64,000 nucleotides of DNA from positions 14,283,167 to 14,347,166 of the forward strand of contig NC_087074.1 in NCBI RefSeq assembly GCF_026151205.1, written 5' to 3'. Under the pieces are notes generated by a model that saw nothing but the letters and a program-made list of their open reading frames with translations, ran no database searches and was not told where the DNA came from. The position numbers were made by a program, and so were the translations under genes. The stretch is from Bolinopsis microptera (taxonomy: Eukaryota > Ctenophora > Tentaculata > Lobata > Bolinopsidae). Positions 1 to 64,000 of the stretch are shown one piece after another; the first letter of the stretch is position 1; every line of letters starts with the position of its first letter.

Positions 1-205
1 TAACATTAACAGTACGTTGACACTCTACTATTAGTCAAGCTATGAGCATCATATAAGATTAAACTTAATTTAAAAAGTTGCAATTCGGACATAATAATAT
101 TAACACTATGATGTTAATAAGATAATATTACAGAGCTAGAGAAATATTTAACATAAACAATAAGTAAGATGGTGATCGTTACAGTATTGGGAAACTCTTT
201 TGTAC

Positions 206-2600
206 TTATAGTCCAGGTTTAAGCATTATGAACGCGTATGTCGAGATCAGAGCAATAATCACAGCAGCTATGATAAAACCGGCCCGGTATAAAAGCTTTC
301 TCGGGTTGTTTAAAGTAAGGATTTCAGACACATTCACAATGTTTTTATTCAAACCAGGGCGCTTATAACGATCCAGTCCAGCTTGGCTCCTATGCCCGGT
401 GCGGGCCATGATAACACGATCATCAACCCCGTGCTGATTCAAGCGAGTAGTTACAGTGGCTCGTAGCGATCGTAGTGAGAACTTTCCTTTCTCTGAGTCT
501 AATCCAGCGCGTTCGAAGTACTTCTTCTACTAGTAATTACGTCCGAGAGGTTTCTTAGTTCCGTACCTGTAATATAACTAACATAAAATTCATGAAAAAC
601 CTTTTGCGTGTGTGAAAATTCAAAAAGAATACAGAAACTATTAGTAAGATAAGATTCAATTCAAATGCTGTATCAAAGAATGCTATGAATTTGGTAAACA
701 TTTCAACAGGTAAATACAAAATGAAATACGATCATGAGTATTAAAAGACTGCTTAAAATTGTTGGGAGAGAACGTACCATACTAGATCTGTTGATGGATC
801 TGCTCTCCTAAGAGGATGTTGAAACAGTCTCAGCGTAGAAGAGTTCCTCATTTCTGGAGGGCAGCGGTCAAGATAGAAGTGATAGTAGAAGTAGAACGTT
901 TCTGTGTCGCTTTTCTTGCTGATATGGGTGACAGTCCTGCGTTTGTGGTGTATGTTTTTCAGACCAGGTTGACGATTTTTGGCCGCGTTCTCAACGTAAG
1001 TTGTGTCCACTGTTCTGTCTCCGATTGTGAAGGTAAAGCTCGCAGGGGTCATGTTGTTTAATTCCGTACCGCCTCTGAAAAATTTCAAAATTAGCACATT
1101 GCATAGCAGTAAATCAAAATTGTAGTTCGAAACTGAGTGCATGAAATGTGAAATTCCAACCAACATGTATGTTGAAGGAGAGCTCAGCTAATGTACCTGT
1201 TACACCTCAGAGTGAGTAGACGGCTTTATTTCAGCATTGGAAAGCGAGGTTATCAAAGAAGAAGATTCGAATGCAAAAGTTACCTCAATGCGAATGTGTA
1301 GGTTGTATAGAATATGAGAGAAGCCAACAGCTGCTCGGGATCAGAAGTGCCAAGTACGCTGAGGAGTCTTGCTGTATCGTCTTCAGACAGGTGGTCAGCT
1401 TGAGTGTTGGTAGGGGCTTTCATCGTGTACTGTTTCTGCTTCACGTATCCGTCATAGACGAGTTGAAAGGGGCGAAATCTTCGGTGCTTAAAGATGTTAT
1501 AATCTTCCCCGATGTTCAGATCGTCACATCTTGCACGTAAGACACGATTCAACCCTGAAGCAGAGGCATTTGTTTATCGCGGTAAATTGTGCCGAATTTG
1601 GTCCAATACCGGAATTATTGAAATACCGGAATAATTGAAATTGAAGTTTGAAAGAGGATTTGAATCAGAGAGAACATGAGCCTAAAATTTACAGAAAAAA
1701 AACTATTGATTGGAGTTAAAAAGAAAGACGACCAAATAATTCCTAACCTCCTAGGAGTCCGTGGAAGGTGACCTGGTCATAATCCTTCCCTTTAGATGCA
1801 ACATAGCGGACGAGACCGTTCGGCATTCTACTCAGTGGCATGACCTCCCAGCGAGTCTGCACCGTGGAATCCTCTTTAGCAAAGTCAGCGAAGGCGTTCA
1901 AAGCTGTCTGATTCTTTTTGAGGGTGTTCTCGGGGACAGTATTTGATAGATATCCCGTAACCGTCTTCTCAAGTTCACGATCGAGGTCAGTGCGAGGAGT
2001 AGTCTTCGATGAACCGGGGGTAGCTGGGTCACTTCCATACAGTATGTTGCTGATGGAGAACTGATGTAGAAGAGGATCGACATCAGCTTCGTCGAGGAGG
2101 CGGCAAGAGCGATTATGAGCTGATTCTGCAGATCGGGTCCGGGTCGTCCTCGGGGTGTCCACACTGTTGCTCTGGGTCCGTGCTGAATCTGAAGATCGGG
2201 TCCGGGTCGTCCTCAGGGTGTCCACACTGTTGCTCTGGGTCCGTGCCGAATCTGAAGATCGGGTCCGGGTTGTCCTCGGGGTGTCCACACTGTTGCTCTG
2301 GGTCCGTGCTGAATCTGAAGATCGGGTCCGGGTCGTCCTCAGGGTGTCCACACTGTTGCTCTGGGTCCGTGCTGAATCTGAAGATCGGGTCCGGGTCGTC
2401 GTACGAGTATCATTGCTGTTGCTCTGAGTCTGTGGTATAAGGTCTTCGATTCCGACATCAAAGTTTCCATATATGTCAATATCCGCGTCAAAATCATCGC
2501 TGGATTGAAAACTGTCGCTGGAGTCAAAATTATCCCTGGAGTTTCCATCTGTTAGCTGCGACGGAGTTGGAAAGTAATCTGGGTCATCATCCGCGGACAT
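206..2600 (-). pseudogene. Crypton-like tyrosine recombinase, 4 exons, two in-frame stops
   Basis: Exons read on the minus strand: 2600-1748, 1554-1284, 1074-778 and 566-206. All junctions are GT-AG and the phases agree; the total is 1782 nt (593 codons plus stop). Residues 1-200 are acidic and Ser/Thr-rich with about four 20-residue direct repeats. Residues about 215-290 resemble the SAM-like core-binding domain of Crypton/DUF3504 recombinases. The catalytic domain follows: box I Arg375 in FALRGGTEL (the Arg codon is split by intron 2), box II Arg509 in SLRAT, His532 in TGHRS, and Tyr541 in DRYKRP as the presumed nucleophile. Where relatives usually have NHSLRAT, this copy has Arg506 in place of His. 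Codons 486-487 (532-527) are TAG TAG between GRNY and KKYFERAG, so the copy appears inactive unless it is read through or spliced around. The last 29 residues are strongly hydrophobic (FIIAAVIIALISTYAFIM), like a tail anchor. Family assignment is by recalled motifs, not a search. Confidence 0.85.
2120..2420. repeat. 60-bp coding minisatellite in the recombinase N-terminus
   Basis: About four and a half direct copies of a 60-bp unit (plus-strand core TCCACACTGTTGCTCTGGGT) lie inside exon 1 of the recombinase. On the minus strand they encode a repeated 20-residue Ser/Thr/Arg block (RTTRTRSSDSARTQSNSVDT). Copies differ by only a few bases, so the expansion is recent. Confidence 0.85.
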
Positions 2601-3229
2601 GGTGAAAAATTAAACACCCCTGCCAAAGATGTCAATATTAGTTGCTATCAGTAATTAAGACATTGAAAGAAAACTTGAGAAAATATCAACGGATAATACA
2701 TGTTCGCTAAAATAGGCAACTGTAAGTTTTTAGATGACATTGGTCCTATTCCCGACAAGCAGCAATATATTTTCAGATTATGCATAAACTTGAGCAAAAA
2801 GTGTCCTATAAAGAGGTAAACTTCAAACATTTTCTGCCCTTTGATCCGATCAGGTCACAGTGCGATGTGCATCATTGGTTAAAAAGTTTAATCTACCATT
2901 GGGAATTACAAAAGTGAGTGGCAACGTTGAGAAAAGCAAAGCAAATTTCTCGGGAGCGAAAAGTTCAGGTTCAAGAACAATAAACTAACAGGGCAGCAGA
3001 CCAGCTTGAAGCTCGACAAGAATATCTGACCAGAGCTCAGGAATCGTGGTGGCTCGGACAGGAAATGAGGACATTGTTTCCTGGTGCAGCGGAACAGAAA
3101 GTTGAAAGTGAAAGCGATTTACCGGACACCATATTCCTCGATACCCGTTTGCAGTTCATAGTGGCCTATGAACTGCAAACGGGTCGGAAGACGTTTCAAA
3201 AGGTCACATGTGCGCCCGCATGTGTTAGT
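2601..3229. other. Spacer between recombinase and kinase genes; one open stretch
   Basis: No recognisable gene. One plus-strand frame is open from about 2990 to 3243 (about 83 codons, containing EYLTRAQESWWLGQEMRTLF) but has no start codon and no convincing splice sites. I do not recognise it, and it may be chance or a relic exon. The palindrome at 3143-3184 lies within it. Confidence 0.4.
3143..3184. repeat. 18-bp-arm inverted repeat
   Basis: ACCCGTTTGCAGTTCATA is followed by a 6-base spacer (GTGGCC) and then its exact reverse complement. It lies about 560 bp upstream of the kinase TATA box. It could form a cruciform or hairpin, or be the paired ends of a tiny foldback element. Confidence 0.9.
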
Positions 3230-3308
3230 CACGTGACGTGATTCCTGTCGTATTGAAGCAAGGATAGCGCGCTGAACAAATCACGTGACACACGCAGTTT
3301 GGCACGTG
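3230..3308. promoter_or_regulatory. Three CACGTG E-boxes upstream of the kinase gene
   Basis: CACGTG hexamers occur at 3230-3235, 3282-3287 and 3303-3308; the first two sit in TCACGTGA-like contexts. They lie 400-480 bp upstream of the TATA box. This motif is known to bind bHLH-ZIP factors (USF/MITF/Myc type); any role here is inferred. Confidence 0.45.
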
Positions 3309-3707
3309 TTTGGATAGTGAAACTTTTCTCATGAGAAACTGCTCGCAAACAGTTGCACGATTACAATTCCTTCCTCCCCAGACACTGAACGGTAATTTAG
3401 AAACAGAAACTACAGTCTACACTAATTAGCTCACTGTACGATTATTGCAATTGAATTCATCGTTAATGAATTAAACCGGTTTCAACTATAGTTCTAAGTA
3501 ACTTGTAAGTTGTTGTCTTATGGAATTTCACATGCAGAGACGATACAGAAACTGAAAATGTTTTAGAGAACTCCGGGCTATATTGCTACTGGTCAAATTA
3601 AATGTCACTTGTTATCGGGCTATATCATGAGCGGGCTGTAGAGATATTGGGCCCTTTGACAGCGGGCTGGTGAGAGCCCGCTATGCGAAAAAGCGCACGC
3701 TGGTGGA

Positions 3708-3715
3708 TATATAAG
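3708..3715 (+). promoter_or_regulatory. TATA box of the CaMKK-like gene
   Basis: TATATAAG lies about 157 bp upstream of the proposed start codon at 3865, predicting a transcription start near 3738. A GTAAGT at 3777 could splice a short leader, but a continuous 5' UTR to 3864 is equally possible. Confidence 0.6.
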
Positions 3716-3864
3716 ACCGGAGTGACGGACAAATATTTCTCTTCGTTACTGTGAATTTCGTTTGACTTGTCCGTCAGTAAGTGTTGTATTATAGTTGTTG
3801 AGTTGTCATAGTTTTGTGTTTTAGCTTTGTTGGAGGTGGAGGAGGAGTTTGATTGTCTTTCCTT

Positions 3865-6800
3865 ATGTCGGATGTTCAAGTACGATAGTGAACAACTTTT
3901 TAGACTTACTTTACTAGAATATAATATGAAGTTTGTTACTGTTGTCTGTTAGTAATATGAACACTTGTTAGGTATACTTCAACAATTGTAGACCTCATTG
4001 AAAGTAGGTTTTGACGCGCAACATAAGGTTTCATTTTCGGCTGCAAAGTGCGAACTATTAACCTGGTGTTTTGTTTCAGGAATACGAGCAGCTGAACAAC
4101 TACATTTTGAAAGAGGTGCTTGGTAACGGCTCCTATGGGATTGTGAAACACTGTACTGATCAGTCAACAAATGTGGACTACGCCATCAAGATCATCAGCA
4201 AGAAACGTATCAAAGCAAAAGCTGGATTTTCAGGTATCTGCCAATAGTGTCCTCTTTTATTAGTACCTAATTGTATAATTTTCCTCTGTTAACATCGAAC
4301 ATTGGACTGTAAACCAGCAAAGAGATTGTGTAGTATCATCATAGTACAGAGTTTAAATCTTCGCATCATGATATTGATTATATCCAACTGTACAGTGTAC
4401 ATTGAACTGAAGAATGGGGTAGTCCCCCAACTTTACATGTTACCCATGAGCCTAGAGGAGGGGTTTTTGAAAATTACACTAATGTATTTTTTACGCAACA
4501 GCTACGTGTAAACTGTAAAGTGGCTTAGTACGGGGTGGGGAGTGGGCTCTAAAGTGGCCAAAGTTATAGGCTTACGTAATATGAGAATAAACACATATTC
4601 CTTAGACTAACCCTCTATCCCCATCAGTTCTAACCCTCCAACCCCACCAGTTCTAACCCTCTAACCCCACCAGTTCTAACCCTCCTACCCCACCAATTCT
4701 AACCCTCTAACCCCACCAGTTCTAACCCTCCTACCCCACCAATTCTAACCCTCCTACCCCACCAATTCTAACCCTCCAACCCCACCAGTTCTAACCCTCT
4801 AACCCCACCAGTTCTAACCCTCCAACCCCACCAGTTCTAACCCTGCTACCCCACCAATTCTAACCCTCCAACCCCACCAATTCTAACCCTCCAACCCCAC
4901 CAGTTCTAACCCTCCAGCCCCACCAGTTCTAACCCTCCAACCCCACCAGTTCTAACCCTCCTACCCCACCAATTATAACCCTCCTACCCCACCAATTCTA
5001 ACCCTCCAACCCCACCAGTTCTAACCCTCCAACCCCACCAATTCTAACCCTCCAACCCCACCAGTTCTAACCCTCCAACCCCACCAGTTCTAACCCTCCA
5101 ACCCCACCAGTTCTAACCCTCCTACCCCACCAATTCTAACCCTCCTACCCCACCAATTCTAACCCTCCAACCCCACCAGTTCTAACCCTCTAACCCCACC
5201 AATTCTAACCCTCTAACCCCACCAATTCTAACCCTCTAACCCCACCAATTCTAACCCTCCAACCCCACCAGTTCTAACCCTCCAACCCCACCAGTTCTAA
5301 CCCTCCAACCCCACCAGTTCTAACCCTCCAACCCCACCAGTTCTAACCCTCCAACTCCACCAGGACGATCATTAAAAGGTCCCCCCAGAAGGCAGCCCCC
5401 AGGAAGGAAACCAAGCGCCAGCAGCAATCCTCTCGACAAGATCCACATGGAGATAGCCATCCTGAAGAAGTGCGAACACGATAACATCGTGTGTATGAAG
5501 GAAGTAATAGATGACACTCAGTCTCCGGAACAGAATATCTATCTAGTCTTCGAACTCATGTCCAACGGACAGGTAAGTTGGGAGCTTTCTATTTTCATTT
5601 TCTTATTATTAACTACTTAAAGTTCTGGCAGGTATTAGCGTTTTACAAAGGTAGAGTGAAATGTTTAATCTTTTTAGAATGCCACTAATGTTTGTTTTAC
5701 TTTGCGAGTTGTCTTTTGATCAGATTTTAACTATAACCTCCCAAAAGGTGATGGAGGAACCGAATATGGGATCAAAAGCTCAAGTTAACCCCCTGCCAGA
5801 GCAAACATGTAAACGATTCTTCAGGCATCTCCTCCTAGGACTCGAGTACTGTGCGTCCAATCTCTATTTGTTTAGCTAATTTTCTTTTCAAATTCATCAA
5901 AACCACCAAAGTTCTGTTTACTTGATATTTTTCTACTATTTGATCTTAATTCTTAATGCGACTAATGATTCATGTTTCAGTGCACTATCAAAAGATTATT
6001 CACCGAGACATCAAGCCCTCTAATTTACTGTTAGGAAGCAATGGGGAACTTAAAATAGCAGGTAATAATAAGAGTCATAAGACTGAGAGGAACAGCACAG
6101 TGTTATACTTATAAATGGCGAGAACAAAAGGGATAAGGGAAAATAAGGATGAAGTTTTGTGTTTAGTATACTACATTTTATGAAGCATACTTTGTTAACG
6201 ACAGCTAACCAACCCCAGATTTCGGAGTATCCGAGATATTTGAAGGAGACAGAGCTGTTGTAAAGAACTCAGCCGGATCCCCCGCATTCCTCCCCCCAGA
6301 AGCTGTGGACCCCGACATCACCAGTTTTGACGGCCAGTTACTGGATATCTGGGCCTGTGGGGTGACACTTTGGATATTCTGTTTCGGGAGGGTTCCGTTC
6401 AGGGGTGATAGTATCCTGAAGCTTCATGAGAATATTAGAGAAGCAAAGTGAGTAGCTTTATTTGTGTGAGTCTTTAGGTGCTTATGTTAGGACTTGCCCT
6501 TCGCTCTTTGTAACCTTTGTCAGCTTTTTATTTTATCTTATTTTGATTATGGTGAACATTGTTCATGTCTCATAGTATTGAGAAACATCTTATATTTACA
6601 ACGATCAACGACATTTATCTCCTTCGTACAAGTGTGCTATAATTGTACTCATCATTATCAGGTTAGTGTTTCCAGAGAGTGACATGCTAAACGATGATCT
6701 AAAAGACCTCTTCCAGAGACTTATGGCCAAGGTATACCTTTCTCTTCAATTTTGGAAAATCCAGGGTTTTGAGAAAGTGGACAAAATATCATTTCATTTC

Positions 6801-9389
6801 TATCTCGTACGAGACCCATTCACGGGTTCCACTGACCAATCGTCAAGTACCTCTTGAAATAGACTGCAAAACAAAAACTGGTGTTGATTTTTGCCTGCAA
6901 TTATTCCCAAATTTGAGTGACTCTTACTACTTTACTATAATAGTGCTACTATGGACAATACCCCTCTTTGAAGCTTCGTTACTTTATTGACAATATTTAA
7001 AAAAACTGAGTGATATAAACCATGTCACAGCATGTTGATATTTTAATAGATGTATAAATTCTAACAGATGTATAGACTCGCTCTCTTCAGAATGTAGATG
7101 ACCGCATCAGCATAGAGGAGGCAAAGTCCCACCCGTGGGTGACGGATAACGGACAGATAACGCTGAAAACCAGCGCTCAGAACTGTAACTTGGTGGAGGT
7201 TAGCGATGCAGAGATCGCCAACGCTGTCACCTGCATCAAGTGGGGAACCATGGTGAGTTACCAATACCGTTCACCAAGTTACCAAGTTACCTAGTTACCT
7301 AGTTACCAAGTTACCTAGTTACCAAGTTACCAAGTTACCAAGTTACCTAGTTACCAAGTTACATAGTTACCAAGTTAACTAGTTACCTAGTTACCTAGTT
7401 ACCAATTTACTTAGTTACCTAGTTACCTAGTTACCTAGTTACCTAGTTACCTAATTACCTAGTTACCAAGTTACTTAGTTACCTAGTTACCTAGTTACCT
7501 AGTTACCAAGTTACCTAGTTACCTAGTTACCTAGTTACCAAGTTACCTAGTTACCTAGTTACCTAGTTACTTAGTTACCTAGTTACCAGAGGCACATATT
7601 AGGTGCGGTAAAAAAATCGAAATTATGCGGTACCGCACCCGACTATAAAGGTTAAATGTGCGGTAAGGTGCGGTAAATTTTTACCAATTATGCGGCAAAT
7701 GTGCGGCGATTTTTTCGAAATTTGTGCGGGAATTGAGCGGTTTTCCTTTGCATTTTTTCAAGGACTTTGGAAATTCTAAACGTATAACCGCCGCTCTTAT
7801 CAAAAATAGGTCTGTTTATGTGTTACTGAAGGTGTAGTTCTTTACTAAGACCATGATTGAACCTAATATTGAGATTCAGTTATCTGAGAAAAGTGACTTG
7901 ATCTGGTAGAGATCAGGAAACAGTTATTTGAAGACGCCTCTTGATAGAGTCGATCAGATCCCATGCAGGTATCTTCTGTTTCTTGTGTGGTGAACTGGAT
8001 GATGGGTCACTGTCTGTAGCTGTTCGTTTCTTTAGGAAACGGTCCATGACGTTGTGATGTGATATAGAGTAAGCAGATGATGTGGTGAAGTTACGAATGA
8101 TAACTGATACACTATAATCGAAGTACGGTAATGACGAGGGTTCTATAACAGCCTGGGTCACGGTCCCGAAAGGGCCTGGGTCACGGTCCCGAAAGGGCCT
8201 GGGTAACGGTCCCGAAAGGGCCTGGGTCACGGTTCCGAAAAGGCCTGGGTCACGTGGTAACCGGGTCACGTGGCCTAGGCATGAGTTCCAAAAGGGCCTG
8301 GGTAACGGTCCCGAAAGGGCCTGGGTCAGGGTCCCGAAAGGGCCTGGGTCAGGGTCCCGAAAGGGCCTGGGTCACGTGGTAACTGGGTCACGTGGCCTAA
8401 GTATGAGTTCCAAAAGGGCCTGGGTCACGGTCCCGAAAGGGCCTGGGTCAGGGTCCCGAAAGGGCCTGGGTCAGGGTCCCGAAAGGGCCTGGGTCAGGGT
8501 CCCGAAAGGGCCTGAGTCACGGTCCCGAAAGGGCCTGAGTCACGGTCCTAAAAGACCCCGACTTTTAAAATATTTTGGTTTTTACACTCGAAAATCTTAA
8601 CGCGAAAATTTCAAAATTATGCGAAATTACGCGGAAAATTCTAGATTATGCGGAAATATGCAGAAAATTACAAAATGTGCAGAAATGTGCGGAAAACAAT
8701 AAATTATGCGGAAATGCGCGGAAAACGGTAAATTGTGCGATCCCGCACCCATCGCACCTAATATGTGCCTCTGCTAGTTACCTAGTTACCAATTTACTTA
8801 GTTACCTAGTTACCTAGTTACCTAGTTACCAAGTTACTTAGTTACCTAGTTACCTAGTTACCAAGTTACTTAGTTACCTAGTTACCAAGTTACTTAGTTA
8901 CCTAGTTACCTAGTTACCAAGTTACTTAGTTACCTAGTTACCTAGTTACCTAGTTACCTAGTTACCAAGTTACTTAGTTGGTCACCGTAGTTAGTATCCA
9001 GGCTGCTAGACAAGTTACCAGGCTTATAAACAAGTTATTATGGTGGGTAATCTGGAAATTCTTGTGCAACAAACTTGAGATAAACCACCTAATGAATCTT
9101 TCGTTTCAGATGAGAATTTACAACATCGCAAGGAACAGATCATTTAAACTCCGTTCTGACAGAAAATCCCGCTCCCTTCCAAAGTAAGCTGTGTTTCGCT
9201 TGTTACATACAGCCATAGAGATAACTAATTCAATCTCCCCGTTCTGTTTACCATTTTAGATTTTATTCGGATAATTCTACTAATGCAACCCCGGCCCCTA
9301 ATCACGACCTTCATTTTCTCAGAACACCCGCGGACAATGTCCAGAACTCCATGGGAGAGTTACATATAGAGGAACCCACAGTAACTTGA
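3865..9389 (+). CDS. Calcium/calmodulin-dependent protein kinase kinase-like Ser/Thr kinase
   Basis: Ten coding exons: 3865-3879, 4080-4233, 5364-5572, 5748-5850, 5981-6061, 6219-6447, 6662-6731, 7091-7252, 9110-9183 and 9260-9389 (1227 nt, 408 residues; all junctions in phase). Kinase motifs: Gly-loop GNGSYGIV (20-27), ATP lysine K42 in YAIK, an Arg/Pro-rich insert (about 57-78, with KGPPRRQPPGRK) typical of CaMKKs, HRDIKPSN with catalytic D170, DFG at 188-190, PPEAV in place of APE, and DIWACG. After the kinase domain a basic stretch (RIYNIARNRSFKLRSDRK) sits where CaMKKs have the autoinhibitory/calmodulin-binding region. CaMKKs phosphorylate the activation loop of CaMKI/IV and AMPK; that role here is by family. 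The N-terminus is very short. The five-residue first exon (MSDVQ) is inferred from its phase and its GTACGA donor, so the true start is the least certain part. The exon 4 acceptor (CCAAAAG) is weak. Confidence 0.92.
4605..5363 (+). repeat. 23-bp minisatellite in kinase intron 2, ending at the acceptor
   Basis: There are 32 head-to-tail units of exactly 23 bp (TTCTAACCCTCCAACCCCACCAG with minor variants) after a diverged first copy. The final AG of the last unit (5362-5363) is the splice acceptor of kinase exon 3. Each unit carries CTAAC, a pyrimidine-rich run and a terminal AG or AA. By eye 19 units end in AG and 13 in AA. Confidence 0.95.
7276..7586 (+). repeat. 8-bp array (TAGTTACC/AAGTTACC), left part
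   Basis: This near-continuous 8-bp array starts just after the exon 8 donor. The donor itself reads GTGAGTTACC and so already contains AGTTACC, one unit. The array continues at 8774 after a transposon insertion. Confidence 0.93.
7587..8773. mobile_element. hAT-like non-autonomous element inserted in the 8-bp array
   Basis: The ends are perfect 21-bp inverted repeats beginning CAGAGGCACATATTAGG (7587-7607 and 8753-8773). CTAGTTAC flanks both sides (7579-7586 and 8774-8781), consistent with the 8-bp target duplication of hAT elements, although the array period is also 8. Both subterminal regions are rich in TGCGG motifs, as in transposase-binding regions of hATs. A minus-strand stretch near 8047-7913 (MDRFLKKRTATDS, then a Lys-rich segment) resembles the N-terminus of some hAT transposases. 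Positions 8150-8545 hold a 23-bp repeat (core CCTGGGTCACGGTCCCGAAA). It has no intact transposase. Confidence 0.85.
8774..8979 (+). repeat. 8-bp array (TAGTTACC), right part
   Basis: Continuation of the array at 7276 on the far side of the hAT-like insertion, in the same phase. It ends about 130 bp before the exon 9 acceptor. Confidence 0.93.
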
Positions 9390-12300
9390 GGATGATCTTT
9401 CCTACTGTAATTGAAACTAGGGAGATGTCAGCCGTCTCACTGCTTGGAGATATCCATCAAGAGATGAAAACAAAGAATTTGTGTCAGACCGGGGTTATCT
9501 GAAGATCTGAGGTGTGGCTTCTTCGTGTCGGTTGAAAAATGAGGATACGACACTAAAATGACGTGGATTGACTAGCTCCGGACACATGTGCTGTGTTCCT
9601 GAGCTGAATTTTTATATCAGTTATGTTTCACTTTGTGTCATTTCTTTTTGCTTTGACAAGATAACTTTAGGACTGAGCGTGTTTAGCGTTTTGGCTTGAC
9701 TAGAAAAATTTTGTTGAGAGTTTGTTTTTGTTTTTATGTAAATATGGGGCAGATGATCATACTAGTACTACAAATACAAAGTTGAAGACAATTTTCGTGT
9801 ATAACGTTTCCAATCTAATTACAGTGCTGGCAAGCACGACCGTTAAAATGTATAATAGTACTTCATACAACATGAACATGTGCACAAAATATGAGAATAT
9901 TTACAAAGAAAGTCTTTCTTTGACTCCTCATTGAACTTTGACTGGGACCCTCGAACTTTCAGAGCCATAAACATCCCTTTCTCATACCTAATTAGGTTTT
10001 TCATCACAATTGATGATTGATTGTACACTAGGTTTCCCAAAAGCAACCCTACGAAATATCGACAGAGTGTAATTGATGTGATAAACTTGACATACGTTGC
10101 ATGCCACTTTTCGCGCGCGAAGCCTGATATTTGGGATACGTAACATGTATCAATGATAAACCTAAACGTTTAACTCGCTACAATTTTCAGGCCGTGAATG
10201 AATGGGAAAACTAAAAGGTAGCGAATGATTTTAGTCTCTGTATCATTTTGTGTTTGGGAACAGTAATCTAAATTCATAAAATTTCTTTTCAATTGAAAGA
10301 AAGAGATACTGGTAGTGGTCACGGTCCGCTTTCTTTTTTGGGCGCGTCGACAAAAAATCACAACTTGATAAATGATAATTAAATTTAAATTAGTAACAGC
10401 ATTGATGGTCAAAGAATATAATATCAGAATGCGCAGTTTATATCTCCACAGAAAGCACACTCCCCAAATTTCACGCATTGCAGAAACTTTTTTCAAACTT
10501 CATAAATCGAGATGAAATACAAAATATTTTGCAATGTATTCAGAATCAATAAATACCATTACCATTATAAAAATAACTTGGAATACTTTTGAAAGAGAAT
10601 GGCAAACTCAAAATGATCGCTACTGTCTTATTTTTTCCGTAAAAAGCACAATAGCGTGAGTAGCGTTTGTCAGGGTGTCTCGAAAGTGATCCCCGGTCAA
10701 TTTTGGTCAGGACAGGTTAACTTATTGCAGAATCAGGCAAGCTATAGAACAACTTCATCCGTATCAAATTGGATGTGCTTTCTGTGGAGATACAATCTCT
10801 TATAGCGGTAAAATATCTCAACAGCCTTGGTCCAGAAGAGCTGTAAGGTCTGGACTCCGGAGTAAAACTGTTAGTGTTGAGGAACTAAGCTAGGTCTGCG
10901 TCAGCTCCCGCCATCATGATAGGGCCCAGCATTCCTGGTGAATTTTTGCCATTATATTTATACATACTTAAACTTTCAAAATGAAAATATTGAACTAGCT
11001 TCTCTTTTCACGACCGTACGAGAAAAACTATAAAAATTGCGAATAAATGATAGAGAAATAAATGTAATGACAGTAGAAAATTTGCACCGTTAATTATATT
11101 TATAAATATACCTTCATCTTCGTTACTCGAGAACACTATCGCTGATTCCTCGTTTACTGCTTTGCTCCACACTAAAAAAGAAATATTGAAGAAATTTCGG
11201 CATTAAATGTTAAAATTCAAAACATGTGGGGCCAGATCAACAGTTAAGTTTAACCTATTTTGTTTTTGTACGACTAAAAATCTTAAATTTACTATACCTG
11301 TGAGAATAAGAATGGCAAAGAACAAAAATCTGACGAATAGGTTGAATCCGGAAATGGTGGACATTATTAACTCGGATTTGTCTCTAGATGTGATCGTGAA
11401 GAAATGTTATTAGAATTGAATGAAAGTTATATTTTTGGTATTTTTATGTTAACAAGCATTAACCTAATCGTTTAAATTTAATCATACTCATAGTATCAGA
11501 AATACGAACGTAAGAGTACGAAGCCAATACTAATACTATTACTAATAGTAATAGCCTTCAGCTTGCAGAAATTGGGCCGTTATTTGTAATTGTACCGACT
11601 GCATTCAGAATCAAAAGATCAATTGAACTTAGCCATTAGTTTAACTTTATATTTAAAAATAGTGCTGCGGTGTAAACGAAAAAGAATTCTGATAGCCAGC
11701 TTGGATATCGTAATAGTAATACCAATAGTAATTACATCTCAATCAGCAATCTGTAGATGTACTGCAATCACTGCACCATTAACTTGGCATTTTGAATATC
11801 CGAATTCCCTGAAATTATCATGAAAATGGGGCAGTCATAAAAAGTTTAAACGAGAAATCTTGTTCTGAAGAACAGCTTGAGATTCTGTATTTGTACTGCA
11901 ATCACCAGAACCAGCCATTTTAAATATTCAAATCCACAGACCTTAAAATCAGTCCAGGTCTCCTGATAATTAATACGCTTAAAATAGTCAAAGGGGTAAA
12001 TTACAACGATGACAATGGCTGCAGCACAATTAGAGGTCAAAAAGTGGCCCTAAATTTTAACGCTTTCAATAATGAATTGCTTCTCTTTCATTTTAGATTT
12101 CTTTATTTGCGTTAAGGGCATTGTGACAAAATTGTGATTACCATTTTTATTCAGACGCCTGCACCGCTGTTCGAGTGCACGAAATCGATTTCAAATTAGG
12201 TAACGCGGCACTTAATGATAATTATCTGTTTTAAATCAAAGCATTGTTTGTTCTGGCAAACAGCATGCACCATGACCATGCAGACTAGCAACCTGAATAC

Positions 12301-13290
12301 AAAATAACCAAGCACAACGAACAATAGCCGATAGGGAATAAATTTGAATAATATTTATCCCTCGTGTGATGCAGTTCACTTAGGCACTGACTGGTGCGAT
12401 TAGTTGACAACAGAGGTATAAACCATAAGAGGACTAAGTTTACAGAAGTTATATGCTGATAGAGCATGACATATGAATATGATCAATCATGCATGAAGTC
12501 TATGACTTTTTATAATTCCTGTGGATCAAAGGCTTGAACGTTAACTCAGGTTATTATTACCCCACGTCGCATGCTCTAAACCGGGTTACCACTACGTCTG
12601 TGTAAAGATTAGCCACAAATTCAGCAGCTCCACCCTAATTGTGGGAGTGAGTGACAAATGAGGAGACACGCTAGCGTCTATTTCTCAATCTAATTCTAAA
12701 TCTTATCGCGAATCTTTGGAAAATCAAGCGTCAAGGGACAAAATTAGGTCAATTGAAGCGGCCCTTCGAATTTAAGCTTCTATGCGTCTGGTTAAGCAAT
12801 GACGACATATTGTAAATGTTGCGAAATAATAATGATATTGAATTCCAATGGCCAGCATGACGAGGATGGTTACAATGTGATGGCTAATACTAAAATAGGA
12901 ACTTAACTGTTAACCATCATAATATTATATCACTATCAAATATTAAGGATTGATTGATTGGGAACTGGGTTTTACTACCCCAGTTAATGTTTACTAAAAT
13001 AGATATTGAACAGCAATTTAATAAGATAAAAATCGTACCAGCGTACTTTAAAATCTGTATGATTCCTGAAATTAAAAGTAGCTATGACCATTAAGAGTTA
13101 AATATATTGTTTATATTCCCCATCATGGACTAGTGGCTCAACAAAACTGCGTCGGAAATTAAAGCTCAGCTAAAGCCTGAAGACTATTCAGTCTTGTTTA
13201 GAAAATAACTACAGCTACCAATATGTCCCTCACAAACATGGTCCAAAACATATCAAAACAGCACACGAAACACACACTCAAAAAAAGTTG
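9390..13290. other. Intergenic; kinase 3' flank, no gene seen
   Basis: The open frames are short, low-complexity and match nothing I recognise. An AATAAA at 10548-10553 is a possible distal polyadenylation signal for the kinase gene. Positions 9821-9844 match 63638-63661 exactly in inverted orientation (24 bp), so a dispersed repeat fragment is present. Confidence 0.6.
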
Positions 13291-14169
13291 TCAACCGTTG
13301 CTCTCATCGGCACAATAAATTTGCCCGTTCTTTATGTAAAACTTTTTGGTCGGTTCTGCAAGTGCCCGCTTCTTCATGTCTTGTACCAGATCTTTCCGGA
13401 GCTTCCTCTGTTCGACAGACCGATCAGGGCTCAAGAAAACTGTCTTAAACTTCTCACTCTGCCGCAGGTTCCTGGCATTCCTCAGAATCTGATCAACGAT
13501 GAGCGAGTTTGAGGTAATAACTTTAACTGGTCGCGTTGAGTCAACCGTTTTCTTTTTTCCTATTCTCTGAGCCTCTACTTTTGGCTTTATGCCAATAGTT
13601 TCCAGAACTTCACTGACTTGAGATTCGAGCTTCTCTTCTTTTTCCTCAGGCAGACCGAAGATAAGAAGGTTCCTGCTGCGGTCCTCCTCTGCAACAATAG
13701 TCTTGACTACAGACGTCAATGCTTCTGGGCTGATTACTGGAGACTGTGCTGGAAAACTTTGAACGATAGAGCTGTAAGATTGGAACTCCGCTTTCACTGA
13801 ATCAGCAACTGAACTTGACACAGTTTTCTTCATCGCTTCAAGTTTCTCAGTCTTGCAAGCTGATAGCTCGGCCTGAACACTGATAACCTGCTCTTGCTTT
13901 TCAATTAACCGACCCTGAAGTCTGGTCAACACATTCTTATACGCTTCAACGGTCTCCATAAGATAGTTCGTATACTCAAAAGATCGACCACACACATCGA
14001 CAATCTCCGGCTTATTCAGTCTGTTGAAGTTCTTAGCGTCCGCAATGTCCTTTAACTTTCCGTACGGCTTGCCAAATTTCTTCAGAGTCTCTTTGCTCCA
14101 GGTGAACATCTCATTCCACATGTAATTGATACTTTCCAAGTCCAAATCTGCCATCGTAAAGATCAGCAC
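13291..14169 (-). CDS. Non-LTR retrotransposon ORF1-like protein
   Basis: An uninterrupted 292-codon frame. The middle (about residues 95-150) is predicted to be helical/coiled-coil. It is followed by an RRM-like segment (RSRNLLIFGLPEE, then RIGKK and RPVKVI, then FKTVFLSPDRS) that I recognise as the nucleic-acid-binding ORF1 protein of animal LINE-type retrotransposons. No endonuclease/reverse transcriptase ORF2 follows on the minus strand below 13290, so this is an ORF1-only or 3'-deleted copy. The intact frame suggests a fairly recent insertion. ATG at 14169 is the first start, but a second in-frame Met five codons on (MADLDL) is an equally good choice. No 3' tail or target duplication was identified. 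Confidence 0.75.
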   Translation of the reverse strand: MLIFTMADLDLESINYMWNEMFTWSKETLKKFGKPYGKLKDIADAKNFNRLNKPEIVDVCGRSFEYTNYLMETVEAYKNVLTRLQGRLIEKQEQVISVQAELSACKTEKLEAMKKTVSSSVADSVKAEFQSYSSIVQSFPAQSPVISPEALTSVVKTIVAEEDRSRNLLIFGLPEEKEEKLESQVSEVLETIGIKPKVEAQRIGKKKTVDSTRPVKVITSNSLIVDQILRNARNLRQSEKFKTVFLSPDRSVEQRKLRKDLVQDMKKRALAEPTKKFYIKNGQIYCADESNG

Positions 14170-14244
14170 AACAAGCTAGCAGCGCAGTAGCGGTGCAATT
14201 ATCAAGAGATAAGCAGTGCGATAACGAGAGCTAACAAATTTAAA

Positions 14245-14375
14245 ACGGCAGTGAGAGTGTATTATCAAATAATGACAGTGAGAGTGTATTATCAAATAAT
14301 GACAGTGAGAGTGTATTATCAAATAATGGGTGAGAGTGTATTATCAAATAATGAGTGAGAGTGTATTATTTAAGT
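14245..14375. repeat. 27-bp tandem repeat upstream of the LINE ORF1
   Basis: About five copies of CAGTGAGAGTGTATTATCAA(ATAATGA), the last ones slightly shortened. They lie on the 5' side of the minus-strand ORF1 and could be 5' UTR repeats of the retrotransposon or an independent expansion. Confidence 0.8.
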
Positions 14376-14570
14376 GTATTCCTAGCGGAAAATTGTCGGG
14401 CAACCTGGTAATATTAAAACTAAAAGTAATAACAGTGAAGGTTGTCACGTTTAAGAACCGTTAAAATTGCAGTAACTCTACTTGAGTACTTGAATGGCGT
14501 GCAGTAATTGGATTCAAGCTACAAGTACAATCAGTTCAGCGAATAGAATGATTTTTGACAGTAGATTTCC

Positions 14571-15475
14571 TGGTATTCCTTGGTATTCCTTGGTATTACT
14601 TGGTATTCCTTGGTATTCCTTGGTATTCCTTGGTATTCCTTGGTATTCCTTGGTATTCCTTGGTATTCCTTGGTATTCCTTGGTATTCCTTGGTATTCCT
14701 TGGTATTCCTTGGTATTCCTTGGTATTCCTTGGTATTCCTTGGTATTCCTTGGTATTCCTTGGTATTCCTTGGTATTCCTTGGTATTCCTTGGTATTCCT
14801 TGGTATTCCTTGGTATTCCTTGGTATTCCTTGGTATTCCTTGGTATTCCTTGGTATTCCTTGGTATTCCTTGGTATTCCTTGGTATTCCTTGGTATTCCT
14901 TGGTATTCCTTGGTATTCCTTGGTATTCCTTGGTATTCCTTGGTATTCCTTGGTATTCCTTGGTATTCCTTGGTATTCCTTGGTATTCCTTGGTATTCCT
15001 TGGTATTCCTTGGTATTCCTTGGTATTCCTTGGTATTCCTTGGTATTCCTTGGTATTCCTTGGTATTCCTTGGTATTCCTTGGTATTCCTTGGTATTCCT
15101 TGGTATTCCTTGGTATTCCTTGGTATTCCTTGGTATTCCTTGGTATTCCTTGGTATTCCTTGGTATTCCTTGGTATTCCTTGGTATTCCTTGGTATTCCT
15201 TGGTATTCCTTGGTATTCCTTGGTATTCCTTGGTATTCCTTGGTATTCCTTGGTATTCCTTGGTATTCCTTGGTATTCCTTGGTATTCCTTGGTATTCCT
15301 TGGTATTCCTTGGTATTCCTTGGTATTCCTTGGTATTCCTTGGTATTCCTTGGTATTCCTTGGTATTCCTTGGTATTCCTTGGTATTCCTTGGTATTCCT
15401 TGGTATTCCTTGGTATTCCTTGGTATTCCTTGGTATTCCTTGGTATTCCTTGGTATTCTTTGGTATTCCTTGGTA
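14571..15475. repeat. 10-bp satellite (TGGTATTCCT), about 90 units
   Basis: Ninety contiguous 10-bp units with only two variants seen (at 14591 and 15451). Because the array lacks stops, long frames are open on both strands (for example LVFLGIPWYS repeats); these are artefacts of the repeat, not genes. The near-perfect homogeneity implies recent expansion or efficient homogenisation. Confidence 0.98.
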
Positions 15476-15734
15476 TAACCCGCGATAAAATTCATAATCA
15501 GATTGAGAAATAGACGTAAAGTTAAACGTGTTTCCTCATTTTTCACTCACTCCCAAATTAAGTGACAAATGCTCCAGTCGTGATTAATCCAGGGTAACGT
15601 CAACGATACACTGCAACAACGTAACGGTGGTGGACCTCTTGATGTCATCATCTTCTTGAGATAAGAATGATTGGAGCTCGAGCTACAATGAAGAAATGGC
15701 AAAGTTCAGATTCTGTACCTGCGACACCGCCTCT

Positions 15735-16850
15735 CACTGAGCGGCGCTTAGCCTGTCATTCCGCCGAATCTCTATTCCGCATATATGTTTATGAACATAA
15801 TAGCCTTGGGTCCCCAGGTAACACAGCCTCTCACTCCTACTACTATGCTAATTTACGAACTGATGGTGGAAAGTGGCTGGAGTGATTTTGAAGACTGATC
15901 AACAGACTGCTGTCTGCCCTAAGCCTAAGCCCGACTGCTGGGAAATATGATCCGGATAAGGTTTAGAAATTGCACCGATCCAGCACCCCGAAGCTATCCA
16001 TAACCCTAACCACAACCTTAACCTTAACCGGAATCAGAGCCGGAATTTTATAACCCTACGTCCAAAAATACACCGAATTAAATCATAAATTACTTTTATA
16101 CCCTCAGGGCCTTTTGACAAGAATTTTCTTAAAATTTGGGGGAGCGATTTAGTGGGAACTGGGAGTGGCTTATGGTGGAGCTGAATGCCACGGAGAAAGC
16201 TCAAAAACTCAAAATTGCAGCAATTGCTCCTGCCCAGGAAAATTCACGCAAAAGATAATAAGCTAATCTACTAAAATTAAAGTAAAATTAGCAATATTGA
16301 GAACCATTTAAACGTAAATCTAGCTTTAGTAGTATGTCTCTGTTATACTTATTATATACTTATTTATATTATATAGTTAAAGTATAAGTATAACAGAGAA
16401 ATTGGAAATACTAATATTAGATTTACGTTTAAACGGTCCTCATTAATGCTTTTACTTTAATTTTATGAAAGGCGAATTGTCCCAAATTTGAGTAACAGGC
16501 AACAGTTGGCCATTTAATCGTTTTAACGGGTGATCATACTCGTAAAACATTTGTTCCAAATATTAATATTCATGTCGCGCGCGACAGCAGCAGTTAGCAG
16601 CAGTAAGCAGCGGTCAGCAGCAGTCAGCAGCAGTTAGCAGCAGTCAGCAGCAGTTAGCAGCAGTCAGCAGCAGTTAACAGCAGTCAGCAGCAGTTAGCAG
16701 CAGTCAGCAGCAGTTAGCAGCAGTTAGCAGCAGTCAGCAGCAGTTAGCAGCAGTTTCTTTGCACTTTAGTCTCCTTACCTGGGGACCCCAGGCTATTATG
16801 TTCATAAACATAAAGATTCGGCGGAATGACAGGCTGAGCGCCGCCCAGTA
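15735..16850. mobile_element. Inverted-repeat (MITE-like) element with long terminal inverted repeats
   Basis: Terminal inverted repeats of about 75-80 bp start near CACTGAGCGGCGC (left) and include GCCTGTCATTCCGCCGAATC and GTTTATGAACATAATAGCC; the right copy spans about 16775-16850. No coding capacity. The interior has an internal inverted repeat (about 16290-16440, containing AACGTAAATCTAG / CTAATATTAGATTTACGTT) and a CAG-rich 15-bp repeat (16585-16755). The exact ends and target duplication could not be fixed. Confidence 0.75.
16585..16755. repeat. 15-bp CAGCAGTTAGCAGCAGTCAG-type minisatellite
   Basis: Alternating CAGCAGTTAG and CAGCAGTCAG blocks run for about 170 bp inside the inverted-repeat element and are therefore carried by it. 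Confidence 0.85.
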
Positions 16851-17004
16851 ATAGTCTCCCTGTGCATGTCATGTGTCAAGGGCAACAAAATAGTTATACT
16901 TGGTTGTGACATTCCATAGTCTGCTCAGCACGATCCAAAAAAACTGTTTCAGTCACGTGATAAACGTAAATTCCACTGTTCGGGTTCTAGGGTTAACTTT
17001 AAGG

Positions 17005-17498
17005 GTTACAGTAACAGTTACAGTAACCCCAATACAATCAGGATTGTATTGGGGTTACTGTTACTGTTACTGTTACTGTTACTGTTACTGTTACTGTTAC
17101 TGTTACTGTTACTGTTACTGTTACTGTTACTGTTACTGTTACTGTTACTGTTACTGTTACTGTTACTGTTACTGTTACTGTTACTGTTACTGTTACTGTT
17201 ACTGTTACTGTTACTGTTACTGTTACTGTTACTGTTACTGTTACTGTTACTGTTACTGTTACTGTTACTGTTACTGTTACTGTTACTGTTACTGTTACTG
17301 TTACTGTTACTGTTACTGTTACTGTTACTGTTACTGTTACTGTTACTGTTACTGTTACTGTTACTGTTACTGTTACTGTTACTGTTACTGTTACTGTTAC
17401 TGTTACTGTTACTGTTACTGTTACTGTTACTGTTACTGTTACTGTTACTGTTACTGTTACTGTTACTGTTACTGTTACTGTAACTGTTACTGTTACTG
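17005..17498. repeat. TTACTG hexamer array with a hairpin cap
   Basis: About 74 TTACTG units (17055-17498, one TAACTG variant) are preceded by a near-perfect palindrome centred on 17040-17041: CCCAATACAATC, AG, GATTGTATTGGG. The left palindrome arm holds only a few inverted units (CAGTAA), so the array folds back on itself at one end. Long frames through it (Tyr-Cys, Leu or Ser-Asn repeats) are artefacts. Confidence 0.95.
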
Positions 17499-18340
17499 TT
17501 AAATACCGAAATCAACGTGTATGAACCTACACAAAGTGGTCCGATTTTAATCGCCAGCGGCATAATTGACTAATGAAATGATCTTGGAAGCTTGAAGTTG
17601 AAATATAACCATCATACGAACAAAATGATCGAGATAGCAGTTATGGCAAGAGGTGATTTCGTTCCAACTGATAAGGATACAAAATGTTCATTCCAAATAA
17701 AATATTAAAAACGGGATTGGGGATGAACAACTTTGCTCAAAAAACCAGAAAACCGCGTTATGTGAACACATTTGGACCAGCCGATAACGCGTTAGAAATA
17801 TTGGTTTAAATTAAAGGATTGGATCAGTGCGTGGTGCAAAATTAAAAGTTACCCACGTGTTGACTCAGTTGTCCAACAGTTCAACTATAGTCCAACTGCT
17901 AATGAACTATCGGTTCGATGAGATTGTCATTGCATTACTATTTTTTATAATAGTTTAGAGATTAGAGATTCGATGCTTTTAATTCTCAAAGACAGCTGAT
18001 GTGGCCGAGCTATGCAAAGAACGACGGGTACAAATTTCAATCAGCTTGCGCTTTGTGGTCAATGTTATATTCTTTTAGATTTTAGTTAAAAAGAGGTGGC
18101 AACTGCAAAGAAACTGTATTTTTATTACTATTACTATTAGCAACAGTGTTCAAGCCTCCGGCCCGTGATCAAGTCTCCTGAAAGAAAATTCAGAAAATAT
18201 TATCAGACGCTGCCCCGGGCCGGTTGAAGGGGTGCATGCGAAGCCGTACAAAGAAAATATATCTATAAATGTCTGTTACACTTACACAAATGCAGAGGCT
18301 ATTTTGTGGTTAATACTTGTATATGTATATATATATATTT

Positions 18341-18796
18341 ATATTTCATGGCCCTTCAGCTTTAAATGGTATATATACAGGGTGGGCCAAAAGTCAGTAC
18401 CCATACGTTGGACTTTATAGCTCAGTCACTGAGGTCTGAGTGCCCAATTTAAATACTTCCTTCTGGTATGACTTAGTACCACCACTGGTTCGAGGAATTT
18501 GTCAACTCGAAAAATATTCGCGTTCATTTTTTCTAATAGAAGTTCATTTCAAATTTATTTGATAGTTTGGATAGTCGGATCAAGCTAAATGTTATTGAAT
18601 TGTGTGTTGGCCATTCGAATTACGTTTGTCCTGAAAGAATTAGAACTGTAGCTTCTCAGATGACCGAGATATGAAGCATAATGAGTTTATTCATTACGTG
18701 TGATCAGGTGATTGGTTTACCTAATCACGTGATAAGGTGACCCCGTTAACTACCCCGTTAAACATTATGGGAAAAAGCTGAAGGGCCATGAAATAT
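18341..18796. mobile_element. Small inverted-repeat element (456 bp)
   Basis: Perfect 23-bp terminal inverted repeats (ATATTTCATGGCCCTTCAGC..., 18341-18363 and 18774-18796). No coding content. Inside the left end, CAGGGTGGGCCAAAAGTCAG (18379-18398) resembles a Tc1/mariner-type terminus, perhaps a nested remnant. The superfamily is not determined. Confidence 0.75.
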
Positions 18797-19099
18797 CATC
18801 ACCAAAATTAAAAGTTAATAATATGTTGCTAAAAGTAAACCGATAGGATTAATTTGCTGCACGGCCAATTAAACAGTAACTAAAACAAAGCAATTCAAAA
18901 CCAAAACCATATTTAGCAACAGCGTTGTTAAAGAATTATCAAATTTTTTCCACGAAAGGATCAACGAAACAAACCTGTAAATGTCCTCCAGCTTTTATAG
19001 AAAAAGGTGCGGTTGTTTTATAATCAATCAATTTTATAAACAATACATAATTGATAGCAATAATATATATACTTAATTATTCGATCTGATGACTGGACC

Positions 19100-19348
19100 T
19101 TGGAAGGAAACTATATGGTAAATCTCCTTAAACCCTGCTTTAGCGTAATTTCAATTACCCTTTTATCTATGGTATTCGTGTGTGTGCCAGACTCTGGTTT
19201 CTCAAAGTTCCTAATTCTTGAGGAGGCAAAGCTGAAAGTGCAAGAGTCCAATACCCGGACGTTTTTTCATAAAGCCACCTCAACGTCCGAAAAGCTTGGT
19301 CTTATACAAGTTACAAGCGAATCAATTCATGATGAAGATTATTGTTAA
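19100..19348 (+). CDS. Possible small secreted protein (82 codons)
   Basis: A single-exon frame whose internal Met (residue 6, MVNLLKP) begins a signal-peptide-like segment (hydrophobic SVISITLLSMVFVCV followed by PDSG). The remainder is polar and ends with a single Cys. A TATATATA stretch lies about 35 bp upstream and an AATAAA at 19479-19484 downstream. I recognise no family. A frame of this length can arise by chance in a window this size, so treat it as a candidate only. Confidence 0.25.
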   Translation: MEGNYMVNLLKPCFSVISITLLSMVFVCVPDSGFSKFLILEEAKLKVQESNTRTFFHKATSTSEKLGLIQVTSESIHDEDYC

Positions 19349-20394
19349 TATAACAGCTAATACAAACTACAAATATTAGAGAAGTAATTCGATTACAGAT
19401 CGAAAACAAAATCAATCCAGTTTTCAAGTCTCAACCAGGTCTTCGAGTAGTTGTTTATTACCGTTGTTACTGTTAGTAATAAATCATGAATAGTATAGTA
19501 ATTATAGTAATTATACTTAGTAATTGTGGGTTGAAAGATTGCTAATGTTTACACAGTACACACTCTCGAGCTGAACCCTATAACTTCTGGAAAACGATAA
19601 ATTTGGAAGCGCGAGCGTATCTGCATACAGGACCACCATCAATGCAGACGTTCATGTCTAGCCTCCCACACAGTTAAACTTATGACTTATGAAATTATAG
19701 ACTTTAGTTTGTGGCTGTTGAACTTTACAAACGACATGGTTGATGCTGCGGTTCTTAAATTCAGTATACCATTGAACCCGGCTGACAATTGCCATTGGAA
19801 AGTTACAACACCTGGCCTCGCACTCATGACTCATGAGTCTGAGAGAAATCACCACATACCCAAGATTACCAGCAGGATATTTATTTTTATTGAATTTTGA
19901 GTTTCTTATTCGTACTCAAGGGCGTCAACAGTCAAGGTCAGTTGATCGCACTTTGACTTATTAAATTAAACTTAAAATCAATCAATAATAATAATAATAA
20001 TTACACCGGATGTCTCGTGCCAGTTTTCCCATAGCAGGGAGGAAATTTGTCAGCGCTGTCTCTATGCCGAGGCGGATGCGGTGTTCTGTGATTGTAGCAA
20101 TGACTGTTATCAAAATGACAAATTAATCAAGAGAGAAGCAATAAAAATAATCACAAAATATAATTATATCATTCACCTTTGATTATCATATTTATCGCTA
20201 ATGGTCTCATAATTCAATTTAAACCTAAGATTTAAGAAGCGATCAACACGATCACAAAGTAACCTGTCCACCCCATCATTCCGTCATCAATTATACGTTC
20301 CCAATCCTATTTTAAAACACGCGTATCTGACTGTGAGATTGCCGCGAGTGTGTATTTTCGTATAGCCCGCCGAGTCACGTTGCGCGCACTCTAT

Positions 20395-20433
20395 CACGTG
20401 ACCATGGTGTCAGCTGTGACGTCACGTATATAA
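20395..20433 (+). promoter_or_regulatory. Semaphorin promoter: E-box, CRE and TATA box
   Basis: CACGTG at 20395-20400, the full palindromic CRE TGACGTCA at 20417-20424, and TATATAA at 20427-20433, about 130 bp upstream of the semaphorin ATG. The CRE almost abuts the TATA box, an arrangement known from cAMP/CREB-responsive promoters. The predicted transcription start is near 20457. Confidence 0.7.
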
Positions 20434-20559
20434 CGCGACGCGCACTCCTCCTTCAAACACACTATATCTGTAACCAACCTTCTCACGTTTCGGCTCATGA
20501 TGCGCTAGTTCAGTACCGCTATTTGCTAAAACTTTTATTTTAACCAGACGATTTCTATT

Positions 20560-23500
20560 ATGCTTTGTTTGTTCCTGACTCTGCTTGTCGAACTATTCAA
20601 CGGCGGAGAGAGTGCCCGCTACGCCAGATTTCAGGAGAACTATGTGCCAGCTATAGGAGACTTTGCCACCAACGGCAATGTCGTGTATTTGGGAGCCAAA
20701 AGCAAGATACTGAAGCTTCATTTCGCCCGGAGAGAATTTGTTGCCCAGTTTGAGGTTCTGAGCTCAAAATGCCCGCTCGGAGATGACTCCTGTAGCGATT
20801 ATACTCAACATGTTATCTTAGCCGATGGCAGAATATTTGGGGTAAGTTACATACATCCTCTCAAATTATCACAATCACAGATTATTAGTCACCAGTCTTT
20901 GTAAAAATTTACATTCTATCAACACCGTTAGAAAAACTCCTCTTGAGTTGATTAGATCAGAAGATATTCTAATCCCTTGACATTTCACAAGTTTCTTGTA
21001 ATGATTCACCGAGAAAAGAGGATTCACAGGTTTCCTCACTTTCTCCACCTCTCACCTGGTTAATCTTGTTACCTTCCTATCACCATATTATCGTGTATAT
21101 TGTCTGCACACTTGTAACCATATATATATTAAACCATTTTGTACATTATCGTGTACATAGTAATCTCAAAATATGTTGCTATCCAACCTCTCCACAACAC
21201 TTCACCACAATTTCAATCTGACATATACCTTCACCTCAGTCGAGCTGTTATTGTAATACTATAACTTGTATGTGGTCAAGCCAAGGAAGTTTATAAAAGT
21301 ATTTACATGCTCACAGTTAATGTAGCTCCCAATCTGTATACACCCGAAATTTCCTGTCTCTCCCGCACACAACCGGATAACATAGTAACACATATCACTG
21401 GGTATGTAATCCAGTTTGCTCCATTCATTACCACCAATATTGAACGTCTGAGCGATTCATTTCACGATGAATTTAGACCCCTGAATCTGCTCTAACATGA
21501 ACAATGAGGCTAGCCTTTGATCTGTGAAGCCACCTGAAGCCCAAAGTTACTGGGGTTAGAATTTGTTTAGGGTTATAGAACTGTGAGACACCCTTCTTGA
21601 GAGCATGCTACTAAATCCACATATTTTATGAGTCTCCGACGTTTTAATTAGATTTTCATGGACTTAAATTGCATACTACATTAAATCCGGGGAACAATCA
21701 TACTACTTAACCGGTCAGGTGAGCGTGTGTGTAGAGACTCAGTGTATAATATATTTGAAACGACGGACTGTTAATTTTAAGGTTATTAGAGGTATGAAAA
21801 ACCTTCAGCTCCGACGCATTATTACTGGTGCTAAACTAGGAAGCCCTCTTTCCTAGAATTTACTGAACATAGCATGACCAATTTGTCTCGCTCGTAATCA
21901 TCCTATCCCCTTTCAAACCGTTGATCAGGCTATCCACCAGCTCACTAATACCGTATTGAGAGTGATCTAACAATACAGGCCAACACAACACGTTTTTAGC
22001 CCCTTCTAATGGTACACAGGAGGTGTTATTATTATTATGACCGGTTATTAGTTCCCTACTAGTTCCCCCAGTTAACGAGTAACGATCCCAGTGAGGTCAT
22101 TAGTCTCCAGGATAACACCGCACTTTTCTCACCCAACAACTGGGGTCGTCTACCCCGAAACTCTGACAAATCTCGGGGGTATTTCCCGAACTCTAATCGT
22201 TCTTACAAATTGCATCAATTCTAAAATTACTAAATTACGGTCTTGCAGGTAGGTAAGTAGCTATCTTGGGCCGGGATCTTTATCAGGCTAGATTTGATGA
22301 GGGCAGCAAGTTTTTGACAAATTGAAACGTTTTACGGCACGATCCAGGAAGGTGTATCCCAGAAGAAGTCTGTTGGGAGAGGTTGAGGATTTTTTTTGGA
22401 AAATTTCGTCATTTGGGGAGTATGCTGAAAATAGGCAGATCCTCAATTGGGGCTGAGGGGTGAGTCGAGGGGTTAACGTTAAATTTTCAAAACTTTGGCT
22501 TGGATCACGCCACTTGTTTACCAGCAATGAGATAAATTGGGCGTTTCTTAGCAGGTGTGCCAATAATTGGGCTTTTTTCTTTTGTTGAAGAACAGACTCC
22601 GAGTTCCGACTTTGACTGATTAGAAGGTGGCACATTTTCCCGGATATAATTTAGTGTCCTAATGGGAGAAATGCTTGTCTAATTAGGCAAAAATATCGGG
22701 TTTGGGTTTCAATTGATTGTCAATTGTTCTCTTTCGTCACAAGGTTGGACCGTTAGCAGCTACTCGAGTACAGCCGGAAACGCCCTCGGGCCCTTTGTCA
22801 TTAAAATATCTCTCAATATGTTGCATATGAGACTCATAGAAGGATGTAAAGGTGAAGTGTGCACTTCATAAAGAGTGTGCTTATGAATATATATTAATAC
22901 ATTATGATGCATAACAGCCACTGAGCTCCCTTGCGTGTAAAAATTCCGCAAGTTTTGGAGGTAGTAAAAACTCTAAAAACAACATGTCCGTGTGCACAGT
23001 GCACTTTACTCTGATAATAATACTATGAGCAGAAGGTTAAGTTTGCCGAATATACACGGCAGTTGTCCTCAATCTCACGTCATCACCTCTCTTATCAAAA
23101 GTGAGAAGCAATTAATCACACAGCTGTGTGCAGCTGATATGATGATGTAACAATACGGTGACATATGTTGTGGTACATCATAACAATCGTCACGAGGCAT
23201 AATCCCACGAACCACCCTCCTGTCCACCGTCATCAGGTAGCCGAGTGTACTTAGTCTAACCAACCCTTCTCCACACAGCGTCATCAGGTAGTCCCTCCAA
23301 CCACCCCTTTTTTCACCGTCACCAGGTAAACTTAGTCTTACACTCCCTCCCACCCGACAGCGTCACTCCTAATCTAGACAAACAGTGCCCTATATAAGGA
23401 AAGATAGGAAAGTCAGGCCTGAACCCGTATATTGGGTGGCTGGTTTTAAGGTTATTTTTATCAGAGTCAAAGTACACCGATTGGGAGAATTAAGAAGTGT

Positions 23501-26500
23501 AAGTATCTCAGTAATATTATGTTAGAGGTAAGTTATGTGCATAATCCTTGATTACATACGACATCAAAGCCGGAGCCATGCTCGTAATGGCAAGGAACTC
23601 TTAGGACTAAGTACCAAAAATGTGATTACTTAAATCCTAATTTATTGATCTGTATGTACCTACCAAGAGTTACTGAATGGTGGTCGGGCCAACTTTTTAC
23701 TGTGTCAAGTAGTATATATTATGTTAGTGTTTACTTATGCGCTGTATCACGAATGTAAACAGTGTAATACCTACCATTTTAGACTGTTAAAATAGACTTT
23801 AACAAGCATGAGGATGTGATGTGTAGAGGTGTATAAGTGTTGGTTAACTGGACTGATTGTTTTAATTGGGCGACTAGACTGAAGAGCAAGTTTTTACCCG
23901 GTTTTAATCCTGTTTGTCTGGTCACCAAACACCGAAACCTCGAGGTTTGTCTGGTCACCAAATTGAAATACCGATAGGTTTTTCCGATGCCACGTAAAAA
24001 GGCTTTCAGTCATCACATTATATAAATGTAAGCCAAATATTAAGTCTATAAATTGAATATTGTCTAATCTCACGGGGCCGGGGGTGTGTGGTTGTTAGTT
24101 CACACTCTAGCTAGCTACACTAGGACAGTAGGACAGTAACTTATAATCTCACTAATTCTCAATATATTGGTTTTACTGAATATGTTGCTCAGTAGTCAGT
24201 AGTTGTCAAACTTGTAGCATCCGTGTCACAAAAATTATAGTATGTTATTAAAACTTTAAACATTTTAATTTTTAAATCAACCCAACGGGGTGAGTCTGGG
24301 AAAATACTGAGTTTTCAGCCGTTGAATTATATTGCCGACCAGCCTTCCAAGCCATTAATTTGATTCTTATGGGCGTATTTGGATAAAGTTATGGAGAATT
24401 ATCACAGAGTCGAGGGAGAACATACTTTTAAATCTCATGATAGATGGCATAATATTATCGTATAAGTATAATGATGGTATATATACCATGTGTAATAATG
24501 TTTATAAACATTATTACACATGCTAAACTAATTAGGCATACCGTCCTCTCCTTAAGATCGAGCTTACGCACAAAACTAGGTTTTCCTTTTATTAAATAGT
24601 GATTATTAAAATTATAATAATATTAATAAAATTATAATACCATCCAGATGCTGAGATGGGTGAGAATATGGTGATGATATCTTAAATTCCTTAAATTTCG
24701 TAGTAAGACTCAAATGCCGTTTATAAATCTTGTTTCATGCCATTAATCTGAAATTTGAGACGGAATTTCTCGGATTAAAAATATGTGAGCATAGAATTTA
24801 AAGTAAAAAAGTTGGTGACGTTTGGAGAAATATGTTCAGTGATCGTGTCTCCCGATAAAGGACAAACAGCTAATTCTCATGGCCATTAACGTATCATTTG
24901 ATAATAATAATACCACACCTGATAACAAATGAACCGTGCTTGATGTGTCATAAAACGTCAAAAGGTTCCGTTATTAGGTAATGTGTACCTGTTTTCCTGC
25001 TAATGACAACAATTCCCTGACAATAACACCTCAGATCCACCTAACAGCCATTGTCTGTCAGCTTCAGACTGTTTACGGGATACAAAGGGATCTGTTAATT
25101 AATTAATTAATTAGATAAGTACCCCACTAATCTGTCAAATACTCCACTTCCAACAAACTAGAACTTTATGGGAGTCATTGTTCATAAGTGGTGAGAGATC
25201 AGCGGCTGAGTCCTTTCAAAGAAGTGCAATGTTTTAAGTCTCAGCTAAAATTGATGATGATGACACTTGATCGTTATGCTGTTTACTCTTATCATCTTAT
25301 CACCTCCAGAATCTTAATATCAACCTCTTAAATTAAAGTTTTGGTCGTTATCAATATCGTTACCTTTCAACAGGAAGCTAACGACTTGCTGACAAAATCC
25401 CTAAAATGATCTTGAAAATTTGAAAATTGTCCCATTCTGTCCGATAAATCAAGTCATGAATCAAATTGAAACAAAGCAAAATCTTTGTCATATATTCCCT
25501 ACGCCCAAGATGAAGAGCAATTATGTTGTCAGGGGTCGTCTATCAAAATGTAGCTGTCATATTTAACCTGCCCCTCTAACCGCAAACGGACAGGTTTCCG
25601 TGGTAATTTCAGACCTTTGGTATCATTATATTGAGCAAAAAACGCAAAAAAATGGCGAGAAGTTCGGCTTTGCATTTATTGAGAGTACTAACATTTTTTG
25701 GTCGACTTTGAGACGTCTATCTTTTCTGGTCTACCTCAGGATCACGAAGTTTTACACTGGGCGTCTATCGAGTACTCTAAATTAAAACTTACAATTAGTG
25801 ACCGACGTCCTCAATTTGTCATCCTAAGTCATGAATGACTGTGGTGACCTGGGTTTCTCTGCATCCTAATTTGATTGCCCTACTCCGGCAACATTTACAT
25901 TTGTCATAACATCGGTAATTAGGAGCTTTAAAGTTGACCAGGATGCCAGAAGAGGGCATGTTATGGGATTAGAATGATGACGCTCAGAATGACATGTCAA
26001 TATTTGACAAATGGGTAACCCACCTCCCATTGCTGGAGCGTATGATACTCGGGGCTAGCTTAGAGGCGTGGTATTAGCTGGCGTGGTAAGGTATTCGTCT
26101 TGCCGTGTCAATAATTTAGCTTTTGAGGCGATAATTAATAAGTTTATCGTAAATAAGGAATATTTGGAGGACAAGAATTTTGGAAACATACCATTGATAT
26201 TATCAATGGTATGTTCAAGTGTTAAACGGCAGGATAAAGTGTCAGGGCTGACCCGTGCCAGTTGTTAACAGATGCCAAGATTCCAATATTGCACTATCAA
26301 TGCATATTTAACCGGGTCTAACATGGTTTAACAGTTGCTTTTTTCGTAATTGAAATGAAACTATGGTAAGAATAGACTTTTTCCTATATATATATCGGAC
26401 CTTCGTTCTCGATTAGGCTAGCTCTTCTACGAAGCCTCGCCAGTCAAATATCTTGACCTAAACTGCTTTAAGTTATAAATTCTCTTCCACCAGACCCGGA

Positions 26501-29500
26501 CATAACCTTGAAGGGAAAATGTAATCTGGTGGTTAGCAATTCATTTACCAAACCGTACTGTATTACCTCGCCCACCTGCCTTACACGGTACATTATTATT
26601 GGTAGGTCTATAACATTAGTGGGATTAACCATTATAATACAAAAATGTTATTATATTTGATGGGATAATCTTAATCTAGCGGTTGAAATCGAATCCTCCC
26701 GAAAACCCAAAATACCCCTTCATGTCTTATGTTTCACCGTTAACCTGATTCCACCCCCTCAACATACCCTCAACATACCCACATTTCTCGTCTGATATAT
26801 TTACATATGATCGGAGAGAAAAGAAACCAGCCGCTCCCACATACAATTAGTTGCGAACAGCAGGCTCTCTCCAGATAATTAAATGCTAGACAATAAGTTG
26901 CGAGAGACAAGTCTCCAGACATGAAAACTCGCCTAGACGCCAGACTTTTCGGCGACAGAACATTGATGACAGCTCTCTTGCTTAGCTGGAGATATAGTGT
27001 CTGAGTAGACCAGGAGCGTATAAATTAAATCATCTGGATTCTTGTGACACCCCCTGCATGTTGGGGAGTTATACCGAACCATGGGGAGCCGGGGAGAGGG
27101 AATTGCCGGGGGTGTCGCACATAAATCAAAGCGAAAACACCAGTTAGTGTACCTTCAACGTGGTGGTATTAGGATACTTGAGCAGTAAAATATAAACGAA
27201 TTTTAATAAATATGTACTCGTCAAGTTTACCAACTTAATGAGTATGTTTTAAATATAAGCTATTGCCGTAGAAAAATAAAATATATTCATGCTTTTCATA
27301 CAAGTTACAACAAAGTCTTCATGTTATGTATCCTGGGTTTCATGATTAAATATTATATAATATAATGACATTTTAATTTGACTACAATCATACTTTCTTA
27401 GTTAAGAATATCGCTACAGTTATTTTATTCAGTTACCCATGACATGAGGGTTTTAAAGGCCCTTTGAGCAGTTTTTAAAATGATTTTACATGCAATAAAC
27501 GTAACGTGGGAAATGGGAATATAATAGTCATTAAATTTGTCACATGTTATGATATGTTGACCTTACAGTGCAGTGCCACACTAATAGTAGTAGCACTCCC
27601 TTCAAACTCACATACAGGAAAAGGATAATAATACACGTGACTCTTTGCAGAGAATTTAGTAACAATAAGATATGGAGAACTATTGTGTTTTGTCAATGCA
27701 GTCTGCAGATGAATAATGCCTGGAAATTGGAAACTAAGCTGCATAAAACGATAGAAGCAGCAAATTAGCCGTCTCCGGAATATAAAAACTAGATAATGCA
27801 TTTTGTCAATCCACTCAATTGATTTAATTCCTGTAAACGTTACTAGTAGCGGTTAGAAAGATTAAACTGATTGAATGTAAGGAGGTTTATAATTCGCTCT
27901 AACTGTCTCCGGACTACAGCGTTTAGGGGTTTTAAACAAAACTTGTCGCTCACTTTGAGAAACACAAAGCATGAAAATTAGAATCAGTTATTATCGCACC
28001 ATGCGTTTTCTAAATATAGTTCCGTCAAATTGTTTCGAATCTTGAAAATATGCACACAGATAACAGCTCAACACATACCATGTTCAATCATCCTTGATTT
28101 TATTTTGTACACTAATTTCCGGAATAGTACGATCCAGATTATAGTGTTGGTGATTGTGGCAACCCACAAAACACACTCAGATCCCCAATTCCGACACACT
28201 AATAAATCACCGGTTAATAAATCAACTGACCCATAACCCCACCCTATCCCCAGGCAGAACAAGATAAGGTGTGTGTAACCTGTGGAACACACGGAGGCAG
28301 ACCCAGATGCGTGATAAGAGACCTGGGCCTCCTCAACGTCATCAGAGAAGTTAGACCTCTACAGTTCGCTTCAGCGGCCCACCCCGGACTCACGAGCCTC
28401 GCTGAGGTTCACGGTAAGTTGTCTCTATATCTCTATATCTAGCTTTACGTTAACCGAGTTTACAGATTGAACAGATAGACTGGACAGTATAGATATATTT
28501 TCCTAATATTATCTGTTATATATGGCCGGAAGTAAACCTATCTTAAGCCTCGTGCCCCGACTTACTCCAGCATATTTGCGCTTAATCTTCCGTGTTTTAC
28601 CGTCCAGAAATCCTGAAATATTAAATTAAGATCCTCCTTCCTCCTTCTCCTCTTCCCCTACTTGTGTGTTGAGAGGAGAGCTCTAAATCGTGCTGGCTCG
28701 TGCTGCTTGTTTTAAAAATACTTCCACTCTACCTCCCAACCCTCCCAAATTAGAGTTTTAAAACCAGGTCCCCATTGCATGTTTGAGAGGTGTGGTACCC
28801 TCGTTTTACACAAAACATTTCCATCTAAATCCTTGCTCCGTCTCCAAATAGTCTAGATGAGGGGGTCCTGTGCGCAATCACGCCAACTTCTGGTTTGGTC
28901 TCTACTTGCTTGTACCTGGCACTGCTCAACTCTCACTGCTTATAATGCTTGTGCTGTCTTGAAGTTTTACATTTGCAGATTTCACACCCTTCCAAACACA
29001 CCCCATTTAAACAAAATTTAAATATGCATCCCCAGCAGTGCAAATTACAGAACCTTTAAAAAATACGGCTCGTAATAATTATGTGAATTATTAAACAATT
29101 GTTTTGTGTGAAAACTATAATTTAACAATGTTAAACTAACACAATATGTTAAATTAACATGTGTCCTACCCCCTGCAGATAACGCGTTCTACTACACTTC
29201 CTACGTTACCAACGACACGTCCCACCCTATCCTGGGCATGTACAGTCAGCACAAACAGCTTACCACCAAACTGGATGACAAGTGGTTCAACAGTGAGTGT
29301 TTTTCTTTTTCTTTCTTTCTTAACATGGTATTTTTAACATATATAACTGTACATTTAACTTGAAAAACTTGACATAGCCGTTGACCATGCAAACTTGAAA
29401 CTTTAAAATTTAATAGTTGTCTAAGTAATGTGCAGTACACTAATCGAAAGAACTAAGCACTGTTGGCTTTAATAAAGTTTTAAAGTTAGCGTTTAGAAAG

Positions 29501-32500
29501 TTTAGGACCTGCGGTGCTTTAGTCGCCCATGAACACGAGCGCTTTACAGACTTATCAATCTTCTCGATCCTGTTTTAAAGCTATCCTTTTGCGCTGTTAC
29601 AATCTTTACGTTTTTAAATTATCATATTTCTGTCTCTGGCTACAATTCCTTAATTTTCTGAGAAATTCAAACTTTTAGTCTATACGAAAAATTTATAGTT
29701 GAACTTAACAAAAATTTAAAGTAGAATAATTTTAAAGGTAACATTCTCGAGGCTTCCCTGTCAGGTTTTTGCACCACATAAGAATGTGAAGACCTGTAGT
29801 GCGTCTCCCACCCTCCCAAATTCCAAACATCATATCCCCAGACTCATCACCCTTTGCCAGAATCTGCTAATGCAGCTGCCAGCTTTCAGTACTCATTAAA
29901 CTATTAACACGTACATGTGATGTCGTTTAAAAACAATCAACCAACTGCCAAGAAGTCACCTAAAAATCATCACCATACCTCATAGAAAACCAAGCTAATT
30001 CTAAAGTTTATCCATTCTTCATTCCTCATGCATCACCTCTTATAGTTATATACAAACCACACTAAGTCCCTGAATCCTGACTGGAGACTATTCACCTTAT
30101 CTCCTCCTCAATAAGTCCCTGTACCCCTAAGTCCTAACATCTTGTCTCCTCCTCAATAAGTCCCTGAACCCCTAAGTCCTAACATCTTGTCTCCTCCTCA
30201 ATAAGTCCCTGAACCCCTAAGTCCTAACATCTTGTCTCCTCCTCAATAAGTCCCTGAACCACTAAGTCCTAACATCTTGTCTCCTCCTCAATAAGTCCCT
30301 GAACCCCTAAGTCCTAACATCTTGTCTCCTCCTCAATAAGTCCCTGAACCCCTAAGTCCTAACATCTTGTCTCCTCCTCAATAAGTCCCTGAACCACTAA
30401 GTCCTAACATCTTGTCTCCTCCTCAATAAGTCCCTGAACCACTAAGTCCTAACATCTTGTCTCCTCCTCAATAAGTCCCTGAACCACTAAGTCCTAACAT
30501 CTTGTCTCCTCCTCAATAAGTCCCTGAACCACTAAGTCCTAACATCTTGTCTCCTCCTCAATAAGTCCCTGAACCCCTAACATTTTATCTCCTCCTCAAT
30601 AAGTCCCTGAACCCCTAAGTCCTAACATCTTGTCTCCTCCTCAATAAGTCCCTGAACCCCTAAGTCCTAACATCTTGTCTCCTCCTCAATAAGTCCCTGA
30701 ACCACTAAGTCCTAACATCTTGTCTCCTCCTCAATAAGTCCCTGAACCACTAAGTCCTAACATCTTGTCTCCTCCTCAATAAGTCCCTGGACCCCTAAGT
30801 CCTAACATCTTGTCTCCTCCTCAGATGCCCAGTTCGTGTCAGTGATCCCAATTGACCGTCATCTGTACGTGTTCTATAAGGAACTCACATTTGACTACCC
30901 CAGTCCCATTCTGACTTCCAGAGTAGCTAGAGTCTGTCTCACAGATCCCGGCGGTAACAAGTAAGTTTATTTGCTAATTAATATTTTAATAATTTTATAT
31001 GCTAATAAAATAATTCGTATTTTAAAACATTCCGTATCATTTATATGTTTTGAAAGAATCCCCCCTCCGAGTCTAGTTATGTGTCTGTCTATTTTTGTGT
31101 GTAGGAGTATTGAGTAAGTATTAACAATCCTGGCGATAAATAATATATCAAATAGTTAGTTGGTTACGTGCTGTCTGTCTCTTTGTGCAACATTCTAACC
31201 TTACAAAGTATTCTAACGTTTCATTAACCAGCATACCATTCTGTCATAACTTGATTTTTTGTCATACCAGATTTGCCTCGTTAAGATTTTAGAGTTTTCT
31301 GTGGTATTCGTCTCTGGAAGTCCTAAAGTTCTAAACTTGTTCCATTTTTCTGGGTCATCATCTGAGCGTCATTTTAGACAATTTAATGTTGACCACGTAA
31401 ATATCACTACGTAAATATTTGAAGCGGAGAGAAATTACTCCATCGCCAAGTCTGCATACCTGTCTGGCATCTCCGGACACCAAATTAATGTAGAATTCAG
31501 GAATTATAAACCCCGTTTCAAACTGTTTTCAAGTCTGCCGGTTGAAATATTGTCGGCAGACAGTAATTCCGAAGTTCCTGATTGTTAAAGTTGCAGTTCT
31601 TGGGTGGTCAGGTTGCAGCCTGCTGCTCTCCAGCAAGCTGACATGTAACACGTGACAGTTACAGTAAGTTACAGTATCACACTGTTTCACATGATCCACA
31701 CGACTACAAACAAGCATCACAGCCCTGATCTAACTTTCCTGCTTGCTATTTAATTTAGTTTAATTACAGCACGAGTATATCTTGTGTTCCTCTCCTGCCA
31801 CCACGGGGCAGACTCTTCAGACTTACTTTAGTGGTATCACGTACAATAATAAGGTCCCTCCCTGTAGGACCCTCCCTAGGGTGGAAGTACGGTGGTGGAA
31901 GTAGTGCTCGTCTTGTAGTATGTGGTCACTAACGTCTAACACAATAGGGGGGCTACAAGACCTAATTTGTGGTAACGCCCCAGTTTCAGACACGATATTA
32001 AATCCTTAATTGAGACATTTGAGAAGTGGCCTGTCAATTATTGAGCACCTTGAGACACATACCAATGAGACACCCACCAAGCTTTCCATCCTGTCAGATT
32101 CACTGCCCTTTCAGTCTACATTCCACTCACAATGCCATATTCTTGACACAATGATGTCTCAGCTGAATACTCTCTCCTCCCCACTGCAGCACATCGGGTG
32201 AAGTTTATCAAGTATGTAAACCAGTTTCCTTGCACTTGAAGAAGCCTTACTTGGTATTTATGGTAGCAGTGTTTGTGGGCACAATGTGGAAATTCAGGAG
32301 AGATGTTCCAAACCAGACGTGTTTAACACAGTTAACTACATTCTTAACAATTATTAGACTGTCTCACTTCACCTCGCCTTCACCCCAGTTTACCGTGTTC
32401 TGTACAACGTGCTACATATTCTATTATGCCTACTCCCTGACGGTACAAATATCTCAAGTCAAGCATAATTAATAATTCCTCCAACGAAAATAAACATTAA

Positions 32501-35500
32501 TTAAACTATGTAGAGCTAAGGGGCTGGCGTTGTAAGCAGCGATCAAAGCAGACAAGATATTCCACAATTCAGGTTTATTAGAACTATCTATCAGTCTTGC
32601 AATTGACAACAATATCTCACTAAACTGCTGTTCCGGGTATGATCCAGGCTGTGGTCTCCACCCTCTCCCACCGGGGAGTCTCCAACCAGTCCCCACCCTC
32701 AGCTGGTGGGTGGGGTCCTGCTTGTTTGTCTTATACTCACGAGCTGGGAGACCCAGGATGGAGAGTGGTAGTTTTATCCAAACAGGACTCCTGGCAGACT
32801 GTGTGGTTATGAAGGAGAGAGAGAGAGCTCTAACTTTGTCCTCTTCCTCCAGACAGTCTTACCTTTTTTTCCAGGGTTCGCGCTTCGAGACTTTTGGTGT
32901 CAATTTTTTGTCCCAGCTCAGCAGAAGGACAATTAGAATGACAGATTTTGAGAAATGATGTGTCTACCTTTTTAGATATCATGTCTTAAAGTTTATAGGT
33001 CTCTCTAAGGTGTCTCAGTTTCTAAGGTAAACCAATAATAACACTAGATATACATTATCAACTCGTATGTTTATTTCTATAGAAGCTAATACATCTCCTA
33101 TCTAAACTCAATATAGCGCTGTACTAACCCTGGAACAGATTTGTATCAGTATATTACACTACTATATCAGGTATTACAATTGGGTGCTGTGGTAGCCCCA
33201 GATCTCACGTTAATGCACTTTTTTAATGTTCATGGTATCTCCTTATCTTAATGATCAGTATTTCCTATATCTTGACCTTATCCGGGGGGGGGGGGGGGGG
33301 GGGGGGGGGTGGGGGGGGTCATAAGATAGGGAGTCTTCAAGATAAAAACAGTGATAAACATGAAGATTAACCCCTCCACTCACATTCCTGTAGTAAACTA
33401 ACGGTATCTTGAAATTCTTGATTTGCAGCCTAATATTCTGATATTTACGATTCTCGAAAGCTCGGCACCGGGTGTCCTCCCTTTTACATCGGATCCTAAA
33501 TGTCTATTTATTTCTTGATCGAAGATACAAATTACTGTTGTCATGTAAACTTCGCGGGTAGAGTTGTTACCGGTTCCTGTATAGTCTAGAACAAGATAAC
33601 CAATGATACCTGAATAGTTGGCGCCATAATACCACTTTCCTTGCCGTGGGGAGGCGTGCTTCTAACAGCAGCCCACATTAAATTAGATAGGAGTTAGTGA
33701 GGTCTGCTATCAAACTAAATACAGAAGTAGGGCACCAAGGCCGGGAGGCACAGTTGAAGCGAGGCTATCTTCCCTTAATACTGAGACTTTACGGTTACTT
33801 CCGTGCTACCAATCCGGCCATGCAGATAGCTGTAATTATTTATCTTGTCGCTGTCCCTAGACTGGAAGATACCGGTAAAATATACTTTTTAGCGATGAAT
33901 CGGTATTCATCGTTCATGACACATTGGACATTTCTCAATCTTTCTGCCTTCATCACCGCTCACTTTTTGTTTGATGGGCTTTGTTTGAGCGCTTAGCGAC
34001 AGAAAATCATGACAGGAAAGTTTGCAGAAACATCTATCAGAAAATTAGTGCAATTTTGTGATACGATTATAATTTCTATCACTGGGTGCATATTGATATA
34101 TACGGAGGATAAATTGATCACGTTTGCAACTATTTTAAAAGTGTTGCAGAAGTAAGGTGAAACTTGGTCTTTGGCAAAACAGTACGTATTGTGTGTCCGG
34201 TTTGTCTGCCGACCGAATTTGATTACAATTTCAGGTGAATATATGCCTGCTCTTCATACAGACACTTTAATTAAATGGACAATAACGGACCTTGGTGGTA
34301 ATTGATGGTATGTTCATCACATTTCCTGTCAACTTGAGGTCTAACCAGACTGTGGGTCGTCCAAGCGGTATTCAAGTCTTCATTCGTATCTCACACTTTT
34401 ATTTAACGACACTAAATAATCCCACCCACCCCCACAAGTTATAATGTCCTGTCTTGATAGAATCCGTTAACTCTTAATTCTATAATTGTACTCACTAACT
34501 CACCTGAAGAATAGTCTTGATCCGTTTTAGATTTTACTAGAACGAGCTGCTGGAAGGTTCATATCTTCTAAAATTAAAATATTTACAGAGCAGCTACAAA
34601 TTTATGAACCTTCCCTTCGGGGGTGGGTTGTGGAGACACAAAAAGTATAAGTGTGAATAGCGTATCTCGGGAGAGATAATGTGAGAAACTAGACTGTGCT
34701 AACTCTACAAATTTTCAGGCTGCTCCTTCACAAACATTTCCGGACGTTCACCAAGGCGACGATCTCGTGTACATCACCCAGTACAATGTCCGGAGTTCCC
34801 GACTATTCGTACAACTTTATAGACGGTGTAGCCATGCCCCACGACAGCCTCACCGATCCAAGCAGAGCTGGTAAGTACCATGGCTACTTTATTTATTCTA
34901 TTAGATCACAACGACTGAGTTTCTAAAAAAAACACCCAGTAAATCAATTTCTGGTCACTTTTACAATGGGTCATTGTGGGTCATTAGTCGTGTCAGGTTA
35001 TTTGTTAGTTTTTTTCTCTTCACAAAACGTAAGGTTACAAGTACTTGTGCCGAGCAATGCTGAGCTTTCTCCAAATAGTACCAGACTGCTGAGTCGCAGG
35101 GTCACTTGTAACCTTGGGACTGTTTTTATTCACAATGGAGAACTTTCGAGCTGTCAGCAATCATCGGTATTATTATCACCCCTAGCAACAAAAACGGAAG
35201 TATTTAATTCAGAGAGACTGAGAAAGCACATCATCAGGTGGTGATGACTTCTCCAAAACACCATCTTGCCACCATCTGATCACTATGTGATCTCAATTTA
35301 ATAAGACTAATAGCTAACCACAGCATCCTGCCTAGAAACCAGCTCCTAACTCCGCTTAACACCCTAGTTTCTCTTCATTAGTGCGAATGAGATCAGATAA
35401 GCTCATATAAACACACCTGTTTGGGTTGGATTGCTATTTGTTATCCCTGTCATGCTCACAGCTGATTATCTCCTCCAAATAACACATGACCGAGACTAAT

Positions 35501-38500
35501 AGCGATCCTTGCATCCTGATTGTTACCCCGATCCAAGGTCCGCTCTATTCGCCAGGTAGCATCAGATAATTGCGTCACCCGAAATACATTGGTGAAGAAG
35601 AAGCATTACTCATAGTGCTGACATCTGAGCATTGTTCTGCCACCACGTATAAAGGGTCCGGCGTGAGGTGCAGATATTATAGAAACGATCTGTCCGTCCA
35701 CAAACCGACGGTTATTTTAGACATTTCAGTCTTGACTGGAAGGTAACTCCTGGTGTTGCCTCGCCACAGATGTGTCCGATTCGTGCCGGGCTAATTATTC
35801 ACCCGGGAACTAGCTCCGAATCGATTAATGGACTAGGCATCCTCCCGTCCTAAATGTAGAAATGTTTCCTGATCTACGGCGTGCCAATGAGTATTTTTAC
35901 CGTGCCATTGCCTGAATGTCAGAGAAATGGGCAGGCCCGGGAATTCTTTACTGATTCAATCAGGGTTTAATTGAAAGTGCGATAAAATTTAGGTTAGCTT
36001 CATGGGACGAGACTAAATTTGCCGAATCTGACAGCAGATGTCACCAAATAATTATAATAATGCGGATAGATTCTCATTTCTCCAACTCTGGACATGCATG
36101 AATAGCCAACCAGAACGCCACAATATTGTATTATTAATCTCGGGGGTCTAATATCCTATTTTTCATCGGTAACTTTGACTTAATCAGCTCAGGTTGATCA
36201 ACCCTGCATAACCAGAATATTTTGTAAGTAAGTGGTTTTGCGTTTCGAAATCACGAATTATATTTGTTGTCGCGGTCAGAGGGCTGTGCCCGTATTTGAA
36301 AAAGTATAGCCATTAGCCATGGTTTCACTGGTTCCAAATCCCATGAAAAGACCCTGATTTTAATTTCACTGGGATGGAGTGATGCAGACAAACTTAGTTA
36401 CTGCATTCAACTCCAATAAATTGTGAAATATTAATGCCATTAATCATGTAATACTAGATCAGTAAAATTCTCGACACCGAAACCTTGGTCCTTCGGTGAT
36501 AAAATGATTTAAAAATTAAATTTTGGACTAATATATGTCTGGAATCCGGCCCTATTCATAAAAAAGTACAAGCATGATTATTAGACAACCGTCCATTTAT
36601 CACTTAAGAAAGCGATGATCAGGCCGATAACGATCTGATAATAAACTTAACCCACTGTTCCACAAACTAAAGACGCCTACCCGATATTTACCCTCGTCAG
36701 TAATATATCTTTTCTCCTAACCACCCCTTTATTTCAGATCGGATGATGTACGCAATCTTCTCCAACATTCCCAACGGGCCGTGCTCTGCGTCAGCCGTGT
36801 GCGCTTACAACGTGGCGGACGTCCACAGCAACTTTACCTCGGACAAGTTCGTCCGTCTGGATCATGGGACCACCACCCAGCACACAGTCTCCTCTGTAAA
36901 GTGAGTCAATCAACAGTTCTTCAGAGAAATTAGCCCAATTATAGCCAGCAAGGATTTTTGGCATTCCGTTAAAGTGGCGATGTCGCGGGCGTCCTCAGCA
37001 TTATTTTTCTCACAATTATTAAGTGTGATAAATTTAAGAAAACTCTTTTTAAACTTTTCCAAATGGAGCACTGCAGTCTACTGTTTAATTTATTCACACG
37101 TTCAGTTTAAATGAGTGTAATAAGGCTTCAGCTAGTTTCCTGTTTACTTCCACCTTTACTCACGGCTGCAGGTTCAAATGTCAGATAATTCAAATTGCAA
37201 ACGCACTTCACACTTTCACCTCTAAATGTTGGCTCCACCTGACCGTCCCGTACTTGATAGGCTTAAGTAGCCCCACTTACCTTGATTAATTTAATATCCT
37301 CCTTCCACGATACTCAACTAGATAAGATCAATGAGGCCTTGATAGTAACTTGACCCACTCAATACCTCGCATTAATCCCTTTTCTAATCCGGGGGAACGT
37401 GTTAGGAGGATGGATAACTGCCAGGGAGAGTAAGATAAAAACACCTGATAGACCTGGCCTTTAAATCGTCCCTTGATTTTAAATTAGGCCGTGTGATTAG
37501 TCCTGTAAATTAGTCCTGTAAATTAGTCCTGTAAATTTTATATCTCTGGCTCGAAACATAATTTTATGCAGACTTTTTTTGTTCATTGCAAGATCAGCGA
37601 CAAAATTGAATTTACTGCGACACGAATATAACATTATAGAACATTATAACAAGTCACTTCAAATTAGGCGAGTCGAAAACTAATCTTTGAAATCTCCTTT
37701 TTAGGTAAAATCCGCTTTATGAAATTGTGGAATTTTTTGTGGCCGTCAAAAAATAAACGTTTAAACAGCTGGAGACTGGACATAGAGAGCAAATATTTTC
37801 TAGCACATTCTGAAGAGTAAACATTGTTTTTTTTGGCAATCTATCCATTCAACCTACTAATTCACACCTAGCCTATCTAGTTCGAAGGCTTCATACTTAA
37901 TTAAGATAAGTCATTACATGATATGCCTGTCTGTTTTTGACTCCGAGACAATTATTTATATTTATAAGTATGATAAGTATAATTAACCGAGTTTAGTTTC
38001 CTTGCACGATTAACAATCCATATGCGATGGCACCAGATGACACAAACAATAGTATATTAAGTATCGATATTTTCTACTAGATATAAAGTAGACACTTGTC
38101 TAGAACCCCTCATATTCAGTGAGCCTGGTTGATGCTTCGGGTAGCTCAGTGGCTAGAACCCTCTCGTTTCAAGTCTCTAGAGGGAGGTTGTGGGTTCGAA
38201 ACTCAGTACTTTTTTGTCAGGGTTAAGCCTCGCTGACGGCTCTCGTTATTTGCCGGTTGGCGGTTGACCCGGCCCTGTAACAATACGGCTGCAGGGCAAC
38301 TGAAGCAAAATTAATCTATAGATATAAAATCATCAGTACCCCTCACTGACCCCATAACTAATTCCTTGTATTTTCAGTTCAGAATCATGCGAACAGCCCC
38401 GGTCTCTGTACGACGCCCACAAGTACAACTTCCTCAGAGATCCAGTGAAACATACCCATGATGGGCCCCTGAACACAGCCCAGTGTAGGAGATACACTGC

Positions 38501-41500
38501 TATTGCTGCTGATAGGATCAACGGTATTGACGTTCTCTTCATCGCTACTGGTGAGTGATCCCTGTGTTTAGCTGTGATGGGGAGATGGCGTGCCGTGAGA
38601 GATCGCGTGCCGCTGGTTTATTTGTTTTCATTCCTCATGTTGTGTAAACTTAAGGGGAGATACACCAAAACCGTTTTTGCTCCGAACATCGATTTTATTT
38701 TATATTATTTTTAAATAGACAAAAAAATAAGATTGTACACCTTCAAACATTTTTAAAAATATTCCCTCATCGAGAAAAAAAATATTTTTCTTTTTCGAAA
38801 ATTTTTAAAATTTGGAGAAGTCTGTCACTGTAATACCGATAGTTCGGCCATTTAAAAAGTTTTTTGGCTGATTGTTTTACTGAACATTACTTACACTCCG
38901 TACTAGAAGCCATTGAAAGGATTATATAATTGAACAATAAATGACCAAGTTACAGACCGAACAAGGTGAAAAAAGAAAAATTGGGATTTTTGCCTACCAC
39001 CAAAGTTGTACATTTCACCACCCGCCCAGGTCATCAGATATCGCTTCAAAAATTCTTGTGAGTGTATTTGATGATCATGGCAAGCTTTTTGGAACCGGAT
39101 TTCTCTCAATTTTGAGTTTTAAGCTATGCAATGTGGCCTCAAACGACTTAGTAAAATTCATCGTAAAAAAGGGCAAAAAAGGCAGATTTAAGGCTTAAAA
39201 TGCCTATAACTCAAAAATTATCAGGTTTTTTGAAATAATTTTTACAGGATCGTAATCAGCTTGGTAAGACGAATCTTTTAGTACCAAATAGGTGCTTTTA
39301 GAAGACAAATTGTCTTAAATAATTTTCTAGCTCGAACACAAGGGTCCCCCCTTGTATAAATTTTGTACAAATTGTACACATTTTTTTACAAATTTTGTGG
39401 CTTTGAATATTATAAATGTCGTACTAAAAGATTCGTCTTACCAAGCTGATTACGATCCTGTAAAAATTATTTCAAAAAAACTGACACTTTTTGAGTTATA
39501 GGCATTTTAAGCCTTAAATCTGCCTTTTTTGCCCTTTTTTACGATGAATTTTACTAAGTCGTTTGAGGCCACATTGCATAGCTTAAAACTCAAAATTGAG
39601 AGAAATCCGGTTCCGAAAAGCTTGCCATGATCATCAACTACACTCACAAGAATTTTTGAAGCGATATCTGATGACCTGGGCGGGTGGTGAAATGTACAAC
39701 TTTGGTGGTAGGCAAAAATCCCAATTTTTCTTTTTTCACCTTGTTCGGTCTGTAACTTGGTCATTTATTGTTCAATTATATAATCCTTTCAATGGCTTCT
39801 AGTACGGAGTGTAAGTAATGTTCAGTAAAACAATCAGCCAAAAAACTTTTTAAATGGCCGAACTATCGGTATTACAGTGACAGACTTCTCCAAATTTTAA
39901 AAATTTTCGAAAAAGAAAAATATTTTTTTTCTCGATGAGGGAATATTTTTAAAAATGTTTGAAGGTGTACAATCTTATTTTTTTGTCTATTTAAAAATAA
40001 TATAAAATAAAATCGATGTTCGGAGCAAAAACGGTTTTGGTGTATCTCCCCTTAATGGGCTCGCTAAACTTGCAAGAAAACTTGAATATTTCTACTGTTA
40101 AGTTTAAAAACAACGTACGTTGTAAAACCTGGCTCACTCAAACTTTAGGACATTTTTTGTTACTAAAAATTAGAAGTAGACATTTAAACTTTCAAATTCT
40201 CGCGAATAGGTGGCTAAAATATGTGCAGTCTACAAATCCTGCCCTTTACACGTCAATGAGGGCCCCTGTCCTCCATTCCACTCACATTCTGACGCTTTTA
40301 TTAAATCGAGGATTATTTGCAAACGTTATATTTTCTGCTTGAGTAATTCTGTGAAATGTAGCCTTGTTGTGGTTACGGGACGTGATCCGGCACGCTTTCC
40401 AGACTGTGAATATCCACAGTTCACTGTTCAGTGAAACTGTAGGACTTGTGCTGCGTTGTTTTCTATTAAATCATTCATTTTCCTTTAACAACGTTGGTAA
40501 CACCATGCAAAAGTCGGCGAATAGTCTACACTCCACAGCATATAGAAGCAAGGACCATATTTTTTAACACTTTTTTAGAAAGTCTATTTCTTGCAACTTT
40601 CTAAAATTGCTAAATTCTGGCACGTCTCAAGACTTCCTTAAAACTCGTTAATTGTAAGAATAACCTGGTGTTACAGAGCCCTTGAAAATAATTCTGTTTT
40701 CAGATGACATGACGTTTATCAAGATGGCAGTGAACGGCGGAGTTGCATACCAAGTCGACTCCTTCAGGGTCCGTAAGGAGACGAACCCCATCACCAAGAT
40801 TGTGGTCGCGCCAAATGCTGTAAGTGCCTTATTATAAGTATCAAATCATATATCGCCAGGAATTTTAATCTTATTGTGTAAGTTTGGTCATTTTGTGGTC
40901 GGGTCTCAGTTTAAGTCAGCTGTTCGCATGTTTGAGAAATGCTTGGTTAATTTCCAGGCTCATTTTCTAGAGAATGCGAAGACCCAAGCGCTGTCTCGAG
41001 TTACACTTTAACAATCAAATCACATTTTAAACAGTCAAATTTGATTTTCTAACAATTTACCCATCAAAAACTTCAAAACAAAGGGATAATGAAATGAACA
41101 GTCACCGAAGATAAACGCTTTTTTCCTGAATTTTAAAATTGCATATTGATAAGCCTCCACGGTACGTTGATTCTGATACGCCCATATAGCGCTTCTTTCT
41201 TAATTGCAGTTTTCAGGCATCTTGAAAACATCTTCCCCCAGAGTTCCCCAAAACATGCTCCAAACATCTGGAATTTGAACAATTTATTAGACTGACATAT
41301 TCACGATTTAGAGGGATAACATACAAGTATCGCACCCGTTTATCGAATTAGGGAGGTTTCACATTTTAAAAGGGTCCCGATAACAAAGTTAACAACGTTA
41401 GATGATTTTGATACTGTAATAAAGTGGTCCGGTCCCAGATAAAGCTCGGTCCACTAACAGCCTCCTTTATGATGACAGTCTCAATTTCGACCTCGCCTCC

Positions 41501-44500
41501 AGTATATGTGGGATGTGCACCTCACGGATAGAAATCGTGCTAATTTGGGTAATTTCCCTCGAATTGGTTTTAGTGGTGTCATAGACTATTTTGATGGGAG
41601 ACCGAACTGTACGCGATTAGATTGTGGGGATGATTGTTAGTACTACTCGTAGAGTAAGTTAAGGAGATGATTTAGTATTTAGAGCGTAGTCATGGTGACA
41701 GTTACAAATACTAACATCAATACTATAAGTTACAGTGTACTGATAATTGGGTTTTGATTCCGTTAAATAACCTCGTTACTGCAAATCAAAACACAACTAA
41801 ACCTTGTTATCTCCGTAAACCAGCTCGAGTCGTTCTTCCGTGAATCTCATTTTCTACCCCTCGTCTGCAAAAAATTACTTTTCTGTATCTAATTAAAATT
41901 GGGGCAATATTCCCCTCGATACGGTCACCGTCAATGAAGGAAAAAAGGCTTTTACTAACCGAACATAAGTGATGGTACTAAGTATATAACACTGATGATT
42001 TTAATAAGTATTCAATACGACGGTCGCCGTGATCATTGTTACTGAAAACCTCATCTTCCTTAATATAATTACAAAATAGAATTATCATAAATATCAAATT
42101 AAGCTATAAAAAGCCTGGGTCTCTGAGTATAATAATACTATTATATATACTAGTACGTGGTTGTTTTATGTAACTAATGAGCATAAATAATCATTTTAAA
42201 TCGGTGCAGCAGCCAGCAGCATCATGTCGATTATAGTATGGTGTTATTTTTGGCTGTCATCAAAAAGTTGCGTTAAATTCCTGAAGGATGCCGGTCCGGC
42301 AGCTCGTGACTCTAGTATTGTGACTTCAAGTGACTTGTGAAAAATGTTGTCCTCGAATGTCCGCACTATTCAGACAAGAGACTTTAGATTAAGGATTCAC
42401 TTTAGGGGGTAGTTCAAACAAGAAATTAACCCGTTTCCACTTATTAGGATTAGTGGCAAGTGCAAGATGAGTTTTAAACAACTCTCCGGGATATAGTCGG
42501 TATTTTCTGGCTTGTATCCAAGTCTTTATAGTGCAGCAGTAGTGCAGCAGGCTTGTTAGGAAACCTTACAAATTCACTTATCGGTGTTGTCATCGAAAGT
42601 GAAGAGTGCAAACACAGTGCTACCAACAACGAATCTTGTTTGAGGTGTTCGATTTTAAATCCGAAAAAAAAGGAATATGGGCCAAATTGTGGTAGAAAAA
42701 TAAAAAGAAGTAGATTAACCTAGACTAACTTTTTATTGCGGATATCAGCGAGGTCCTAATTTTAGGTATTATAAGCAGCTATCAGTATGTGTAAGGTAAT
42801 GGAATGTAATGTTTAAAATAGTTATGGTTACCAGAATATTAGTACCAGCACACCGTGGTTTACTATAAGTTGATTTCCCTAACGAGTTTATAAAGATCCG
42901 TAACCGTAGTACTCCATTATTATCACCTCAACTCCGGCTCTGCAAGTTTAAAACCCCAAACTCCATCTACCAACTTAACAACATTATGTAGATTTAACTG
43001 CTTTCTGTCTCCTACTTAATTTGTAAATCCCAAATGTCTTCTAAAACTTTCACATAAGCTCACCATACGAGAATGAAACATAAATTCTCCAATCCGAGTG
43101 ATGTATGTAACGAGATGACTGATTGAAGGGTATGCAGACGGTGGCTGTGTAATACGGCTGTGTAATAGTAATACGGCTATAATACGGTATAATACGGCTG
43201 TGTTACACTGGTAGACAGTATCGGTTGAATAATCAGGAAGTTATTTGAACTTTTAGACGCACAGTTTGTCACTTTGGTCAGCAAACCAATTCATATGGCT
43301 GATCCTTCGTCACACCATACTTTGGATTAGGGATTGAATCAGATCAGATTTGGTGGATATTCCCCTGATAAATTGCCTCAGGCTCATCTACATGATTCGC
43401 TCATACAATGTTTATATTCGTGTAAATAATTCCTATTTAATAATACTTCACATTAAAGTATCGTTAGATAATCCTCCAAGTTGGGAGACACAAATATTTT
43501 ACACTATCTTTGAAACTATGATCTAAAGTGGGTAATTCCATTTAATCAGTAGCTACCGTTACGGTAATCAGGGCTATTGATACTTCACACTTATTTCCGG
43601 GCAGCCCTAACTTCTAGTAAAATCGGTGACGTAACCTTAGTCCCAGACGCTCTGTCACCAGGTCCGGACACCCTTACTTTTCCCTGACCACCTTTTATAG
43701 TAGGGCAGTATAATACACTATACAAGGTAACAGCTACCTTGTATAGCTGTAAGGTAGCTGTAAATGTGAGAACATCTCCCCCATAAACCCGCTAAACGCT
43801 TTGCGTGTACACAACATATTAATTGAATAAAGTATATGTTGCATGCCGATTGATTTAGCAGGGTACGAGCGAGGGGATCTGGTTAGCAACAGCCCCCTGA
43901 TTTATTATACCTCGGAGAAGGAGCTTAGTGTTTAGTGACAGATTTAAAAAGTTGTTTAAAAGAGATGAGATCTGTATGAGAGTGGAGAGATCTGGTGTGA
44001 CATGGCATTATCAGCAGTGCCCTCCGTCTCACCATTATTGGAGTGCAACCTGGGGAATGTGGGGAGGAATGTGGGAATGTGTGCAGCCACTTGTAAAATC
44101 ATTGTTCTCTGTCTCGCTATTAGCTTGTTCGTGAGACTTAGTCAGGTTATTAGAATTTATTCAGAACTTTTAAAGTGTCGATGACATGATTTCAGATCAT
44201 CAGGGTTATGATAATTGCGCGAAAACCTTACATGTGCATCACTTGGAATATTTGGCTTAATCTTAGCTAGATGACGGATCTTCAAAACCTTGTCAGATAA
44301 AGCTTCGTATTTTGAGAAGTGAGGGGTGTGTGACACGCATCTCCATCCTAAAATAGAGGTTTAGATCTAGATTTGTACTCTTTCCTTATTCCTATGCCCA
44401 GGAGGATCTAGATGTGTACTCTTTCCTGTTTCTTAGTCCTATGCTCAGGAACTTGGTAAAGACAAAAAGGAACACTTCCATGTCTGTGTCGGCCTCTTTA

Positions 44501-46350
44501 GTTGTTGATTAAATTAAGTGCTCCTCGTTCATACAGGACTTTCACTAAAGATCTAATCATCATTCACCAAATCTTCAGGTCCATCTATATCGGACTCAAT
44601 TTAGTCCGTTTTTTAATCACGATCGAACACTCGTTAACTGTGGAATGAGGCCCATGACTTGCAATAACAGTCGAGCTTACAATCCGACTTATGTCTGATC
44701 CCTTTTAAGGATTAAGATGGTAGACGTACAGGGTGAAGGATGAAATTTCCTGAAAACTAAAGTTCAAGATAGCTTAGTTTGCGTTTAGAGCAGGATTGGG
44801 TTTCAAATACCGTGCTATACTGAGATAGACTAATGGTGATTGGACCTACAATTTTCTACAGCGAATTTTTGAATTTAAAGAATTTCTTTGAACTCAACTC
44901 TTTGACATTTGTACGCCAAATTCTGCGAATCATCAATCGTCAAAGTTATTGACCCGGCAGCAATTACTGAGAATATGTTATTGCGGTTGACTACTCGCTC
45001 TTTTTAAAAGTTTCCAGGATTTAAAGCATGTGTCCTCGCCAATTTGATTTGTTCAAAGTTTTAAAAGGGAGCAATTTTCTAAAAATAGCCATCCTCTCAT
45101 CGATTTAAGATACGGCGAGTTTCTTTCATTATCTCCTGTCACACACACTGCGACAAACGGCTCTTTATCAATTCTCATGGTCCGCCCTTCTTAAGTAGAT
45201 AAAACTACCGGTACACTTCTTAAATTGAGTTGACATTGATAGACCACGGTTAAAACCTTCGACCAGTCCTGAGGTAATCTTATTAACTGACTTCAAATTC
45301 AAGGGAATTTAAAATTTAGTACTGCACCTCAGCGAGGCAGTTGGACACATTTTTACTCTCATGCATTCAAACCTTAAACATCGTACCAGGGACTGCCATT
45401 GAACAGAATCAATAACCTTTGTTATATTAAGCGAGAAATCATTCAAGTCATCTTGGAAATCCGTGATTCTACGGACTACAATCAATTAGTACCGCTATTG
45501 GTATGAGATATCTAAAAGTAAAACTGGCATAAATACGATACCACTAACTCCCAAATCAATTGTGTTCACTTTCCATGGAAAGTGAATTGGAATGTCAATG
45601 ACCACAAAATAATTGAGCTTTTATTAAGATTGAAGACGGAGGTTCAAGATTATATAATGCATTATCATTAATCAACCCACTAGACGAACGGGAAAGCCTG
45701 TAAACTAACCGTTACTATTCTCAGAAAACCTGTAACCTAACCGTTACTATTCTCAGAAAACCTGTAACCTAACCGTTACTATTTTCAGAAAACCTGTAAA
45801 CTAACCGTTACTATTTTCAGAAAACCTGTAATACGTACTATTTTCAGAAAACCTGTAAACTAACCGTTACTATTCTCAGAAAACCAGTAAACTAACCGTT
45901 ACTATTTTCAGAAAACCTGTAAACTAACCGTTACTATTTTCAGAAAACCTGTAAACTAACCTTTACTATTTCCAGAAAACCTGTAAACTAACCGTTACTA
46001 TTCTCAGAAAACCTGTAAACTAACCGTTACTATTCTCAGAAAACCTGTAAACTAACCGTTACTATTTTCAGAACTACGTGCTAGCTAGCGGACCAGACTA
46101 CCTGCTCCGTATCCCCATCTCGCAGTGCAAGCGGTTCAACGACTGTAACTCGTGCGTGGCATCACGTGACCCATACTGTGGCTGGTGTCCGACCTACAAT
46201 TCGTGTGTAGCCACCGTGTCCTGCCCCAAACCCGTCACCAACTACTTGGAGGAGTTCGAGACAGCCAACATGTGCTACCACTACCAGAAGCTGAACAATA
46301 ACAATACTCGGAGGGTTAAGAAGATTAAGAGGAGGAAGAGGAGGAAATGA
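20560..46350 (+). CDS. Short secreted semaphorin (Sema plus PSI domains, basic tail)
   Basis: Nine coding exons: 20560-20841, 28254-28413, 29179-29292, 30825-30960, 34719-34870, 36738-36900, 38378-38550, 40704-40819 and 46072-46350. The 1575 nt are in phase at every GT-AG junction and give 524 residues. Signal peptide at about 1-19 (MLCLFLTLLVELFNGGESA). The Sema domain spans about 20-445, with family hallmarks CVTCGTHGGRPRC, SRVARVCLTDPGG, HFRTFTKATISC and GPCSASAVCAYNV. A PSI domain follows at about 450-500 (CNSCVASRDPYCGWC). There is no Ig domain and no transmembrane segment; the last 13 residues are almost entirely Arg/Lys. Semaphorins are extracellular ligands for plexins, acting in guidance and adhesion. 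The basic tail recalls class 3 semaphorins and may bind heparan sulfate or matrix (inference). Intron 1 is 7.4 kb. AATAAA follows at 46423. Confidence 0.93.
24487..24522. repeat. Perfect 36-bp palindrome
   Basis: CATGTGTAATAATGTTTA is followed without spacer by its exact reverse complement. It lies in semaphorin intron 1. Confidence 0.9.
26185..26215. repeat. 15-bp-arm hairpin
   Basis: AACATACCATTGATA, one base, then the exact reverse complement; in semaphorin intron 1. Confidence 0.85.
30087..30824 (+). repeat. 45-bp minisatellite in semaphorin intron 3, ending at the acceptor
   Basis: Sixteen units (fifteen of 45 bp and one of 38 bp) with core CCTAACATCTTGTCTCCTCC then TCAATAAG and a 15-base linker. 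The last unit becomes TCTCCTCCTCAG, the acceptor of exon 4, so the array is flush with the exon. Each unit holds CTAAC plus a long pyrimidine tract. Internal units read TCAATAAG where the functional one reads TCAG. Confidence 0.95.
30961..34718 (+). other. Semaphorin intron 4
   Basis: No nested gene recognised. It contains the long G-run at 33284-33318. The acceptor region (GTGCTAACTCTACAAATTTTCAG less its first bases) contains CTAAC. Open frames up to 99 codons here look like chance. Confidence 0.55.
33284..33318 (+). repeat. Poly-G tract (26 G, T, 8 G)
   Basis: A 35-base tract with one interruption in semaphorin intron 4, on the sense strand of the gene. It could form G-quadruplex in DNA and in pre-mRNA. 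The exact length may be affected by sequencing error. Confidence 0.9.
34871..36737 (+). other. Semaphorin intron 5
   Basis: Unique-looking AT-rich sequence with no recognised gene or repeat. The acceptor region reads CTCCTAACC...TTTATTTCAG, again with CTAAC. Confidence 0.5.
38137..38310 (+). mobile_element. tRNA-derived SINE-like element
   Basis: A tRNA-like head has A-box TAGCTCAGTGG (38142-38152) and B-box GGTTCGAAACT (38193-38203) spaced 40 bp apart, matching RNA polymerase III internal promoters. The acceptor and T stems pair poorly, so it is not a functional tRNA gene. About 110 bp of non-tRNA body follows. It lies in semaphorin intron 6, in the sense orientation. The 3' end and target duplication are uncertain. 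Confidence 0.65.
38650..40055. mobile_element. Foldback element with 634-bp inverted arms and TTAA ends
   Basis: Arms at 38651-39284 and 39421-40054 are inverted copies, aligned without indels at every point checked (paired coordinates sum to 78705) and nearly identical, around a 136-bp spacer. Both ends abut TTAA (38650-38653 and 40052-40055), the target used by piggyBac-type elements; the inner termini read GGGGAGATACACC. Each arm has the same 85-codon frame, differing at one residue (VFDDHG versus VVDDHG) and unlike any known protein to me. It lies in semaphorin intron 7. Confidence 0.92.
40820..46071 (+). other. Semaphorin intron 8
   Basis: A 5.25-kb intron with no nested gene recognised. 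It contains a short TAATACGGCTG microrepeat (43145-43205), a 12-bp-arm hairpin (CTATACAAGGTA, about 43718-43747), and the splice-site array at its 3' end. Confidence 0.55.
45697..46071 (+). repeat. 32-bp minisatellite in semaphorin intron 8, ending at the acceptor
   Basis: Eleven units (ten of 32 bp and one of 27 bp) follow a diverged first copy. Each has ACTAACCGTTACTATTTTCAG or near, then AAAACCTGTAA. The last AG (46070-46071) is the acceptor of the final semaphorin exon. Nearly every unit has CTAAC, a pyrimidine tract, CAG and a downstream GTAA, that is, both acceptor-like and donor-like elements. Confidence 0.95.
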
Positions 46351-46422
46351 AGAGACAGTGAGGAAAATTTAACTTATCTTCGTTGAAGAAGATTACGCGC
46401 GAGCTGCACGAGCTGGTACTGG

Positions 46423-46428
46423 AATAAA
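46423..46428 (+). terminator. Polyadenylation signal of the semaphorin gene
   Basis: AATAAA 73 bases after the stop codon, the first canonical hexamer in the 3' flank. Confidence 0.55.
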
Positions 46429-48264
46429 GGACAAAAGAGAATTCGTAGCGTAGCTTATGATTTCAGGAAATGTTAAGACTGACTGAGGACTGGTCTCTGA
46501 GGTCTGGTTTCAGTGACAGTGCCAGAGAGAGATACCGTGGCTGTTACTCCAGCCAAATAAGAGACACAAGTCCGTGCATGGTCCCCATTTTAACTTATAT
46601 TGTGAGATAAGAGATAAAGATGCTAAGACATTTTGTTTTGTTTCCAACTGCTGGCATTTATTTTTCTGTGTTTGAGTTTCGCTCTTGAAAAGAGTTTATG
46701 ATTATTGCATGATGATGAAATGGCTGGATAAAAAGTTTTTGTATGTTCATATTTTCAGCAATATTATTATGCGGTTCATCCGATTGCAAGGCTCAACAAA
46801 TCTTAGGGGGATTAGGCTTATTTTTAATATGTCCATGGTGACCTCAATTATTAAAACAATATTTTTGTAGTACATGCAGCTGCGAATAATCTGTCGGCTG
46901 GTTGGCAATTATTAGATATTAGTGTCAGTCCTTCAGCTTTAAATTTTATAAAGTTATTTGTTTGTTTTAATAAGCATGTTTTCAAAAAAGGTGAAACTAG
47001 GGTTTTAAGTTTGAAGATGCGGTTGTAGTATTCTTTTATTGTTCTGTATTTTATATGAACCCTCATTGTTTATTTTGTCATGATATTCACAGTTGGATTT
47101 TACTGTATATTTGTGACATATATTGTATTGTTTTCACCCTGTCAAAAAGTTTATAGGTTACATTTTCATTGTTGATGTTATGTTCCTATAATTTAAATGT
47201 TTTTAATTATCCTTTAACCGTTCATTTCATTTTGAGATCTAGAAAAATATCAAAATTTACGTTCATCTGGGGACCTCAGGCTAAGTTCACCGAAGGTCCG
47301 GCGTAGAGAGAGGCTATGGAGCCGTTCGATTACTTTACTTGCGGCCTTCAAACTGTCAATTTAGTTCACATTACTATAACACCCACTATAAATGTAATAA
47401 AAAGGGTAGCAAATAAAATTAAGAATAATCCAAAACGTGAATTCCTACTCATAATGCCAATTAAAGTAGTTAAAAAACGATTATTCACAGATTTTGATTT
47501 TGAGGTTGAAATGAAACGAATTCTCGACACCAACAAATCATTAGTCCAACAAAGAATCATTAGGATCCAGGAATCGTGCTGGTTACCACAAAAATTTACA
47601 GTTAATAAATGGACTTTGTTTAACTTAATACGACGACAATAAAAGCGTAATAACTTAACCGGCAATCGCGTCAACATTTGTGGTAAAAACTACCACCGAC
47701 CAAACTGGTTAATAATAATATCGTGGTTTGTGTTGTCTCATGTCATTGTCTGTAACATAAAAATGATAAAGCTTCGTCATTTATAATTATATTATTATAT
47801 GGTTTTCGCCGTATGAGTATCAATTTATAAAAATTCCCTGTTAAATCTTGACGCCGTTTGTATTAAATTTTGATGGTGCGAATTAAAAAAACCGAGTTTG
47901 TTTTTGTCGTGTGTTATACTTATACTATAGATTAAGATAATTAACTTCTCTTAAACGTGCCTCTCCGGTGCAAATTCCTAGCTGTAGATGAAAATAGTTT
48001 TAACGGATAAAAATAGTAATTAGTCCAGTTGTTTGAAATACATACGGTAACATGCACGGTTTCAGTTGAATTATTTTGTGTTGGTACAACATTACAACTT
48101 TACAAGTTGATGGTTTTGCTCATATAGCTGAGGTAACGCCAATCGAGCAAACAGTCAAGTTTAACTTTATAACCAAACGTTCATTTTGTATCTATCAGAA
48201 CTTATACCAACTCCAATTAGAATAGCCACACGACATCCCATCGGGTCACCAAGTACGCACTGGG
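46429..48264. other. Semaphorin 3' flank, no gene supported
   Basis: AT-rich sequence. A 108-codon plus-strand frame at 47316-47642 is Lys/Ile/Asn-rich and overlaps an antisense frame of similar length. I recognise neither and consider both probably non-coding. Confidence 0.5.
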
Positions 48265-48479
48265 GAGACGTACTAAATCACTCTACAGTCGATCTTCGAG
48301 ATTGTTCTAAAAAGGCCCCCGACAGTTGAAACCAACTTCAATCGATGTATTTTCGGACGCTGATTCCGAATCACCCCCCCCCCATGACATAGGGTTAAAA
48401 TGCTCCCCTGACGAGATATAGGCGAAAAACTGTCTCGATCACGTGATATGACCGTATAAGGAAGTTAGTCTAATTTCTC

Positions 48480-48562
48480 GTTAGGGTTAGGGTTTCAGCA
48501 TATGCTTTTGTTAAGGATTGGGTTAGGGTTAGGGTTGGGATCAGATAAGAGGGTTAGGGTTT
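48480..48562 (+). repeat. Interstitial TTAGGG telomere-like repeats
   Basis: Short runs of GTTAGGGTTAGGG occur at about 48482-48498, 48520-48538 and 48549-48563, separated by unrelated bases. Weakly similar inverted flanks (AAATCACTCTACAGTCGA near 48280 and its degenerate complement near 48620) suggest the patch may sit inside a small inverted-repeat element. Confidence 0.7.
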
Positions 48563-49027
48563 CGAATAGTCGTTCAAGGCCAGCTAGAGAACGGGTTGAA
48601 AAAGTCACGTGACAGTCGAGTGTAGAGTGATTAATTATCATCCCGCACTGGGCCCTGCTGGGGGTGTTTCAACTTCTAGACTCGTGTCCATACTTCTAGT
48701 GTTCCTATTGTTCATTTTGTACCGAGTACGGCTACGCTTTCCTTTAAGTTAAACCATGTCTTTAAGTTAAACCATGTAAGATGTAAATCAGAGAGAGAGA
48801 CACAGTACCGACCGACACATATTTCCAAACTTAAACTTTTAGTTTGCCAACTATTTCAATTTTTACAGTAAATAAAAGAATAAATATCAAACACTGCTAA
48901 TACAGCTTGAGCTAACATATTATACCGATCTGAGATAAGGATCAGAATATTACTGCAAAAACTGTGTGATATCATATTTCATTTTTAGTGTTAAACCAGG
49001 TTGAAACTAAGAGTAAGACTGTTAAAG

Positions 49028-49110
49028 ATATGATACAGTTGTTATTTTATCATTAGTGGCGGCGAGAGTATTATAAGACAGTTGTTATTTTATCATTAGT
49101 GGCGGCGCCT
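49028..49110. repeat. Direct repeat of about 35 bp
   Basis: ACAGTTGTTATTTTATCATT followed by AGTGGCGGCG occurs twice, about 48 bp apart. A small tandem duplication. Confidence 0.8.
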
Positions 49111-49698
49111 ACTTTAGTTATATCATTTTTTACAGTTATATCATTTTTCATTCTGATTTTACGGTTCATTAGTAAGATTTAGTCATTTTTTCTCATAGGT
49201 GTTTTTATAATTCTTTGAAGGAGAGAAAAAAAGATTTTCCTTAATAAATTAAAATATATAATTTTAACTGTCTTTGCCTGCTCGTCATTATCCTCAAACT
49301 CATGAAAAACCAAATAATGGTGTTCAAAACTTTTAAGTATATAATTATAACCAATAACTATACAGTCAACAGTGTCACTTACAGTATTGTAGTTGTACCA
49401 CTAAAATGAAGAGTAAAGACGATATATACCCTGAACAAGTTCAAGGCAGTACATAACACTTGCACTAACAGCTTGATAGCGTTCTACGTTGTACTTGTAG
49501 GTTTATAATTAATAGCCTATCATGTATCAACTAGACGCGCGCCGAGTTCGACTCGTCGACGGTCTTGTCTAATATTTGAAACAAATATTTTACGAGTATC
49601 ACCCGTTAACGCTCTAAGGCTACGCACTCCTAATAACTCCTTTAACACTGCTTTTGGTTACAGTTACACCGGGGTAAACGAAAATTCTCTGTTGGAAT

Positions 49699-49919
49699 GG
49701 GGCCGTTCACATATTACGTAATTAATTTTTGGTCAATTTTTAACCGCCCTCCCCCTCCGTAATCATTTTTACACATAGCTATTGTGTTAAAATAACACTA
49801 GCGTAATCATTTTTACACATAGCTAGCTATATTGTGTCAAAATTACACTTATAAGTTATAGCGTAATCATTTGGAAACCCCCTCCCCCTCGGCTGATTAC
49901 GTAATATGTGAACGACCTC
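49699..49919. mobile_element. MITE with GTTCACATATTACGTAAT termini (221 bp)
   Basis: Inverted ends CGTTCACATATTACGTAAT, starting G(G/A)GG(C/T), are flanked by AAT on both sides (49696-49698 and 49920-49922), a possible 3-bp target duplication as in PIF/Harbinger elements. The interior has two to three copies of a 40-60 bp repeat (GCGTAATCATTTTTACACAT). The superfamily is inferred from ends and duplication length only. Confidence 0.75.
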
Positions 49920-50442
49920 AATGGGCTGGTAGCAAGAGTTAATAATTTGTAGTTGTATTTATCAACTAATTGTCAGCTATTTATTAACAATTTAACAACT
50001 ATTTATCAACTATTTATCAACTGCTATATCTACGCGTTGGCGCCTGGCAGTGGAGATACTCGATAATATCTTGACAGGTGAGATCAGATCTATAATTTAG
50101 CTGATTCAGCTCAAGGAACCCAAGGTAAGTAGTATCTCACTAGAATAAGGTCTCGTATTTGTTGCGTCCGATAACTTCTGACTCTGTAGCATGTAGAAAT
50201 GTTAAGTCTGACTAAATTTTGGCTTATACTTGACACTGTATGGTATTCAGGTAAAACTTCTTGGCAACATATTAAACTTTTTGTAAATCACACCTCGGTC
50301 TTGATCATGAATTATAAATTCGCACAATGCCGAGACAGGGTAAAATATGTAAACTTGAATTTATTATATAGTTGACGTGCGATGAAAGAATTTTAATGTT
50401 AGGTTAAAATTGATACTCGTTTTATCAATTTTTAACTACATA

Positions 50443-50796
50443 CCTTATCGGTCATATAAATTATCACGGACATTACTTTCACGCTGAAGACCTTAGCGTG
50501 AATAATCATGTCCGTGAAAATAATGTCTGTGGCATTAAGGTCCGTGAATAATAAAATTTGGTAATTATTTCCATTAATTTTAGTGTGTGTGTCCCTACAT
50601 ATGCATAGATAATTTAGATATGTGTTTAGCCGATTACTATATTAGCTTATTAGTATAACTAATACTATACTAGGACAAATATAATCACTCCTCAGTCACA
50701 TTCTAATTCTATAGCGTGGTCATTAGCGTGAATAATTATGTCCGTGAAAAATTTGGTCCGCAAAAAACTTGTCCGTGACAATTATGTTCGATAAGG
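50443..50796. mobile_element. CCTTATCG-ended inverted-repeat element, diverged
   Basis: Ends CCTTATCGG and CGATAAGG, with many internal GTCCGTGA/TCACGGAC and TAGCGTGAATAAT motifs in both orientations. It shares terminus design and GTCCGT-type subterminal motifs with the pogo-like element at 52883. No coding content. The left flank is TA; the right duplication is lost or mutated. Confidence 0.7.
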
Positions 50797-51004
50797 AATG
50801 TGTTTTCTAAATGCATCATTATTGATGATTATTTTCACAATCGTAGCATGTTTTCACTTCCATTGCCGCGATTGTCATACATTTTTCATTTATTTCATTA
50901 GTTCAAATTAACTACCAATGATACATTTTATGCATTTGTACGAAACCGGCTTCTTCTTAAGTTTCTTCCTTTTAAGAGTGCAAGTGCAGTGCCCTTGTGA
51001 GGGA

Positions 51005-51335
51005 TTATTAATATTTGTATTATATATTTGTTAAGATTAAACTTGGTCATTAGAACCACCCGAGCACCGTTTCGGTTTACAATCAAATCTAACCCTTTGA
51101 ATAATGGAGGTAGAAACAATCATTATTTGTATTATATATTTGTTAAGATTAAACTTGGTCATTAGAACCACCCGAGCACCGTTTCGGTTTACAATCAAAT
51201 CTAACCCTTTGAATAATGGAGGTAAAAACAATCATTATTTGTATAATATATTTGTTAAGATTAAACCACCCGAGCACCGTTTCGGTTTACATAATTACAA
51301 TCAAATCTAACCCTTTGAATGATGGAGGTAAAAAC
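51005..51335. repeat. 109-bp tandem repeat, three copies
   Basis: Two near-identical 109-bp copies, with AACTTGGTCATTAGAACCAC and GAGCACCGTTTCGGTTTACA as internal landmarks, and a third copy with a small deletion near its start and a few inserted bases. Confidence 0.9.
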
Positions 51336-51675
51336 AATAAACACCATTACCAGAGACTATATGACATATGGTACCATTAACAGTCTTTACTTTTACTTTG
51401 GTATACAAATAAATTATACGCTGCAGCCTGTTGTCAAGAGTTTGCTTAAACGTTTTCTTTTAACTTTACGTTTTTTCTAGCCATGAACACTTTTGACAAT
51501 GGTCAATCAAAGTAAAAAACGTGGCGGCACGATGTCAGTACGTCCTAGGAATCAATCGACCTGGATTCATTTGATATTAAATCACATACATCTATAGATA
51601 TAAAACATTAACTTAAATAGTAAATACCCGCTGTCAAGATTTGTTTAAACGTTTTCTTTGAGCTTTACTTTTTAT

Positions 51676-52113
51676 CATAGTTGGTTCGTGCGTCAATTTT
51701 TCGGGAAAAGTACGTAAAGTGCGTTTGAATTATTTCGTGCGTTAAAAGTGCGTTTAAGTACGTTTACCGTTGAATTCACCACATTTTCTGTAGACTGTAG
51801 CAGTAGAGACAAACAATTAAAACACATGAATAACGTTCTTAAAGATTACATAGCGAATAAATTACATTTATTTCTTTTACATTTTATAGTTTCACGCACA
51901 CAGGCATTCCAAAAATAGCTACTGTAAGGCTCACCAATGACAGTTTATATGAAATCTTGGAAATAACACTGTCTGATGTTTTGAACTGTGTATTCAAAAA
52001 TGAAAAAACCGCAAATGGCCCAGCGAGGGTAGGTAAAAGTGCGTTTTACGTTTTTTCGTACGTTAAGTGCGTTATGTTTTAAAAGTACGTTAAGTGCGCA
52101 CGAACCAACTATG
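51676..52113. mobile_element. hAT-like MITE (438 bp) with 8-bp target duplication
   Basis: Inverted ends CATAGTTGGTTCGTGCG are flanked by the perfect direct repeat CTTTTTAT (51668-51675 and 52114-52121). Subterminal AAGTGCGTT/AGTACGTT motifs occur in both orientations. There is no transposase. The 8-bp duplication and CA...TG ends support hAT. Confidence 0.88.
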
Positions 52114-52336
52114 CTTTTTATCAAGCCATCATTACTTTTGTCTTTGACAATGGTTATTGGTTACTGTTAATCAAAGTCAAAGATGTGGCGGCCTGATTTT
52201 GGTGGCTGTGATCCTGGAATCGTGTCATATTAAGTTATTTTAAAAGTTAAATTAAATGGTTGAGTGTTAATTCATCACAATGCTGAACATTTGGTGGCCT
52301 AGATCAGCAAGACATCAGCAAGACACAATTTATAAT

Positions 52337-52868
52337 CTAAGATGGCAAGTACGTACGGTACAGGGCTTTAAGTACGTACGGTACAGCTACTTTTAAAGGT
52401 ACGTACCGTACAGGCACTGTAAGGTACAATTTTTTCAAATTTTTAGAATTAACTTCAGTGAATTACTTGCAATTTTTGATTAGTATTATCATCATAATTT
52501 TTGAGATAGAAGTCGAAAAGAAACACAGTGGTTAAAACAATAAAAGATTTAAGAGGAAAATTTGTGTACCAGATCGCTCTTAACCGGTACTACACTACTA
52601 CTACTTGTAATTATCGTTAAACTCGAAGCTTCATCCTTTTGTTGCAGTATGCGAACACCAGCTTTTCAGCTAGCTCAGGTCGCAACCTTAATCTACGCTT
52701 GTCCATTATATACTCGTAGTCCCTAAAATTGGTCTCACAAATTGACGAAGAACTTAAAACACTGAAATCCATTGCTAGCAACTGGATTTGTACCTTTCAG
52801 CCTACTTTATTAAGTACGTACCGCACAGCTAATTTAAAGGTACGTACCGTACGTACTTGCCATCTTAG
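52337..52868. mobile_element. hAT-like deletion derivative (532 bp) with transposase C-terminus
   Basis: Inverted ends CTAAGATGGCAAGTACGTAC are flanked by the perfect 8-bp duplication TTTATAAT (52329-52336 and 52869-52876). On the minus strand about 52765-52617 reads ...ETNFRDYEYIMDKRRLRLRP then ELAEKLVFAYCNKR and a stop, which I recognise as the C-terminal dimerisation region of a hAT transposase. It is an internally deleted copy of an autonomous hAT. Subterminal GTACGTACSGTAC motifs occur at both ends. Confidence 0.88.
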
Positions 52869-52882
52869 TTTATAATGTACTA

Positions 52883-53762
52883 CCTTATCGGACCTTATTT
52901 GAACGGACATTACTTGAACGCTGGAGGCCCTAGCGTTCATCTTAATGTCCGTTCAAATAAAGTCCGTTCAATTAATGTCCGTCCAAGTTAAAGTCCGTTG
53001 AAATTTTTTCAAAAATTTTTCCATTTCGAACTTTTTGTCCAGAATATTGTGCCGTAAGTTAACGACGGAAAGTTTCTCCTTGGTCTGCTGGAGGCACAGA
53101 AAACTCTACTAGTATATGATGTTTTCAAGGGTCACTTGGCGGAAAAAAGTCAACAAAATTATGGCACTCAACAACATAGTTCATGAGCTAGTCCCCGCCA
53201 ACATGACAAACTTGTTCCAGCCTCTAGATATTACGGTAAATCGTGTTGCCAAGGACATTGTCCGACGTTGTTATAGTTCATATTACTGAGGGGAGGTAAT
53301 GAAACAGTGCCAGGAAAGCTCTACGTGATGTTATGGTTAACTTAAAGTTGTCTAAGATAAAACCACTTCACGCCGAATGGCTTGTAAAAGTTAACAAAGA
53401 AATGCAGGACCGGGGTAGTTTGATAAAAAAAGGTTTCCACATAAAGCTAGAAATCACTGATGCTTGTTTAAGCATGGACTATTTCATGCACGAAAACCCA
53501 TTTAATGAAGATGATATGTGATATTAGACACTGATCATGTACACATATTTTAACATTTTTACTGCTTAATGACTGCTTTTCTTACTTACTGTATGAAAAA
53601 TGGATTAAAAAATCATTTGCTGAAATTAAAAAAAGTCAAAAAATTGAAAAAAATTCGGATTTTTTATGGTTTTGAATGCCTTCGAGCGTTCATATTATTA
53701 TTAATGTCCGTTCACAATTATGTCCGTTCATGTAATGTCCGTCCAAATAAGGTCCGATAAGG
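52883..53762. mobile_element. Pogo/Tigger-like element remnant (880 bp)
   Basis: Inverted ends of about 30 bp beginning CCTTATCGGACCTTATTTG are flanked by TA on both sides, the Tc1/mariner/pogo target. Subterminal AATGTCCGTTCAAATAA-type repeats. The plus strand keeps the C-terminal part of a DDE transposase: LLVYDVFKGH (putative second catalytic Asp), VPANMTNLFQPLDITVN, and LKLSKIKPLHAEWLV. The N-terminal half is missing. Confidence 0.85.
53085..53521 (+). pseudogene. Pogo/Tigger-type transposase C-terminal fragment
   Basis: The segment LLVYDVFKGHLAEK is out of frame by one base with VNKIMALNNIVHELVPANMT; the break lies in the A-run near 53142-53147. The frame then hits TGA after CYSSYY and resumes as VNLKLSKIKPLHAEWLVKVN to the stop at 53519-53521. 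These blocks match the order seen in jerky/Tigger DDE transposases (from memory of the family). It is clearly non-functional: N-terminal DNA-binding and first catalytic segments are absent, and the rest carries a frameshift and stops. Confidence 0.8.
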
Positions 53763-53946
53763 TATATCTTTTGATTGAAGTTCCCTCGACAGATTGCACG
53801 CGTCTTTGTACGTGTCTTCTCCAAGCAAGGAGCAGTGACATGAGTGATGAGCCGTTAGAACTTTAAAAGTGTTTTAAATTCACAAATGTACAAAGTTTTC
53901 CTTTAATACTAAATTAAAATAAGGGAGGCAAAACTAATCGTTTAGA

Positions 53947-55262
53947 ATGTTGGATGATACTGTTCCACTTTACGATGAGGAGGGATATAACAACGTGACT
54001 TCAGTCCCCCATGAGAGTTCTTTCTACGCATTCTTCCTCCTCACTGGAAATTGCATAGGTATGAGCTGTTACTTTTTAGTTTTTATGTTACCCTGACATT
54101 CATAGCGAAACTTGTGAATTGAAAAATATTGGAATAAACCAAAATTTGAAGTTAAACATCAATAAGATTTTACAATTGTCCATTTGATCTCATTAAGTCA
54201 TTACACTATTACACAATTATATTACCAGGTTTGGTTGGGAACACATTTGTCATATACGCCTCAATGAGATACGATGCTTTTGGTATGGACTATGCAACCG
54301 TCCATCTCATCCAACAACTGGCAGCAGCAGACTTGATCTTCATCATAATGTACCTGGTGCCAATGATGGTGACTCATCTGGCTCACGGCTGGATCCTCGG
54401 AGAAACCCTATGTGTGGTTACAGGAATGTTCTGTTCGGTACCAGTGCTAGCGAATATTAATTTCATCCTCGCTGTTTCCATACACAGGTACGCCAGGTGT
54501 AAGTTTCCTCTAGATATAGCTTGGTTGAATAAGAAGAGAGTCAGATATCTTTGCCTGGGACTCTGGATATACTCCTGCCTCTTCATTGTTTACGTCTATA
54601 TTTCGAAAGCGAAGGTTTCATTTCAACCCAAACTAGGAGGATGTCAGTTCAACTTTTCCACCTCAGTCTGGAATTTACTCGTTATTTTATTCACCACGGT
54701 GGTTCCTTTCCTTGTTATCTTAACACTGAACGTGGGGTTGTGGCTATTTGTCCGGAATGTGGTTAAGAAGACGAGGAGAAGGTCAGGGTGTGTGGATTGT
54801 TCAGATAAACGAAACAAGAAGAACTCAAAGTGTCGGACGAGTCACCAAGCTCTTGTTATGACGTCTTGTATCACTGCTTTCTTCATCGTCTGCTGGTTCC
54901 CAACTCTTATCAGATTTGTTCTGTCAGCAGTTATAGGAGAGGAGAACATTCCCACTTTTCTAGAGAGGATAAGGTATGTTTATTTCGTCGGGACCTACGG
55001 GAACCCCATCCTTTACACCACCGTAAGCAAGAAGTTCCGCAACTTCTTGTGGCAACACTTGAGGAGGATGTTTAGGGAGAAATGTTCTGAAGAAGCTGCA
55101 ACACATTCTCTAGCGTCATTACAACACCACACATTGAGGTCACCTCTCCCCGGTTTTATGAGAAGAAATGGTGCTGATACTCGGTCCTTGAAGGGGACCC
55201 CTCCTGCTGATAGAAAACGAGATTTACTTAGTCCTCTACCTCCCAGATGTAGAAGCAGGTAG
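53947..55262 (+). CDS. Rhodopsin-class (class A) G-protein-coupled receptor
   Basis: Two exons, 53947-54058 and 54229-55262 (GT-AG, phase 1), giving 381 residues. The extracellular N-terminus is short with an N-glycosylation site (NNVT). Class A landmarks in order: GLVGN in TM1, LAAADL in TM2, a Cys in ETLC before TM3, IHRYARC at the end of TM3 in place of DRY, GGC in extracellular loop 2 for the disulfide, a Lys/Arg-rich third loop (KKTRRRSG), CWFP in TM6, and NPILY in TM7 followed by an amphipathic helix 8 (KKFRNFLWQHLRR). The tail is about 70 residues and Arg/Ser/Pro-rich. The intron falls inside TM1, just before GLVGN. The ligand cannot be inferred; a peptide receptor is possible. AATAAA at 55286 suggests a very short 3' UTR. 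It is paralogous to the copy at 58907. Confidence 0.9.
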
Positions 55263-55285
55263 TTGGGAATCAGACAAATTAGTGA

Positions 55286-55291
55286 AATAAA
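55286..55291 (+). terminator. Polyadenylation signal of the first GPCR gene
   Basis: AATAAA 24 bases after the stop codon. Confidence 0.45.
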
Positions 55292-55312
55292 AGATGTTGA
55301 GAATTTTGGTTC

Positions 55313-55457
55313 TTTTGCGATAGTCTAAACGCGATGGTTAGCCCTAGTTAGCCCTAGTTAGCGCTAGATTGTGCTAGCTATCGAAAGGTAACGCTAGTTA
55401 GCGCTAACTGCATTCCGCAATAACCATTAACCATCGCTTTGAGACTATCGCAAAACA
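55313..55457. mobile_element. Small inverted-repeat element (about 145 bp)
   Basis: Ends TTTTGCGATAGTCT and AGACTATCGCAAAA, extending inward through CGATGGTTA, with a GTTAGC(G/C)CTAG-rich palindromic interior. No target duplication is clear. Confidence 0.7.
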
Positions 55458-55906
55458 ACCATAATGTTTGCGTGGTTTAAGTTTAACTTTTATCACATAC
55501 ACAACTCATTAATTATGAAGTTCAGCAAAACGCTCGATAACCTAGTTGTTCTGATACTTTTATTACAAAATATTCAAGATATTATAGACTAAAAGAAATG
55601 TTGAATGATGCAATCAATCTCAGTGGAGGTAAAAAGGGGAACGTATTCTCGACGTTATTTGCTTTATTCACTTGGTTGTGTTTGTACTAACAATTGTGCT
55701 GTGTTTGCATTTCTTTATAGTGAAGACTTTTGCTGCTTTGTTATCGTGTTCGTACACGTGCTCTGTAGTCTGTATCAGTATGTGCTTTATGGAAAATATT
55801 GTTTCATTCTTAAAACAAAATATATACTGATGTTCAAAAATTCCAATGTAGCCCAGCCCGGCTGTTCAATGTGCCTGATACTTCCAAAAATTTAAAAAGT
55901 TTGTTT

Positions 55907-56043
55907 CATTGTGATATTTAGTTGAGAGCATTACAGCTCTCGACAGAACTAATGAACTTGGAAAAAATGGGACAAGGCAAATATTTTCCCAGGTATTTGC
56001 CTTGCATCATGTGGTACCTGGTAAAAAACTAAATATCACAATG
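55907..56043. mobile_element. Inverted-repeat element (137 bp)
   Basis: Perfect 17-bp terminal inverted repeats, CATTGTGATATTTAGTT, with a second nested inversion (AAGGCAAATATTT / AGGTATTTGCCTT). No coding content. Confidence 0.75.
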
Positions 56044-56159
56044 TCCTTAAGAATTCAGCCAATATATTTAATATGTTTACAGATTAGCCGACCAAGTTGG
56101 CTTATACCGTTGCAGTATTGTGTCAGAGTGAGCTTCAACATCATTATCCACTTTGCAGT

Positions 56160-56420
56160 GACATAATGTTGCCTGTTGGCGCCCCCCCCCCCCCCCGCCG
56201 AAAATGCGCCCCCTTGTTGGCGCCCCCTCCCCAGTTGGCACCCCTCCCTAAAATTGAACAACTTAGGTGATTTTAGAGGATACACCGGTAAAATCTCTAA
56301 AAAAGTGTGTTTCTAGAGCAAAACGCGCAGTTTTGCTAGTACCTCAGTTAAGGTTTTCAAAATTGTCCCACATTCATACGACGATTTTGCGCCCCCTAAG
56401 ATGGCGCCCCTCCCCCCACT
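56160..56420. repeat. GCGCCCC-rich degenerate repeats and C14 tract
   Basis: Repeated TTGGCGCCCC-like blocks at 56176-56250 and again at 56388-56420, with an uninterrupted run of 14 C at 56182-56195. It stands out sharply from its AT-rich surroundings. Confidence 0.7.
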
Positions 56421-58906
56421 GCCACTTTGTATCAATTCACAATTGCAGTAATTGTCATTATAGTTCAAAAAACGCACAGCAAGAACTTTTAAAACTTATT
56501 AAGTATTTTGATTTCCACAGCAGTTTATTTATTTCATACAGCCGATAAAGTAAAAGTAAATAATTGTATTAACTATCTTAATTTGCTCAACTAATTGCAA
56601 TGTTCATCAATCATTTAAATACTCGTGATTAATAATTTGGTCATATGTTTTGTATAATTTGTCTCAAACTGTACTTAATTACATTATAAGAAAATTTAAT
56701 TAAGAAAATTTAACTACCGAACTGAAGGTATAACTGAATATTCAACCTTTTAAAGAAATTTTGCCGAACCGTTCAACAACTTGTCCTACAGGCTATAAAA
56801 ATGTTTAGATATCAAAAAATGTCATATCAATTTCCAATGGTCAACTCTTTCTGTCGATAAATTTTACCGGTAATTTGTATTGTACTACACATTTACTTTA
56901 AGATGAATAATTATCATTGTCAATTATTTAAGATAGTTACGCTAACTCTAAGTATAGCAGTACTAAGCAGTAAGCAGTAACCACAGAATAGCTTGTACAA
57001 ACATTGTACAGAATTTATATAGCTGATTCTAACATGAGCATTGTCAATTTGTGTCATGAGCTTCTGACAGGTGCGCTCTTTTTCCAACAGCTGTAATTAG
57101 TTCTTGAGTTTTAGCCGAACGCCTATTGTCACTGACCAGTTTTAGATATTACTAATTCGTTGGTTTTATTTCATGTCTCAGTAACAATGACAGGTTACAA
57201 TTACCTGTTTACAGACTATAAGTATTATAGTATAACTGTTGCATATCATCTGTCTGGAGCATGAAGACGAATAATCGCTCCATTACAAAGTATGCAGTAC
57301 AAACCACAGCAGAATGGGTAGATTTATTAGTCTTTCATATTTATTCACCAGCTGGTCGGCTTTAAAGTTGGCAAATGGCAGATGACAGAACGTTACTAAA
57401 TTTCTGCCCTGTTTCTGAGGTGTAAGGACTGGAGTCGCTTTGTTTTTCAAGCCAGCTGCTGATCTAAAATACCAATTTCTAGGTCACTTGCAGCACTTGT
57501 CCTTCGTCAGTTAAGTACTAAACTGCTAAAATAGAAAAACTTTGCAATTTGTGGAACTGAAGTCTGAACTCTCGCATATTAGTACTTCATACTTGCTTTA
57601 TGAAATTCGTGAAATTCGATTAACTTCAAGATCCTTTCATTATATTTTGATCACTGTTTTAGTGGGAATAGAAAAATTGAATAGTCGAAAGTAAAAGAAT
57701 TTTCGGTCGTTACCTACTACCTAGTTCATTTTTAACTTTGTTCAAGGAAATTATCATTAATTATTGTACAATTAGTCGATTGCGCACGCTCACCAATTAA
57801 TCCAGCAAATTTGTCATTAAACGAGCAGTATATCAGATACCATATCTCACGGGATAAAAGTTAATGTGGTAATTTGTTCAGTTATAACCAGACCGTACCG
57901 TGGTTAATCCTACATTAGTAATATATTAATATAGCATTGCACTATGTGCATGTGGGAGTAAACTGACATTTACTGTATATATAGTAGTACACTTACACTT
58001 ATTATACAACTGAAGTGTAATTAGTAGCAGCGCCGTTATTATCACTAATCGCACTCTTCGGTTTTTTAGGCCGGTGTTAGGCATAATAGGCAAGTGTGTA
58101 CGATAATGTTTAATATTGAAACTCACTCGCCAAACTCGTTCGCTTGATTATTGCAGTACAAGGTCGTAATATTATCGTATACTGTTACAGTATTGATCTT
58201 GGCTAAGAATAATTCTGCATCTCTATATTATTGTATATTGACGTTTCCTATAATATTAGTGATATGAGCTTTATTAATATTACCACACTTTTAACGGCAA
58301 CTGATTTTAGATAACATTAGCTAAGTATACAATAAACCGAAACGCATTTCATAAACGGAAACAATAGATACAAGATAATTCAAATTAATGCAAACCGCGA
58401 CCTCGCAAAATCCGCAGTTTTGGTTTTATTTTTATCTAGACAAAAAAGTGCATTTTTCGATGCGTTCTATTTGAATCTTGACTGACTAGTTGGTAGTTGG
58501 ACTTTTTCTATCAATATCATTCCTATCGGTACGTGATGTGTCCAAGATCATACAAACTAGAGACGAATAGTATGATCTCTTAATTAGCGAGTCTACATTT
58601 TAATCCCGTATACTTATAGCAAACTATGGTCAAATCAAGCTGAAAAATTAAAATGTTCATGTTTTGCATTTTGCAACCTAATAAAGGTGGTATGATAATT
58701 ATATATAATATAATGTTAGAAACAAATTTGTTTTAAGGGCGCCTGGAGAAAATATGCTCTTTTAATTCCATGCTTTGAATTGAATGTTTTAATTCTTTAT
58801 TTTCCATCTATCAATCAACTCAATAATTATATAATTAAATTGGATACTTGTATATGATTAACAATTCCATTACCAGCTCAGAGTAGTGTAAAAATGTGAC
58901 TAAACA
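56421..58906. other. Intergenic between the two GPCR genes
   Basis: AT-rich, with no gene, RNA or clear repeat recognised over about 2.5 kb. Confidence 0.6.
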
Positions 58907-59809
58907 ATGGATGTTGTCAGACCGGAGGATTACGGGGCGGAGTATGAAGAGGTTCACACTTTAGTAGAGAGTGTGATATGGGGCACCCTCTTGACAATGG
59001 GCAACATTTTGGGACTTATTGGGAATTCTCTCGTTATATTTGCGTCCCTCAAATATGGAACTTTTAAAATGGATGGAGCGACGATCGTTTTTGTGAGGAA
59101 CATTGCCATTTCAGACATGGTGGTTATACTGATGTATGGAATTCCCATTGGGATAACCAACATCGCCCGGACTTGGGTATTTGGTGGGACAATGTGCAAA
59201 ATAATTGGTTACGCTGTATCTATCCCAGCTTTCGCTAGCATCAACTTTATCTTGATCGTTTCAATACATCGATATCTTAGGTGCCGATATCCAAACTCTG
59301 CTATAACAGGCATTGGTCACAAAAAAGCGAATATTATTGCTGTCATTGTTTGGTTTTTCTCTTGCATCTTCATCGCCTATACTCTGATCGTCCACGGTAA
59401 ATCTGATTTCAATGCCAAACTTGCTGTTTGCTCTTTTATATACGGACGAGACATTCCCAACCTCGTTATTATGAGTCTTCTCACCCTGGTCCCGTTTACC
59501 GTAATCACCGTCATTAACATAGTCCTGTGGGCCTATGTGAGTACGTATTTAAAGTCACATACGGACACTCCACTCAGACCACCACAGCCCTGGTCACAAC
59601 CGCGGCGGTTACAGGTCTCTTCTGGGTGATGTGGTGTCCTACTGCGGTATACGGTTCCACCTCTTTGCTATAAAAGGGGAAGACTGGATACCGGCATGGC
59701 TGGAAAAATGCGGTATCTCTACATCTTATTGTTGGGAGCGTACCTAAACCCGTTTATCTATACCTTGACATTTTTTCATCGCCTCAATCAATTCTTTAAA
59801 AATCTATAG
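58907..59809 (+). pseudogene. Class A GPCR, frameshifted paralogue
   Basis: The first frame runs from ATG 58907 and encodes TM1-TM5: GLIGN, AISDM, a Cys in GTMC, SIHRYLRC (DRY position) and a Cys in AVC. It then goes out of frame near 59557. TM6 continues one frame back (TTTALVTTAAVTG, LFWVMWCP); a second shift near 59650 leads to FHLFAIKGEDWIPAWL, and a third near 59705 returns to the first frame for TM7 (YILLLGAYLNPFIYT) and the end at 59807-59809. All three are consistent with single-base losses, net minus three. As written the protein stops at 59629 after 240 residues. There is no intron at the TM1 position where the neighbouring paralogue has one. Either a recent pseudogene or base-deletion errors in the assembly. 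Confidence 0.82.
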
Positions 59810-59877
59810 ATGCAATGCCCGAGGCTGCATGCTGCAGCAGTAGCCGCAACAGCAACTAAAGACACCACGATAAAAAT

Positions 59878-60132
59878 TTATTAAATACAGAATAAATGTT
59901 TATTAATCCACGAATCAACGCTCGCGGATCGCGCTTTCTCACAAATCAACGCTCTCTTACTGATCAGGATCTTATTCTTAGTGCTTAGTCTTACAAAGTT
60001 ATTTTTCGATACAGCATCAAACATGGAATAATTGCTATTGATCAAATTATATTATTTTGCTGAGTGGTGTATCTTAAAAATAATATCTTCAAGAACGCGA
60101 GCGTTGATTCGTGTATTTATTCTGTATTTGAT
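59878..60132. repeat. Inverted repeat in the GPCR 3' flank
   Basis: CACGAATCAACGCTCGCG near 59909-59926 and CGCGAGCGTTGATTCGTG near 60096-60113 are exact complements; flanking AAATACAGAATAAA / TATTTATTCTGTATTT extend the pairing imperfectly. Confidence 0.75.
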
Positions 60133-60275
60133 AAACTATCTTAGATATAGGGCAGTCGAGTTTTATTCTTCTTTCTTTCAACGCTGGACAGCACTCGTGC
60201 ATACCGAATTTTTGGCAGTCCTCGAAAATTAGTGCCATGACAAGAATTAGGAGCCATTTAATAATAGGAATATTA

Positions 60276-61625
60276 ATTTGACCAAAACCCATAATCATGG
60301 GTAGAGTGTACCGCTGCCAGTGTCTCTCTTTTCCAAACAAAAGGAAATGATATAAATTTGAGGAACAGTCCGCTAATGCAAATTGATACCGAGAATGAAA
60401 TCGGTCGCTCGCTTTTTCAAATCAATAAGCTTTATTACAATTCGTGAGCCGTGATCGAATTGAAAAAGCGAGCGACCGATTTCATTCTCGGTATCAATTT
60501 GCATTAGCGGACTGTTCCTCAAATTTATATCATTTCCTTTTGTTTGGAAAAGAGAGACACTGGCAGCGGTACACTCTACCCATGATTATGGGTTTTGGTC
60601 AAATATCATCTCTTTTTGATTATAATGTCAGGATAATTTACACAGCTAGTCGAAACTTCATTAACAAGGAGGTAATTTCGACGATTTCGAAATTCTGCCT
60701 TTGAAAACGTTTCCTTGTGTTTAGTTAGGTATATCTGTCGATAACCGACTGAATATGGCACTTTTTACTCATTCAAGTTGGCATTAAATTCATATATAAT
60801 GCCATTTAAATATCGTGGAAAGCAGAATATATTCGAAATCACGAGTGAGCAAAATTCTCACCTTTCGCACGTGCAAACTTTGAGCGGACGTTGCGTGCGC
60901 ATAAAATATTGAATCACCGTAAATTTTTGTATAGTGGTATTTAATATATAGTTTGATAAGCATGCAAAGTTTCAGAAGATTTCAAAAAGAACTTGGATCA
61001 CAACGGGACTCCAAAGTTGATAAAAATCGTGAAAATCAAAATTTTTAGTGATTTTAGCTATTTTAAATCAATTTGGGCGTGTCCCCACGTGTGCAACTTT
61101 TCGATTTTTAACTTTAAAACTAGCCTATAACACAATTTACACCTTTAAGAAGCAAAATTGAGCTCCACAACCCAAGGGATGGCCCAACACCAGAGAATAC
61201 TAATTCACAACTTTTGTGTTTTTATAAAATTATTCTTCAAAAAAGCACTAACTTCAATAGCAAATATCTTTATGAAGGAGTAAGGTAGGAAACTTTTCCG
61301 GTAGATTTTCAGAATGCTTGAACAATTATCTAAGATAGAAATGTCCTCAGATTTTGAATAAAATTACTCCTTAATGGTGTAAAATCGATTTGAAAAGTTG
61401 TTATTTTGTCAAAAATCAAGTTTTAAAAACACTTAAATTGATGACGTCATCAAGTGATGATGATGATGATAAATTATTTTTCAATATAAAGTAAACTAAA
61501 GTATAAACGATTATCTTTAAAACCTGTGGTTCGAAATGACTGTATCTTTTATACTTTTGAATCTACGGACACTTAAATGTAGGCTACAATTGACTGCAAA
61601 AAGCGTCTATACATATTATTATATA
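60276..61625. repeat. Large repeat unit, copy A, with palindromic head
   Basis: The head 60276-60604 is a palindrome (arms starting TTTGACCAAAACCCATAATC, centre near 60440). About 1 kb of further sequence follows, including TTCGCACGTGCAAACTTTGA and GCGTGTCCCCACGTGTGCAA. The whole unit recurs as copy B in the same order. No coding frame is supported. Confidence 0.88.
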
Positions 61626-63165
61626 TTTGACCAAAACCCATAATCATGGGTAGAGTGGACCGCTGCCAGTGTCTCTCTTTCCCAAACAAAAGGAAATGAT
61701 ATTAATTTGATTGACCGTGCTCAAATGCAAAATGATACCGAGAATGAAATCGGTCGCTCGCTTTTCCCATTCATTCACGGCTTACGAATTGTAATAAGTT
61801 TCGATTGATTACATCAATCAGATGCTGTAAAAATCTCTTTGGGTTGCGTTCGGGTCGATACCTAGTATTTCGGGGTAAGGGTGGTAGTTATTAGTATTAC
61901 TTATTGAATAAGCTGAAGTTTATTGAATCTTTATTGCCGAGTACAGCTGCCTTTGGATAGTTCTTCTTAATCTATTACAATTGTAAATGAATGGGAAAAG
62001 CGAGCGACCGATTTCATTCTCGGTATCATTTTGCATTTGAGCACGGTCAATCAAATTAATATCATTTCCTTTTGTTTGGGAAAGAGAGACACTGGCAGCG
62101 GTCCACTCTACCCATGATTATGGGTTTTGGTCAAATATCATCTCTTTTTGATTATAATATCAGGGTACTTTATAAAGTTGAAATATACACTGATATCTTC
62201 ATTAATAAGGAGGAAGTTTCAACGATTTCGAAATTTTTCCTTTGAAAACATTTCCTTGTGTTTAGGGAAGCATATCGGTCGATCACTGACTGAATATGCC
62301 ACTTAATACTCATTCAAGTTGGCATTAAATTCATATATAATGACATTAAACTGTCGTGGCAAAGCAGAATTTGTTGGAAATCACGAATGAGCAAATTCTC
62401 ACCTTTCGCACGTGCAAACTTTGAGCGGACGTTGCGTGCGCATTGAATATTGAATCGCCGTAAATTTTAGCATGTAATTGTTTTATATATAACTTGATAA
62501 GCATGCAAAGTTTCAAAGTATTTCAAGAAGAATTGTAATCACAACGGGACTCTAAAGTTGACAGAAAATGACGAAAACAGCAATTTACAGTGATTTTAGT
62601 AATTTTCTATCAATTTGGGCGTGTCCCCACGTGTGCAACTTTTCGATTTTTAACTTTAAAACTAGCCTAATGCACAATTTATACCTATAGGAAGCAGAAC
62701 TGAGCTCCACAACCCAAGGCATGGCCCAACACTAGAGAATACTAAATCGCAAAATTGACGTTTTTATAAAATAATTCTTCAAAAAAGCACAAACTTCAAT
62801 GACGAATATCTTTATGAAGGAGCAAGCTAGAAAAATTTTCCGGTAGATTTTCAGAATGCTTGAACAATTATCTAAGATGAAAATTTCCTCATATTTTGAA
62901 TACAATTACTTTTTAATGGTGTAAAATCATTTTTAAAAGTTATTACTTTGTCAAAAATCAAGTTTTAAAAACGGTTAACTTGATGACGTCATCAAGGGGT
63001 GTTCATGACGTCAAATAATTTGTTTATAAATGTTAACTAAAGTGTAAACAATTATTTTCAAGACCTGTGGTCGGAAATGGCTGTATCTTTTATACTTTAG
63101 AATCTATGGACAATTAAATACAGGCTACAATTGACTGGCAAAGCGTCTATCCCTGAATATATATG
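61626..63165. repeat. Large repeat unit, copy B, with palindromic head
   Basis: Same architecture as copy A: palindromic head 61626-62137 with the same arm sequence but about 180 bp more in the centre, then a 1-kb body homologous to 60605-61620. Both bodies carry TTGATGACGTCATCAAG, itself palindromic. Probably a tandemly duplicated, non-coding mobile element or satellite. Confidence 0.88.
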
Positions 63166-63178
63166 TATGTATATATCA

Positions 63179-64000
63179 CGACAATCTATCGTAAAACATG
63201 GGTTCTAGAAAACCCACTTCCCGATGCTCCTGAAACCTGGAACTTTTTTTGCAGTCGATTTGGTCAACGTCTAGACGCCCTGAAAAATTTCAGATCTCTA
63301 ACTCAATTTTAACATGGTTTTTAAAGCACCTGAATATGGCGATTTTGGGTTTTTTACCGAATTTCGTATAACAGTGCTGGCGAGTATTTTATGCAAATTT
63401 CTTAAAAATCTCAACATAACTATTTTTTATTCCTGTCATCTTTGACATCAAATTAGAATGTTTTGAACTAAAAATAAATCTGCTGAACGACTTCCGATGA
63501 GTCTTAATGCCTGAAAAACTCCTGCCGGAGGCAGGAAAAGAGAAAGAGGCTTGTAACGTGTACCAAAGGGGGTATAATAGTATTAGTAAAGGGGGTATAA
63601 CAGTAAATGGGGTACATAGTATACCCACAATAAATGCAACGGTCGTGCTTGCCAGCACTGTGATCTTCACGACAATCTGTTGTAAAAGAGGGGTTCCAGA
63701 AAACCCACTTCCCGATACTCCTGAAACATGAAATTTTTTTCACTGTCGATTTGGACAAGGTCTAGACGCCCTGCAAAGTTTCAGATCTCTAACTCAATTT
63801 TAACATGGTTTTTAAGGCACCTGAATATGGCGATTTTGGGTTTTTTACCTAATTTCGTATAACATGCTGGCGCGAATTTTGCGAAAATTTCTTAAAAACC
63901 TCCATATAACTATTTCTTATTCCTGTCATCTTTAACATTGAATTAGAATGTTTTGAACTTAAATGTACCTGCTGAACTACTTTCGAAAGAGTTTTAATGC
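63179..64000. repeat. 490-bp tandem repeat, continuing past the window
   Basis: Copy 1 begins with ACGACAATCTATCGTAAAAC at about 63179; copy 2 begins with ACGACAATCTGTTGTAAAAG at about 63669 and runs off the window end. Shared landmarks: AAAACCCACTTCCCGAT, GTCTAGACGCCCTG and CTCAATTTTAACATGGTTTT. Open frames here are not conserved between copies. Confidence 0.88.

Follow-up and report, generated by a model that had tools for sequence, protein, structure and literature searches.

Three tandem arrays in the 64,000-nucleotide stretch of Bolinopsis microptera DNA analysed here (the window) end at the 3' splice sites of coding exons, one of them in a kinase gene and two in a semaphorin gene, and this raises the question of how minisatellites come to lie at the very ends of introns. 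The initial annotation had regarded these arrays as independent outgrowths of functional 3' splice sites, produced by a genome-wide process or maintained through selection for redundant branch points.

Gene models for the window were constructed by joining exons through open frames, which gave eight exons of a CaMKK-like kinase and eight exons of a semaphorin, the latter modelled without its 5' part. The kinase aligned with human CaMKK2 over residues 4-300 (E = 1.3e-83), spanning the array junction, whilst the semaphorin matched several semaphorins (the best being Semaphorin 4D, E = 3.4e-24) across both of its array junctions. The exact base of the kinase acceptor rests on frame and AG, as the residues directly after that junction form a poorly conserved loop. 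Right edges of the three arrays lie 0, -1 and +2 nt from the respective acceptors, so that the observation of three minisatellites ending at acceptors was confirmed, with protein homology supporting the joins. TRF located all three arrays at the places first given for them, and the 32-bp array was found to have 12.1 copies, not 11.

Table. Arrays of the window and the exons next to them.
Feature	Position in window	Strand	Remarks
Minisatellite 1	4607..5363	+	23 bp x 32.9 (TRF), consensus CTAACCCTCCAACCCCACCAGTT; right edge is the acceptor of the kinase exon 5364-5572
CaMKK-like kinase exon 3' of the 23-bp array	5364..5572	+	Open join; protein aligned to human CaMKK2
Minisatellite 2	30096..30823	+	45 bp x 16.3 (TRF); copies read CTCCTCAATAAG, the genuine acceptor alone CTCCTCAG
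Semaphorin exon 3' of the 45-bp array	30825..30960	+	Open join; protein alignment
Minisatellite 3	45692..46073	+	32 bp x 12.1 (TRF); CAG in 12/12 copies; 2-nt overlap with the exon
Final modelled semaphorin exon, 3' of the 32-bp array	46072..46350	+	Open join; protein alignment
8-bp array, ACCTAGTT-like	7273..7587	+	Starts 20 nt past the end of kinase exon 7091-7252; close to the donor, not flush

A strong array was defined as one with a TRF score of at least 150, at least three copies and a period of at least 6. Given the window's 12 strong arrays and 16 modelled acceptors, 0.015 right edges would be expected within 2 nt of an acceptor by chance (P ~6e-7, or 3e-5 were the window to hold 60 acceptors), under a null which takes no account of exons themselves halting arrays and for three arrays which had been picked out beforehand by the initial annotation. 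None of the window donors had a flush array, the flush cases in the window being acceptors only. The B. microptera assembly was described as built with wtdbg followed by polishing (PMC10232365), and array copy numbers may accordingly be off; the distinctness of the units argues that the arrays themselves are real.

Several other features were seen in the window. An element at 7584-8776, with 24-nt inverted ends (CAGAGGCACATATTAGGTGCG...), lies within the 8-bp ACCTAGTT array of the kinase gene and itself holds a 23-bp tandem array; it resembles an insertion of the hAT type. A semaphorin intron contains a near-perfect foldback (38650-40055) with two 640-nt arms, 99% complementary, around a 126-nt spacer. 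The array at 2119-2400 (63 bp x 4.5) has a unit of a whole number of codons and may belong, as a repeat, to the coding sequence of a minus-strand gene. There is a short, chromosome-internal run of TTAGGG-like repeats at 48480-48560, and further arrays lie at 14-17.5 kb. A tRNA scan of the window found none.

The three units proved unrelated in sequence, as had been proposed. A genome search, which skips common words, listed no place outside their own arrays for the 45-bp and 32-bp units, and the 23-bp unit gave matches of only 69-73% at 23 further places. A single mobile unit seeded into several introns was rejected on these grounds. The four fetched stretches with weak matches to the 23-bp unit all carry arrays, with differing periods; in one of them (L051), chosen by similarity and kept outside the counts below, the array halts 11 nt 5' of a likely acceptor identified by eye.

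CTAAC is present in all three consensuses and the AG is kept in two of them, both as initially described. CAG was found in 20 of the 33 copies of the 23-bp array, with CAA in the other 13, and every copy of the 32-bp array retains CAG. In the 45-bp array CTCAA stands in 16/16 copies, none of which has the AG, and CTCAG occurs solely at the genuine site. When sites were scored with a matrix derived from the sample genes, the best rival copy reached 6.7 against 9.1 for the genuine site in the kinase array, 0.1 against 7.2 in the 45-bp semaphorin array and 9.1 against 8.8 in the 32-bp array. The last is thus the only one of the window arrays which offers equal competitor sites.

Genes were then sampled without regard to repeats. 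Sample 1 comprised genome-wide matches to the myosin and kinesin domains (35 stretches, 190,300 bases) with 157 acceptors and 161 donors modelled, and sample 2 comprised SNF2 and UCH genes (15 stretches, 74,000 bases, 81 sites). The matches entering gene models were 55/73 for myosin, 106/109 for kinesin and 46/85 for SNF2 and UCH together; PF00005 matches, being mostly one-exon, and PF01403 loci were left out. The models are computed, some of their splice sites score poorly, and exons beyond the searched domains lie outside them.

Among the 400 splice sites modelled in these 50 stretches (264 kb), 11 carry an array of at least three copies, a proportion of 2.75% (95% interval 1.4-4.9%), and the affected sites were six acceptors and five donors. 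Strong arrays touched 10 of the 318 sites in sample 1 (five acceptors, five donors) and, by the fixed rule, 0/81 in sample 2. This last count became 1/82 after an acceptor in L043 was added by hand; its array had escaped the rule, which passes over exons that open a domain. The L043 acceptor has a weak score (1.9) and was added only after its array had been seen; on our reading of the sequence, no other AG would lie between the in-frame stop upstream and the point where the conserved domain starts. All ten hits in sample 1 were in kinesin genes (10/209 sites, against 0/109 for myosin; P = 0.018), suggesting that the array process is uneven among genes.

Donors (5/206) and acceptors (6/194) were hit alike (P = 0.77), and an acceptor-only process was therefore rejected, together with the earlier idea that the arrays are specific to 3' splice sites. 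Units carrying an intact junction were present at acceptors (49 bp x 7, and 26 bp x 112 in L016) and at donors (33 bp x 52 in L016, and 35 bp x 25 in L027). At the L027 donor, the exon end followed by GTAAGT recurs every 35 bp in 25 copies, with these six bases invariant. Exon bases (3-59 nt) lie inside the array in nine of the 11 cases, so that the description of the arrays as exactly flush, which is accurate to within 2 nt in the window, does not extend to the sample. Elsewhere in L027, two adjoining 35-bp arrays occupy one kinesin intron (3096-4437), the unit of one being nearly the reverse complement of the other's. An array in L009 (1837-2059, 72 bp x 3.1) has a unit with a likely acceptor, CTTCTTTCAG, and the bases following it; this array was excluded from the count because its exon lies outside the searched domains.

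Given that strong arrays fill 25,135 of the 264,300 sampled bases (9.5%), some are bound to touch junctions. Random-placement nulls, which recognise modelled exons only, were run on this sample. When whole arrays were placed at random with up to 60 nt of exon overlap, 6.1 hits were expected against the 11 observed (P = 0.028). Expectations fell to 3.8 with up to 30 nt of overlap and to 1.0 with none, and 11 hits were reached in 0/1000 simulations in either case; single units dropped at random gave 3.6 (0/2000). For sample 1 at three thresholds, observed and expected hits were 10 and 4.6 (4/300 simulations), 10 and 6.0 (19/300), and 17 and 10.3 (8/300). The exon-side edges of arrays showed no clear concentration at the boundary (11 at it, 6 just inside the intron; P = 0.17). 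As the null with 60 nt of overlap best fits the arrays seen, which hold up to 59 exon nt, we state perhaps a two-fold excess of arrays at splice sites, modest in strength and fragile.

Such an excess bears on whether splice junctions actively promote tandem duplication as hot spots, for example through R-loops or co-transcriptional breakage, where arrays would be seeded far above the intron average. We regard this as unlikely. The single-unit placement and the placement with up to 30 nt of overlap would favour it, but the excess shrinks once 60 nt of overlap is allowed, the edge density is unremarkable and sample 2 yielded nothing by the fixed rule. Since the edge test gave P = 0.17 and the excess is modest, junctions are not claimed here as hot spots.

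A second alternative is that the copies are selected as redundant branch points or acceptors, or have a regulatory role in helping or tuning the splicing of the exon. The content of the window units points in this direction, and in 10 of the 14 arrays studied some copies score no more than 0.5 bit away from the genuine one. Repeats are also reported to affect splicing elsewhere: in intron 5 of canine LHX3, which has six 7-bp repeats, the loss of a single repeat is described as impairing splicing (PMC3223203), and a C. elegans minisatellite is described as occurring more often than expected close to multiple alternative splicing decisions (PMC4039745). Against redundancy stands, firstly, the equal share of donors. 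Secondly, CTAAC is scarcely enriched at acceptors: 10 of the 147 well-scored acceptors have it 8-42 nt on their 5' side, and 8 of the 147 stretches further upstream contain it (exon count 7, reverse-complement count 5). Of the six units of the sample acceptor arrays, only one includes CTAAC. CTAAC was therefore rejected both as a general branch motif and as a branch point common to the arrays. TTAAC was more frequent near acceptors (22, against 5 in the control), but its reverse complement also occurred there 17 times; the figures for CTAAT were 14 and 7. A looser branch consensus is conceivable on these counts. CTAAC does precede several acceptors of the window's kinase and semaphorin genes, and this may be the source of the original branch-point idea.

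Thirdly, the splice dinucleotide shows no more conservation than the other unit positions. Across the 12 arrays with a consensus dinucleotide, mismatches were found at 17/658 dinucleotide positions and at 274/9,354 other unit positions (P = 0.38 and 0.54). With the kinase array removed the count is 4/592 by subtraction, in which the dinucleotide looks better kept; weak extra conservation may thus exist, and the column-based test does not back it. The 45-bp semaphorin array, as noted, lacks the AG throughout, which also argues against selection for redundant sites. Finally, use of an interior copy would mostly break the protein. Splicing three units away led to a stop, in the extra stretch or for acceptors in the first 60 exon bases, in 13/13 arrays tested, and splicing one unit away did so in 11/13 (L043 is outside these 13). 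These stops thus argue for the outermost copy, and from coding continuity we infer that the exon-most copy is the one in use. Taken with the points above, a selected role for the copies appears very improbable.

Recursive splicing, with the copies as steps and each unit an acceptor with a donor close behind, is scarcely credible: donor-like sites do lie near the copied AG in three sample arrays (median scores 6.0 at 0 nt in L024, 7.9 at 24 nt in L013 and 6.4 at 12 nt in L027, where the sample donor median is 7.2), but those of the window score poorly (0.4 in the kinase array, 2.8 in the final semaphorin array), and none of the decoy acceptors in the 45-bp array comes as close as 3 bits to the genuine site.

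One pair of paralogues bears on the origin of the arrays. The paralogues L043 and L044 separated recently: arrays aside, their long aligned pieces are about 92-99% alike. An 89-bp piece over the modelled acceptor and exon start is present once in L044 and as six identical copies in L043, the flanks of the copies being alike and no base being shared at the joint. Junction copy number therefore varies between these paralogues (6 and 1), at an acceptor which is weakly scored. The simplest reading of this two-member comparison suggests a recent tandem duplication of a unique junction in L043; contraction to one copy in L044 would be the alternative and is less favoured, because the six copies in L043 are identical. 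L043 and L044 further differ by an intronic 22-bp x 122 array, a difference which, on comparison of the two sequences, shows arrays apparently coming or going fast here. Three other paralogue pairs (L014/L015, L032/L033 and L041/L042) are 95-100% alike in long aligned pieces, with insertion differences of ~0.9, 3.5 and 5.2 kb.

As donors are hit too, exon bases lie inside nine of 11 arrays, CTAAC is hardly enriched and the dinucleotides are no better conserved than other unit positions, the arrays do not constitute a device for acceptors or branch points. Those of the window are probably splice-junction minisatellites of the kind named mirages in amphioxus, the outcome of frequent duplication in a minisatellite-rich genome, tolerance at exon ends and subsequent expansion. 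First, a short segment touching or crossing an exon-intron junction would be duplicated in tandem, as the L043/L044 pair supports. The copies would then multiply and become partly homogenised through slippage or unequal exchange, as variants common to units within arrays suggest. Lastly, the 3'-most acceptor or the 5'-most donor would keep the exon intact, and the remaining copies would turn into intron. An exon end could tolerate duplication since the exon-most copy would remain usable in its old place, and arrays would halt near exon ends because deeper intrusion would harm the protein. The choice of the outermost copy could come from exon definition, with the shortest exon winning. The suggestion of a genome-wide process is borne out in the sample, since unrelated genes carry independent arrays at their splice junctions.

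A bolder version, which we offer tentatively and think unlikely, is that the genome holds thousands of self-copied splice sites, that duplications are born preferentially at junctions, and that the spliceosome reliably takes the exon-most of up to 112 copies at donors and acceptors alike. If true, the genome would amount to a natural experiment in which splice sites compete for use, and it would supply raw material from which exons and introns could newly arise. Rows of equal splice sites, dozens long, raise the question of how the cell picks the outermost: a first-come-first-served rule predicts use of the first donor and the first acceptor, whereas the coding evidence points to the last acceptor.

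The initial annotation knew of no named system of this kind, yet mirages have already been named in amphioxus (PMC3087553), where they are described in Adh3, the globins BflGb6 and BflGb9, troponin C and PGBD5 (PMC3087553; PMC3902484). Like the arrays here, amphioxus mirages are described at 5' boundaries as well as 3' ones, and AG or GT is kept in many of their copies (PMC3087553). Unit lengths overlap with ours, being 10-72 bp for Adh3 and about 150-160 bp for the globins; copy number is described as variable there, and regular splicing is reported as undisturbed (PMC3087553; PMC3902484). A unit which includes the exon-intron boundary, as in a mirage, was found in the nine sample arrays with exon bases, and both boundary types occur among the 11 affected sites. 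With 2 exon bases at most, the three window arrays abut the junction, unlike the amphioxus mirages that span it; they are a limiting form, mirages in the wider sense of abutting a boundary. The cephalochordate lineage of the name is taken here as history and not as mechanism. Our arrays also differ in coming from another phylum, in reaching 112 copies and in being many within a small gene sample. In keeping with a lobate ctenophore, one glutamate receptor of the genome (L058) matched 'ML032222a iGluR', ML being the prefix of Mnemiopsis gene names, at 407 bits, and the best vertebrate receptor at 243; among the 60 listed matches of a second receptor (L055) there was no chain of this kind. A search of titles and abstract openings in the open-access literature returned no report of mirages in ctenophores.

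Two human cases are also comparable. The minisatellite of the interferon-induced 6-16 gene (IFI6) reportedly contains multiple splice donors (Turri et al. 1995, cited in PMC3618361); it concerns one gene and donors, whereas the arrays here concern several genes and both site types. Internal tandem repeats in human segmental-duplication genes are described as expanding between recent paralogues and altering exon and intron lengths; they resemble the L043/L044 pair and, as described, are not centred on splice junctions (PMC2812944). Set beside the scattered amphioxus genes in which known examples were found, the ctenophore genome, with about 1 in 36 sampled splice sites affected, would render the process countable, and an oddity known from amphioxus is met in a new and apparently rich place.
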